Shown: positions 1-64,000 of the stretch, piece by piece | How positions within the stretch are numbered: the first letter of the stretch is position 1 | Layout: each line of letters opens with the position of its first letter | Source: Pyrenophora tritici-repentis | Lineage: Eukaryota; Ascomycota; Dothideomycetes; Pleosporales; Pleosporaceae | DNA length: 64,000 bases | Direction of reading: 5' to 3' | Assembly (NCBI RefSeq): GCF_003171515.1 | Contig: NC_089394.1 | Coordinates: 1,488,001 to 1,552,000, forward strand | Made by a program: the position numbers and the translations under genes | Notes under the pieces: model-generated | Databases searched by the model: none | What the model saw: the letters and a program-made list of their open reading frames with translations, nothing else | What the model was told of the DNA's origin: nothing

Positions 1-49
1 AATTCGATAGTACATCGCAAGCAGGATTTGACTAGTCATGAGAAGCTAT

Positions 50-3000
50 TCAAATGAATTCTTGTTTCACCCGCATTCGCTTTGAGCTGTACTTACGCTC
101 ATAGGGCTCAGAAACGCTTGGACGTTTCAAAGGGATTGCAGGTAGTGGCTTTTCGCACGTCATGTGGTCTATAGTACCGAAGGGTCGCTCAAGATTCTGA
201 CCATTGATTAATTTCGCCAAGGTAGTTGGGAAACCACTTATTAGTCTTGGAGTACTCGTAATGCCTCGAATGGAGAACGCGATAACCTCGTCCATTGTCT
301 CGGCACGGAATGTGATCCGTCTTTTGAATGGAGGGAGTCCTTTGGGAATAGTCTGAATACAGCGAACGGGGTTTCCCTGGACGAGAAACCATGAAGAGGT
401 TTCGAGCAGTTGCTCATACAAATAGCGTAGACCTTCTCGAGGCAGGTCAAGGCGACAATATATGTACCCTAAGCACAGGTAACTACCTCCCTCTAGTTTA
501 GGTAGTGCATCTAGTTCAAAGTAGAACATTGAAGCTAGCATCAAGTCAATTACCGCTGTTATAGTACCTCCATCGTTTTGGATCTTCCGTGTGGTAATAG
601 CCTTAAGATTCGGTATCTGAAGTGCATCATCCAAGCTCGGCTCTGGGCCAGTAAACTGTACATTAAGTCGATGGTATTTATGCCGTATGTTGAGATCTAG
701 GGAGTTGTAAAACCGTTTCCATGCATCTTCGCCGTTCAAGTTACGCATAAAGCTATTGAACAAGCGCACGTAAAATCGGGATCTCGTGATCCCGAGATCT
801 ACGGCATCCGCTGACGTTCCGGTCCCAAGCGATAAAGCAAAATCGGGGTATGGTTTCGCCGGCCATATGAAACGAGCTTCCCATTGAGCGATGCTCGCTG
901 GATTATTGTGTTGAAGCCCTCCATCCTGAAACATCCCCAAGCTGCGGACCGCCTGAGGTTTGAAAAACCAAGGTGCGGCTGATGTACAGCATGCCCTGAA
1001 ATCGTCAGACTATGCAAACCTTGCGATTGAAGGACACTTACGCATCACTGACAGAGATATCATCCTGCGCTTTTTCAGCGCGAACAACATCATATCCTAA
1101 TAGTCGTAAGCTAAAGCTGTCACAGTGAAGATATCTACTGACCGATGTTATCAGGACGCTTCCCCCCGTTGTAGTTAGTGAACAACCACGGTAGCGAGTC
1201 ATTAACAGCTGTTGTAGTGACAGCTACTTTAGTGTCGTTTCTCAACGGATTGAACATCTGCAGTGGGGAGTCGAATGTTTTCCTGAAAGCTTCTTGTACT
1301 GCTGCGAGACTATACTGGCCATCTTCGACATATGCCACGAGAAGTTGAAGCGCTCTTGAAATCAGTGCTTTTCGCTTGCCAAACGTTTTGGCTGCTACTT
1401 GCTCGAATCTTTGTATAGACTCAGCAGCGCTCCATTGCAGCAAGAACATACCAATGACAACAAGACCGCCTATCATTATTAGTTTGAGACTGAGTAATTT
1501 TTTAATATTCTTACCAGCCGATGTTCCACATACAAAGTCGAAGTTATCCTTCGCAGCGCATCCAAACGGGGCAAGTAAGCTGTCGAGATGTTGAAGGAAG
1601 GTCAGAGGTATCACTCCTCTGACACCACCCCCGTCGACACTCAGAATCCGTATACCCGCTGTCGGGGGGACGAATCGAAAAATTGAGTTTTTGTAATTCA
1701 CGCCACATAGGACGCATTCTGGAAGCTCATATGTGTTTCTCTCGGAGTGGGAGCGACGTCCGAATATCCGAATACACGGGTCACATAGAGCGTGACTACA
1801 TGGAAGAACCTTTTCTGGCATACGCGAGAAGCAACAGAAACACGATCGATGGCTTTTGAGGTCCGCTAAGTGGGTGTGATTCGCGTTCAATACCTCACGG
1901 TGCACATCGCTAGCAGATTGTGCGCCATCCTCGTACTTCGCAAAGATGACTCGAAACTCATGTAGTACAGCAGAGACGAACTTGCGCTGTATCTCCCTGT
2001 GCATCGTATACGAAGCAATAGCAGCTTTGCATGGATCAGCATAAAGTGAGCTAAATAGATACTCCGGTGAGAAACCTAAATATGTGAGCAGGACATCAAC
2101 GAAAATGACATATAACGTACTATGCGCGTCTGGTGGATAGCTAGATAGAAGCAGGGCTGAAGCTATCAAAGGTGCAGCGAAATGCCAGAGCCAGGCTTGT
2201 GAAGGCATCTGGTTTAAGAAGTCCGTGAGGCAAGCTTCAAGGAGATTGGTCGTGAAACCTCGCGGGCGAGAAGCACTGGCGAAATGGAATCCTGTCGTGC
2301 TATCGCTACTCATGTGGCTAAGTGCTTGCTTTGTCAAAGCTTGAAAGTGAGTATAACTAAACTGCGTAAATTTGCTTGCGCGCTCATCCATGGATGCGTC
2401 AGACATGGCTAAAAGGCGTCTCTTCAAAGCCCGTGCTCGGGCTGTGGTTGATTTACATGATTGCAGGCCCAGAACTTCAATATCGCCTATTCCTAGGCGT
2501 TTAGGCTGTTTATCCTGCGACTCGCTATTATTTTGCATAGCTTCGACAAGTAGCAGGGTGGCTTTGTTGGCCGCGACTCTCTCGTCAAATGTGTCCGATG
2601 TGGTTTCCACGACTAACAAAATGCGGGGCACCGTCGGTAAATCAGGCGCAGCCGCCGCCGTCGCAAAATCAGCTAGCCACTTTGCAGCAGCCCTTGGCCC
2701 CCCAAGATCGCTAACAAAGCAGCAGATGACACTTGAGAAGGGCGAAAAGATTCGCCCACATAGCGTCGCATTGATGTTCTGGACTTTTGGCAAAGGCCAT
2801 GAAGTTGCGGGTATTGAGTAGGTGAGAGCAGGATTTCGAGGTTGCAGGTGAGAGTTTTGCATACCACAATCGATGACGATAAGCGGCGCACACCCGCTGT
2901 ATCTAGACAGCGACCACAAAAACACCTCCTTGTGTACAGGTACTGCGATATCGTCTCCTAAGAGTCCATTCAAGAGGATGGTCTTGGATCTTCGCCCTAC

Positions 3001-3141
3001 AAAGGTTACAAAAGATGGCCGGCAGCTATTCCTAACAACACTAGAGCCTGTACCGGAGAGTGAGGTCAACCCAAGCTCATGGTACGTCAGCGTGTTCCCA
3101 CTAGGAGCTGCGTCGAAAGTAATCCACGGTGAAGGTTTCAT
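50..3141 (-). CDS. Patatin-like phospholipase with RING-like zinc finger
   Basis: Patatin-like lipid acyl hydrolase, a recurrent Starship accessory family (PLP). Four exons fit: 3141-1515, 1469-1143, 1096-1042 and 995-50, with introns of 45, 46 and 46 nt; summed exons are 985 codons including stop, so about 984 residues. A Cys/His cluster with CxxC spacing resembling a RING finger lies at about residues 450-500. The patatin domain follows: oxyanion loop DGGGVRG, and nucleophile motif GTSAGG, which is completed only when the 45-nt intron at 1470-1514 is removed. The catalytic Asp motif DGG is in exon 4 (FQDGGLQHNN). The dyad is therefore intact. The start is the first Met of the long exon; nothing upstream argues for an earlier one. 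It is divergent from the DUF3723 gene across 240 bp. The C-terminal 150 residues have no domain I recognise. Confidence 0.88.
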
Positions 3142-3381
3142 TTTTGGCGATGGTACATTTGCGCTGGGCAGTCAAAGGATTTTATGCCGTTGGGCATACA
3201 GCATTCAGTTTGCCGTTACCAGAATATGCGCAACATCCGGGTCATGAATCATGTAAACCGACCCAGTTGACGGTTACAGCCATCATGTCAGCCCTAATGC
3301 AGCTTTCTGGCTTCCCATAGCTCGGTATAGAGTCTATTTAATCCCAAGTTCGTCGGAGCGGGATGTTGACCAGATACCGCT
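3142..3381. promoter_or_regulatory. Shared divergent promoter region, patatin / DUF3723
   Basis: This 240-bp gap separates two head-to-head cargo genes and must hold both core promoters. No TATA or operator motif is convincing. Function is inferred from position only. Confidence 0.4.
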
Positions 3382-6300
3382 ATGGAGCTACCCGATATAG
3401 ACTTTGCTGCGACAAGGTCGACGTGTTTCAGAGGAGTTGCACGAGTACCACTGCATGCCTTGAACTTTCGAAACAGGCTTGTCTTGGACAAACATCGGGA
3501 ACTTTCTGAAGAAAATGTTAGACGGCTACAGAATATCTATAAGCAAGTTGGCTGCAACCGGCTAGAAGAAGAAAATGTTATCAACGCAGTCATTGCAGAT
3601 GAAGATCTAGTTGTAGAGTTGTCCTCACAAGGCAAGTCAATAGAAGATTTTCGCAATCTTCAGTGGCCACAGGATGCGCTGGATCTACCTCTCGAGTATG
3701 TAGACTGTCTTTCGGGAATGCACCGTATCGAGGCGGCGCGACGATTCTTAGATGAGAACGACAAATGGTGGGTCGTGAGACTCTTCTCTCATAGTGAGTT
3801 GCTTACCCGTGTTGAAATTGTACCTAACATTAGACAAGACACGCCCAAACCAATATTAGTACAAATCATTGAGTCGTTTGCCAACGAACAGAAGCCTTCA
3901 GACGGAGAAGTTTTCCGAAAGATACGACTATATCATAGGGAAAATGACGAAGAAGCCCAAAAACGTTGGTGGTCTCGTCTAGAGAAATCCAAACCAAAAG
4001 ATCTACGGCAGCTCCTGAGGAGACCAATGCTCATTGCTGGTTTTGACGCTCTAGTTGACATGCCAGGGCTATGGGCCAAGGTGCAACTTGGGGCGCTTCA
4101 CAGACTCTTGGTACTAAAGTGTGACGAAGTATAACATGAAATCCCTTATCCGATATTACATCCTAACTGAGAATAGGAGATGGCGCTATATCTAGACCAT
4201 ATTGCCAAAGCCTGGACTAAGATTTTGCGTTGCGGTGAAAAGACGTTACCGTTCTCTATTGTAGACGCGGTCACTGTACAAAATCTCCAGCTTCTCGCCC
4301 CTGCATACTCGGACATGGACAAAAACTTGGTAATTGAGTTGATGGAACGTGGGGATATATTCTCTTCCCTGAAGAGCGGTACTATACGGAGGACGCTTAC
4401 CGAGAACATATGCGCTTTCCCGGGGGTCATCCCATCGTTATGGGGTTTTTTTGAGATGCTCAAATACCTAGAGCCTCTTGCGGAAGCGCTTAGACATCTA
4501 TTGGGCAAGCACATGAAACGTACAATACGGTCAAGCCTTATGGGGCTGTATTTCGCCCCTAGTAAGATCATGGTTCAGACTACCGAGACTCAGGACGTCG
4601 AGATAAAAGTCGCACTCAGTCGGAAGCAAGCAGGGATGGTTGCATATACCGAGCTTTGGGCATTCTGCGGTCGCTACTTCGATGGTTTAACTGCATTCAC
4701 ACCGAGGAAAGAGACTGGAGAGCCAAAACCTACTGTGAATGGCCCTAATCCGGTAGTCTGGCAGCATCTCGCTAGGTTCGCGGTCTCTCGAGGGTTCCAG
4801 ATACCACATGCTCAAGCTCTGGTAGCGGATGAAGGGCGTTTACATTCACAACTCGCACTAGAGTACCTTCGTAAGGCAAGGCCAACGTGTCCTAGGTTTT
4901 CTGACAACGACATCCGAAAGGTACTTGATGCTGTCCCAGTAAACATGGATATTTCGCAACACCAATCCCCTCTACCGTTACCGCATCTTAGTATTGATAG
5001 GCGAATTGGTCGTCCGTTTGCACGTGACTTTGCCGAAGAGAAGAGATTACTCTTCTTTCCACACTTGTATGGGCCTGTGGTATTTGAAAATGCAAGTATC
5101 AGCCTAATGCGAAGGGATCTATTCTCGTGCATATTTGGTTCATTTACATTCGAGGTATGTGTGGCTCTAAAGTAGAAATTTAATACTAACGCGAGCCAGA
5201 CCAGTGATTTTGAATTGGCCACGAATTCCGGTGAACCAGCGCAGGATATAATGGATATGGATACCCCCTCTGAAGTACTCGGATCAGACACCCGGCTTAC
5301 TGATTTGGAGTCACGTTGCTCAAGGCTCCAACAAGAGTACCAGAGCCTTTTGTCACAGCATGACACTCTAGTAAGGAAATACGAAATCGAGCAGAGCAAG
5401 ACCGAGGGGTTAGAGATCGAGAACTTGGAGCTCCAAGCCAAATGCAGGGATCTCACCCAGAAATATTCAGCGCAATGTGAAGCAAACGAACTTGAAACGA
5501 ACATGGCTAGCGACGAAATTCGGAAAGATCTTGACAATCTACAAAATAGACACCATCACCTCGAGGATGCCTACAACCGTGTTGTACTAGAACATAAAGA
5601 CTGCGACGCGACTAAGAAACAGCTCTCCTCTTTAGCGCGACAATGGAAGGCGCAGGGGGATAAGAACCTTGAGCTCAACTCTACTTGCGCAAGACTGAAA
5701 AGAGAGCTTGAAGAAGCGCTGGCAAACCGAAATTTCGAAGCAGCAACAGTCGACAAAGGCAAATTATCAATAGTAGTGCCCGAACCTATTGAAGCAACGA
5801 CCATGTCAGCACTAGAGGACAGTGATACTACACCAACGACTGATCAACCACTATACTCTTGGGTACCGAGGACCGATCAAAGCTCCTACGAGATGTTCTT
5901 TGCCTATTGCACTGCCAACGGTGGTAGTGCGCTTCAAGGCTGGGGATCTTTGATCAGTATGCAAGCGGAGTCGGCGTTACCCAGGATCGAACAACTTCTA
6001 CACCAGGCTGAAATGGAATTCGGCAGTGATCAGTATGGAGCAATGACAATCTTAGGCAAGATCATCATACCAACATCAGCCGAATATGTATTCCAATGCT
6101 TCGGGCCAACGCACCAAACCATCTTCATTGGACCAAACTCTGTATTATCAGCCTACGTCCCTGTCATTGAAAGACGAGCTTCTTCATCTCAAACAGGCTC
6201 ATCAGTCATGACAATCATAGATGCTGCTGCACAAGCAACCAGCAAAGCGCTTGTGAAACGGCAGCGACAGGAAGACGATTCCGAAGACGACGAGATTATA

Positions 6301-6465
6301 AATGACCGAGGATTTGGGAAAGAGTTGACCAGGTATACCACAAAAAAGAGCATCCCAAAGCGAAGGATATTAAGATTGCAAGGGCCCGAGGTACCCAATA
6401 TGAGCACTGAGAGTAGAGGGCATATAGATAGTGAACATGCTAGCGAGCAGCAAAAGCTAACGTAA
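3382..6465 (+). CDS. DUF3723 family protein
   Basis: Starship-associated DUF3723 protein; molecular function unknown. Three exons fit: 3382-4128, 4177-5154 and 5200-6465, with in-phase introns of 48 nt (branch CTAAC) and 45 nt (branch TACTAAC), giving about 996 residues. The N-terminal two thirds holds the conserved family region, including a segment with CLSGMHRIEAARRF and the tryptophan-rich QKRWWSRLEKSKP. The last exon starts with a long heptad-rich coiled coil (about residues 585-720), then a globular stretch, then a basic C-terminus (KKSIPKRR) that may be a nuclear localisation signal. No frame damage is seen. Family identity is by recognition of the sequence pattern; a profile search would settle it. 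Confidence 0.82.
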
Positions 6466-6561
6466 GATTATCCAAGAAGGATTGAATTATCTATGGCAAC
6501 TACTCTAAATACAGTGCAGCTAACAGTAAATTGGATATATCTATCCTGTTCCAGCTGTGAC

Positions 6562-7128
6562 TCACGCCCCGTTGACCATCTTTGACGGGAGGACGACGTT
6601 GATTGGCAACGGACTAGAAGTTGAGATTCGATTTGGGGTAGGGCGAGGCGGGGTCGCGGGAAGATACCAAGACTCCCCAACATAGCTAGGTGGGCTTTCC
6701 TGGACAGCAGCCGCATTGGGCAGCTCTTGAGTCTGTTCCCTGCTATGTCTATTGCCAGGCATGTACGGCGGAGACGGTGATGGCGAAGACGTGCGAACGA
6801 TTCTGACGTGACCTCTCGAGATGCCATCACTAACACTCTGATAGTGAGCTGGTCGCTTGATGTGGGGATTATTGCTCTTGACCTAATAAGTTCAATATAA
6901 CGAGTTTACCGTGAACTAGTCCCCACCTACATAGTCTTGTACGAAAGGAGGCCAGTTATGTCCTCTCTCCTCCGTGCTAAAAACGAGAGGAGTAACGCCA
7001 GGTTTCTCGACAATAATGGAGATGCGGACTCTATCGTCGATTTGATGAAGCTCCGCAGCTTTCCGGAAGATACCAGTGTAGCGGGTGTTGAAGGATCGGG
7101 AAAGGTTCTGGGGTGGCGCTCGAGGCAT
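6562..7128 (-). CDS. Small MADS-box-like (SRF-type) protein
   Basis: Two exons fit: 7128-6931 and 6837-6562, with a 93-nt intron (donor GTAGGT, acceptor CAG, phase 0), giving 157 residues. Exon 1 carries the pattern seen in small fungal MADS/SRF-like proteins: a basic stretch, then RKAAELHQIDDRVRISIIV, then a short strand ending in a WPPF motif. Exon 2 is proline- and serine-rich with no domain. The start chosen is the Met at 7128, 11 codons inside the longest open frame, because it sits directly before the conserved basic part. A second gene of this general type lies at 51574-52291. Likely a nuclear DNA-binding protein, but that is an inference from weak similarity. Confidence 0.55.
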
Positions 7129-7626
7129 CTTGAACGATGATAGGAGAAATCGAGTATGCACGGTGATGGTGTTGGTACGAACGTTTGGTGAGAGGGTTTT
7201 CTGGTTGCCGGTTACTGCTGCGCGTGTTCTGATGGCTGATAAGGCGATGCCGTATTATAGCACAATCCAGGAAACGGTTGTTCGCAGGGAGGCGCAGGCT
7301 GCACCTCGGCAGCGCGGAACACGCTAACAGCACTCCGGCGGCTAAGCATGTTGGAACCAACCGGAAATCTTGCCTCGCTTGTGCTACTAAATCAGTGCTT
7401 ACATGGCGGCTAAAAGATAGCCTGTGCGCGATTGATGTGGGGTGTCAGAAACAGGGACCCGTATCGCATCAGTCATCCGCAGTTGCCGGACTCATGAGAC
7501 AGGCCCCCAAGATGGTATCCAGAACGCCGCTTCCTGTCACCTGGTACGATAACTGACGCCATATATCTACCGTGGAGTGGCTATCTTCGCGAATTCCGGT
7601 CACCCGTGATACCTAGTTAAATAATT
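7129..7626. other. Intergenic, no gene seen
   Basis: About 500 bp between the divergent MADS-like gene and the ferric reductase gene. Short open frames here have no coding-like composition and no recognisable repeat. It presumably holds both promoters. Confidence 0.5.
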
Positions 7627-9353
7627 ATGCAGATTATCGTTGTCTACGCCATTGCGTACAGCTCAGCGATAGGCCTTCTAGTTGGTTGGAGGCTCTCACA
7701 ATGTCTCACCGCGCAGGCCCGTAAGCATATCTTCACCACTTTCACGAAATGGTTCATATATACCCTTGTAGCACCAAGGTTCAACGGAAGCTCAGATGTT
7801 ACGATTATGACGGGGACCATCATCGTCCTTCTTATCATTGCTAATATCATTGGATGCTCTCTTTCCGTCCAAAGTCGACTTGAGTTGTCGCTTCGTCTAG
7901 CGAGGCTTAGCGTCACTAATCTCGTGATTCTCTATCTCGGTGGCAGGTCCAACATTGTCTTGGATAAAGTTTTTCGTCTTTCTCATCCAGAGCATCAACT
8001 ATTGCACCGATGGATTGGGCGTGTCACAGTTACGGAAGGCTTAATCCACGGGACTCTTGGAATCCTTCAATTATCATCTACTGTCCAGCCGATTGAACTT
8101 TCGGTATGCTCTCACTGTTTTGCATCAACACCACGGATCTAACATGACATGCAGCTATTGATCGTTGTAGGGGTTATTGCATTAACTTCAGTTCTTTACG
8201 TGCGTCGCAGACTATATGAGATATTTCTCAAGACACACTCTCTCCTCTCGGTCGCTACATTAGTCCTACTGTGGCTTCACGTTGGAGTCCCGAACACCTA
8301 CGTACTCACGTGTTTTGCCACTGCAGGTGCTATCTATCTGCTGCAAAAGCTGCTTTGGCTTATCCAGTTTCTATATCGAAATCTTGGTTCTGGTCCGTCG
8401 TCTCGAGTATCTATCTCGCGCTTCTTGCACGAGGGGGTAGGACAAGAGGTTTTACAGCTTCAAATCGACACAAAACGGCCATGGAATGCCAAGCCTGGCC
8501 AATTCGTCTACCTTTCTTTGCCTCATATTCGAAGCCTTGGGCTTGGACTATTAGAATCACATCCCTTCATGGTCGCGTGGGCTTCAAATAACCAAAAAGG
8601 AAAAACAGCCAGTGTTATTCTCCTTGTACAGTGCTGTACAGGTTTTACCCGTAGGCTGCAGAGTGCTGGCACCCTGAAATCTGCATTCATCGATGGGCCT
8701 TACGGTGGTGTCAAAGCAGACTCGTACAGAGGATACGATAAAGTCTTGCTTATGTCAAGCGGTATAGGGATCGCGGCACACTTGTATACCGCTCGATATC
8801 TACTTATATCACACAATCAACAAACTGCGCGTGTCAGAAGATTGACACTAATTTGGTTATTAGAGACGCAAGGTATTCTCAGATGCCAGTCAGATACTTC
8901 AAAAGGTCCCCGCTAAAGTACAACAGACCAGATGCGTTGGGCAGAAGAGTTCCTTTGTGCTTTGAACGATATGGATCAAAGACAGATTCTTACAATCTTC
9001 TGCTTTTATCCTAGTCACACTGAGGGTTCTTCCGAGGGCAGAGTAACCAGTTTCCAATCACCTAGATCTCGGATCCTACCTCTTTCTACCGCACTTGACA
9101 TGTCTTGGTTTATCGAAAGCGAGTGGGGTGCTGAAGCAGGTAACATGCTAGTTGCAGGTAGGTTACTTCTGCCTTTCTCTTTGCATAACTGACCTTGAAA
9201 GTTTGTGGAAGCCCTCAGTTCGAGTCTCGAGCGAGAAAGGCTGTCAGGTCAAGTTCGCATGAAATAGATTTCCAGAATAGCGTTTTCCAGCCCAGCGAAA
9301 CACAAGCAAGTAAACTGTCAGGATTTAGGTACTACCAAGGGAAAGAAGCTTAA
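7627..9353 (+). CDS. Ferric reductase (FRE/NOX-type transmembrane oxidoreductase)
   Basis: Plasma-membrane ferric/cupric reductase: moves electrons from NADPH through FAD and two haems to extracellular metal. Four exons fit: 7627-8103, 8155-8872, 8927-9157 and 9202-9353, with introns of 51, 54 and 44 nt; the phases close on a TAA at 9351 and give 525 residues. N-terminal half: several hydrophobic helices with paired histidines (HRWIGRVTVTEGLIHG, then FLKTHSLL and LLWLHV) as haem ligands. FAD domain: HPFMVAW near residue 295. NADPH domain: GPYGG near residue 340, SSGIGIAAHL, and the C-terminal GNMLV-VCG motif, which is rejoined only by removing the last intron. No damage seen. It is a standard Starship accessory family. 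A hAT transposon lies 55 bp downstream of the stop. Confidence 0.88.
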
Positions 9354-9819
9354 TATGTAGTAAGAGTTCACAAGCACATATGTAGAGGTACCTAGGTAGT
9401 CTATAAATCAGTGATCGGAATGGTCTGGTCTGACTTGGTCTTGGTCTGGTCTAGACCGCCAAGACTTGGTCTGGTCTGGCGATTTTTTGAGACCGTGGTC
9501 GGACCGGTCTAGATGATCGGACCGGTCCGGCTATAAATAGGTCCACGTGACTAGATCTTAGACTAATCTAGCCAGAAAATTTAGCACAATATGAGTCATT
9601 AAGATCAAGGTAAGTCTTCTACTTACATAGAACAATCAAGTCCTTAACAACCTACTTATATACTATTGTTATGGAGCCTTCAACACCAACCTCACCGTCC
9701 CCATCGAATATTATAAGACTAGATTTAACGTCTCTTACTCCATCTCCTATCCCCACGTCATCACCCACCCTATACTATCACCCACTCCTATTCAATATCA
9801 CGAATCTCCAGATGAGTTC

Positions 9820-12137
9820 GTGCAGGGCGGTATCACGTACGTGAAACGTGCAATAATTGCAAGGAAGGATTTCCGTCAAGGTACATCACACATCTGGAAG
9901 TACGGACTCCAATACATTCGAGATAGCGATAAGAAAGAGGTGTATTACTGCCATGAGTGCAGGGTTGGGAAGAGCAAGCAAGAGTTGTTTGTCATCAATG
10001 GCACTTCTAGGATCCGGAATCACCTGGAACAGAAGCACCAGATTGATCCCCAGAGTGGCATCAAGCGAAAGGGTTCTGTACGGAAGTCTATAATCGACCA
10101 GCAAAAGGATGGGGCTGCTTCCAGCATCTTTTTCTGGAAGGAGTCAGTAGAGAAGTTTAAAGAGCTTCTAATTCGTTGGATTGTGTACTGCCATATCGCC
10201 TTCTTTCAATTAGAGAACCAGTACTTTCGTGAACTACTCCTCTTTTTAAATCCGGCACTACTCAACCACCTCCCGAAGGCTGCGAAGACTATCCGAAGCT
10301 GGGTAATGAATGCATTCATATCGAAGAAGCAACAGCTTAGGGAGGACCTACACCATTCACGGAGTAGGATCTCTATCTCCTTTGATCTCTGGACTTCACC
10401 AAACCCTTACGCTATCCTAGGCGTCGTCGCTATGTGGATTGATACTACCGGCATGCGACGTGTTACCGCTTTAGGTATGCGACGTATATACGGCGAACAT
10501 ACTGGAGAGAATCTTGGATCGGTGGTCCTTGAATTGCTGGAAGAATACGACATTAGCGGAGATCAGATTGGATACTTTATGCTGGATAATGCCTCGGCAA
10601 ATGATACCGCTGTTGAGTTTATACTCAAGGATCTCTGCCCATGGATGAAGTCAAAACAACGTCGTCATCGCCGGCTGCGTTGCTTGGGCCATGTCATCAA
10701 CCTCTGTTGCCAGGCGTTCCTTATGGGGCGAAACTGTGAGAAGTATCTTGCGAAGCTGGAGAAGCATCATCAACGTGGCGACTATACGAAGGTGGAAGAG
10801 CTCTGGAAGAAGTTCGGATGTTTGGGTCGTCTTCACAACCTGGTGCGATACATCAGGCTTACTCCACAACGGCGTGAGGAGTTTGCTACAATTATTATCG
10901 GCGGAGATCTTTCGCAATTCGACGGGCTTGAGCTTATCCAGAACAACTCGACCCGCTGGAACTCATGGTTTTATTCGATTACACGTGCATTAAATGTTCG
11001 AGAACGTTTAGAGCTCTTCTCGGCTCGTCATGTACCTGGAAAGGGCTCCGTAGGGATCGCGAACTTTAAGCTTGATGGACAGCACTGGTTTGAGCTTGAA
11101 AAGATTGAACTCGCTCTCAAAGACTTCTATGCTGCAACTTTGCTTTCTGAAGGTAAGAAGACGTCACTTGCGGACTGGTTTTCAACTTTGGACTGCCTTC
11201 TCCGGGAGATAAGCGAGACGAAGGATCACTACCACGACATCCACACTGAGGACGATAACAACTTTACATGGAAGTACCTTCAAGGCTGCGCTGATGCTGC
11301 TTGGTTAAAGTGCGTTGAGTACTATAACAATCAGCAGCTGAATTGGCAAAATCGATTCCCTGAAGATACTGACCTTCCACCGGCATATTATGCGGCTCAA
11401 ATCCTTGATCCATATCGCAAGTGGGGATGGTTCAGGCAAGAGTGGGTTCTTCATGGCGACGAAGAGAAGAAGAGGTGGTTTGAAAACGCACAATTAGCGG
11501 TGAAGCATCTCTGGGAGACAGAGTATAAGGGAAGGTACCCTGTCGAGATGCTGCCACCACCAGCCAGGAAGGAGAGAGATCCTGACCCAGCATTTGATCG
11601 CCAGCGGGAACATAAGCGCATTCGAATAGACGCTCCAGTTTCTACAACTGATTTGTATGAACAATACATCTCTACTGACCGGCTTCATAACGAAGAGGCA
11701 GGTTGCAATGAGGCTATTGCGTACTGGCTATCTCGCTACGACTCCCAACGAGATCTCGCTCGCTTCGCTCTAGACATGTTTGCGATCTCGCCTATGTCGG
11801 ATGAATGCGAACGTCTTTTTAGTAGCGCGAAGCTTACTATCGTCGATCGCCGTGGTAGGCTGAAGCACAGTCCGCAACAATCAATTAAGTGGGTCCTAGA
11901 AGGTTCAGATTGGATTGATTGATTACCGCTTTAAGCCTAGTAGTTACCTATAGGAGTTTAAGCCCTACCTAGATAGGTAAGTGGGTCTAGGAGAGTGACC
12001 GGATTGAATTGATTGTTGCGGAGTCTAGGCTGAAGGCAGATATTATAGAAGCGTGCGAGTGTCTCCGGGCCTGGTATGGAAAGCCCCAAGCTGAGGGGAA
12101 CAGCGATATCGAGGATAGTGAGAACGAAGACGACTAG
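9820..12137 (+). pseudogene. hAT transposase, C-terminus interrupted by a MITE
   Basis: DDE transposase of the hAT superfamily. The open frame runs 9820-11922 (about 700 residues). It has an N-terminal BED-type zinc-finger-like segment (YYCHECRVG then RNHLEQKH), an RNase-H-like catalytic core with ISFDLWTSPNPYAILGVV and GYFMLDNASANDTAV, the CLGHVINL block, and the C-terminal dimerisation region (FAISPMSDECERLFSSAK). After RRGRLK the frame enters a 162-bp MITE and stops within it. Beyond the MITE the same frame continues from the duplicated target (RLKADIIEACECLRAW) to a TAG at 12135-12137, so the insertion replaced about 30 native C-terminal residues. No in-frame ATG is obvious before 9820, although the frame is open upstream; the start is unresolved. 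Confidence 0.88.
11866..12027 (+). mobile_element. 162-bp hAT-type MITE, copy A (inside hAT transposase)
   Basis: Starts CACAGTCCGCAACAATC and ends GATTGTTGCGGAGTCTA, imperfect inverted ends. Flanked by the 8-bp duplication GGCTGAAG at 11858-11865 and 12028-12035. Same length and nearly the same sequence as copies B, C and D. Confidence 0.92.
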
Positions 12138-12308
12138 ATTGACAGTCAGTAGTAAAACACATTTCCTCGGCTTCCTTCTTTGCTTCAGCCTCATTCTTGG
12201 CGGTCTTGTTGGTCGGACCGGTCTGGTCGGACCGGTCCTTATGTAAGCACCTGGTCTGGTCTGGTCTGTACCCTCAGACCAGACCAGACCAGACCATTCC
12301 GATCACTG

Positions 12309-12645
12309 CTATAAATAGATGATGAATCCATACCTAACTAGTCAGACCATCGAGCGCATAGATATAGTAAGTTAAGAGAGAACTAAACTTTTGAAAGACC
12401 CAAGACAGCAGCGTCTCTGCCAGCAGCTGTAGCCATGGAACTGCACCAGTGTTGTGATTCTGCGAGATCTCTTGAGCCTGGTCTGTGCATCAAGCATGGC
12501 GCTACGAGCTTATCCCCGAGTGGCCAGCTTGACGACAAGGCTATACAGAAATAGTAGACGTAACATAAGTGATCACTTTCAAACCCAGAGGTAGCTCTTA
12601 CGCCGGTGAATTGGAGGTCAATCGCGGTACTCGGAGTGTTCACCG
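12309..12645. other. 3' flank of the ferric reductase gene beyond the hAT insertion
   Basis: The first 40 bp match the flank downstream of the FRE remnant at 19.9 kb, then the two diverge. The rest contains only short open frames and no gene I can support. Confidence 0.5.
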
Positions 12646-12807
12646 TAGACTCCGCAACAATCAATTCAATCCGGTCACTCTCCTAGACCCACTTACCTAT
12701 CTAGGTAGGGCTTAAACTCCTATAGGTAACTACTAGGCTTAAAGCGGTAATCAATCAATCCAATCTGAACCTTCTAGGACCCACTTAATTGATTGTTGCG
12801 GACTGTG
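12646..12807 (-). mobile_element. 162-bp hAT-type MITE, copy B
   Basis: Inverted relative to copy A. Target duplication GTTCACCG at 12638-12645 and 12808-12815. It lies just left of the LINE promoter repeats. Confidence 0.92.
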
Positions 12808-12815
12808 GTTCACCG

Positions 12816-13575
12816 ACGACATTCGATAGCGGGATTCACTCACGTACCGGGACCTAGATCCAGAGGATGCTTCGCCACTCGTTAACTCCACCTCAGCGTG
12901 TTTACCGTACGTGACCCCAAATCCTGTCTCCGGACTCCCGTCTAAGCAAGCATCCCGTACGTGCTCCCAGATCCAGGAAACGCATCGCCCTCTAGCTTCT
13001 CCCGCATAAGCGCTTCTACCGTACGGGACCCCAAATCCTGTCTTTCAACCTCCATCTAAGCAAGCATCCCGCCTAAGCAAGAATCCCGTACGGGACCCCA
13101 AATCCTGTCTTTCAACCTCCGTCTAAGCAAGCATCCCGCCTAAGCAAGAATCCCGTACGGGACCCCAAATCCTGTCTTTCAACCACCGTCTAAGCAAGCA
13201 TCCCGCCTAAGCAAGCATCCCGCCTAAGCAAGCATCCCGCCTAAGCAAGCATCCCGCCTAAGCAAGCATCCCGCCTAAGCAAGCATCCCGCCTAAGCAAG
13301 CATCCCGTACGGGACCCCCAAATCCTGTCTCCTAACCTCCGTCTAAGCAAGCATCCCGCCTAAGCAAGCATCCCGTACGGGACCCCAAATCCTGTCTTTC
13401 AACCTCCGTCTAAGCAAGCATCCCGCATAAATGCTTCTCCCACATAAGCGTTTCTACCGTACGGGACCCCAAATCCTGTCTCCTAACCTCCGTCTAAGCA
13501 GGCATCCCCCATAAGTGATTCTCCCATACGGGACCCCAAATTATGTCTCCCGGCCTCCGTCTAAGCAAGCATCCC
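12816..13575 (+). repeat. LINE 5' region made of nested tandem repeats
   Basis: A 17-bp unit, TAAGCAAGCATCCCGCC, is repeated about eight times head to tail near 13189-13310. A longer unit of about 68 bp containing TACGGGACCCCAAATCCTG recurs at 13020, 13088, 13156 and later. The palindromic core CCCGTACGGG recurs through the region. Tandem 5' monomers commonly act as internal promoters in LINEs; that role here is inferred. Confidence 0.75.
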
Positions 13576-13794
13576 ACACACAACTTCGAGTTTTTTCCGA
13601 ACACGTGAAACTCCATCAGAAACCAACTATATCCATCGAAAGAAATAGATTCCGACTACTCCCAAGCCGTGCAGCCGCGTGGTTGTGGAGATACAAGGAG
13701 TCTAGTACCCCAAACGCGACGCGTCCGAACTTTCAGAAGCAAACGCACAGACCAAGCCAAGAAACAACAACAACAAGACAACAGAGAGGCTAAA

Positions 13795-15258
13795 ATGGCC
13801 CCAGATAGCGACACTATCGTAGTCCAGCTACCAGAAGACCTCCGGACCTCAAGCACACTGGACGACGAAATGGAGACCGACGAAAGGCACCAAGACAACC
13901 CAACAACACCCATCGAGCAGACCACCCAAGAAACACCAAGGTTAATTATTCAGCCACCACTAAATAAAAGACCAGCGGCATTCTCCCAGAGATAACTACA
14001 AGAGAGAGAAACCCATTCCAGAACAGCCAAGAAAAGAAACCAAGAGCAAAGGACTCAACCCAAGCAATCTTCTGGGCAAGGGACCTAATTCTACAAGCAT
14101 CTACTATGGCCGAATCCCATCTATCCCAAAACAAACTACTACAACTACTGGACGTCTTTAGAGACTTTACGGAACTAGGCAGGGTTACGCAGCAAATGAC
14201 TGAGAAGTTTACAGCACAGCTTGCGTACCAGACTGCAACGCTTACAAGCGCCTCCCAACAAGCTACAAAGACACTAAAGAAAGCTGTTAATGCCGCAACT
14301 GGACCACAAAACCCAACAACCAAGAAAACCAAACAACCAGAACACCCAGAACATCCAAAACACCCAAAACACCCAAAACACCCAACAAAACAAGACATCA
14401 TACGCTAGCGTAGCCGCCCAGAACAACGGAAACACATGGACTACAGTGTCTACAAAAAAGAAGACAAACAAAAAGCCAGCAAGCTACTACCAAGCAGTCC
14501 TTACGCTTACCCAGCCTACGTCTCACACACCACTCCAGATTAGAGACCTAATCAACGAAGAGTTCACAAAGGGCGGCATCAAAGACCCAGTAGTGAAGGA
14601 AGTAACAACAAGTAGAAAGAACAATATTATTCTAACAACCACTCCAACCTACTCAGGAGAATACCTAGTCCAACACAAGCATATATGGCATCAAAAGTTT
14701 GAGCTAAAGAATGTACAACTACTAGAATCATGGACGAAAGTAGTAGTACATAATGTGCCAACAGAATGGGAGGGAGCAGAGACACTAGAGATACTCCACA
14801 CAGAAATCCCAGCATACAACAACGGACTACAAATTACTGGCAACCCATACTGGATATCAAGAGAATGGCAAAACAAGAAGAACAGCTCTATTGTAATAGC
14901 ATTCAAAACAGCCGAAGACGCAGCCAGACTTGGTGGTAGAATTACAATCCTTGGACAAACTCTCTTCACCGAAAAGTTTAAGCCTATAGCAGCATCTACC
15001 CAATGCCTAAACTGCCAACAATTTGGCCACCCAGCCACTAGATGCCGAAACCAACCAGCATGCAATTTGTGCGGAGAAGAACATGCAACTACAACACACA
15101 AATGCTCAGTGTGTAATACAAAAGGAAAACCCTGCAACCATACACTCCCCCACTGTAGTAACTGCAAAGAGCCCCACTTTGCAAACAGCAAAGAGTGCGA
15201 ACTCTACCAAGCAGTAACAAAGAGCATCCCGCAGGATTTTAATGTTGAACAACATTAG
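13795..15258 (+). pseudogene. LINE ORF1, gag-like nucleic-acid-binding protein (frameshifted)
   Basis: Starts at the ATG at 13795 (AAAATGGCC context). The frame is lost near 13990 and changes again near 14350, within a CCAAAACACC-type microsatellite. The C-terminal part is intact and holds three zinc knuckles (CLNCQQFGHPATRC, CNLCGEEHATTTHKC, CSNCKEPHFANSKEC). It would bind the element RNA. Its stop overlaps the start of ORF2 by 17 nt, a normal arrangement for translational coupling in this group. Confidence 0.75.
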
Positions 15259-18200
15259 GATCCTCCAAGTCAATCTCAACAAGAGCATTACAGCGACTGA
15301 GTCTACACTGCAACTTGCAGTTGAACTTAAAGCTGATATAATTGCAATTCAAGAGCCATGGCTAACTACCAACGACAACTACGCAACAGCAAGATCCATA
15401 AATCACACTGCGTTTATCCAGATCTTACCAGTAACAAACCTACCCGTCCGCCCTAGGGTTCTATTTTATATATCTAGAACACTAGAAGCAGAGACATTCA
15501 CCCAAAACGACTTCAAAATAGACCCAGACGCAATGGCTATTACAATAAAAGGTTCTAATTTCCAATTTAACCTATTTAACGTATACAACCAAACAAACGC
15601 CGAAGGGGAAAAAACACTGCCCAGAGCTATACTTAACACTAAGCTTCCGCCAAGTTCTATTTTAGTACTAGATAGCAACGAGCACCATCCATTGTGGGAC
15701 CCGCTATGCCCAACGACGAGCCAAGGAGCACAGCCATTTATTGACTGGATTGAAGAACAAGATCTAGAGCTCCTAAACACACCAGGAGTAGGCACATTCT
15801 TCAGACCACACCTATCTAGAGAAACAGTCCTAGACCTCTCACTTGTCACTCCAGACTTGGCTAGCAAAGCTACGGACTGGCAGACTATACCTGAAACTGG
15901 ATCAGATCACTACGGCCTCCTATTCTCCATCCAAACAAACGCAGACCTTGTAGAAAACCCGACAAACCAACCCAGATTTAATACTGCAAAGGCTAACTGG
16001 GACACCTTCAACAAAGAACTAGAAACGGCAATCCAAAACAGTCAAACCTTGCAAGATATGGACCAGATCAGTGATCCAAGAAAGGCAGACTTAATGGACC
16101 TCCTCCTCGGCAACAATACAGAGCTAGAGCAACAGCTAGAAGAGATTGGTAAAGCAATAACTCAAGCAATCCAAACTGCAGCAAACAAAGCTATCCCTAT
16201 CACTAGACTTGGTCCAAAACCAAAAGCTTGGTGGAACAAAGAGCTGACAAAGCTACGACAAGACACTTCCCACTATAGAAGGATTTTTAAAGAAAAGCTC
16301 GAAACTACTGCGATACACGACGCCTACCTAGAGAAAGAGACTTCCTACGTGCACGAAACACCTACAACAAGGCAATCAAAGACGCTAAAAGGAAACACTG
16401 GAATGAATTCCTAGAGAAGGAAGACCCGCAGTCAATCTACAAAGCCATGGCATATACAAAGGATAACAAAGTCGAAAGAATTCCACCTATACAAGGAGAA
16501 ACATCATTCGACAAGAAATGCCAAGCGTTCCGCAACACGCTATTCCCACCACCGCCATAACCGAAGCGCCCACATTCACCAACTACCAGGAAAAGAGATG
16601 GGATTGGCCAGCACTATCCGACTGAACTAGAACGAGCATGCTCAAGTCAAGTCAAAAGTAGCACCCCAGGACCAGATGCAATAACACAAGACATAATCAC
16701 AGCCGCGTACAAAGCTCAACCGCAAACAATGTTTAGAGCTTTCTCACTCCTATTCAACTATGGATACCACCAAAATGCTGGAAACAAGCTACAGGAGCTG
16801 TTCTTAAAAAGGCATCAAAACCAGACTATTCAATCCAAAAGCCTACAGAGTTATCACTCTATTAAGCTGTTTAGGAAAGATTAACGAGAGGATCACCGCA
16901 AGTAGGCTGAGCAATCTAGCAGAAATCACAGAGCTACTACACCCAACCCAAATTGGGGGTAGACTCAAGAAATCTGCAATAGATGCAGCTATGCTACTCA
17001 TCGACCAAATTCAGCACCAGAAACAGAAAGGCCAAATAACATCAACTATCTTCCTAGACGTAAAGGGAGCATTTGACCACGTCTCACACAATCAATTCCT
17101 GCGAACGCTTAAGAAGCTAGGCCTTCCAATTAGTCTTATCGCTTGGACAAAATCCTTCTTCTCAAACAGATCGCTAAGACTCTCCTTCGACAATAAGACA
17201 CAAGAATTCTCCGAGATAATAGCTGGGATACCTCAAGGCAGCCCAGTGTCTCCAATCTTCTTTCTTATCTACACCAGAGACCTCTTCCCAGGACTACAAA
17301 GCTTCAACCTATCCTATATTGACGACCTATCTCTATCGACATCCTCAACATCGCTAAAGAAAAATGTCAAAATACTAGAACAGCAAGTCCGCCTACTATC
17401 TCACCGAGGGAAAAACTTAGCGATTATGTTCGATATAGCTAAGACAGAGCTCATCCACTTTACCGCCAAGAAAGAGAGAAAAGAGAGAAGCCTACAGCTT
17501 CCAGACAACACCATTGTAGAACCGAAAGACACAATCAAATGGCTAGGTATCCACATAGACAATAGACTGTCCTTCAAGGAACATATTGCTACACGCGTAA
17601 GCCAAGCAAGGAAAGCATTCTATAGACTAGGGAGACTAGCCAACATCGAAAGAGGACTCTCCCCAAAAGCAGTACGACAACTATACCTAGCATGCGTCAC
17701 AAGCGTTGCAGACTACGGATCACAAATATACTGGAAGAACCAAAGCTACGCCACTAGCCTCCTACAATCACTGCACAACCTGGCGTGTAGAAAGATAATT
17801 GGAGTGTTTAGAACGTCACCATCCCTACCAACAAGCATTGAATCCGGACTTACGTCACCTGCAATTAGACTCAACACCAACAACCGAAAGTATGCGTCTA
17901 GAGCACACCAGCTATCCAGCAACCACCCAATCCAGAAAGCAATTACAAGGATCACAAATACAGACAAAGCTAGCTACAAAAAGCCAAACCAGCATAGACA
18001 ACTATACACTATTGTTAAGTCAATCCCAGAGAGAGACAACAATAGCGTAGAAAAGATAATCCCATATAGGTTCAGACCATGGGAAAGTCTTAACTACAAG
18101 GTTACTGTATCAAAAAGAGCAAAGAGGAAGAGGCAATTGCACACACGGATTATATCCTATCAAGGAGCGGAGATAACTTCACCGCAATCTACTCAGATGC

Positions 18201-19262
18201 CTCACAACACGACAAGGGAATAGGGATCGGCGTAGGTGTAGTAGCGTACAGCTCCACCACGAAGAAACCTTTTCTCAAAAGACAAACATTGGATGCTCCC
18301 AACTAGTCTACAACGGTGAACTAGAGGGGATAGCACAGGCATTTGAACACGCGGCTACAGTGGCACAAGAAGGCCAAGAGATCTACGTATACGCAGACAA
18401 CCAAGCAGCAATCCATAGGCTTAACAACCTATCGGACAACCCGGGACAACAGTGGCTACTAAGATGCATCAGAGCTGCAAAGAGAATAACGACAAAGAAA
18501 GCATCGATCCACCTGCAGTGGGCCCCAGGACATAACGACGTCAAGGGCAACGAAAAAGCCGACACGCTAGCAAAGGAAGCAGCTAAAGAGAGACCAACAA
18601 CATCGACCACAGCGAGCCTAGCCTACTTAGGCACAGAAATCAACAAATACAAAAAACAGAACAACTGATGGAGTACAAGAGGTATACCGACAGGCCACCA
18701 AAAACAGAAGCTCCTACTCAAGGATCTTCAAGCTCAACACACATACAACAATCAAAGTCCCGAAGGGAACACCAAGAGAAATCTCGAGCGCGTTCTACTC
18801 ACTCAAGCTAGGACATGGATACTTCAACTCCTACCTTAAGAGATTCAACAAGAGAGACTGCAATCTATGTATATGCTACAAACCACAAACACCAAAGCAT
18901 CTACTTCTAGATTGCAAACAGTACAAAATCGAAATACACTCAAGAAGCAATACCACAACTCAAGGATCTTCAAGCTCAACACACATACAACAATCAAAGT
19001 CCCGAAGGGAACACCAAGAGAAATCTCGAGCGCGTTCTACTCACTCAAGCTAGGACATGGATACTTCAACTCCTACCTTAAGAGATTCAACAAGAGAGAC
19101 TGCAATCTATGTATATGCTACAAACCACAAACACCACAGCATCTACTTCTAGATTGCAAACAGTACAAAACACATCGAAATACACTCAAAGAAGCAATAC
19201 CACACAGACCCATCACCCTCCCACTCTCCTCCAAACAAAGACAGGCATCAAAGCTACTCTAG
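15242..19262 (+). pseudogene. LINE ORF2, endonuclease / reverse transcriptase / RNase H (broken)
   Basis: The endonuclease part (15242-16414) has the APE signatures IQEPWL, LVLDSNEHHPLW, DLSLVTP and a GSDHYGL end. The frame breaks near 16400 and again up to 16990. Reverse transcriptase follows at 16991-18223, with FLDVKGAFDHV, IPQGSPVSPIFFLIY and active-site YIDDLSL. The frame breaks once more near 18223. RNase H (about 18190-18668) contains YADNQAAIHRL and HNDVKGNEKAD. The C-terminal zinc-finger region is duplicated in tandem (about 242 bp, at 18717 and 18959). The copy cannot be autonomous. Confidence 0.82.
18717..19200 (+). repeat. 242-bp tandem duplication inside LINE ORF2
   Basis: The segment starting CTCAAGGATCTTCAAGCTC occurs at 18717 and again at 18959 with few differences. 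It covers the last conserved Cys/His block of ORF2. Confidence 0.8.
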
Positions 19263-19576
19263 CCTTTATTGCAAGTACTAGGATTGGCACGAGAAAATGG
19301 CACCTTGGGCAAACCACCGAACAGACAGACACTGTATAAAACTACAAAAACAATATTTCCTTATCTAAAAGAGCCCGCTGCTACATCTCTTTCTATTCAC
19401 CACACTGCTCTTTAGCACCCGCGCCAATGGAAGACTAGCTCTGAAATTGGAGTACGCAAAACACCACCCAAATTGTACAAGACCCATAGAAACTCCACAA
19501 CGACCATCATACATAGAACGGCTTAGCCAAAGTCCTACATAGTCACCGACTGATACAGGACTCTAATGGAAATATA

Positions 19577-19698
19577 ATAATAATAATAATAATAATAAGC
19601 AAGCATCCCGTACGTGCTCCCAGATCCAGGAAATGCATCGCCCTCCTCTAGCTTCTCCCGTACGGGACCCCAAATACTGTCTTCCAACCTCCATCTAA
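19577..19698 (+). repeat. LINE (AAT)n tail fused to a second LINE 5' fragment
   Basis: An (AAT)n run is followed directly by about 108 bp matching the LINE 5' repeat region (compare 12943-13070), including CCCGTACGTGCTCCCAGATC. A lone 5' fragment cannot result from normal 5' truncation during target-primed insertion. Confidence 0.75.
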
Positions 19699-19828
19699 AC
19701 ATCATCTGCGGTCTTGTATGCGATGAGCAACTACAGGCGGCGTTGAGCGAAGCGAATCAAGCCAAATGCACTCTTGAAACACTTAGGTAATGGACACTTC
19801 CTGGAACTTAAATATTTCGACTATCAGG

Positions 19829-19949
19829 ATTTAGGTACTACTAAGGGAAAGAAGCTTTGATGTGTAGTACGACGTCACAAGCACATATGTTGAGATACCT
19901 AGGTAGTCTATAAATAGATGATGAATCCATACCTAACTAGTCAGACCAA
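19829..19949 (+). pseudogene. Remnant of a second ferric reductase 3' end and flank
   Basis: About 120 bp match the last coding bases, stop region and 3' flank of the 7.6-kb FRE gene (9311-9408 continued at 12309-12350). The segment is collinear and lacks the hAT element, so it is an empty-site paralogue for that insertion. Upstream of it, 19700-19828, nothing of the FRE gene is recognisable. Confidence 0.7.
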
Positions 19950-20244
19950 ACGACCGCTAAGTTTTGTCCTGGCGCTAAGGGCGGTAGATAAAGCCTGACC
20001 ATGACCATACACTCGTCCATTGTCTGCTTGCCCGTCATCCTAAAATTCCCTTATTTCTTTCCCCTTCGCCGCAGGCCTCCGAGCTCTTACAATAGAGAGA
20101 ATGAACCAGGTAAATTTTTATTCTGTTCTCACACGTGTATGAATCTAAAGCTATGCATAGAAAAACGACTGCGATACCTGCGACGCACTCGCAGTTTGCC
20201 TGCGAGACCTTTCAACTCAAGTTACGTACGAGAAACGTACAGCG

Positions 20245-20541
20245 ATGGCAATAGAAACGAAACACACCCGGAGCCACATCAATTTTAATATCTATCGAGC
20301 AACTATGCATCGGGAGAGAAGGCAGTTGCTCCAAGCGCTCAGGAGATTGGAACGCCGCACTATTGAGATGAGCGAGATGATCAGTCTGCTGAGGTTGGAG
20401 AATCATCAGAAAGAGAAACAAATTGTGCATCTGTCAGCTGTCATCAAGGATAAAGAACAAATAGCCGATCATGTTCAATGTGCTTCTGTACTGGTTCAAT
20501 GTGCTTCTGTACTGGTTCAACTGCATAGCTGTGTGCTGTAA
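20245..20541 (+). CDS. Possible small coiled-coil protein
   Basis: A 98-residue frame with start context CAGCGATGG. It has a charged heptad-rich segment (RRQLLQALRRLERR to KEKQIVHL) likely to form a coiled coil. The tail holds a 21-bp direct repeat encoding VQCASVL twice. No homologue is recognised, and it could be a fortuitous frame or a single exon of something larger. Confidence 0.3.
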   Translation: MAIETKHTRSHINFNIYRATMHRERRQLLQALRRLERRTIEMSEMISLLRLENHQKEKQIVHLSAVIKDKEQIADHVQCASVLVQCASVLVQLHSCVL

Positions 20542-20928
20542 ATAATGATTTGTCAATAATAGTCACACGTTAGCTGGTTGTTATGTTATTGGCTCCATCC
20601 CGTTCGGTCTCCAGAGCTCTTTGCCGCATACCTAGCCCCCCTACGCGGCACGACCATCAACCGCTAAAAAATATCCTTGCACCATAAGCGCCGAGGCCAT
20701 CCGCAATACAGAGCCGTTACCGGCTGAAGAGCCCTCCTGATTGCCTAGACAGTTAGGTGCTAGTTTAGTGGCTTACCGGTATCATGGATACGTAGGCGAT
20801 ACCGCAATTAACGCCGCGGGATGTTTCGGAGACATAAGCGCTTATTTGTGGTGAATTGCCCCTAGATAAGGGTAGAATTAACATAAATACAGTTAACACT
20901 GCCGAATATCCGATTATATGTGGCAGCC

Positions 20929-21579
20929 ATGAGTCCACGACGTTCCGAAAGGAACGATACACCCGGTGAGAACCTTTGAATTCTGCCTACCCAGGTGGAT
21001 AGCCTAATGATAGACAGGAGCTGATGAGCGAAATTAGCATTTACTGTACAGACAACACCCGAGCAATCAGAGAGCGAATCAGTCATCAAATTTGCTAGCG
21101 AGCGGGATGACGATACGCCGAAGGCCGCGGTTCCCTCACGATCGCTGTTTGGAGTCGTGATCTCGCCAGGCTCCGAGCCACTCCCATCACCATGGCTTAA
21201 CTCTTCCGCTCGGGTCGATGCACTACAAAGTGCCTCAAATGTCCCCAAAGAAACCGATCGACAATCCCTCCCAAGCACCTTCGTGCTTCAGCCTGCACCC
21301 GCTAGTATGCATCGGTATCTCAATACCATGCAATCTGAGCTACACCGGCTTAGCGCACCGCCATCATCGTCCCATCGCCAAACGCTACGTAACCGCCGAG
21401 AGGTCTTATTCAAAGAAGCCCTAAAAGAAAGCATTGTTTCGACAAAGGCTAGCATAGCTTTACGTGCTACTATAGCCGAAGAAGTCAAAGCAAGCGTCGA
21501 AGGTCTCCTCACGAGCCAAGAGAAAGACTCAACTGGTATACTGCCTTCGTGGATCATGCGTTACGTAGAACATGTCTAG
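20929..21579 (+). CDS. Hypothetical two-exon protein, 192 aa
   Basis: A long coding-like exon ends at the TAG at 21577. It has no in-frame ATG before its first good acceptor. A short first exon, 20929-20965 (starting MSPRRSERNDTP), followed by donor GTGAGA and a 72-nt intron ending at 21037 restores the phase. The C-terminal half is helical and charged (FKEALKESIVSTKASIALRATIAEEVKASVEGLL). The N-terminal half is serine/proline-rich. No family recognised. Exon 1 is the weak part of the model. Confidence 0.45.
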
Positions 21580-22465
21580 CTAAACTTAGATTATTTTATA
21601 CAGCCTTAATGTATAAGTAGGTAATCTCTTGAGTTTCTTCTCTATACGTGCGTTGAATAGCTGCTCCAAGATGTTCGATGTTGTTGAGGAAGAAGCGCGC
21701 TTGGAGCGAAGGTTCCACAATAGTGTGCTGAGAAATATTGCCGACATTAGTTTGCCAAGACTACACTACTGACCAGCTACTACAAGGTTCTTGTCCGTGC
21801 CGCGAAAACGGAACCAACTCGTCACCCGAGGACAGCCGACATACCCACCTACACTACTACGCTTCTTACGAAATTATAACTATCTAAATTAGTATTATAC
21901 AACATCGACCGCGCCGTAAAAGTCTCCTAACATCTTCGAGGAAGGTACTAACCCTTCTAGTATGTATTTCGTCTCGTTACGAGGTACTCTCGTTCATGCA
22001 TGCAGTCTACCGGTATTAGACGCCCGTCGAACCCTGCAGCAGCTCGCAGTTCGCCTCGCTTCGCTTACTCTACCCCACCATAACACAGCCGATGCAGGTA
22101 GTTCTTTAGACGCCCGCCCAATCTACGGGATAGTTCCCAGTTCGCCTCGCTACTCTTACCTAGCTAAGCACGTTAAGCTTGCGCCGTACACGCGTTGCAT
22201 ATTGAGTTCCTTGGCTGCGCCGTACGCGCGTTGCAGATCGACGGCCTGAGCTCATGTTCCCTGCGGGATGCATCAACATGGCCTAACCCGCATTGTGAGG
22301 TACATGCGTTGCAGACCAAGACGCCAACTGGAAGGCGGAAAGCATGTTAGCCTCCAAGATGCACAATTTCACCGCGGCATTAGTTTCTTGAGGTGGTTCT
22401 GACGAATAATATTGATTTCCGTGGGAAAACAAATGCTACCGTCGCAATCTGCTCCCTAATGTTGC
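21580..22465. other. Gene-free stretch
   Basis: No coding-like frame, repeat family or RNA gene was recognised. Near 22010-22220 there are loosely repeated phrases (GACGCCCGYC, CAGTTCGCCTCGCT, CGCCGTACRCGCGTTGCA), suggesting a decayed duplicated sequence. Confidence 0.4.
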
Positions 22466-22819
22466 TTAGCGCGAGTTGACACGAATCCTCCGACCATCCA
22501 CTTCCTCAAGCAGCGCCAGGACGGCCCAATATTTGTCAGATATCTCAACGCAAATGCGATGACCATGTTCCCTGTCTGTACTGTAAACCCGCCCATCTCC
22601 CCCTACCACAAAGTCGCGAATGACGAGGTCCTCTAGAAGGCAGCCGCGACGACAAAACGTCGGCTTACGCTTGAACAGCAGTGGCTCACATGCCGCGCAT
22701 CCATCGACATGGCTTTCCAATATGTTCATACGCAAGTATTCTAGCCTCGTAGGCTTTCTTGACACTGATCTGACTACGGGCTTTGCCCATCGGATGTGTG
22801 GAGAGTAGGGAGGAGGCAT
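22466..22819 (-). CDS. Small cysteine-containing fungal protein, 117 aa
   Basis: Single-exon frame with coding-like composition. The centre has a CAAC pair, then FCRRGC, followed by two strand-rich blocks ending in ISDKYWAVLALLEEV. The four cysteines could bind zinc. The pattern (ILESHVxGCAAC, then CRRG, then a charged C-terminal half) resembles small uncharacterised proteins common in Pleosporales, but I cannot name a family. It has no signal peptide, so it is probably intracellular. Confidence 0.55.
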   Translation of the reverse strand: MPPPYSPHIRWAKPVVRSVSRKPTRLEYLRMNILESHVDGCAACEPLLFKRKPTFCRRGCLLEDLVIRDFVVGGDGRVYSTDREHGHRICVEISDKYWAVLALLEEVDGRRIRVNSR

Positions 22820-22966
22820 CTCAAAGCGGGTGGAGAGCGGATGAGTACTCTAAACTGCTGCGCTTTTTATATGCATATATAGTCCTATGAAACTACAGAA
22901 GACAGAAATGCGAACTCAACCAAATACAAGATACAGAAACCCCTACACAGCTCCCAGTATCCTGGG

Positions 22967-23583
22967 TTACTCCATCTGGTCCTGATTTTCGACTTTGGGC
23001 TGTTTTGGGACTTCCCCCTCTTCTGGGCAAGCCAACTCGGACGGGGCGCTCGTATCGTTCAAAAAGCTGATCACTTGTTGTAACCAACCGCTGATAGCAT
23101 CCACATCTTTACGTAGGCTCTGGGCTGCGTTCGCTGCTTGTACGACCTCTCTGATCTATGTTAGCATCCACATAGCAAAGCTCCCTAGATAACTAACTGG
23201 TCGAGCTTTTCGATTCTCATCTGATAATAATTCTGCAGCTGCCAGATAGAAATAAAGACCTTGTCAAGATCTTTGCGAATTGCATCAAAAGTAGCCTCTT
23301 GTGCAACACCGTTCAGATTATGGTAGATAGGAGTTTGTTCGTAGGGTAGCGCATCATGGAGCTGATCTTGCGGTATTGTTTGTTCGGGATAGTAATTTGG
23401 CTGTGGGAGATAGTTTGTAGGAAATAATAGAGGTTGTTCAGAGAAGATATCCAAGTTGAAATTGAAATCATTATGTTCGGTCGTGAGATGAGGTAAGAAC
23501 GGGCTTGTCGTTGGGTCAAAGTTGAAAATTTCATACCAAGCCTGATCTTGAGCAATTGGTTCGGAGGATTGTGTGTTTTCCAT
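22967..23583 (-). CDS. Hypothetical two-exon protein with C-terminal coiled coil, 189 aa
   Basis: Exon 1, 23583-23198, starts at MENTQSSEP and is rich in Asn, Gln, Pro and aromatic residues (a low-complexity, possibly activation-type region), ending in a helix (IRKDLDKVFISIWQLQNYYQ). A 47-nt intron (donor GTTAGT, branch TGCTAAC, acceptor CAG) leads to exon 2, 23150-22967, with another amphipathic helix (LRKDVDAISGWLQQVISFL) and an acidic tail. Phases agree and the total is 190 codons with stop. No recognised domain. Similar in size and two-exon layout to the genes at 20.9 and 25.3 kb, but not visibly homologous. Confidence 0.55.
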
Positions 23584-23781
23584 GATATGATGCGTAATCT
23601 GGTGTTGAATTCGATTGAGTTTACTGTGAGCTAGGAACGATATTTGGTGCATGCACTCTTAGATATAGATTTTCATTAGAAGGCGGAGCAAGGATTTAAG
23701 CGCTGAAAGAGATTTAATTAGAACAAGGGTTAGCGAACTAGTGTTGCATATTTCCGAGCAGATACGAGGTACTGTGCCACC

Positions 23782-24863
23782 TTACGACTTAACCGCCGCG
23801 GCGTGCCAGAGGGCGAAGCACTCAAGCGACACTAACTCTAGAAACGGCAATAGGATGCCATAATTCGGCTCGCTCTCAATGAATCGATGCTATGATCATA
23901 AGCATGATAGACAAAGTATCAGAAGCAGATACTTACAGGCTTCTCAAGTTTAGCACTTGCGGGTACATTCGCGTTAAACATATTATCGAGAAAGTCGACA
24001 AGCAATTTATAGCCACTCCACTTCCCTCCGTTGTCTAGACCAAATGTCTTATTAGATTCTCGCAGACGACGTATCTCTACCACATCCCGTAGTTCTTTCT
24101 TTGGTGTACCATTCATACATTGGAGCACTACTATCCCTAGACACTCTAGGTCACGGTTAGGCGTGCTCTCAGTTGTCACCTGTATGCACTCTTCAAAGTT
24201 GGCTAATAAAGTCAGACGAGATGCTCTTGAGGGCAATAATAATTTAGCTTTCTCACATAGCAGTGGTCTTCCCGTAGAACAAAACCTTATCGTAGCTGTT
24301 GAGATGAGATTGTGTACGATTCCGACTTTAGCTATGTGCTTTATAGCAAGGAAGATCTATTCAACTTAGCTAAATGTTGCATAGCACATATATTTGGTCG
24401 TGTTTACCGAGCTTGCGATGACACGAATATGCGGCTCTTCGAGGCGTGTGTGAACGTTGAGAACTTCTTCAAGTGTGTATCGAGAATACTCTAACTGGAG
24501 GAACCACGAGGACTCGGTTTCGAAAGCCTGTCTGATAGTTGAAACATGGGGATGGTCTGACAGTTTCTTCATCTTCTCGAGCTCGTCTCGACCGGCCTGA
24601 AGGGTCATCTCCTTCACCAGAACCAACTGGCTCTTGTAAACGCAGATAGACCACACGTCCTTCCCTTGCACTAAGTTTCCTTGTCGTACTAACGTTTTCC
24701 ATGGGCTGTCGCGAATTTCTCGGTGAGTTGTAGAGATTTGCTGACTCTTTTCGAGAGCTTTTTGCAGTAGTGCTGCTTTTGTTGGTACTTGGGGCCTTGG
24801 GTGCCGTTGAAACGCTTCTTCAATAGCCTTCGTTGCCATGCTTGTTGCTTCGTCCTTCAGCAT
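23782..24863 (-). CDS. Protein-kinase-fold protein, probable pseudokinase
   Basis: Three exons fit: 24863-24408, 24356-23937 and 23889-23782, with phase-0 introns of 51 and 47 nt, giving at least 327 residues. The N-lobe has LVLVKEM, where the Lys could be the ATP-binding residue, and a hinge-like FLQLEYSRYTLEEVL. The second exon gives the helix FLAIKHIAK followed by VGIVHNL in place of the HRD catalytic loop, and LLANFEE in place of DFG. Both catalytic Asp residues are therefore missing. The last exon is the hydrophobic C-terminal helix (LLPFLELVSLECFALWHAA). Additional exons upstream (to about 25070) are possible because the frame before Met is open as CLWM. An inactive, regulatory or decayed kinase is inferred. 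Confidence 0.6.
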
Positions 24864-25120
24864 CCATAGGCACTGTTATGCTACGGTGTGGCTCTGCTAT
24901 ACAAGAAAGCAGTTCCCCGTTAAACTGCAATATGTTCCGGAAAACGGGGACTGGGGACGGACTACCGAAAGTGCGTCTCCCGTCGTGGCTGTGTTCCCTA
25001 GTAACAGTTTTCGAGCAATACCTGCACTGGATTTTAGTAAAGCATGCAACAGATGCACATAAAAGCACTTGCCTGGCACCATCAATTGTCCATCAAACCT
25101 TTCATTCTAACCCCTACTAC

Positions 25121-25282
25121 CACAGTCCGCAACAATCAATTAAGTGGGTCCTAGAAGGTTCAGATTGGATTGATTGATTACCGCTTTAAGCCTAGTAGTT
25201 ACCTATAGGAGTTTAAGCCCTACCTAGATAGGTAAGTGGGTCTAGGAGAGTGACCGGATTGAATTGATTGTTGCGGAGTCTA
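25121..25282 (+). mobile_element. 162-bp hAT-type MITE, copy C
   Basis: Target duplication CCTACTAC at 25113-25120 and 25283-25290. It sits 36 bp upstream of the ATG of the next gene, in the gap between divergent genes, so it may have changed that promoter. Confidence 0.92.
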
Positions 25283-25318
25283 CCTACTACTATCGGTTCC
25301 ACCAACCGAGCATACAAC

Positions 25319-26008
25319 ATGGACGCGGTAGAAGTTACTTGGCCTACACTACTTGCGGCTCGTCAGCAAAGTGATGCAGCTAATCAGCTTTCCAACAACG
25401 TGCACACACCTGCGCCACTTGAAGCACCAGTCGATTATGCCGCGCCACAGGATGCGGCGATCAATCAGGCCACGCCACTAGAAGCACCGGTCAATTACAA
25501 CATGCCATTTGGACAGCCAAACCTCTATCTACAGCTATCGCAAATCTTGGAATGGGAGATATGGAATCACAATCAAACGCGTGCTGTGCTCTGCACAGAG
25601 CTTGCTCGTCGCGCAGAGATCGAAACTGAGATGCACGAGAAAAGGCACGAACTCGAAAAATGGAAAGAGTCTTGTCACATAGTATATGCTGCGCTGGATG
25701 AGCACAGAGCAGAAAATGCGAGCCTTAAGCTTGACGTTGAGGCTCTAACAGCTGAGTTGCGTCATCGTCGGGAATTACAGGTGCGACGCCCATTATATTA
25801 ATTTCCGTTAGCTCAGCTGACTTGACTACAGGCTCAGCCGAAGGTGGAATGCTCAACGCCGCACCTTGCACCAGACTATGACGGCGGAAGAGATCTTGAA
25901 AAGCTACATGAGCCCCAATTGTCAGAAGACGAACACACAAGCTCCTGGCGACTCGGGTTCATTCGAGACATTGATGATCACTTCAATGGGTCTGCAGTGA
26001 GTAGCTAG
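25319..26008 (+). CDS. Hypothetical two-exon coiled-coil protein, 212 aa
   Basis: Exon 1 (25319-25780) starts at MDAVEVTW. It has an internal imperfect repeat (APLEAPVDYAAPQDAA / ATPLEAPVNYN) and then a long coiled coil from about residue 75 to 154 (TELARRAEIETEMHEKRHEL and on). A 51-nt intron with a branch like CTGACTTGAC leads to exon 2 (25832-26008), an acidic tail ending at TAG. Phases agree. No family recognised. A MITE lies immediately upstream. Confidence 0.55.
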
Positions 26009-26192
26009 ACTTGCTAGTATGCTCGCTACATCTCATGTATCCAAGTAAACCTGGTCCTTTTTGTATATATAAGAATAAAAACGCGTGCCATATGTTTCAT
26101 ACTATTGATAAAAAAAATTGTAAATGAGTGCTTTGGCATACCCTTCCACATAGTACATCAAGGGGTCCAGTCCATGTCTCCTTCGTCATCGT

Positions 26193-26350
26193 CAGAGATG
26201 TCAACAAGCAAGTCAAGCTGGCTTGATTCTTATCGATTGCAGATCACAGACAATATAGAGGCTCGTGCACAGTGGCACGTCCCAGAGAATGGTCTGTGAT
26301 CTGCAATCGATAAGAATCAAGCCAGCTTGACTTGCTTGTTGACATCTCTG
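26193..26350 (+). mobile_element. 158-bp long-TIR hAT-type MITE, copy 1
   Basis: Begins CAGAGATGTCAACAAGC and ends with its reverse complement; inverted arms are about 58 bp and nearly perfect, leaving a loop of about 40 bp. Target duplication GTCATCGT at 26185-26192 and 26351-26358. It is the reverse complement of the copy inside the captain gene (53209-53366), with no difference I could see. Confidence 0.93.
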
Positions 26351-26488
26351 GTCATCGTCCCCAACGTTGCTCATCATCATAGGGTCCTGGTCTCGCAGCC
26401 CTCGTGACCAGTTGTAAAGAAGATCTAGGCGCTTGCCAAATTTCTTTGCACGCTTTCCTACATCCTTCTTGTCCATTTGGCAACGGGC

Positions 26489-26886
26489 CATACGAAACAC
26501 AAGTTGCCATGCACGGCGCAAATGGCGGACTTTTTCGCGAGAAATGCCATGTCCTTGGAAATGTGTTTCAGCGGTGCACATCTTCTTTTGGAAACTGCAC
26601 ATGCTCTTTGATGCCCTTATCTCTGGAACACTGTACAGCTCTATCCATAGAGCTTGCACGGTGCTCCACGTCTTCTCAACCTTTGGCAACGGCCATACGA
26701 AACACAAGTTGCCATGCACGGCGCAAATGGCGGACTTTTTCGCGAGAAATGCATGTCCTTGAAATGTGTTTCAGCGGTGCACATCTTCTTTTGGAAACTG
26801 CACATGCTCTTTGATGCCCTTATCTCTGGAACACTGTACAGCTCTATCCATAGAGCTTGCACGGTGCTCCACGTCTTCTCAACCTG
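26489..26886 (-). repeat. Tandem duplication of about 200 bp in the acidic gene
   Basis: The segment beginning GCCATACGAAACACAAGTT occurs at about 26489 and again at about 26693, both ending in CCACGTCTTCTCAACC. The right-hand copy lacks two single bases, so the two copies are in different frames. Confidence 0.85.
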
Positions 26887-27082
26887 GTCTATCCTCTTCT
26901 CAACAGCTTCTCGCCAATCAATCATGCCAAGACGTTGCGCTTTAGGAGGAGAGCGACGAAGTGAGAGAGCGACGAAGTGAGAGTCGACCGCCTCTCTCGG
27001 GTCCCGGAGAGTAACTTGCGCCTTCTGAATAGCTTCCTTCAGCACTCGTGTCTGTCGCGCGCGTTTGCTCTTGGCCATCTTC

Positions 27083-27380
27083 TTCTTCATCCTCTTCTTT
27101 CTCCTCTTTCTCCTCTTCCTCCTCTTCCGCTTCTTCCTCATCTTCTTCATCGTCCTCATCGTCCTCATCTTCCTCATCGTCCTCATCTTCTTCATCTTCT
27201 TCATCTTTCTCCTCTTCCTCATCGTCCTCATCGTCCTCATCGTCCTCATCGTCCTCACCGTCCTCATCGTCCTCATCTTCCTCATCGTCCTCATCTTCTT
27301 CATCTCCTTCATCTTTCTCCTTTTCCTCATCTTCTTCATCTTCCTCATCGTCCTCATCTTCCTCATCTTCATCCTGCTCA
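27083..27380 (-). repeat. GAN-type microsatellite coding Asp/Glu run
   Basis: About 300 bp of imperfect CTC/CTT/ATC/GTC triplets on the plus strand. In one minus-strand frame it reads as an unbroken Glu/Asp tract. It is a likely site of slippage and of the frame change in the host gene. Confidence 0.85.
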
Positions 27381-27933
27381 GTGTCACCGCCAAATGCATA
27401 GATCAACAAGTCAAATTCTCCATCTGCGTCATGTTGGTCTATATCTTCATCCATGACATCGTCGATCAGGATCGGTGCTTCGCGGGTGCCGACTTGAGCG
27501 AGAGACACTGCAGGAACACTCATACGGCTACCCTGATGTGTCGTCTGCTTGATCCTGATCTCTGAAAGATTTTCTTTCTCTCTATTGTTGGTAGCATTCT
27601 TTGTTGGCAGGGGACTGCCCGTAAAGTCATTCGTATGCGGTTGAGGGTGTTCCATATCTAGAACAGCTGACTGAATTGACTGAATCTTCTTTTCTTCTAA
27701 ATATACAGCACCTGCTTGTTCGCTTAGGGGTTCGCTCAGCGGAACTTCCTCATCTGGTAAGGCAGTGTCGCATAGATCTTTGCTCAGCTCTGAAACCGAT
27801 GCTCTGCCGGTAAGAGCATTGTCTGTTGCTACCGATAGTTGCCCGAGTGCACATTTGGGTGATTCAGAGGCATCTTGTCGTCCTATGGTGGTTTCAACAT
27901 CGCTAGCTGTGACGTCCGCTGAAGCATGTCCAC

Positions 27934-28071
27934 CAGAGTTGCCAACAATCAAATCAAGCCCTTATCGATAGTGGCAAAAGACTGCAGAAGCATCCGTGCC
28001 CGAGGACACGTGCCAGAAAATGGTCCGAAATCTTTATCGATAAGGGCTTGATTTGATTGTTGGCAACTCTG
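27934..28071 (+). mobile_element. 138-bp long-TIR hAT-type MITE, related family
   Basis: Begins CAGAGTTGCCAACAATC and ends with the matching inverted arm. Target duplication ATGTCCAC at 27926-27933 and 28072-28079. The terminal CAGAG and the internal TTATCGAT are shared with the 158-bp family; the rest differs. Confidence 0.9.
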
Positions 28072-28899
28072 ATGTCCACCTGGGGCCGAAGTAGCTGTAA
28101 GCTCAGAGGTGACCCGTGTCGTTGCTGAACAAGGAATACTGTCACTGATGGACTCTCCAATCATTGCAGAAGATGGTGCAATAACAGCTCCAGGGGCAGC
28201 TTGAAATGTCGTGAAAATATTGGACATGGCTAGTGTTGGTGGAGCAGATGCGGCTGAGATATCCAATAATTTTTGAGCTGCCTCTATGCCGCTTGAAGGA
28301 TTTGTGGCCGGAGTGTATGGTGGGATGTCAAGGACTATAGATATCGTCGATAGGGCGATTACAGACTCGTTCGTCGAGTTCTCAACCTGCAAATTTCCAT
28401 CGTGAGAATAAATCATCTACTTATTATTAGCACAGGCAAAATTTATTACAGGATACCCCAGAGTGCTTTCTCACCTCTACGTAGTTGTCGATGTCGGCAG
28501 TTACAGACGCGAGCCATGTCGGATCGCAGATATCGTCAGTATCAAAGCTTTGGAGTGCCTGGTCAATGAATCCGGTGTAGTCCTCCATAGTGTAGAACTA
28601 TTTCAAGTAAGTGATGTTGGCAACTAAGTAAGACGGGTGTGCAGTATTTATACATATGATAAGTTCTTTTTATAGTCGTACATAGGCCGCAGCGTAAAAT
28701 TTCATCTTACCATATCTGGAGAAAGGCCGAGTACCAAGTGGACTCCCTGGCATGTATTGGCTCTAAGAGGGTCTTGTGAGACAGAATTACTGCCACGTAA
28801 AAGACTTTTAGCCGCTATGGGGTTCGTGGGACTGCCAAGGAGGTGTGCTCTGGAGCTCAACGCTCCGATCCAATCTTCTCATCCATCACATGTCTCAGT

Positions 28900-29460
28900 C
28901 ATCTCAAGGCATACATGTGTCTCCGCATGAATATCTTGCCGTTATGGTAGCTGTCAGAGTTGTCACTAGACTCCGCAACAATCAATTCAATCCGGTCACT
29001 CTCCTAGACCCACTTACCTATCTAGGTAGGGCTTAAACTCCTATAGGTAACTACTAGGCTTAAAGCGGTAATCAATCAATCCAATCTGAACCTTCTAGGA
29101 CCCACTTAATTGATTGTTGCGGACTGTGGTTGTCACTCTGCATAAGCTCAAGGCTCTGCACGATGCCGCCGGCCTTCCTGGCCCACGTAGCACTATCTGA
29201 CGATTCACAAGGCAGACACAGCACGTCTCTGCATGAATATCTTGCCGCTGTGGTAGCTGTCAGACTTTTCACTCTGCATAAGCTCAAGGCTCTGCACGAT
29301 ACCGCCGGCCTTCCTGGCCCACGTAGCACTATCTGAAGATTCACAAGGCGGACACAGCACTTATTCGCATGAACATCTTGCCGCTGTGATAACTCCCTAG
29401 GTATTAGAGTTGTCACTCTGCATATGCTCAAGGCTCTGCTCAATCTCACTGGCATGATTG
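28900..29460 (+). repeat. Tandem repeat, units of 136-144 bp, interrupted by MITE D
   Basis: Units begin near CTCTGCATAAGCTCAAGGCTC at 29136, 29272 and (as GCATATGCTC) 29416, with the phrases CCGGCCTTCCTGGCCCACG and ATGAATATCTTGCCG repeated. A partial unit lies left of the MITE. No coding function is seen. The stretch 29461-29967 to its right holds no gene I can support. Confidence 0.7.
28967..29128 (-). mobile_element. 162-bp hAT-type MITE, copy D
   Basis: Inverted relative to copies A and C. Target duplication GTTGTCAC at 28959-28966 and 29129-29136. It is inserted into the first unit of the tandem repeat described next. Confidence 0.92.
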
Positions 29461-29967
29461 GACGATGTAGCACGAAGTAAAGGTACCCAGGTAGCATCCT
29501 AGGAGCTATGAGACTGAAGTGGATCTCTGCATGATGGCTCTGCCGTAATGATGTCCCCATTATGTCGATCCGCCTTCCAACATGGATACTCTAGCCATAA
29601 ATTTGTGCCTCAAGTGCCTTATCACGACCTTGGGACATCATCAAGGCGGACTCACACCTTGGTATGATCTATGATTGGCTCTGCTGCTGCAGTGTGACAT
29701 CGTGATACCCATTTATGGGATGAATTTCAGGCAGTTCTAGAGGGCTAGTAATTTTGGGAACTCCGATGAGACTCTTCATACTATTGGATACCTAGATAAA
29801 GTGTCGAACATGGGGCAACCTCAGAGAGGGCGCTACATGCTGAGCTATGACGGTCTAAAGATAGATGAATCCACTCAAGAAGCTAATATTCGATCTTGCT
29901 CATCTATATAAAGTCGTGGCACCTACTTACATTACTGAGTCACCAAACGCAACGAAAGCAAAATTGA

Positions 29968-30971
29968 ATGATGAGCATCGCCCCCTACGACAGGAATTCT
30001 AGTCCTGAGAGAGCTATGTAAGTGACAATCTTCCAAGATTAGCTTGCGTTGACAACGACTAGCTTGCGACTAGCGAGTGTGTTCCTGTGGACATATTCTT
30101 TAAGCCCAAATGGGATGCTCAAGAACGATCAGCTATTTTTGTTCCCGGTTTCCCTGTAGTAGCAAAGACCAAAAATCTTCAAGAACAAAAAGAAGGCCTT
30201 CCGGCACCAAGCTTATGTGGCAAGCTCGAGCGTTCGCACACTTCTCATAAGACGACCAGCCCTGTATCGGATCTTCGGAAAACACTGCTGTCAGCATCAT
30301 CACCTGGCAGAGCACGATCGTTAATCCCAGCTGTTGAGGAATTGCTTTCTAAAGTTTCCGAACCACTTCCCCAAATTTCGCCAACTTCGTCGCCGGAGCA
30401 TGTCACATATACAAACAACCAAAATGGCCAAGCGACAGAGACCGCCTTACGGTTAAGATTAGCACCACGTTCACTTGTATGGATGCAAGGCATTCATGAT
30501 CCCAGTATCCGATCTATAACGACTGCATCCGTGGTTGCTGTAGCGCTTAGCCGGAAGCAGATATTCTGTCGTGTTCAATTTCAGCAACAGACTATACCAG
30601 CCCATAAGATACTATCTCTTGCAACCGAACTCGCTCAGCCTCTGGAATTCATCATCTTTTCTCTGGATACCACCACAGAAGACCTTCCTTATAAGGTCCA
30701 TGGAAACTTCGAAGCAATACTGCGCCAAGCAAATGAGAGACAAGCTCTGATTTTGGTGCGTTGGAAAGATCAACGTTTAAGCTTAGATCAAATGCGAGCT
30801 CTAGGGGGGATTTCCCTTGTTTATTCATTTCTGTGGTCTCGTCTATATTCATCCACGCGGTTTCTCGCGTATACATGGTTCCAAAACACAGTAGTGTTGT
30901 TGAGGCAGCCAATCATGTCCGTTGTATCGTTTACTTTGTTTCTCATTCTTTCCACACTATACTACGCTTGA
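29968..30971 (+). CDS. Hypothetical tail-anchored protein, 315 aa
   Basis: A short exon 1 (29968-30017, starting MMSIAPYDRNSSPERA), a 56-nt intron with donor GTAAGT, and exon 2 (30074-30971) fit in phase. Exon 2 itself has no early ATG, which supports the first exon. The N-terminal 130 residues are Ser/Pro-rich. A compact domain follows from about residue 155 to 265 (SLVWMQGIHDPSIRS to LSLDQMRALGG). The last 20 residues form a hydrophobic helix (SVVSFTLFLILSTLYYA) right at the C-terminus, which suggests insertion as a tail-anchored membrane protein. No family recognised. It converges with, and overlaps by 10 bp, the small membrane-protein gene on the other strand. Confidence 0.6.
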
Positions 30972-31177
30972 CTTGGTAGCATATGATGGGCCTCCATAGC
31001 GCCATCACGAATCTGATTCGATTTTCGTACACCCTGACGTCTTTTCCACATGATGTAAATAATCAAGATTACACAAGCTAAAAGTATAGCTATAACTACA
31101 CCAATAATAATTGCAGAGTTGAATCTTGGGCTTGAGTTTCTACTAGGTGTAGTCCCGGTCTTGGCTGGGGGAGTCAT
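30962..31177 (-). CDS. Small single-pass membrane protein, 71 aa
   Basis: Starts MTPPAKTGTTPSRNSS, then a strong transmembrane helix (SAIIIGVVIAILLACVILI), then a basic cytosolic-type flank (MWKRRQGVRKS). The positive charge after the helix suggests an N-out, C-in topology. It resembles the membrane stalk of fungal mucin-like or sensor proteins, but no partner exon is seen upstream. The 3' end overlaps the convergent gene by 10 bp. Confidence 0.45.
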   Translation of the reverse strand: MTPPAKTGTTPSRNSSPRFNSAIIIGVVIAILLACVILIIYIMWKRRQGVRKSNQIRDGAMEAHHMLPSQA

Positions 31178-31505
31178 CTTGCTACCAATCCTTGACCGTT
31201 AGGTGATGTTAGCGCGATCTCCGCATTACGTCATTTCTACTCACCATGTGTCTTCAGTATTCTTAAATAAGCTGAGATAGCCCCCCTAAGGATCGTTTTT
31301 GTTTCGTGTGATTGTACTGAGGGAGCTGAATATTTTCACTATCTAAACAAATACTGCTTCTTACTGCTTCTTTATAGTTGCTCGTCAATGCTATTTTAAA
31401 CTATTGTGTCTTTTTCACGTTAACGGGGTTATAGATACGGTGTTTCTGGATACAGTGTTCTGACCTACCTTGGATACCGGTAACTGCTTTCCCGCCTCTA
31501 ATGTC
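31178..31505. other. Gene-free gap left of the Copia element
   Basis: AT-rich, no coding-like frame or repeat recognised. It probably contains the promoter of the small membrane-protein gene. Confidence 0.45.
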
Positions 31506-31510
31506 CATCC

Positions 31511-31752
31511 TGTTGAGAATACAGTCCATAAGTGACTTGGTGGTATCAAGCGGAGGAGTAGTCACATGATTGGTGACACGTGCAGGTGGGTCCTAGCGGG
31601 GAGCTTGGACGCAGCTGCACGCAACACGGATCTACGAACGTGTGAATAGCTCCTTAGTCAATAATACGAATCTGTACCACCACTACCGTTGTGCCTTAGA
31701 GAGCGCTCTATTAGGTAGTCATACTACTACTAATAGTGCCAGCTTCTCAATA
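31511..31752 (+). repeat. Copia 5' LTR
   Basis: 242 bp; starts TGTTGAGAATACAG and ends TTCTCAATA. No difference from the 3' LTR was noticed. Confidence 0.93.
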
Positions 31753-31764
31753 GGTTATGAGCCC
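31753..31764 (+). promoter_or_regulatory. Copia primer-binding site
   Basis: GGTTATGAGCCC directly after the 5' LTR is complementary to the anticodon stem-loop of initiator methionine tRNA (around the CAT anticodon). Copia and Ty5-type elements are known to prime from such a cleaved half-tRNA rather than from its 3' end. Confidence 0.75.
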
Positions 31765-31827
31765 GGTTGCTCGGTGCTCTACGATTCGGCGACCCACCAG
31801 ATCAAGGTGATCTGAAGCCACGAAAGT

Positions 31828-32065
31828 CGAGACGAGCTTCTCGCACACGGAAGACGAGACGAGCTTCTCGCACGAGACGAGACGAGCTTCTCGCACACGG
31901 AAGACGAGACGAGCTTCTCGCATACGAAAGACGAGACGGGCTTCTCGCACACGGAAGACGAGACGAGCTTCTCGCACACGGAAGACGAGACGAGCTTCTC
32001 GCATACGAAAGACGAGACGGGCTTCTCGCATACGAAAGACGAGACGAGCTTCTCGCACACCGAAA
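31828..32065 (+). repeat. Copia leader tandem repeats with hairpin core
   Basis: About eight units of roughly 27-30 bp of the type GACGAGCTTCTCGCACACGGAA. Each carries the near-palindrome CGAGCTTCTCG, so the leader RNA could form a row of small hairpins. It lies between the primer site and the polyprotein start. A packaging or translational role is speculation. Confidence 0.75.
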
Positions 32066-32210
32066 ACGAGCATACGGTTCCAGCTAGAGAAAGCTGAAGG
32101 GCGCAGACGCCAAAACGTTTACAAACCCACTAAGCACCCCCTACACCTCGAAACCACACACAACTACGGCATTTGACGCGTCACAGACAGTCAAAAGCAC
32201 AACCGCGAAG

Positions 32211-35200
32211 ATGGGCAGCGACGACAGATACGATAAGGAGCCTAAGATCCCAAAGCTGACGAAGGAGAATCACGAGAAATGGTTCCGCAATAACAAACTG
32301 AAGCTGAAGGGAAAGGGAATCTTCTACACTATCGAAGTCACGAAGCACGCGTACGCCTGGATTGCACGACATGGAGCTGGCACCTCCACATCAACTGCCA
32401 ACACCTCTCAAGACCCGGCCGGCACTGTCAACCCTACAGAACAAGCAAGCGTCCTAGGCCTGACAAGCGACTTCGAACGACTGGGAGGTACATGGAACGC
32501 TGAAAAGGCAAAGGAATACGACAAGGATGAGGCTAAGGCACTGTTCTACATCACAAACAGTCTCCTTGATGATGACGACGCTCTCGCAGACGAGTACGAG
32601 ACTGCATCTGCCCTCTGGACCGCACTGAAGGTCAAGTACTCAAAGACTGATCAGTTGACAGCCAACAACATCATGACCAAGCTTCAGAACTTCACCTGGA
32701 AAGACGAGAAGGATGTCGACTACACGTGGGCAAAGCTAAAAGAATACCGCCGCAAGATTATTGCAGCTAAGCCTGCTGCCAAGGGACTCTACAATGATGA
32801 GGCACTTCTCCAGATCATGCTACGCGCTCTTCCAGAAAGCTACGGATCAGTAATCGACTATCTCGATGTCCAGACCTCTCTCACGGTTGACGAAAAGATT
32901 GCTGCACTCCGCACGAAGGAGCTGCGACTGAACGACACGGCTGAGCATGCAAATGTAGCATTCCCGAAGTACCGTCACCCGAATGACCATAGAAGCTCGG
33001 ACTCCTCGATGCGCGACCGCCCCCGTTCTACATCGCCTGAATTAGGCCCATCCACAGGATGCCTCCATTGTAAGGGAGAACACTGGGCCCGAGACTGCAA
33101 ATACAAGGGTGAAATTCAGGAATTCGGAAGAAAACTTCGAGAGAAAGACGAAAGAGCTGAGAGACGCGCAGCCAAGTCGAAGAGACCTTCTAGAAATGAG
33201 AACAAGAAGCGATCTGACAAACCTGTCAAGCCTACAGTTAAGACAACCTCGAGGCGCAAGCATGGGTACGCAGCCAAGAATCAGGATTCTGACTCTGGAA
33301 CGGACAATGGCTCCTCAGGCACGGACAGCGAGACCAGCCACGAGTCTACATCCGTGGAAACAGAATGTACGCAACACTGCCATATCTCTGCGGAACAAGC
33401 TAGTAAAAGCACACCGGCGAACTGGATTGCTGATACTGGTGCTTCATCACACATGACTGACAAGAGAAACCTGTTTAGAGGACCGCTAAAGCGCACGCCG
33501 CTCACCACTATCCAGGTTGGGGGAGGATTTCTTCATTCTACCCAACGTGGTACTGTTATGATGAAGGCACTGGATGGGACAACAGGATTACTCCGAAAGG
33601 TTCTCTACGTACCTAAGCTCGGCGTGAATCTAATCGCAGCAAGACGGTTGTGTAGGGAGGGACTTCAAGGCATTTTTGATGACAAGAACATGTATTTTAA
33701 GGACAAATCAAGAATCGCAGTACAAGCAGCACAGAAGGACGGTCTGTACATCGTAAGCCACATTGCAAGCAAGTACTCAGGAAAGGCGTTTATTGCAGGC
33801 AAGACTCGGACCGACAGCAACGATCAAAGCACTGCGGAGGAAAGTCAGGAGACACAACCCGAGACACAATCCGACCAGGACCCAGACGAATCCGAAGAAG
33901 ACAAGTCCACGAAGAAAGATCGCCGGAACTACAGGCTAATGCACAGACGGTTTGCTCACTACGGCCCAGCAATGCTACGAAACCTGTATAAGGTAACGAC
34001 AATTGAAAAGATTAAAGTACCCCCAGCCCACAGGCGCTTCTGTGACCCATGCCTTAAAGGCAAGATGAGGAATAAGATGAACAAAATCCTAGCAGAACAC
34101 AAAAAGGAGGTACTAGCACTAGTATCTCTTGACTTAGCTGGACCGTTCCCTACATCACTCCGCGGAAATAACTACCTTATGCAAATAATCTGCAACCACT
34201 CCCGAAAGAACTGGTCGATACCACTGAAAACCAAGGACCAGGCTATCCTAGAGCTACGCAGATGGAAGGCAAAGGTAGAGCTCCAGACTGGGAAGAAGGT
34301 GAAGGCCTGCAGATCAGACAATGCGCCAGAACTAAAGCTTGTGATAAACCAGTGGGAAACTGAAGACGGGGTTCAGGCCGACTACACCGTAATTGCGAGC
34401 TCGAATCAAAATGGACCAGTGGAGCGAAGCATCCAGACTGCCGAACACGCAATGAGGGCAATGCTCGATGATGCACAACTTCCTATTGAGTTCTGGGACG
34501 AGGCCGCTGAGGCTGACGCCTACATCCGCAATAGACTGCCAACAGGACCGCTGGTCGAGGGAAAACCCACGTCTCCAGAGCAGGTATTCTCAGGGAAACG
34601 CCCAGGCGTAGACCACGTACGAGTCTGGGGGAGCAAGTGTTACACCTATCTCAATCCAAAGACGCTGCCAGCGAAAGGGAGATTAGACAAGTTAGTGCAC
34701 CGTGGTCGAGCAGGCGTCTTTATGGGATATTCTGAAACTACAGACAAGCAGTTCAAAGTCTACTCTCCTGACCTTGGATATACGCATAGAGTTAGCGTCA
34801 TCCAAACTAATGAGAAGGTGCCAGGGGGAAAGATAGACCTGAACTTGAGAGTCAAATCAGGTCCAATGGGCACATCTAATGAGCTCATCCCACGGAAAGC
34901 CAGAGGAAGACCAAAGAAGAACCTAAATCAACTAACTAAACCCGACGCCCTGGATGTTGATATTGAACTGCCGCCATCATCGCCGCCACCATCGCCGCCA
35001 TCACCGCCGCCACCATCGCCGCCTACGCCAGCACCTGCGCACCCATCACCTACCATCACTCCACCCGCGCCAACAGTAGAGGATGAGAGCGAAGAAATGG
35101 AGGTAGACGAAGTTACCAACCCAGTAGCAGCCGAACCATCAGCTAGGTATCACTTCAGGACTCGGACCCAAAAGAGAAAGCGAGATACATTTGACGACAT

Positions 35201-37013
35201 GGAGGATGAACATCGCCAAGCCAAAATTGTCAAAGCTATGCTAGCTGTCCTACGAGAGAGCCGAGCTGACGAAGACCCCACAACTGAAATACCGACATCT
35301 ACGCACCACCATGAAGAGTCTGCACACGAGACGATTGTTAAAGCCTTCTATACGGTGATTGTAAGTGGAAACCTCGATGTCACGGGACGAGCAGAACTTA
35401 GCGGCAAAGCTTTCGCAGCAACAGAAGTTAAAGGCATTAGAATCCCTCAGACCTATAAACAAGCTATAAGCGACCCAGAGAACGCACTGAAGTGGAAAGA
35501 GGCAATTGAGGAAGAGATCAGGACTCTTGTGGGGAACGGAACTTGGGAAGAGCTTATTCCACCCCAGGGTGCAAACCTCGTCACCACAAAATGGGTGTTT
35601 ACTGTCAAGCTTAAAGTTGATGGTACGATTGAGAGGTTCAAGGCCAGACTTGTTGCTCGAGGGTTCAGTCAACAACACGGGATTGACTACACCGAGACTT
35701 TCGCCCCGACAGTACGAATGGACACCTTAAGGTTATTCCTTGCTACTGTTGCCAAACAGGGCATGGAATGCTGGCAGTGGGACATCAAGAACGCATTCAC
35801 TGAGTCATACTTAAAAGAAGACATCTACCTCACAACACCAGCTGGGGTAAAAGTTAAGAAAGGCAACGTTCTGAAGGTTTTGAGGAGTCTTTACGGACTT
35901 AAGCAAGCTGGACGAGATTGGAACCTGCTACTTAAGGGGTTCTTAACTGAGATCGGTTTTACACAGAGCCTTGCAGACCCCTGCCTATTCACGCATAAAG
36001 GCAGAGGTATTTCACTACTGGTTTATGTTGACGACATTGCTGCTGCCGCGAAACTCACTTCAGACCTAGCCTGGTTCGACGAAATGCTCCTTACGAGATT
36101 CAACTCCAAGAACCTGGGGGAGATTCGAAAGATCCTTGGAGTTAGAGTCACCCGCGATAGAGCTAACAAAGCTATTTACCTCGATCAACAGCAGTACCTA
36201 GAGACAGTCCTAGATAAGTACGGTATCACCTCAGCAAAGTACAAGTCAAAGAAGATCCCTGCTGCAGACTACGAACACCTAAAGCCTGCTACTCCTGAAG
36301 ACGCCAGAATCGACTCCACACAATATTCACAGATTATTGGAAGCTTAATGTACGCAATGGTATTCACGAGACCAGACATTGCCTTTGTACTTGGACGACT
36401 AGCCCAGTACATGAGAGACCCTGTAGAGATGCACGGGACTGCGTTAAAGAATCTAATGAGATATCTACGGTCAACAGTAAAGCAGAAGATTCGCTTCGGT
36501 CCAGGAGGAGATCACCAAAACGAGTTTGGGATCTACACCGACGCTGACTGGGCAAGCGATAAGACAGACCGGAAGAGCATGTCTGGGGGAGTCGGAATGT
36601 TCTATGGAGGACCATTCTCTTGGGCAGCAAAGAAGCAGAAGTCAGTGGCAACCTCAAGTGCTGAGTCTGAGTACATCTCACAAGCCATGTACGCCAAGCA
36701 GGGACAGTGGGCAGCTCAAGTACTCAGAGATCTCGGCCTGCACCAATACGTCAATGAGAACGGTATCACAGTCCAGATGTACGGTGACAATCAGGGAGCG
36801 ATTGCACTGGTGAAGAATCCGCATCTGCACGAACGTTCTAAGCACATTGACATCTGCTACCACTTCATTAGAGACCTAGCTGAGCAGAAGAAGCTCCAGA
36901 TTTCTTATATTCCGACTGACGAGATGGTTGCCGACGGAATGACTAAGCCACTGCAGAGAGTTGCTTTCGAAAGGTTTAAGAAGATGCTGGGAGTTATTGA
37001 TGAAGGGCACTAG
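32211..37013 (+). CDS. Copia gag-pol polyprotein, 1600 aa
   Basis: A single uninterrupted frame with domains in Copia order. Gag: N-terminal UBN2-like region and a zinc knuckle CLHCKGEHWARDC at about residue 283. Protease: WIADTGASSHMT, with the catalytic Asp near 408. Integrase: zinc-binding HRRFAHYG to CDPCLKGK near 577-625, then a catalytic core (SLDLAGPFPTS, CRSDNAPELK, NGPVERSIQTAEH). A proline-rich linker follows at about 920-950. Reverse transcriptase: KWVFTVKLKVDGTIERFKAR, active site YVDDIAAA near 1271. RNase H: YTDADWASD near 1441 and the DNQGAIAL block. All catalytic motifs are present, so the element could be active. The start ATG has context AAGATGGGC. Confidence 0.95.
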   Translation: MGSDDRYDKEPKIPKLTKENHEKWFRNNKLKLKGKGIFYTIEVTKHAYAWIARHGAGTSTSTANTSQDPAGTVNPTEQASVLGLTSDFERLGGTWNAEKAKEYDKDEAKALFYITNSLLDDDDALADEYETASALWTALKVKYSKTDQLTANNIMTKLQNFTWKDEKDVDYTWAKLKEYRRKIIAAKPAAKGLYNDEALLQIMLRALPESYGSVIDYLDVQTSLTVDEKIAALRTKELRLNDTAEHANVAFPKYRHPNDHRSSDSSMRDRPRSTSPELGPSTGCLHCKGEHWARDCKYKGEIQEFGRKLREKDERAERRAAKSKRPSRNENKKRSDKPVKPTVKTTSRRKHGYAAKNQDSDSGTDNGSSGTDSETSHESTSVETECTQHCHISAEQASKSTPANWIADTGASSHMTDKRNLFRGPLKRTPLTTIQVGGGFLHSTQRGTVMMKALDGTTGLLRKVLYVPKLGVNLIAARRLCREGLQGIFDDKNMYFKDKSRIAVQAAQKDGLYIVSHIASKYSGKAFIAGKTRTDSNDQSTAEESQETQPETQSDQDPDESEEDKSTKKDRRNYRLMHRRFAHYGPAMLRNLYKVTTIEKIKVPPAHRRFCDPCLKGKMRNKMNKILAEHKKEVLALVSLDLAGPFPTSLRGNNYLMQIICNHSRKNWSIPLKTKDQAILELRRWKAKVELQTGKKVKACRSDNAPELKLVINQWETEDGVQADYTVIASSNQNGPVERSIQTAEHAMRAMLDDAQLPIEFWDEAAEADAYIRNRLPTGPLVEGKPTSPEQVFSGKRPGVDHVRVWGSKCYTYLNPKTLPAKGRLDKLVHRGRAGVFMGYSETTDKQFKVYSPDLGYTHRVSVIQTNEKVPGGKIDLNLRVKSGPMGTSNELIPRKARGRPKKNLNQLTKPDALDVDIELPPSSPPPSPPSPPPPSPPTPAPAHPSPTITPPAPTVEDESEEMEVDEVTNPVAAEPSARYHFRTRTQKRKRDTFDDMEDEHRQAKIVKAMLAVLRESRADEDPTTEIPTSTHHHEESAHETIVKAFYTVIVSGNLDVTGRAELSGKAFAATEVKGIRIPQTYKQAISDPENALKWKEAIEEEIRTLVGNGTWEELIPPQGANLVTTKWVFTVKLKVDGTIERFKARLVARGFSQQHGIDYTETFAPTVRMDTLRLFLATVAKQGMECWQWDIKNAFTESYLKEDIYLTTPAGVKVKKGNVLKVLRSLYGLKQAGRDWNLLLKGFLTEIGFTQSLADPCLFTHKGRGISLLVYVDDIAAAAKLTSDLAWFDEMLLTRFNSKNLGEIRKILGVRVTRDRANKAIYLDQQQYLETVLDKYGITSAKYKSKKIPAADYEHLKPATPEDARIDSTQYSQIIGSLMYAMVFTRPDIAFVLGRLAQYMRDPVEMHGTALKNLMRYLRSTVKQKIRFGPGGDHQNEFGIYTDADWASDKTDRKSMSGGVGMFYGGPFSWAAKKQKSVATSSAESEYISQAMYAKQGQWAAQVLRDLGLHQYVNENGITVQMYGDNQGAIALVKNPHLHERSKHIDICYHFIRDLAEQKKLQISYIPTDEMVADGMTKPLQRVAFERFKKMLGVIDEGH

Positions 37014-37030
37014 AACAAGTCACGTAAGGC

Positions 37031-37041
37031 CTGTGGGGGAG
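37031..37041 (+). promoter_or_regulatory. Copia polypurine tract
   Basis: GTGGGGGAG lies immediately before the 3' LTR, where plus-strand DNA synthesis is primed. Confidence 0.7.
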
Positions 37042-37283
37042 TGTTGAGAATACAGTCCATAAGTGACTTGGTGGTATCAAGCGGAGGAGTAGTCACATGA
37101 TTGGTGACACGTGCAGGTGGGTCCTAGCGGGGAGCTTGGACGCAGCTGCACGCAACACGGATCTACGAACGTGTGAATAGCTCCTTAGTCAATAATACGA
37201 ATCTGTACCACCACTACCGTTGTGCCTTAGAGAGCGCTCTATTAGGTAGTCATACTACTACTAATAGTGCCAGCTTCTCAATA
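37042..37283 (+). repeat. Copia 3' LTR
   Basis: 242 bp, matching the 5' LTR; followed by the target duplication CATCC. Confidence 0.93.
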
Positions 37284-37288
37284 CATCC

Positions 37289-38161
37289 CGCATTAACGAG
37301 AAACCCTCCTGACCGAGATGAGATTCAAACTTCAGCATTTCTTTTACTTCTACGCAGCCTTGTATAGATATAGAACGTGTGCTATCATGTATTAGAGCTT
37401 TCTCTACGAGCCACCAGCTTGCTACGGCAAAATTACACAACTTTGGTCGTGCTGTCGATTATTTTACGTGCGGCGTCTAAGGGCATTTTCGCTTCTCACC
37501 CCTGCTTTGCTACAGCGGCCTACACGTATGCTACTTTCGGTGCGCCTAGACAGTAGATTAATTAATTAAGCACACTCTTCTAAGCTTGCAAGGTAATACG
37601 ACTTGTGTACATGCATTCCGGCAGTTACTCCGGATTGGCGTATTTCGCCAAGCGCATTGAGCTGTACCGGAGAACTTAGCGAGCTTACGTGGCGCTAAGG
37701 TAATCTAAGGTGGGGGTGTATCGTATGCTACGCTATGCCCAGTCGGCTGGGCGTGTGGCGCTCGCTGGGAACGCTCACCGCCACAACGCTGATGGCTACT
37801 TTAAGCCGCTAGCGCGCACGTGGGCCGGTGCCATAGAGGGCCCCAGTAGCGCAGATGATCCCAAAGAATTACAGGGGAGGAGCATGAGCAAACCAGTGAG
37901 GACTCACTTTACTACTATGACTATAAATGCTATTTAGACTGCAATCACATACCCGTGAGACAACATACGTGTCATCGTGTGCCTAAACCTCATCTAATAC
38001 TAGCCTCCGCACAAGTGCCATTTCGCGTTGCTATGCAGTCCTAGCAGCGCCTGACTCAACTAAACTCTTCCAACATGCTGCCTCGATTGCCGTGTAGGCA
38101 AAAGACACTCACGTCAGTACCCTTTGCCGTAAGGTAGCCTTTTGACCACGATCGAGGTCTT
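37289..38161. other. Gene-free stretch right of the Copia element
   Basis: No coding-like frame, repeat family or RNA gene recognised. Confidence 0.45.
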
Positions 38162-39199
38162 TCAACATTTCGACATATCCAACAGAGCACTCCGCGCCTT
38201 CCATTTCTGTCTTAGGGTGTACACCCACTCGTCTAAGAACATCCACAGCCAAAGAACCGCAAAGCAAAGGGCGATAACAGCGGTCCCTACGATGCTAATC
38301 GCGCTGAACCAGCGAGATGCATGCCAAACAGAAACCCAGTGTACAGCCAGCGACTGATCAGCTGCAAGTGCGACCTGCATGGAGTTGAGGATGGTAGACA
38401 CCACAGCAAACACGAACAGCACAGGCCCGTATAGTCGCGCAAAATAGTCGCCATACTGTCCATGCACCTGCTCAAAGTGAAACTTGCGCAGGAGGAACGG
38501 GGCGTAGAAGTTAAGTCGCGTCAGCCTCAGCTCTCCGAAGCAGTACCGCCTTGATACAGCTGAGTCCTGAATGCCGTTCAGGTCCGAGGTGAAATGGCAG
38601 AAGGATGCCCAGTCCACATCCTTAGGAATAAGGCGAAGGCTATCCTGCTGAGCAAGGTAAAAGTCTGATTCGTGCCTGATCAAGTAGCGGTACGTCCGCA
38701 AGAAGCCAGCCGCGGCCGCGTGAAGGTTCCTGCTACCATCGTCCGGCGATCCTAGCTTTTGATTAAGATACACCTCCCAGAAATCGTGCGACAGAAGATA
38801 TCGTGGAATAGGTTTGATAAATATGCGGTCGTGTATCCACACAAGATGCAGACGGGCCTCTTCTGTTACGATGATCTCGCGACCTTTAACGCGCTGGCGG
38901 TGTAGAGGGTTGATATTCGCGCTCGACAAGGTCGTCATGATCCACAGACGCGGTGCCATTCTGTCGAGATCTTCTGACCACAGGTCGTCATAAAGGAACT
39001 TTTTCGTACGATCGAGGTCTTTGAGTAGAAGAGAAGGCTGGCCAGGCAAGGTTTCGCTCTGCGCTGCGCCGGGTCCCGGCACTAGATCGTGAACAAGCTG
39101 ATTTGCTTTAGAAAAGGGTGGCATGACTGTTCGATGAAGATATGGAAAAGTCTGGTCTGTAGCTGTGAACTCTTTTAGGCGATGTCTAGATGGCAGCAT
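38162..39199 (-). CDS. DUF6601-type integral membrane protein
   Basis: A single-exon frame of 345 residues; Met at 39121 (MPPFSKANQ) is an alternative start. The middle carries the pattern LHRQRVKGREIIVTEEARLHLVWIHDRIFIKPIPRYLL followed by GFLRTYRYLIRHESDF, which I recognise from the fungal DUF6601 family. The C-terminal third has two transmembrane helices (LYGPVLFVFAVVSTILNSM and FSAISIVGTAVIALCFAVLW), the first followed by a short loop. Function of the family is unknown. It is head to head with the NLR gene, so the two may share a promoter. No frame damage. Confidence 0.75.
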   Translation of the reverse strand: MLPSRHRLKEFTATDQTFPYLHRTVMPPFSKANQLVHDLVPGPGAAQSETLPGQPSLLLKDLDRTKKFLYDDLWSEDLDRMAPRLWIMTTLSSANINPLHRQRVKGREIIVTEEARLHLVWIHDRIFIKPIPRYLLSHDFWEVYLNQKLGSPDDGSRNLHAAAAGFLRTYRYLIRHESDFYLAQQDSLRLIPKDVDWASFCHFTSDLNGIQDSAVSRRYCFGELRLTRLNFYAPFLLRKFHFEQVHGQYGDYFARLYGPVLFVFAVVSTILNSMQVALAADQSLAVHWVSVWHASRWFSAISIVGTAVIALCFAVLWLWMFLDEWVYTLRQKWKARSALLDMSKC

Positions 39200-39472
39200 T
39201 GGCCCATAGAGGACAGCCAGATGAACTCAGCCGCACCGCGCGCCAGCAAACGCAGGTGGCAGTCAGCCTGGCGCCGCAGCCTGGTCTCTCAGCCTTGTCA
39301 CTTTAGCCTGAATACTACTTGCACCACTTCTCGTCTATTTCGCTCTTACTCTCCTATAATCTTCTGTTGCAACAATCTTATCTATTAACAGCTTAAGCAG
39401 ACGCTGCTTCCTGACAGGCGTAATGGTGAGTAGGCCGCAGAACGAAGCGTGCCAAGGCTGACGCGGAACTAG

Positions 39473-42400
39473 GTCCGGCCCGTTACTAACGATGACATCG
39501 GCCTGAAGATACTCCGCGAGGCACCGGTAGAAGCAGAACAAAGCATCGAGTACGTTCACTTCCAACATTTGTCTAGTCAAACTTCTACTAACTTATCTAG
39601 CATCATCGCAGTCCACGGCCTCGGCGCCCATCCCGATGACAGCTGGTGCACGAATGCGGGCACTAAGGAAAGCCCCCAGTGGGTTAACTGGCTCGAGGAG
39701 GAAAGCATGCTGCCGGCGGTGGCGCCGAACGCGCGCATCATGCGATACGGATACCAGTCGCAGTGGTTCGGCAAGGAGATGATGCAGCAGAGCATTTCTA
39801 CAGTGGCAGAGCGGTTACTGAGAGCCTTAAAGCGAACGAGAAAGGTACAAATTGTCTTTAGCAGGTGTTGAATGTCTGCTAAGTCGATCAGGATGTTCCG
39901 TTTCGCCCACTAATGTTTGTAGCGCACTGCTTTGGCGGACTAGTTGTGCTTAAGGTAAGGAAGTAAACTCGATAGTAAAGCGCTAGCAGCTGATGTCTTC
40001 CTAGACACTGTTGGAAGCCGAACAATACCAGAAGGACTGGCCTGGCGTGTTCTTATCGACGACCGGCCTGATCTTCTTCGGTACTCCGTTTCGAGGCGCG
40101 GAAGGGATGAACCAGATGGAGATGCTGGAGGCGGCGCGCCGCGAGTACCACGAGGATCAGGTACAGCCCACCGCTCTCGAGGTGCTGCAGCCGGGGAATA
40201 TGTACCTGAGAGAGGTGGTCGACAGCTACTTGAAGAAGACGCGGGGCCAGACAAACAAGATACAGATTGCATGCTTCTTTGAGCTCAAGTCGAGCAACGT
40301 GGGAAGGATCGTGGGAAAGGAGGATCGGACGGTAGGTGCTCAAGAGTGGTGCATAACGTATCGAGCTAACTGCATGCACAGCGGTTTGTGGTCAGCGAGA
40401 GCTCTGGTTGCCTTGATCTATCGGACGCAACGAGCAAATACTCGCTCTCGCGCACCCACTTTGACATGAATAAGTTCGCAAAGGCTTCAGAGAAAGACTT
40501 TGAGACGGTAGCCGACGTAGTTAAGGATATGGCTGAAGGATCTCCCACACTTTTGTGGGCTCGCTCTCAATGTAATCACACGTCCTAGAGTAGATGAAAA
40601 TAGACGAAGATTGACTGTTATGGCAGACCACGGCAAGCACAAGATCGAGTTCAGTCTCCGAGGCGTGCCCATTGTGAGCCAGTTCGTCGCCCGAGATGTC
40701 GAGATGCAAGCGCTCGAGAAGGTCCTTCTCGATGCCTTGCCCGCAACAAGGCGTCGGCGGAAGGTCGTCGTCGTCCACGGCCTTGGCGGCATCGGCAAGA
40801 CGCAGCTGGCGGTGGAGTTTGCACGGAAGCACCACCACCAGTTTAGTGCCGTGTTCTGGCTCGATGGGTCGTCCGCGGCTAGTCTGAAGCAGTCGTTTGT
40901 CGACATAGTGCAAAAAATCCCGCGCGGCGAGCTGACGGCGGACGGTGCAGCGCAACTCAGCGATGCGACTGTAGAGGCTGATGTGGCGGTCCGCGAGTGT
41001 CAGCGGTGGCTGTCCATCCCGTCGAACCCACACTGGCTTTTGCTTATCGACAACGTAGATCGCGATCACCACGATCAAGAGGACCCACAGGCGTACCACG
41101 TGCAGGCGTTCTTCCCGCATGGCGATCATGGCTCGATTCTAATCACGAGCCGGCTGGCTAATCTTCAAAGACTGGGCTCGGGAGTCAATGTGGGAATAGT
41201 AGCGGCAGAGCAAGCACGTGCTATATTGGAGAACAACGCTGGCAGGGTAGTCGAGAGTAAGTGGGAGACTTTAGTGAAGAAGTGGAGAGGTTGCTGATGT
41301 AGGCTGAATAGACGCCGACATGGTGCTTGAGCTCCTCCGTGGACTCCCTCTCGCCCTCACGCAAGCTGGGTCGTACATGCGCGAGACTAACATGTCAGCA
41401 TTAACGTACGCGAAGCACTACAGCCGAACATGGGAGCGGCTAATGAAGAGCGAAGAGAGCTTTCCGCTAGAGGAGTATAGCGACCGAAGCGTGTTAACGA
41501 CGTGGACTATGTCGTATAAGCAGGTGCAGCGGAAGAGCGAAGAAGCTGCTTGCCTGCTGAAGCTGTGGGGGTTCCTCGACAGCGGGGAGGTGTGGTATGA
41601 GCTAATCGCGGCAGGCTCAGACCTAGCAGCAGAGGTGGACGCTCCGGCGTGGCTGCTTGCGGTCACAGAGGACGAGCTGGCGTTCGGCGAGGCCATGGGG
41701 CTGTTGTCGCGCTACTCACTCGCAGAGGGGAGAGAAGGCACAGATAGTCACTCGATGCACTCGGTGCTGCACAGATGGTGCGGATACGTGGCGGGAAAGC
41801 ATGAGCGGCAGGAGCTAGGTTGCTTGGCGGCAGGGCTGGTGGCGTGGAGTGTGCCTCTAGAGTCAGACGCAGAATTCTTGAAGAAGCGAAAGCGGGTCAT
41901 GGCGCATGGTCTGCGTGTTAGTGGATGGATTGAGGAGGACAGCGGATTAGGTAAGGAGAAGGTGGTTGAGGTATTGATAAGACCAGACCATTTTCACAAC
42001 CTTGGGTACTTGCTCAATGACGAAGACAGGCAGTGAGCACTGCAGATGTACCAGCGGGCACTGAAAGGCAAAGAGAAGGCATGGGGACTAGAGCACACAT
42101 CAACACTCTCCACAGTCAACAACTTAGGCCTTCTCTATGTAGACCTAGGCCGGCTTGACGAGGCGGAGAAGATGTACCAGCGGGCGCTGCAAGGCTACGA
42201 GAAGGCATGGGGACCAGAGCATACATCAACACTCAACACACTCAACATACTCAACAACTTGGGCAACCTCTATGCGGGCCTAGGCCGGCTTGATGAGGCA
42301 GAGAAGATGCTACAGCGGGCGCTGCAAGGCAAAGAGAAGGCATGGGGACTAGAGCACACATCAACACTCGACACAGTCAACGACTTGGGCAACCTCTATG

Positions 42401-43218
42401 CGGACCTAGGCCGGCTTGAAGAGGCGGAGAAGATGTACCAGCGGGCGCTGCAAGGCTTCGAGAAGGCATGGGGACCAGAGCACACATCAACACTCTCTAC
42501 AGTCAACAACTTGGGCATCCTCTATGCGGACCTAGGCCGGCTTGATGAGGCGGAGAAGATGCTACAGCGGGCGCTGCAAGGCTACGAGAAGGCATGGGGA
42601 CCAGAGCACACATCAACACTCGACACAGTCAACAACTTGGGCATCCTCTATGCGGACCTAGGCCGGCTTGACGAGGCGGAGAAGATGTACCAGCGGGCGC
42701 TGCAAGGCTTCGAGAAGGCATGGGGACTAGAGCACACATCAACACTCAACACAGTCAACAACTTGGGCATCCTCTATAAGAACCTAGGCCGGCTTGACGA
42801 GGCGGAGAAGATGTACCAGCGGGCGCTGCAAGGCTTCGAGAAGGCATGGGGACTAGAGCACACATCAACACTCTCTACAGTCAACAACTTGGGCAACCTC
42901 TATGCGGGCCTAGGCTGGCTTGACGAGGCGGAGAAGATGTACCAGCGGGCGCTGCAAGGCTACGAGAAGGCATGGGGACCAGAGCATACATCAACACTCA
43001 ACACAGTCAACAACTTGGGCATCCTCTATAAGAACCTAGGCCGGCTTGACCAGGCGGAGAAGATGTACCAGCGGGCGCTAGCTGGATACGAGAAAACGTT
43101 TGGAGAGTGTAACGAAAAGTGTCAGGCCTTGCGTGACAATCTAGCAGCTCTAGCAAGCGAGAAAGAAGAAAGAAGAAGGAGAAGGAGAAGAAGAGGAAGA
43201 AAGAGAAGAACAGATTGA
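39473..43218 (+). pseudogene. NOD-like receptor: lipase-like / NB-ARC / TPR, with in-frame TGA
   Basis: Fungal NLR of the hydrolase-NB-ARC-TPR type. N-terminal alpha/beta-hydrolase domain over several exons (39473-39844, 39892-39954, 40005-40331, 40382 to about 40545): IIAVHGLGAHPDDSW, nucleophile region FVAHCFGGLVVL (Cys where active lipases have Ser), LIFFGTPFRG. NB-ARC from about 40600 to 41256: P-loop VHGLGGIGKTQLA, LLLIDNVD, ILITSR. After a 55-nt intron comes GLPLALTQAG and a winged-helix-like region (41312-42033). Nine TPRs of 42 residues follow (42046-43160), ending in a Lys/Arg tail. Damage: TGA at 42034 in frame between NB-ARC and TPRs. The join near 40545-40600 needs a very short intron or a frameshift. 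The first exon upstream of 39473 is unresolved; a donor at 39425 suggests one exists. Confidence 0.8.
42046..43160 (+). repeat. Nine near-identical 126-bp TPR-coding repeats
   Basis: Each unit encodes the pattern MYQRALQGYEKAWGPEHTST plus a helix pair ending GRLDEAEK. Units differ at a few residues only (Y/F/K after QG, P/L before EH, Y/L after M). One unit carries three extra residues. High identity suggests recent expansion or gene conversion. Confidence 0.9.
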
Positions 43219-44810
43219 CGCCTCTACTAAAATATCGTCGGTGCAGTGCCACACCTCTACGTATAGCGAAGTCGACGTTAGGTTGCCGGTCACTAGGCCA
43301 CCTTCGAGACGCAACAGACTACTTAAGAAGCTAGGGTAGAAACAGAGGCAGGGTAAAGCATAGTACCGTAGTAGTAAACGTAGCATAAACACAGACCTAG
43401 CTACTGTGTATAAGCGATAATCAGATGCGCAGAGTGGGCACTACGTGCCGCCTGCTAGCCGCCTAGAACAGCTAGCCTGTTCTATTTCGGGACGCTCTAA
43501 AGCAGCGCTACAGCGTAGGCTAACTAGGCATAGCGCAGTGTACAATACACGCAGCTTAAGCTTTGCCTTTCTGTACGTAAGCGTACTAGATAACCACGCT
43601 ACCTAACATTATCCTTGGCATTGTGTGTGCCTAACGCGGAGAAACTGCCGGAAGAGTGTTCCTGTAACTGCATGTACTTAACACATAGGAGGACGTGCCT
43701 GAGCTATCGATCTACCGTCTTATCGCTCCGAGATGAGAAAATGTTAAGGTAGCCGTAGCAATGCAGGGGTGCGAGGTAGGAGAGGCTGTAGATGCCGCGC
43801 AAGAAACAGTTGATAGCACAGCGAAGACGATCGTATTTTTTGTGCAAGACGTGGCCTAGCGGAAGAGAGACGTGTGAAGGGTAATCCTACGTTGAGTGCA
43901 GCTCGACAAGCTTATGGGCCTTGGAGATAGAAGCCTAGGTAGCAAAGGCATCTCGGTGAGCCGGGTTTCTCGGTCATACGGGATGGACGTTAAGTTATCA
44001 AGACACCCCTTTAGGGGGTTTGGCCACATGGACCGTTCGTGGCTGGCGTGCTACAGTAGACATGGTCAACTTTCATGATCGTCCACAGATGGTTGTGGCT
44101 CCACTACAAAGATTTGCACCGGTGCCTACCTGCCGGGACGCACGGTGTAACGGGACACATTTTCATCCGGACCCTCGGATTGTCTCTAGTGTTCTTGAAT
44201 ACAAACAAGTACGATGCGCATCTATTCTACAGCTCTCCTTCTCCTAGCACATCAGCCTCCGACGCCAAAATGCGTGTCGTTAGTCACGCTGTCGCCCGTT
44301 CTGTTAATGCTGTTAATTGACTCTCCTATAACGCCCTTTGTTCATTCGCGACAGTACATGTCTTCGAAAGGCTCTGTAGGCTAGAAAGAAAGCTAAGATA
44401 GCAAGGATTAAGACTAAAGGTTCAAAAGGTCAATTCAAAGCGGAGCATGTGCATCCCAACGTTTTCTCCGCACAAACAGCAAGATCGAAACGTTTCTACA
44501 GACGCGCTGTTGCGAAGAACTACAGCTTTGAGCACTCCGCCCTAGGCAGCTCTTATTTCCGACTTTGTAGGATGCTGTTGTTCTAGTAGTGCACGCGCGC
44601 GTTGCATATAGCCACACTTCATACCCGCGCCTAGCATAGATCCATTGTCGCTTTGCGTGGATTCGCTCTAGTGATTGAATTTAAGGTTCTTCGCGAAAAT
44701 CCTCGTAATACACGCTATTGCTACATAGCTAGATACGTTTAGAAGACACACTTACCTTATAAGATCTAAAACATCTAGCTCTAAGATCTACATTACATTG
44801 AGTGGTAACA
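43219..44810. other. 1.6-kb gene-free stretch between two NLR genes
   Basis: Only short frames without coding-like composition; no repeat family recognised. The two NLR genes point toward each other across it. Confidence 0.45.
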
Positions 44811-47800
44811 TCACGGATTTCCGTCACTACATTCCGCTCGCCAGCTATTCAGCATGTAAAAAGACGACTGTGTGTAGGGATGTTGCTCGCCAAGGACCTG
44901 CTGGCGCGATTGGAAGCATTTTTCTATTAGTGCAAGAGCCTCCACGTGACGAGCTTGTGACTGTAGCATGAAGGCGAGATTGTGCATGCTGGTCAGCGTA
45001 GAGGGATGGCCCGCTCCCAGCTTCATCTTGCGAGTCTCCATCACTTGCACATTCAGCTTCTCGGCGTCATCCCATCGGCCTTGGTTCCAGTATGTCAACG
45101 CCAGATTGGCCATGCTGGTCAGCGTAGAGGGATGGCTCGCTCCCAGCTTCGTCTTGCGAGTCTCCATCACTTGCACATTCAGCTTCTCGGCGTCGTTCCA
45201 TCGGCCTTGGTTCCAGTATGTCGATGCTAAGTTGGCCATGCTGTTCAGCGTGTCGGGATGGTCTGCTCTTAGCTTCGTCTTGCTCGTCTTCATCACTTGC
45301 ACCTCCAGCTTCTCAGCGTCGTTCCATCGGCCTTGGCTCCCATATGTCGACGCCAGATTGGCCATGCTGGTCAGCGTAGAGGGATGGCTCGCTCCCAGCT
45401 TCGTCTTGCGAGTCTCCATCACTTGTACCTCCAGCTTCTCAGCGTCGTCCCATCGGCCTTGGTTCCTGTATGTCGACGCTAGGTTGGCCATGCTGGTCAG
45501 GGTGTCGGGGTGGTCCGCTCCTAGCTTCGTCTTGCGAGTTTCCATCACTTGCACATTCAGCTTCTCGGCGTCGTTCCATCGGCCTTGGTTCCAGTATGTC
45601 GATGCTAAGTTGGCCATGCTGTTCAGCGTGTCGGGATGGTCTGCTCCTAGCTTCGTCTTACTCGTCTTCATCACTTGCACCTCCAGCTTCTCGGCGTCGT
45701 TCCATCGGCCTTGGTTCCTGTATGTCGATGCTAGGTTGGCCATGCTGTTCAGCGTGTCGGGATGGCCGGCTCCTAGCTTCGTCTTGCTAGTCTTCATCAC
45801 TTGCACCTCCAGCTTCTCGGCGTCGTCCCATCGGCCTTGGTTCCTGTATGTCGACGCTAGGTTGGCCATGCTGGTCAGGGTGTCGGGATGGTCCGCTCCT
45901 AGCTTCGTCTTGTTCGTCTTCATCACTTGCACCTCCAGCTTCTCGGCGTCGTTCCATCGGCCTTGGTTCCTGTATGTCGACGCTAGGTTGGCCATGCTGG
46001 TCAGCGTAGAGCGATGGTCCGCTCCCAGCTCCGTCTTTCGAGTTTCCATCACTTGCACAAACAGCTTCTCGGCGTCATCCCATCGGCCTTGGTTCCTGTA
46101 TGTCGACGCTAGGTTGGCTATGCTGGTCAGGGTGTCGAGATGGTCCGCTCCTAGCTTCGTCTTGCGAGTCTCCATCACTTGCAAATTCAGCTTCTCGGCG
46201 TCGTTCCATCGGCCTTGGTTCCAGTATGTCGATGCTAGGTTGGCTATGCTGGTCAGCGTAGAGGGATGGTCCGCTCCCAGCTTCGTCTTGCGAGTCTCCA
46301 TCACTTGCACATTCAGCTTCTCGGCGTCATCCCATCGGCCTTGGTTCCAGTATGTCAACGCCAGATTGGCCATGCTGTTCAGCGTGTCGGGATGGCTCGC
46401 TCCCAGCTTCGTCTTGCGAATCTCCATCACTTGCACCTCCAGCTTCTCGGCGTCGTTCCATCGGCCTTGGTTCCAGTATGTCGATGCTAAGTTGGCTATG
46501 CTGGTCAGCGTAGAGGGATGGTCCGCTCCTAGCTTCGTCTTGCGCGTCTCCATCACTTGCACGAATAGCTCTTCCGCCTCCTCATAACGTCCGTCACTAT
46601 GTAGAGTCATAGCACATTTCCATGCGAGATGTAATCTTTCATTATCGTCTTCGTTCATCTGGCTGTGCGAGAGAGCGTATTGGGCATGTGGGAGGAGTCG
46701 TCTCCACTTGCTTCTGTTACTATGATTATCGTTCGGGAACACACGAAGTAGCTGTGTGATAGTGCGCTGAGTCCATTGTCTAAGTCCCTGCGCTTGTAGC
46801 TGCTTGCGTAGAGCTCGATGGACTAGTCGATGAACATCGAGTGCAGACTCAGCAGGTCGCCTGGTGACGAGCGCATACTTGTCTAGTACTCTAATAGCAT
46901 CTTCTCTTGCTTGCGGCGAGGCTGCCTCTAGAAGATCGAGCGAGATATCCTTTCGTTCTACGCATGCAGCAAGAAACAGATAGTCTGCAGCAAGCGCATT
47001 ATCATGCCTGATCTCATATATAGAGAGAAACAGCGTAGCTGCTACAGGGTCTTTCACGCCAACACCTTGTAGCTTACCCTCAGACAGGTCGCCGCTGTGT
47101 TCGATAGCAAGTTTTTTATGATTGTCCATTCGTGATCGATACTCCTGCACCGTCATACCGCTAGCCTTTATACAGGCCGCTGCTTGTATGACTGCTAGAG
47201 GAAGATACGATAGCGCTCTTAGCAAGTGCTCGGCTTCCTGCTGCTCAGTGTTCGCGAGTGGCCTCGCTAAGCGGACTTGCAGCATCTTCAGCGCCGCATC
47301 TAGTGTCAGCTCTCGCAGCGATATGATGTTCTGTGGATCGAGCGCTTGAGCTGTGTCGGTGTTGGTTGTTGTGAAAATGACAGAACATAGCTTAGACTGC
47401 GGGAGACAATTGGCTAAGTCTGCGGCTTCTGTCGTGGACGAGCCGCTAGATCGCCAATTGATGTGCTCTGTGTTGTCGAAGATTAGCAAGCAGTGCCGCG
47501 CACCAATCTCTACTACACAGCGTTTTACAAGCTGCTTTATGTCGGCCTGATCATCGTCCCAGCCTGCAATATTGAGCTTCTGCGCAACACTTGCATACGA
47601 CTGGTAGAGACTGACTTTATCGCTCGCATCCATCCAGAGGACCGAACAGTTCTTGTTCTTCTGCCTTGTTCTGTGTGCAACCTCGAGCGCGAGCTGCGTC
47701 TTGCCAGTTCCGCCCGGCCCAACTATGGCTAGTGTAGTAGTGGTGTGTTCGTTGCTGAAGAGCTTAGCTTCTAGCTCGGCAAGCTGCGACTCTCGGCCTA

Positions 47801-48575
47801 CGAAGCGGGGATTTTGTGAGAACTGGATGATCGATGGTGCGTTATTAGTTTCCTCTAGTTCAGCCTGCAGTCTGCTTCGTGCACTCTCCTGTCCTTCGCC
47901 ATACGCGGTGGGCATAGAGACGCAAAGAATTCCAAGCAGACAGTACACAATGTCTTCTTCTTCTTTTGTTCTGCGATTTTCGACCCATCGCCTTCGCTCA
48001 GATGTATTAAACTCGTGCAAAGGACGGTTACGTAGTGCTGCGAGCGGAATGTTCGTGATGTCGTGTATAAGCTGGTCGAGCGATTTTTTGTCGCCTATGC
48101 GCCTTCTTTCACGCGAGAAGAACTCGACTGACACTGGCGCAATCAGCTCTTGGAGCGTCCACCCCCGAGTAAACCATGCACTTGCACGGAACGACGCCTC
48201 CCAGTCGCTGGGTTGGACTGGCTCTGTAGCAGTCGAGACCGAAACGTCTGACAAGAAGACGTAGCACCGTGCCGCGTTCTTGTACCACTGGAACATCGAG
48301 TTGATCGCCTTGGAGCGCTCGTTGTTATTCCACCTGTCGATGCAGCATGTGTCAATCCAGAAGTAATGCAGCCCATCCTGCACCGCTTGATTGGCACAGA
48401 ACCTAAGCTTTCGATAGCCTTCTTCCTTCTCCTTGTAAGTTCCACTTGATATGTCTTCGATAAGGACCTCCGAGTCGCTCCATCTGTGCGACAGAATGGC
48501 GTAGCGCGGGGTTGTTTTGCCGCGGAAATCTGTCAAGACAAGCCTTCCTAGCGCGTTATAGTGGAGAAGCCGCAT
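44811..48575 (-). CDS. HET-domain NOD-like receptor (HET / NB-ARC / TPR), 1254 aa
   Basis: An intact single-exon gene. N-terminal HET domain (residues 1 to about 230): RYAILSHRWSDSEVL, FWIDTCCIDRWNNNERSKAINSM at its core, then the WFTRGWTLQELIAP block; HET domains trigger cell death in fungal non-self recognition. NB-ARC: P-loop VGPGGTGKTQLALEV near residue 285, LLIFDNTEH (Walker B), VIFTTT, and SYLPLAVIQAAACI. C-terminal sensor: about 13-14 TPRs of 42 residues, each of the form VQVMETRKTKLGADHPSTL plus NLASTYWNQGRWNDAEKL, with strong identity between units. Start Met at 48575 directly begins the HET fold (MRLLHYNALGRL). Complete and without stops, unlike the first NLR. The variable positions within repeats are presumably the recognition surface. 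Confidence 0.92.
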   Translation of the reverse strand: MRLLHYNALGRLVLTDFRGKTTPRYAILSHRWSDSEVLIEDISSGTYKEKEEGYRKLRFCANQAVQDGLHYFWIDTCCIDRWNNNERSKAINSMFQWYKNAARCYVFLSDVSVSTATEPVQPSDWEASFRASAWFTRGWTLQELIAPVSVEFFSRERRRIGDKKSLDQLIHDITNIPLAALRNRPLHEFNTSERRRWVENRRTKEEEDIVYCLLGILCVSMPTAYGEGQESARSRLQAELEETNNAPSIIQFSQNPRFVGRESQLAELEAKLFSNEHTTTTLAIVGPGGTGKTQLALEVAHRTRQKNKNCSVLWMDASDKVSLYQSYASVAQKLNIAGWDDDQADIKQLVKRCVVEIGARHCLLIFDNTEHINWRSSGSSTTEAADLANCLPQSKLCSVIFTTTNTDTAQALDPQNIISLRELTLDAALKMLQVRLARPLANTEQQEAEHLLRALSYLPLAVIQAAACIKASGMTVQEYRSRMDNHKKLAIEHSGDLSEGKLQGVGVKDPVAATLFLSIYEIRHDNALAADYLFLAACVERKDISLDLLEAASPQAREDAIRVLDKYALVTRRPAESALDVHRLVHRALRKQLQAQGLRQWTQRTITQLLRVFPNDNHSNRSKWRRLLPHAQYALSHSQMNEDDNERLHLAWKCAMTLHSDGRYEEAEELFVQVMETRKTKLGADHPSTLTSIANLASTYWNQGRWNDAEKLEVQVMEIRKTKLGASHPDTLNSMANLALTYWNQGRWDDAEKLNVQVMETRKTKLGADHPSTLTSIANLASTYWNQGRWNDAEKLNLQVMETRKTKLGADHLDTLTSIANLASTYRNQGRWDDAEKLFVQVMETRKTELGADHRSTLTSMANLASTYRNQGRWNDAEKLEVQVMKTNKTKLGADHPDTLTSMANLASTYRNQGRWDDAEKLEVQVMKTSKTKLGAGHPDTLNSMANLASTYRNQGRWNDAEKLEVQVMKTSKTKLGADHPDTLNSMANLASTYWNQGRWNDAEKLNVQVMETRKTKLGADHPDTLTSMANLASTYRNQGRWDDAEKLEVQVMETRKTKLGASHPSTLTSMANLASTYGSQGRWNDAEKLEVQVMKTSKTKLRADHPDTLNSMANLASTYWNQGRWNDAEKLNVQVMETRKTKLGASHPSTLTSMANLALTYWNQGRWDDAEKLNVQVMETRKMKLGAGHPSTLTSMHNLAFMLQSQARHVEALALIEKCFQSRQQVLGEQHPYTQSSFYMLNSWRAECSDGNP
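44930..46640 (-). repeat. 13-14 near-identical 126-bp TPR-coding repeats
   Basis: The 126-bp unit recurs across the 3' half of the HET-NLR gene. Units alternate in small blocks (ETRKTKLGADHPST, KTSKTKLGADHPDT), a mosaic typical of unequal exchange or conversion within the array. Confidence 0.9.
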
Positions 48576-49430
48576 GGCGTTTGCAGTTTTAGCTTATTAA
48601 TGGTGTTGAGAGTAGAAAGGCAAGGGAGCGACAGAGCGAAGTAGGCAGAGGAAGCTTACGCTGGGTTACTGTGAAGGCTGCCTGTTGAGGCAGTACATGC
48701 GACCAGGCTGAGCGGATGCTGGGAACATGGAGCATCCTGCGCCGCCACGCCTCACAACTTGCGCTGGACAGTGTTCGCTACGTGAACGCACGTCAGACTA
48801 CTGCGCACGCAGGCAGAGTGCCAGCGGATAGAGCAGTCCTACTTAGATTGCCGTCGTAGCATCTCGCGAGACTCATGTTATCGAGGAAGGGTGCGCACCG
48901 ATGTAGGTTGTGTAGGCGTAGGGATACTGTCTCGTGGTACACACTTTACGCACTATTTCGCAGACGTTCGACGAAAAGTCGATTACTCTCTTATAGCGAA
49001 AGTAGTACAGGCCTAAGCTAAGTGCCCTTAATACCAATTTCTACGAAAAATAAGCTGCTTTGCGAGGAAATTAGTGGAAGGAGTATGAAGCGCGGCTGTC
49101 TGCAACGCACGCGTGCACGTCTGGATCAACAGATGCCTGCAAAATCGGTAATAAGAGTTGTGTAGGGCGGACACAGATATCTTAGCACGCTACTGCAAGC
49201 TGCCGCGTACTAAGAGCTGCTAAAGACGCACAGCCGGTTGGACACGAACAGGCAGCAAGGAAATGTTAAGAACGAGGCGGACACCAAAGAGATGCCGTAG
49301 ATTAATCTAAAATAGTTCTATAACAACTACATTCTATGTATCTCTAGCAACCAGAACAGTCTTCGTGATTATCGTGGGCGGCCGCCCATACCTATTGAGC
49401 TTGTTACGAGACATTTTTATAGGGGAAGAA
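48576..49430. other. Gene-free stretch upstream of the HET-NLR gene
   Basis: No coding-like frame or repeat recognised; it must contain the NLR promoter. Confidence 0.45.
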
Positions 49431-50659
49431 TTAACCTACTTCTTCGTGACTAAAGCAGCTATACGCAAGCGAATGTCCTTGCCGCTCAACAAGTATGTAA
49501 ACCATAGTTTTAGACGGTAATATCTGGCATTCGAACGCTTGGAGTCCTTCGATATGGGGTCTAGAGTGAAATGCCTGATTATGGACGAAAAGGCCAGTAT
49601 AGTAGAACTTGTAGATGTTAGATATTAGACTAACACTTTAGGTATGACTTACGTTTGGAGGTAGGATATCTAGGTGATGAACCACTTCTGGGAAACCAAA
49701 AGGCAACTCGAATGCCTCATCCTCACTATCATGTTCGACTCCATCATGATGACAACGATGCACACAGAAGCTCGGTGGTTGGAGCTTTTCCGGTAATTGG
49801 GCCCAGTCATGGATAGTGACTTCATGGTCATGTGGTTCACTACCACTATAGGCGGGAGGGTCCTCAGAGACCACTACTGCGTCGTCATTCTGAATACTCG
49901 ATAGAAGAAGCATTTCGGGGAAGTTTATAATGACCGAGCATTCGGAAAATACAGTAGAGGGAGTTTGTGGTATAGGAACGTACAGGAACGGTTCTAGCTC
50001 TTGGGCTAGGGACGTGTCTTGTGGGGATAGTAAATTGAACTCTGCGTTAGTTATGCCAGATGCATGAGCAATATGCTCCCCTACTATCAGTACGTTCTTT
50101 CTAATTTTTAGCAATGATATAGGTAGTTATTCTATGATGCGCAGCTTACGGGTGGCTCAGTGATACTTGAGTCGTAAATTTGGACTTCTCCCGGCCTCTT
50201 GATTTCTATATATACGCTAGAACCAGAAGATTGAGAGTATCGCTTAAGAAGAAGGAAGAGGATATCTTCTTCATCAAGTGGTGGGGTACTCTGTAAGAAC
50301 TCTTCGTACTCGCATATAAGCCGTTCAATGTTGCTGAAAGCTTGCTTGAATTGTATATCGACGACACCTGTATAGTCGAAGTTCGCTGTAGGCGAACCAG
50401 CTCTGCCACCACGAAATGATTCTTTCATTATATCGAAGTGTGCTCGGTAGTCTTGTGTATTGGGTGCACCATTCGTTGAAAAGGTAGACTGGTATCTAGC
50501 GTTTCGAATTTTCCAACGGAGGGCGTCTCGCTCGCTTTCTGTTGTACATGACTCAGTGTGGGATAGCACTTTGGACGTAACGTTAGCCAGGACAAGGAAC
50601 ATATGGTTGCCGAACAGCCGTCTATAATACAGCTTCTTGCAACAGCGTGCTATAATCAT
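49431..50659 (-). CDS. Hypothetical three-exon protein, about 376 aa
   Basis: Exons 50659-50150, 50096-49653 and 49607-49431, with introns of 53 nt (donor GTAAGC) and 45 nt (donor GTAAGT, branch TCTAAC), join in phase. The first exon is helical and charged and ends in a small strand-rich piece (SSVYIEIKRPGEVQIYDSS) reminiscent of the end of MADS-like cargo proteins. The second is acidic with a His/Cys cluster (CVHRCHHDGVEHDSEDE). The third ends TMVYILVERQGHSLAY. A later Met (MFLVLANV) is an alternative start. I cannot assign a family. Confidence 0.5.
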
Positions 50660-50755
50660 ATAGATACATTCTCAAACCAACGCTGCTACAAAATTTTACA
50701 TTCAAACTATCATGACTATTGTACTAGCCTATCGTCGAATCATTCGCGTGACCGC

Positions 50756-51707
50756 GTCGACTCAACGGAAGCTTTGCGATAAGCTTTTTCGGAGGAGTAC
50801 AATGCGAAGATACAACACGCTGTCAAGCACTGATTCTTGGGATTATCGAGGTACAATGCCCGTGGATATTAAGGGATAAAACAGGCTAACAGAGATATAG
50901 ATATAGGCATCTAGAGATGTACAATGTAGAAGACAAATGAAACCATCTACCATCATATATGCTCGCTTCAATACATCATGTCCTTCTTTCACTTTCCTGA
51001 AACATCTGAACCATTATATGCCGGCTCGCCGCTGGTAATTGCCACGTTTATGACTTTCTCGTGAGCCTAGGCCGGTCAGCTATGATCTTGCAGCGGTGCT
51101 AGAAGCATACACTAGGCTCGAATGCTAATCGAGAAGCCGGGTCGACCGAGTTGTACACATAGAATCGACCATCAATCCGAATCTTCATATACACTTCGGC
51201 TTCTGCTTTCTGGCAGAGTTGACTTGCTTTGCTCGACTCAACGGAAGCTTTGCGATAAGCTTTTTCGGAGGAGTACAATGCGAAGATACAACACGCTGTC
51301 AAGCACTGATTCTTGGGATTATCGAGGTACAATGCCCGTGGATATTAAGGGATAAAACAGGCTAACAGAGATATAGATATAGGCATCTAGAGATGTACAA
51401 TGTAGAAGACAAATGAAACCATCTACCATCATATATGCTCGCTTCAATACATCATGTCCTTCTTTCACTTTCCTGAAACATCTGAACCATTATATGCCGG
51501 CTCGCCGCTGGTAATTGCCACGTTTATGACTTTCTCGTGAGCCTAGGGGTCAGCTATGATCTTGCAGCGTGTGCTAGAAGCATACACTAGGCTCGAATGC
51601 TAATCGAGAAGCCGGGTCGACCGAGTTGTACACATAGAATCGACCATCAATCCGAATCTTCATATACACTTCGGCTTCTGCTTTCTGGCAGAGTTGACTT
51701 GCTTTGC
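50756..51707 (-). repeat. 476-bp tandem duplication
   Basis: Two adjacent copies, at about 50756-51231 and 51232-51707, nearly identical apart from small indels such as CTAGGCCGGTC versus CTAGGGGTC. The unit carries the 3' end of the MADS-like gene and its downstream flank, so the left copy holds an orphan gene tail (frame at 51099-51230). Confidence 0.88.
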
Positions 51708-52291
51708 GGAGTAGTGGCAGGTATGCTTTGGGTACTTTCACGGGGATCTGTAAAAAAAATCAGCTTTGTCAAGAACTAGAGGAAGGTTCTAGTACAAAGT
51801 GCATGTCCTTGCTTTTATCCGCTCTGGCCTCGCCTAGGTCTTTGGCCGTATCTGGGTGTTGTGGACAAGTACATGGTTCAGGCGGAAGACCGTTTAGCAA
51901 TCTAAGGATGTCGTGCGCTTGCGACTCAAGTCGTTGGCGAAGAGACAATGTTGTAGACGGAGTTTTGTCGAGCTCTGCGAGGATATCGTGGAGTTGTGAT
52001 TCGAGGAAGCCTCGGTGGGCTTGTTTGTCTGGCTCGGGGAGTTGCTGGCTTAGGTCGGAAAATCGGGGGGGACTTAGAGGGGTCGTATTTAAGACGAGGT
52101 TGCGGATGCAATAGCTCGGGATGGGCGTCAGACTGTGCTTGTTGCTCTGTATGAAGCGGAGGTGGCAAGGCTAGTGGAGAAGGAGACCGCGATAGCACGG
52201 GTAAGGGGAATGGTGTTGGGGAACGGTTCATGCGCCTCCTAAGCTTGGCGAGGCGACGCTCAGACCACTCGGATTCCTTAGGCGAACCCAT
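51574..52291 (-). pseudogene. MADS-like cargo protein with a homopolymer frameshift
   Basis: The first exon starts at 52291 (MGSPKESEW) and should run to donor GTACTA at 51796; a 48-nt intron leads to the last exon, 51747-51574. The exon is one base too long to stay in phase. The conserved frame after 52070 (FLESQLHDILAELD, RLESQAHDILRLLNGLPPEP) is reached only by losing one base, and a C7 run (G7 on the plus strand, near 52066-52072) sits exactly at the switch. The C-terminal exon has the MADS-like block LLRKASQLCQKAEAEVYMKIRIDGRFYVY. Either a real frameshift or a sequencing error in the run. The terminal exon is duplicated to the left. Confidence 0.6.
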
Positions 52292-52528
52292 GCTACGAGT
52301 GTGTAGATGTTTTTAATTAACAAACTTAGGATATTCATGTTCGCGATACGATGCTATTTATGCATTGACTATAGCTACTGGATTGTGTTGCACGATCCTG
52401 TATTCTGTAAACCGTTGCCAGTATACATACCTACCGAAGTAGTGGTACCGCCAATCCCGCTCTAAGCGCCGAAGTCACACAAGCCCTACATTCCACGGTT
52501 ACCGCGCCCCAGCGTCCCACATGGATCT

Positions 52529-55068
52529 TTATCCCTGCAACTCATTATCGCAGTCCTGCAACCCGCTGTTCATGTCACTCGTGCTATCCTCCATGTCATC
52601 TAGGTCCTCCGGCATTTTCCGCTTTCCCGTGGCTCTGCGAGGTCCGAAAGGTGGCATGCCGTGGACTTCTTCGGCATGGCTCCAAAACTCCGCTTCAGAG
52701 TCCAGGCTGCTCTGGCAGTGTGGATGTGGGCATTCAGATAAAGGTGGTAGTTGTGCCAGATGCTTCTTCATGTGTTTGTGCAGATCAAAAGCACTATCGA
52801 ACTGCATGAAGCGGTCTGGCAATGGTGCGTTAATGTCGCCTAGGCACAGCAGGCAATGTGCAGCTACCACTACTACACTACCAAGGCGTATAAGCCCGCA
52901 GAAGTTTGTAAGCTCTGGGAAGTGCTCGAGTCTGATATGCTGTTCCCATTGCTGGTTGGAGGGGCACCACCTATCGTGCTCGAAGCAATAGTGCATCTTT
53001 GTACGTGTCGTCCATTCGTTCGGAACTCGATGTTTTTCTGAAACATGGTAGGCAAGCTCTTCGTGGCTCTTGAAGGTCTGACAGCAAGCGTTCCAGAGGC
53101 ACTGGTGGGACCGCATATCCTTGAGGTGCCTTGTCATATGGAGAGAGTTCGAGCCGCAATGTTTGTTACGGAAGCTGTAGTTGCAGTCGTGCCAAGCACA
53201 ACGGTTGACAGAGATGTCAACAAGCAAGTCAAGCTGGCTTGATTCTTATCGATTGCAGATCACAGACCATTCTCTGGGACGTGCCACTGTGCACGAGCCT
53301 CTATATTGTCTGTGATCTGCAATCGATAAGAATCAAGCCAGCTTGACTTGCTTGTTGACATCTCTGACGGTTGATGAAATTGAATTGTCTGGTCATATGT
53401 TCACGTGCGTCTTTAATGTGCTGCCTACGAGCACAATTAAGCAAATGTTCGTTCATACGGTCCGGTCTCGATCTACTGGAGTTAGTCCTGTTCCCTTCCC
53501 TCAAGGTAATGGTACGTACTTCTTAGTGAATTGATGTCCACACACACTGCAGCAATTATCCTCTGTCGGCTCAGCGGATTGGTATACGTATCGCTCTTTT
53601 TTTGGGTGAGCTAGTTTTATCATAGGCTGGAGAATATCGCTAAGTGGAATTTCTCTCCTGCTAATCGCTGTGCTGTTGTCTGGTGCAACGCTATTCCTGG
53701 AGTAGGAGTATATCAAATTTGCGATTCTCTCCCGTTCTGGCTCAAATTTCCACAGCGCCTTAAGATAACGCGATGGATAGCGTAGAGGATTCGAGCTTGT
53801 ACTTTCAGAATCCGAAGCCGTTTGGTGAGATGCTGTGACTGCGTACTCAGGAGCCAATAGCTTCCCATCAAAGAAGTCTCCGCGCTGCTTACGGTATGCA
53901 GCCGTTCTTGATTGGCGGCGTAATGCATACTCTTGGCTTGGAGTACGTTCTGGAAGAGTAACGACCGGGCTATCAGTTAAATCCGCGTTCCTACTTGGGC
54001 GATCCGTAAGTTGAGATCCAGGTGGCATAGGTGCTAGTAGGTTTCGTTTTGACATCATAGAGGTGTTTTCGTCGATAAGTTCTGATTTTTGCTCTCTCCC
54101 ATGGACCATGGATTGACTGTCCACCCCAACGATACCAGATATATAGTACATTACTGTATCATCGTTGGTATGGCCCATTAATAGTCTCCTCTGGGCAGGT
54201 GTAGCTGTCTCTGCAAAATAGTCAGCTAAGCTCAAGGCACCGTATTGTATAGGTTGCTTCTTACTTTCTACTGCTTTGCGAATGCTTTTTGTTGTTTCGA
54301 TGGCCCTTGCGATTGCGTAACCGTAGGTGGAGAAGGTACCCTGTGTATGTGCCATTTTGGTATCGCACTAGATCGATATCCCCGTAAAGGAGTCCTTCGT
54401 TGCTGTGCTTCCATGCTCCTGACTCAATGAACTCACCAGGGCGGCTGCCTAATAGAGTCATAAGTACGACTGAGAACGCCAGCTGTAGGCGTGCTCGTGG
54501 ATGTGGGTGTTGATATTCATCGCACATCCACATAAACTGGATCAGGTCTTCTGCTACGGGCAAAGGAGCAATTGGTTTTGTGTAAGCGCCAGTTGCAAGC
54601 TCATCTTTCTGCACGAGATCCTTTTGAATGAATATTTCGAGCTCCTTGTTCTGTAATGGACTATACTGGTAGCCAGTATAAAGCTTGATGGCTCGTTTGA
54701 GCGACGATAACCGATTTCGAATTGTTGTATCCGTGATGTTCTCTTCCAGCTGCCCTGTTCTTGTTGCTGCAAGCCAACGAAGGAAAAGCTGGATTCGAAA
54801 CACTGTTGGCGCTGATTCAATTGTAGAACTTTTGGGCTCTTGTAAAACTGATTCAGTGAATCTATATTATGAGCGAAGGTAACTATATCACAGGTAAAAA
54901 CACTTACTCTGCCCATAGAGACATTGTATACTCATGCGCCTTAAAGCTTGACGGGATCATCATGTTTTTGATATCATCAGCTGTAAGCGGAGCAGGTGCT
55001 TTTTCCTGATGAACAAGAGAGCGTAGATGCGAAAGATCGACCTTGGACTTTTTCTTAGGAGGAGCCAT
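52529..55068 (-). pseudogene. Starship captain: DUF3435 tyrosine recombinase, disrupted
   Basis: Exon 1 starts at MAPPKKKSKVD (55068) and ends at 54908; a 46-nt intron (54862-54907) follows. Exon 2 gives an N-terminal core-binding part (RIQLFLRWLAATRTG) and the catalytic block LLGSRPGEFIESGAWKHSNEGLL, with the first catalytic Arg, typical of DUF3435. The frame then breaks near 54355-54240. A second segment continues with TATPAQRRLLMGHTNDDTVMYYISG, containing the family MGH-YYIS region and a candidate catalytic Tyr. The usual intervening 100 or so residues, with the second Arg motif, are not visible. A C-terminal Cys/His region (CSVCGHQF, then HLLNCARRQHIKDAREH, then several C2H2-like fingers, CAWHDCNYSF onward) is split by a 158-bp MITE. 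DUF3435 proteins integrate and excise whole Starships; this copy should be inactive. Confidence 0.85.
53209..53366 (-). mobile_element. 158-bp long-TIR hAT-type MITE, copy 2 (inside captain)
   Basis: Begins CAGAGATGTCAACAAGC and ends with its reverse complement. Target duplication ACGGTTGA at 53201-53208 and 53367-53374. Same sequence as the copy at 26193-26350 in inverse orientation, so recent. Removing it with one target copy joins the flanking captain frames without a shift. Confidence 0.93.
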
Positions 55069-55566
55069 ATTGATGCTAGGAGGGAAAGAAACTCGACGGT
55101 ATGAGAGAGTGAAGATTGTGGAAAGGAGGCGGGTCATCGTCAGAAACTTAATCGCCGCCAGTATCAGAACAGCACACACTAAGATCCATGGCGCATACAT
55201 TTCCTAGTGCTCAATGTCCGTTAATAGTCTGAAGTGGGCTGTGGTGGGCGCTGTGCCGTAAACTGACAACAGGATCGCGATGACCGAAAACGGTTACTAT
55301 ACCAGTCAATTGACCTGGAAACGGTACAACGAGAAGTGACGGATCGCGAGGGAGAACTAGTTCTCAGTGTCCTATGGTCGTATGGGGAAGATATGGTGCG
55401 CTTGGATATTATATTCATGACGAAGGTGATGTAAGGGGAAAGGATGTATTTGATCTCGGATTTTAACTGTAAATTTTCGTGCGTTTAGGAGTGGAAGTTT
55501 AGGGAGGACAATGAGAAGTAAGTTCTTGAATTGAAGTAAAAATGTAGTGGTAGTAGCGGGTTCCAT
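55069..55566. other. Region holding the Starship right edge and captain promoter
   Basis: About 500 bp between the captain start and the first host-gene coding sequence. Only short frames; no known repeat. Captains usually start within a few hundred bases of the element edge, so the terminus probably lies here or just inside the host gene. TTAC-type motifs (targets of many Starships) occur but none can be chosen without the other end. Confidence 0.5.
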
Positions 55567-58325
55567 GACGCAAGTGGGATCGGCTAGCTATCGATAACAC
55601 ACGTGCCGAGACGCGCATTGCAGACCAAACAGCCTCGTGCCCGCGTTGTGCATTCGCGACAGATCGCCCTTTACCTTTATCTTTGGATGTCGCCCCGCGA
55701 GAGACGTCTACTCTGGATTCCAGAAACTTGGATTACCTAGTATCACTCACCAATATGACTGTTCCAGAAGCCGAGATACTACGGCCGCTTGACGCCTCGA
55801 ATACGAATTCTGATGATTGGGAGATCTTTGTACTGAGCGATGCGCGAGTCGTATATGAGAGCAATGGCAAGCCTGCGAGTCTGTTGGCTGCCTATGCAGA
55901 TACACCACTCAAGGTTGAGGGTCGGCTGGAGACACCTGGGCGCAACCAGCTAAAATACCGTACGTGGAGGCGCGCGCATGTCTCTGAGGCGCGTTGTTTG
56001 ATTAAACACAGTCGACTGACGCGATTGCAGTCCTCAAGAAGCCGTACAAGCCCACAGAAATCGAGATACGCAATGTGACACGCTTTTCCTATGGCGAAAT
56101 GACCGACGGCGCATACGTGATGTGGGCACAAGGCAAAGCGGGTTGGTTTGAGATACGGCCGACGGCTGCATACAAGCCGATATATGATGATATGGTTCAG
56201 GCCGTGCAATTGCTATATTTTGTCACCGACGTCTATAGCGAATCGCGCAAGAAAGGCGGCGGACCTAGTGCTGAGCTTATCTTTCAAGAGGTATGATGCA
56301 GGCAACAGTCAATCATGAGAGGCTGACATGTCACAGTACGCAGAAGACGTACGGTTCCCTTGTAACGATGTAGCCATGGTAGAGCGACTCTTTGACCACC
56401 ATCATTTATTCCTTATGATGTGCTTCCTGAACAAAGCACAGGGCTTGAGCTGGAGTAGCACCTCACTATATCAACGCTTTAGGCGAAGATTTCCTGCAAG
56501 TGACAATTAAGTTAAACTACCGTCACAATCTAACATACGGCTAGCAAGACTTTGACGATTGCAAAGCACGGATCGAGGGGCGTTATTCCCAGGTACATCC
56601 CGGAAGATCCGCGAAATCAGCGCCCGTGCTGGTCCCTGCCTCGACTCCAACACCAGCTCCTACACTGCAAAAAGCTCGATCCAAGACCCCTTTGTCGAAA
56701 CCGACGGAAGCGCCAAAGAAGGACGATAACTGGTGGGAGGCTGCGGTACTCTTCGAATTTATACAAAAGGCCGTGAACCAAAAAGTGCTACGAGCAGGAC
56801 GAAACCAGATAACGTTGGATCGTGTAGCTGAGCTCGTGGTCAGGCGAAGATTTCCTGCAAGTGACAATTAAGTTAAACTACCGTCACAATCTAACATACG
56901 GCTAGCAAGACTTTGACGATTGCAAAGCACGGATCGAGGGGCGTTATTCCCAGGTACATCCCGGAAGATCCGCGAAATCAGCGCCCGTGCTGGTCCCTGC
57001 CTCGACTCCAACACCAGCTCCTACACTGCAAAAAGCTCGATCCAAGACCCCTTTGTCGAAACCGACGGAAGCGCCAAAGAAGGACGATAACTGGTGGGAG
57101 GCTGCGGTACTCTTCGAATTTATACAAAAGGCCGTGAACCAAAAAGTGCTACGAGCAGGACGAAACCAGATAACGTTGGATCGTGTAGCTGAGCTCGTGG
57201 TCAGACGCTACGAGATTGAGGAATTGGAGACTGCTAAGAACGTACTATTAGTGCACGCTCAAAATCTATGCTACATGATGGATCATCCGCGGGCGGAAGA
57301 CCATACAGTTCTTCTCTGCTGAGCCCATCTACCAAGAGCTAGCCGGGTGGACACAACTTGCCTGCAGCCGAGCAAAGAAGAGCAGAGGGTGTAGAGCTGA
57401 AACCACGAAAAGACCACGCAAGGCTCAGAGATGGCGAAAGTGACTCATCAGATACAACGGATGAAGATGAAGACGAAGAGGAGGAAGACACGATAACGAC
57501 ACCCATACGCAGGCCACCAGGCCGACGGAAGAAAGGCCGCCTATCCGTCCTCCGACCCAAGAGTAACAGGTTATCAGGCAAAAGCAAGGGAGTAAAAATC
57601 GCGCCCGGAAAGCAAAAAGGCGGCAAAGGCAAAGCACCCATAGCCACCAGCGACGACTCAGGCGCCGACCAAACCGAAGAGGCAACAAGCAGCGACGCAG
57701 ACTCGAGCATACAAACCCCCACGCAAGCTCTCTCCCCCGCCCGCGAAAAGCGTAAACTAGACGAAACCGACGTCTCGCAAGACGACGAAAGCCGCTCAAA
57801 ACGTGCAGCCAGCGCCTCTCTCGCCCCAGAGTCCCCGCCCACTACCTCTTCCTCCCCCGAAGACGACGAAGAAGCAAGCGCCGTACCCCCTCTCCCACTC
57901 CGCTACCGCCCCGAATCATCCTCAACCACCAGCGCTACCAAACCAACAGTCGCACCACGCCTCGTGTCCACGCCCTTGCCCACGTACGAAGCCAACGGTC
58001 CGCGTGACTCGTGGATCTGCAGTTTCGACGGGTGCACGCAGAAGATATATGGGTGTAGCAAGGATCTGGGTCGTCAGCTTATTACCGAACATTTGGAAGA
58101 TCATAGTCGGGGCAGGGAGAAGGTTGTAGGAATCTTGTGGAGGGAACAGGATCGGTTACATTTGCCTGTTAGGTATGTATCTTGCCATCATGGGATGAGC
58201 ATCAAGACTAACACGTGTACAGCAATTTGATCAAGAAGATCCGGGAAATGAGTGAAGCAGGAACACCATTATTTCTCGCTGAGGCAACGGCAACAGGGCC
58301 AAGGCCTATAAAGAGGCCTGTGTAG
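55567..58325 (+). CDS. DNMT1-RFD-like / zinc-finger chromatin protein, 5' end missing
   Basis: Coding sequence is open from 55567 but has no ATG until 55755, inside conserved sequence, so an upstream exon or the true start is absent. Exons: to 55959, 56031-56290, 56337-56499, 56549-56860, 56910 onward. The second exon carries FSYGEMTDGAYVMWAQGKAGWFEIRPTAAYKPIYDDM, the pattern of the cytosine-methyltransferase replication-foci (RFD) domain, so a nuclear chromatin role is likely. Next comes a helical WWEAAVLFEFIQKAV domain, present twice through a 361-bp duplication. One frame change is needed near 57290-57360 to reach FFSAEPIYQELAG and then the long acidic/basic disordered region (57358-58170), which ends in a C2H2-like finger (CSFDGCTQKIYG to HLEDH). 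The last intron, 58171 to about 58222, leads to the stop at 58325. Host gene flanking the Starship. Confidence 0.65.
56481..57202 (+). repeat. 361-bp tandem duplication spanning one intron and one exon
   Basis: Unit 56481-56841 is repeated at 56842-57202, identical except the boundary base. Each unit holds a 49-nt intron (GTGACA to CAAG) plus 312 nt of exon, exactly 104 codons. Confidence 0.95.
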
Positions 58326-58442
58326 ATGGCATATTCATGCACAGATATCTCCATTCCCATCATTAGCTTGCAGTCTTGGGTAAGATATGAAAAACACATA
58401 AGATTTAGAACATCCATCTCTCACATAACCAAATCAATCAAT

Positions 58443-58891
58443 CTACATCATCATCATCATCATCATCGCAGTCCAATCAAACGGATCAACACATAAACTA
58501 CACGGCCCCATATCCACGTCCACCCCCTCCTTCTCCCTCTGCTCCAGAATACGGTTGATCAACGCGTATTGCACACGATGGTCGCTTACGTCCTGCAGTA
58601 TGTATTGGATGACTGGGTCGCTTCTTCTACCCTCCTTTGCGAACTGCGAGTGTATGGTCGCTTGGGAGAGCATCACTAGGTAGTGGTAGTGGTCGATGTG
58701 GTAAGATGGTTTGCTTGGGTCTATGAACATTTGGTATACTTGTTGTCAAAGGTGAGATGGGGTTTTGGTGGCTGCGGTGTGGGTTGTGTTGGGGGTGGAC
58801 GGTTTAGGCGGCCTTTTGGCTGTAGAATCTTTCGGGGTGGTGGTTGAGAGGTGTTTTGTGTAGGTGTTGCGTCATCCATGATGTCGTCCAT
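58443..58891 (-). CDS. Hypothetical small protein with poly-Met C-terminus, about 128 aa
   Basis: The N-terminal frame starts at MDDIMDDATPTQ (58891) and is Pro/Gln-rich. A second frame (IDPSKPSYHIDHYHYLVMLS to SDPVIQYILQD) ends in seven Met codons from an (ATG)n run. They are out of frame with each other. An intron with a weak donor (GTCCAC at 58800) and acceptor CAAG at 58739 restores the phase; an indel is the alternative. No known family. The 340 bp upstream to 59231 hold no gene. Confidence 0.4.
58446..58469. repeat. (CAT)n microsatellite
   Basis: About eight CAT triplets at the 3' end of the small gene above; they encode its terminal methionines on the minus strand. Confidence 0.85.
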
Positions 58892-59231
58892 GGTGTATAG
58901 TTTTCGCGGTGAAACTTGGTATTTAGTTCAGAGAGAGGTTTAGTTTGGATAAGAGTTGATTGGAATAACACGAGTGAACATGAGAGAGAATTTGGTAGTC
59001 GTTTGGCAAGGGGACAATTCGGGTACATTTAACATGAGCACAATTACTTAGTGTCGATCTTTCCAGAGATGTTTTTGTTGTCTTTGTCTCTGTCAAGTTC
59101 CGGATCCGGCATGCATGCCTTTGAAGGGTGCGGGGAAATAGTACGGTAACGTGATCGCGCGTGCTATACAACCAGCCAAACAGTGCCTTGTCTTTTTTTT
59201 TTCTCATTTCTCATCATGTATGAATCTAAAT

Positions 59232-60759
59232 CTATACACTAATCGTCTTGAAAACATTGAAACCTGAGCCACCTGTAGCCATGATGGTACCCGGAATCTG
59301 GGGGTGCCAGTGCGCCTCCTTGATTTGATCCATGTAGTGAACAAACAACAATTGCGGTGGCACATCTTGTACACCGGCTGTGTACTTGCTCTCTTCGTCG
59401 TCGAGCTCGACAGCCAAGTCCCATAGTGTGAGGGTGTTATCGCCGGCGCAAACAAGAACGATACTGTCATCTGTGGGATGCCACTCAACCGAAGTGATTT
59501 GCTCCTTGTGGAAGGTGTAGGATGCGACTGGTGAGGGCTTCTTGTCGTTGGACATGTCGGTGGAAGGCTTCCACTGTCGCAGGTCCCAGACTGCCCATTC
59601 ACCGTCATCGGCACCGCTAGCGAGGAGATGTGCGGTCTGGTGCGACCAGCTGAGTACGTTGACGTCTGTTTTTGATGCTTGTACACTAAGTACTGGTTTC
59701 CGTGACTTTGAGCGCGCATCCCAGATCTTGACGGTACCGTCACTCGACGCTGACGAAAAGACATGTTTTTCGGTTGGCGACCACTGTAGCTCCTCGACTG
59801 AGCCTTTGTGGCCGGTATATGGAGTAGTGTCTGTTACAAAACCGCCTCCCTGTGTCCGTGTTGTCGCAAAGATGCTTCCAACACTGTCACCTGTCAAAAG
59901 CTTTCCCTCTGGTATCAGAGGCGACCAGTCTAGCGCGTAGCCCTCATTCGATCCGTGTGCGCGGATTGTGCAGACGGGCTTATTTTGCGAGGGTGAGATT
60001 GTGGTGCCGGGCGTGTCGAAGGCTGTGAGGTGTGGAGTGACGTCGTGGATGAGAACTTGGCCGGACTCGGTCATGGCAGCAGTGAGGGTAGTTGGAGGCT
60101 GGGCAGATGTGGCTTGTGGTGTTTGATGTGCTCGTATGCGGTTGGTGCAACTTGTCAAGGGTATTGACTTTGTTTCTAGTATGGGATCTGAGGCCTCGTC
60201 GTCGGAATCGTCCTCGTCATCTTCCTCGTCTTCCTTCTCCATACGCGACAGACTGCTCATCTTCATGACCATGATCTGATTCTCTTTGTCCCTCCCCCGC
60301 GCTGCCTGGGTACCGGCGACAGAGTATACGGTAGCGGGGTACGTTTTGCGATCTGAACCGAGACGGTCCGGTATGATATCGCAGGAGAGACAGGGCCACG
60401 GCGCTTCTAGTGCGTGCAACATCTCGTATGTGGACAGATCGGGGTTGAGGGTTTCGCCTGGTGATAGTTTGTGTCGGCCCGGTATGAAAGTATCTTGGTC
60501 GACATCCATGCCGTCTTGAACTGTCAGTACCTCTAGCGCACGCCTAGAACATGGACAACATACGTTCGCGCTCTTCAGCCTCACGCTCCTCATCCGGCCG
60601 TCCATCTACACCCGCCTCCAATATCTCGTCCTCGCTCTCAAACTCATCCTCAAATTCATCTTCGAATTCTCCCGCCTCGTTCTGGTCAATTTCCATGGGA
60701 CGCTCGCCATTCTTAATAGCCTCCTGCTCCTGCTCCGAGTCTGCTGATCGCTTCGACAT
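59232..60759 (-). CDS. RRB1: WD40 ribosome biogenesis protein, Rrb1/GRWD1 orthologue
   Basis: Nucleolar/nuclear chaperone for ribosomal protein uL3 in 60S assembly. Two exons, 60759-60564 and 60514-59232, with a 49-nt intron (donor GTATGT, branch TACTGAC, acceptor AAG), give 492 residues. An acidic N-terminus (FEDEFEDEFESEDE), then the family signature FIPGRHKLSPGETLNPDLSTYEMLHAL, PWPCLSCDI and a second acidic run. WD repeats follow, with YALDWSP, VEELQWSPTEKHVFSSASSDGTVKIWD, DVNVLSWS, ITSVEWHPTDDSIVLVCAGDNTLTLWD and a C-terminal KEAHWHPQIPG. Complete and ordinary; divergent from TEM1 across 0.2 kb. A host housekeeping gene, which anchors the non-Starship side. Confidence 0.92.
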
Positions 60760-60968
60760 GATGGGTGGACAATCGGGGAGTGTGAGGATTTTTGTCTTTT
60801 TTTGCGAAGATGGGAAATCTCCAAAAGTTTTTGGCTGTGAAGGATTAGCGGGGCTTTCTGGGCGCTAGCGCCCGCGGGCATGATTGCAGGCCAACGCCCG
60901 ACGCGTCGATGCTCAGCTCGCGGGGGCCGTTCGCTCACGTCCGACTAGATCCAAAACACATCCCGGAT

Positions 60969-62191
60969 ATGGCAGAATACTCGAGTCAAGACGCACAACC
61001 AGAACACGCTCCGCCCATGGACATTGCGCCCGAACACGTGCCCGCAGACTCTCAGGAGCCGCCCCAGAAGCACATGGACCAAACTATGGACGCCGTTGCC
61101 GTCGCCGAAGACAGCATGAACACAACAATCACCGCCTCGACCGTTGGCCCACCGCCCGACTTCAGTCATAACAACAGCCCAAATCCCCCCGCCCATGAGC
61201 TGCGACCGTCGACGTCGTACTCGGACACCGCCTATCAATATACTACACATAATGGTTCGCGCTTCAACACATCTTCAGATGCCGACACACCGCCGCGACA
61301 TGGCTACTATGACGGCAGCAAAGAGACACACATGGGCCAGTCGCACTCACGGCCGAGCTCGCAGATGGGACGCTATCCAACCTCAGAGGGCGGCGCGCGC
61401 TCAAATTCATACCAGGAGCAACGGAGCGCGCAGCAACAACAGCAGCAAGAGGCCGCCAAGAATGCCAGTGTGGTCATCAAGGTCGGCATGGTGGGCGACG
61501 CACAGATTGGCAAGACCAGCCTGATGGTCAAGTACGTCGAGGGCAGCTGGGACGAGGACTACATCCAAACATTGGGTACGTTGCACAAACGCCCTTTACA
61601 CGTTGCAGGCACTGACCCGCGCAGGTGTCAACTTTATGGAAAAAACAATCTCAATCCGCAACACGGAAATCACCTTCTCCATCTGGGACCTGGGCGGTCA
61701 ACGTGAATTCGTAAACATGCTGCCGCTCGTCTGCAACGACGCCGTCGCTATACTCTTCATGTTCGATCTGACGCGAAAGAGCACACTCAACTCCATCAAG
61801 GAATGGTACCGCCAAGGGAGGGGGTTCAACAAGACTGCCATCCCGTTCTTGGTAGGCACAAAGTACGATCACTTTGTCAACTTCCCCCGGGAGGAGCAGG
61901 AAGAGATCTCCAACCAGGTGCGCGATATCGCTTATGATTGGCAAGGGTCCCAAGCTAACCATGGCCAGGCTAAGCGCTTTGCCAGGGCGATGAAGGCTAG
62001 TCTCATCTTCAGCTCAACCAGTCACAGCATCAATGTGCAAAAGGTAAACAACGCGTCCCGTATTGGCTTTAGTTTTGTTAACACCCGTCCAGATCTTCAA
62101 GATCGTGCTGTCCAAAGCCTTTGATCTAAAGTGCACCATTCCCGAGATAGAAAACATTGGTGAGCCACTGCTCCTCTACCAAGCCGTCTAG
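60969..62191 (+). CDS. TEM1: Septation/mitotic-exit small GTPase, Tem1/Spg1 orthologue
   Basis: Ras-superfamily GTPase at spindle poles that starts mitotic exit and septation. Four exons (60969-61575, 61625-61917, 61969-62043, 62093-62191) with introns of 49, 51 and 49 nt give 357 residues. A long low-complexity N-terminal extension (Ser/Pro/Gln-rich) precedes the GTPase fold. Motifs: P-loop GDAQIGKTSLM, switch I region YIQTLGVNFMEKTI (completed by splicing), switch II WDLGGQREF, and the G4 motif GTKYD in place of NKxD, as is usual for this family. Met 60969 (MAEYSSQ) is preferred to the upstream Met at 60909; the N-terminal extension is long for the family either way. Confidence 0.9.
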
Positions 62192-62699
62192 TCGCCGGAC
62201 CGTAGAGTCAGACCCAGGACAGAAGGAACCAAGGCGAACCTATCTGAAGGGCAGATGGGACGCGTCTTTTATCGGAACGTTACCATGAGCGAATGACTTG
62301 AATGATTTATTTGCGTGGGATTGCATGGCTCGGCGATTGGAGCAAGGTCATCTATACATGGCGGGTTAAAACCGGCGTTCTTCTGCTTTGTATTTGCGGA
62401 AGGGCTTGTACGATTCAGAGCGATGAGAGCTCGGCTGGGTCGGAGGTTTCGCGCTTCCAAAAGCGCAAGAATTGCGGCTTCGCAGCAACTACCAATATCA
62501 ACTATCCTAGTGTAATACATGTCTCCGGACTGCACACGTCTTTGTATGAGTGTTTGCTTTTTTGACTTTTGACAGGTGAGATGGCACGTCTTAACTAGCG
62601 GGCGCGGCATGACGCAACGAGCTAGTTAGCAACAACCAAAAAGTTCCACTTGGGTCCACAACATCAACACTCTCGCGTCTGTTTCAAACCACACCCACC
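62192..62699. other. Intergenic between TEM1 and CSL4
   Basis: No gene seen; 3' flank of the GTPase and promoter of the exosome gene. Confidence 0.5.
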
Positions 62700-63387
62700 A
62701 TGACGCTCCCCCAAATAGCGCTACCAGGTATGCGATTAGAGTAGGTTCGTTTCCAGCGTCTTTAACTAACACAAACCAGGGCAATTCCTCGCCAAAACCA
62801 GCGACTACCTGCCTGGCCCAGGAACACATATTCACGAGTCGCAAATCTACGCTTCAATCGCCGGACTCGTCATATCTACACCTTCTTCTTCCACCGCAAA
62901 TACAACCTCCAAATCCAGCAACCTCACACCCCTCCTTTCAATAACGCGCCCCCCAAGCTCGACCGACCCCGGCATCCTAGGCCCCAACTCAGGTGCCGGC
63001 ATCCCACTCCTCCCCACCGTCTCCAGCACCGTCCTCGTGCGCATAACACGCCTCGGCTCGCGTTTTGCCTCCTGCGAGATCCTCGTCATCGACAACCTCG
63101 TATGCCGCGAAGCCTTCGTAGCGCAGATCCGGCGCGAAGACATCCGCGCCACGGAAAAAGACAAGATCAAGATTGAAGAGAGCTTCCGCGTGGGCGATCT
63201 CGTGCGCGGGACGGTGATTAGTTTGGGAGATAGTGGCAATTACTATGTCGCGACGGACTCAAATGAGTATGGTGTTGTGCTGGCGAGGAGCGAGGAGGGC
63301 AGGATCATGCATCCGGTTAGTTGGAAGGAGTTTAGGGATCCGGTTAGTGGGAAGGCTGAGTTGAGGAAGGCTGCGAAGCCGTTTTGA
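62700..63387 (+). CDS. CSL4: Exosome complex subunit Csl4 orthologue
   Basis: Cap subunit of the RNA exosome, which degrades and trims RNA 3' ends in nucleus and cytoplasm. Exon 1 (62700-62727, MTLPQIALPG) and exon 2 (62780-63387) are joined by a 52-nt intron to give 211 residues. Features: N-terminal motif LPGQFLAKTSDYLPGPGTH typical of Csl4, an S1-type RNA-binding barrel (STVLVRITRLGSRFASCEIL onward), and a C-terminal part (IRREDIRATEKDKI, FRVGDLVRGTVISLGDSGNYYV). The ATG has a strong CCACCATG context. Complete. Confidence 0.9.
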
Positions 63388-64000
63388 AGGTAGAGAGAGA
63401 AAGGGGCGGCATGAGATACCCAAACAGGTCCTGTGTAGGGCTATTTGCACAATTGCACAACGTACAGCGTCTTCAACGTTGCAAGCTGTGGCATTTCATT
63501 CTGTTCAGCATATTGAAGGTTCTAGACGTTGAAAAAAACATTAGATCCAATTGATCGTGCTGGATACTAGCTTCTTTGCCAAACTCGGGTATAAGTTTCG
63601 CCATTGTAACTACATACAGCCCATAGCTGTGCTACTCGAGGGTTTTTTTATAGGGTAATGCCTTTTAGCTCCATCCTCTTCGCGTGGGCTCCTCTGTACG
63701 AGGATATGTGTTCTTATAATTCTGGTTTTACGTTATTGGTCGATACCGGTTGAGGATCGTACCAGCTTTGTTTTGTCTTTTTTTGACACCCCACAGGTTC
63801 TTGGGTAGTTCTGTACGTTACAGTAAGTAGATCTATTCTCTTCATATGCTGATACTGCAGCCCGTTGCGTGCACATGCTCACGCTCATGTTCGCAGCTCG
63901 TGCCATGGACCGGAAATGTGCTCCGTGCGTCTAATCACCACTTACTAATATGACATCATAGATAAGTACACGGATGAGACCTCGATACCAGCTGCTAGTA
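63388..64000. other. Gene-free window end
   Basis: 3' flank of CSL4; no coding-like frame, repeat or RNA gene recognised to the end of the window. Confidence 0.45.

Follow-up and report, generated by a model that had tools for sequence, protein, structure and literature searches.

A probable derelict Starship at a 5S rRNA gene in Pyrenophora tritici-repentis: captain end and cargo

We analyzed a 64,000-nucleotide window of the Pyrenophora tritici-repentis genome (40.9 Mb in 41 contigs, denoted C1, C4 and so on), namely C5:1488001-1552000. Most of it probably derives from a derelict and rearranged Starship, of which it holds the captain end and cargo; the family of this element uses 5S rRNA genes as integration sites. 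Several findings give good support to the origin from a Starship that inserted at a 5S gene. A captain-family gene faces inward from a point 288 bp within a defined 5' edge, the reverse-complemented terminal repeat closes two of the three sister 3' ends that were read, the target is a 5S rRNA gene, sister copies begin in the same way, and cargo is shared with two other loci. The element looks decayed rather than intact: the gene for its transposase is broken, and a search over 200 kb recovered no far end. The captain, as a Cre-like tyrosine recombinase, would have inserted the element by recombination at approximately nucleotides 24-29 of a 5S gene. Nucleotides 1-29 of 5S would then stay at the captain end, and the far end would carry the rest of the gene and a direct repeat of about 6 bp; this repeat length is estimated from sister junctions and not from a matched pair. 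The entire 0-55 kb stretch would have entered as cargo of one element, and the far end of the C5 copy may have been lost or relocated by rearrangement.

An edge was found on the captain side, as the initial annotation had anticipated, although at position 55,356 instead of 55,566. Homology to the sister copies on C10, C1, and C4 ends at window positions 55,384-55,391, and a 5S rRNA gene fragment (nucleotides 2-29; 55357-55384, minus strand; BLAST identity 100%) lies just outside the element as the host half of the split target. The 5S family was assigned by Rfam RF00001 using a full copy. The 5' terminal repeat TCTCCCTCGCGA occupies 55344-55355 on the minus strand, with the element starting at 55356, and the first bases from 55,356 inward are TTCTCCCTCGCGATCC. 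The same 5' junction was read with a few mismatches at a minimum of five loci (the C5 window, C10, C1, C4, and C9), and 3' ends of the family were found in at least seven places including the query, six of which abut a truncated 5S gene. These counts are lower bounds, as the genome searches score the best candidates (the best 40 of 116 in the edge comparison). Together, the shared 5' junctions and the 3' ends abutting truncated 5S genes indicate that the family targets 5S genes.

The 5S query returned 40 genome matches, 28 of which start at nucleotide 1. Among the 12 that start later, six abut a family 3' end and a seventh is separated from one by about 555 bp. The other five have no such neighbor, which weighs against the preferred reading; at least one of them, C3:308495, is close to a 5S start and could simply be a diverged 5S copy. 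At the three sister loci where 3' junctions were read (C5:173k, C6:2892k, and C4), the 5S sequence resumes at about nucleotides 21-24. Read in reverse complement, the terminal repeat matches at 12 of 12 positions at C5:173k and at 11 of 12 at C6:2892k, and most of it is deleted at C4. The C4 locus carries a 5' and a 3' end in the same orientation, 41.4 kb apart. Its two 5S halves differ at the repeat (GAGAAAAAG versus GAGAAAACAAG), so this pairing rests on distance and orientation.

The first gene at the 5' edge is a captain-like DUF3435 tyrosine recombinase pseudogene with a C2H2 tail (52529-55068, minus strand), whose start codon lies at 55068. Its DUF3435 domain was detected by Pfam as two weak matches scoring 27.9 and 22.0 bits (cut-off 25.8), and the same match is strong in all three captain relatives. 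The family possesses the tyrosine-recombinase fold and catalytic residues; a PDB sequence search with it gave weak matches alone, including XerA (E 0.024) and zinc fingers. An internal deletion with its junction at 54276-54278 (minus strand) joins C10:2181951 and C10:2182340, so that about 391 bp of the C10 copy are missing and the second Arg box (YxxR box) is taken out; the C1 copy retains the deleted stretch. The boxes are named after the usual tyrosine-recombinase nomenclature, and the residues are given by PMC12506042. An inverted-repeat MITE of about 160 bp (53208-53368, unstranded), with many genomic copies and absent from the C10 copy, lies within the zinc-finger region. Because of the internal deletion and the inserted repeat, the C5 captain does not encode the complete recombinase of its relatives, and the C5 copy is without an intact captain. 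This loss reduces the autonomy of the C5 copy and not its Starship origin.

The genes named by the initial annotation (a DUF3435 captain-like gene, patatin, DUF3723, ferric reductase, and two NLRs) were all found to be real by Pfam, and the NLR, PLP, FRE, and DUF3723 accessory families are all represented in the cargo. The patatin-like gene (50-3171, minus strand) has PF01734 matches of 32.0 and 21.2 bits in its two exons (cut-off 27.7) and a weak RING match, and the DUF3723 gene (3370-6465, plus strand) covers PF12520 positions 1-179 and 180-508 within 3370-5172, with a 71% paralog at C6:1654916-1656426. The ferric reductase (7621-9330, plus strand; PF01794 and PF08022) would be a complete gene by our intron reading, for which we assumed the usual fungal splice signals, and no second copy was detected in the genome at the sensitivity of the search used. 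A kinase-like gene region (23185-25425, minus strand) matches Pkinase at 25.5 bits, below the cut-off, and a plus-strand open frame of 302 aa without an assigned family (30063-30971) has a C-terminus that reads as hydrophobic. The DUF6601 protein (38162-39226, minus strand; PF20246, 284 bits) is the divergent neighbor of a Pfam-identified NB-ARC/TPR NLR (39473-43218, plus strand). This unit (37987-42467) is duplicated at C1:8134377-8138875 with 94% identity, and the two genes, standing head to head and duplicated together, are possibly a paired module. The second NLR, of HET/NB-ARC/TPR type (44811-48593, minus strand), is a single open frame of 1260 aa.

Nearer the captain, one or more genes without an assigned family occupy 49638-51707 (minus strand), of which 50550-51232 is common to the C9 (98%) and C10 (95%) loci. 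BLAST revealed a tandem duplication of about 476 bp (50757-51232 and 51233-51707, 99.4% alike) that is single in the C10 copy, although Tandem Repeats Finder reported none at 49.5-52.6 kb. The gene adjoining the captain, here called gene 2 (51769-52291, minus strand), has no Pfam family and a frame that is interrupted compared to the C10 copy. With the C10 copy as the query, six matches were obtained from 112 candidates, three from Pyrenophora and three distant (41-47%); one relative is PtrM4_105610 of P. tritici-repentis. Retained in the C10 copy and with species-named relatives that are all Pyrenophora, gene 2 is a candidate captain companion.

Crypton-type transposons are small and are moved by a tyrosine recombinase, and the captain-like gene could in principle be such a stand-alone, 5S-targeting transposon, its neighbors being pre-existing genes of an accessory compartment. 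The failure to find a 3' end nearby fits this reading, as does the C1 copy, whose match ends within the captain at window position 53,554 (C1:5044233). However, collinearity of the C10 locus with the window starts at the edge, spans the captain, and continues into gene 2, the gene at 50.5-51.2 kb, and pieces of the HET-NLR, so that the C5 and C10 copies at least, while sharing a tyrosine recombinase mover with Cryptons, have genes beyond the captain. The 41.4-kb spacing of the similarly oriented C4 ends also speaks against a small element, and the terminal repeat was not found elsewhere in the 264 kb read, allowing one mismatch. We therefore consider a Crypton-like origin improbable compared to that of a Starship.

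The cargo of the putative Starship recurs at other loci. The HET-NLR pieces are common to C10 (95-96%) and C9 (94%), and C10:2.095-2.099 Mb, left of the C10 captain, matches window positions 21405-24834 (94-98%). Across C9 81-122 kb, the gene at 50.5-51.2 kb, the HET-NLR, and the kinase-like gene are shared at 94-98% in altered order, the kinase-like match pairing window 23344-25425 with C9:89.7-91.8k (97%). The same C9 region also shares window positions -2035 to +215 (94-98%), comprising a methyltransferase and the end of the patatin gene, where positions 1-215 match at 97%. Weaker C9 matches were recorded for the patatin gene (window 1501-1820 at C9:132.8k, 73%) and for the stretch left of the window (82-86%), and a family 3' end lies at C9:213463. 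No close copy of the DUF3723 gene or the ferric reductase was found in the C9 or C10 loci, a point against the preferred explanation, as are the missing 3' end and the altered order on C9. As the cargo from -2 to 55 kb recurs piecemeal on C9 and C10 in a different order, and on C9 in a different orientation, it looks mobile but rearranged.

These same data raise a doubtful though appreciable possibility that the interval is a graveyard of several Starship pieces and transposons beside one captain and not the cargo of a single element: the common pieces point to C9, C10, and C1 with inversions and varying identities, and the transposon load is heavy. Against this, the C9 pieces bring together matches from -2 to 51 kb of the window inside about 41 kb, with a family 3' end 91 kb beyond. 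The graveyard reading overlaps with our preferred explanation of a rearranged Starship, since rearrangement is already allowed there.

The initial annotation had proposed one continuous region belonging to a large Starship with a captain, and had suggested extending leftward to its other edge. The Starship origin, the captain end, and the genes stand; a large Starship with a captain overstates the case, as the captain is broken, the cargo is a rearranged mosaic, and the search for another end was negative. The extension was run over 200 kb, where BLAST and pattern searches left of the window recovered neither a family 3' end nor a rightly oriented 5S remnant; with no left edge in that distance, the continuous region need not be a single element. 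The sole other 3' end found on C5, at 173 kb, has the same orientation, is 1.37 Mb away, and abuts a different 5S subtype. Beyond the patatin gene, the left flank contains the methyltransferase, a third NLR (NACHT/WD40; C5:1,444,923-1,448,837), an EST1-domain gene with a 79% relative at C7:1.674 Mb, and then a transposon-rich stretch; ordinary genes such as an enoyl-CoA hydratase are encountered about 173 kb left of the window.

A candidate element of 217 kb between inverted CATACGACC motifs was dropped, as 5S rRNA genes begin with this motif. In its full form, this reading describes a single intact element of 217.6 kb from C5:1325760 to window position 55,384 with perfect inverted repeats CATACGACCATAGGACA, and a 17-bp motif is indeed inverted at these two positions. 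However, the left motif belongs to a 5S rRNA gene that is complete, matching positions 1-120 of 120 of the Rfam RF00001 model at 80.6 bits, and the 17-bp 5S start is present genome-wide. Already refuted on these grounds, such an element has next to no probability, and the case illustrates a trap, in that dispersed 5S genes can mimic the terminal inverted repeats of a giant element.

On the right flank, the housekeeping-type genes expected on the captain side were borne out as Rrb1, a Ras-family GTPase, and EXOSC1/CSL4. Rrb1 is 98% identical to its nearest cluster, and a locus-tag synteny search through its relatives gave no neighboring tags among the best 120 of 939. The gene adjoining the insertion carries a perfect 361-bp tandem duplication (56481-57204, two copies, 100%) that disrupts its frame, and which is either real or an assembly error.

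Transposons of hAT, LINE, Copia, and small-repeat DNA classes account for at least about 15.3 kb (28%) of positions 1-55,356, as surveyed from the best 200 of 248 repeat entries. The hAT transposon (9408-12309, plus strand) contains a nested MITE (11866-12027) and has near-identical copies further left, which are 99.9-100% alike among the matches listed. A LINE retrotransposon (13570-19597, plus strand) carries RVT_1 and endonuclease domains, and a Copia-type retrotransposon (31511-37231, plus strand) has two ends identical over the 190 bases compared; beyond their Pfam matches, the LINE and Copia labels are our reading of the open frames. The identical Copia ends and the similarity of the hAT copies point to recent transposon activity. 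Disruption of the ferric reductase by the hAT was ruled out, as the gene stops before it. Composition and RIP indices revealed no boundary: by customary cut-offs, 4 of the 66 4-kb bins have RIP-like values, and all four lie outside the window.

Elements of this kind are already known, with Osiris (Enterprise family) representing the 5S target and Sanctuary the full accessory set. According to PMC12153272, Osiris Starships of Aspergillus fumigatus integrate within 5S rDNA, breaking up the gene. The C5 element shares this target and might, by analogy on the target site, be placed with Enterprise; Osiris belongs to an A. fumigatus lineage, whereas the C5 copy is a derelict in Pyrenophora. The same paper ties direct repeats longer than 6 bp to 5S targeting, compared to the roughly 6 bp suggested here. 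In Sanctuary of Bipolaris sorokiniana, as described in PMC12506042, the captain lies about 350 bp inside the 5' edge and has a C-terminal DNA-binding domain, and all conserved accessory families occur. The near-edge captain, its C-terminal DNA-binding domain, and the full set are common to both elements, which weakens the suggestion that such a set is uncommon; Sanctuary differs in its direct repeat ATWHCT, which is not 5S, in having both ends known, and in being mobile in natural isolates. For P. tritici-repentis itself, the main text of PMC9594970 describes the Starships Horizon (143 kb) and Icarus (294 kb) with similar accessory genes. There, Icarus is without a working captain, like the C5 copy, and the authors describe no alignment of its sequence to M4, while Horizon has a captain and defined target, unlike the C5 copy; the term "5S rRNA" occurs zero times in that main text. 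No 5S-targeting Starship in Pyrenophora was found among the top-ranked papers and text passages surveyed.

A target and ends are now given for a Starship family of this wheat pathogen, and the interesting part is that the ends are mostly unpaired. From at least 12 ends (at least five 5' and at least seven 3'), only the C4 two pair on one contig within 700 kb in matching orientation. We tentatively raise the idea that 5S-targeting Starships acted as genome breakpoints in P. tritici-repentis, their two ends being separated by chromosome rearrangement; chromosome rearrangements are reported for the species in PMC9594970. The flanks of the 5' junction at C10:2.18 Mb and the 3' junction at C6:2.89 Mb are joined at an intact 5S gene at C10:2.11 Mb, with the upstream flank identical and the downstream flank 96.5% alike. 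Because other copies of that 5S unit share one flank each (C1:9.875 Mb and C4:2.619 Mb), two insertions that each lost one end would also fit. Whether giant transposons seed rearrangements in this species can be tested through the surplus of unpaired ends, and, with the 5S target known, empty-site tests in sequenced isolates become simple comparisons of intact and split 5S genes.

The 5S genes themselves showed several further arrangements. One 5S unit is copied at C10:2111.7k, C1:9875k, and C4:2618.6k with one or both flanks in common, a segmental duplication that makes empty-site duplicates available; for the C10 element, an intact duplicate of its 5S target matches without a difference over 180 bp, of which 151 are flank. 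It was also noted that a 5S gene at C6:2853213-2854885 is split by about 1.5 kb without ends of the C5 captain's family, and that tandem 5S pairs about 190 bp apart occur amid the dispersed single copies at C2:4389627-4389953, C3:3027862-3028184, and C5:676899-677220.
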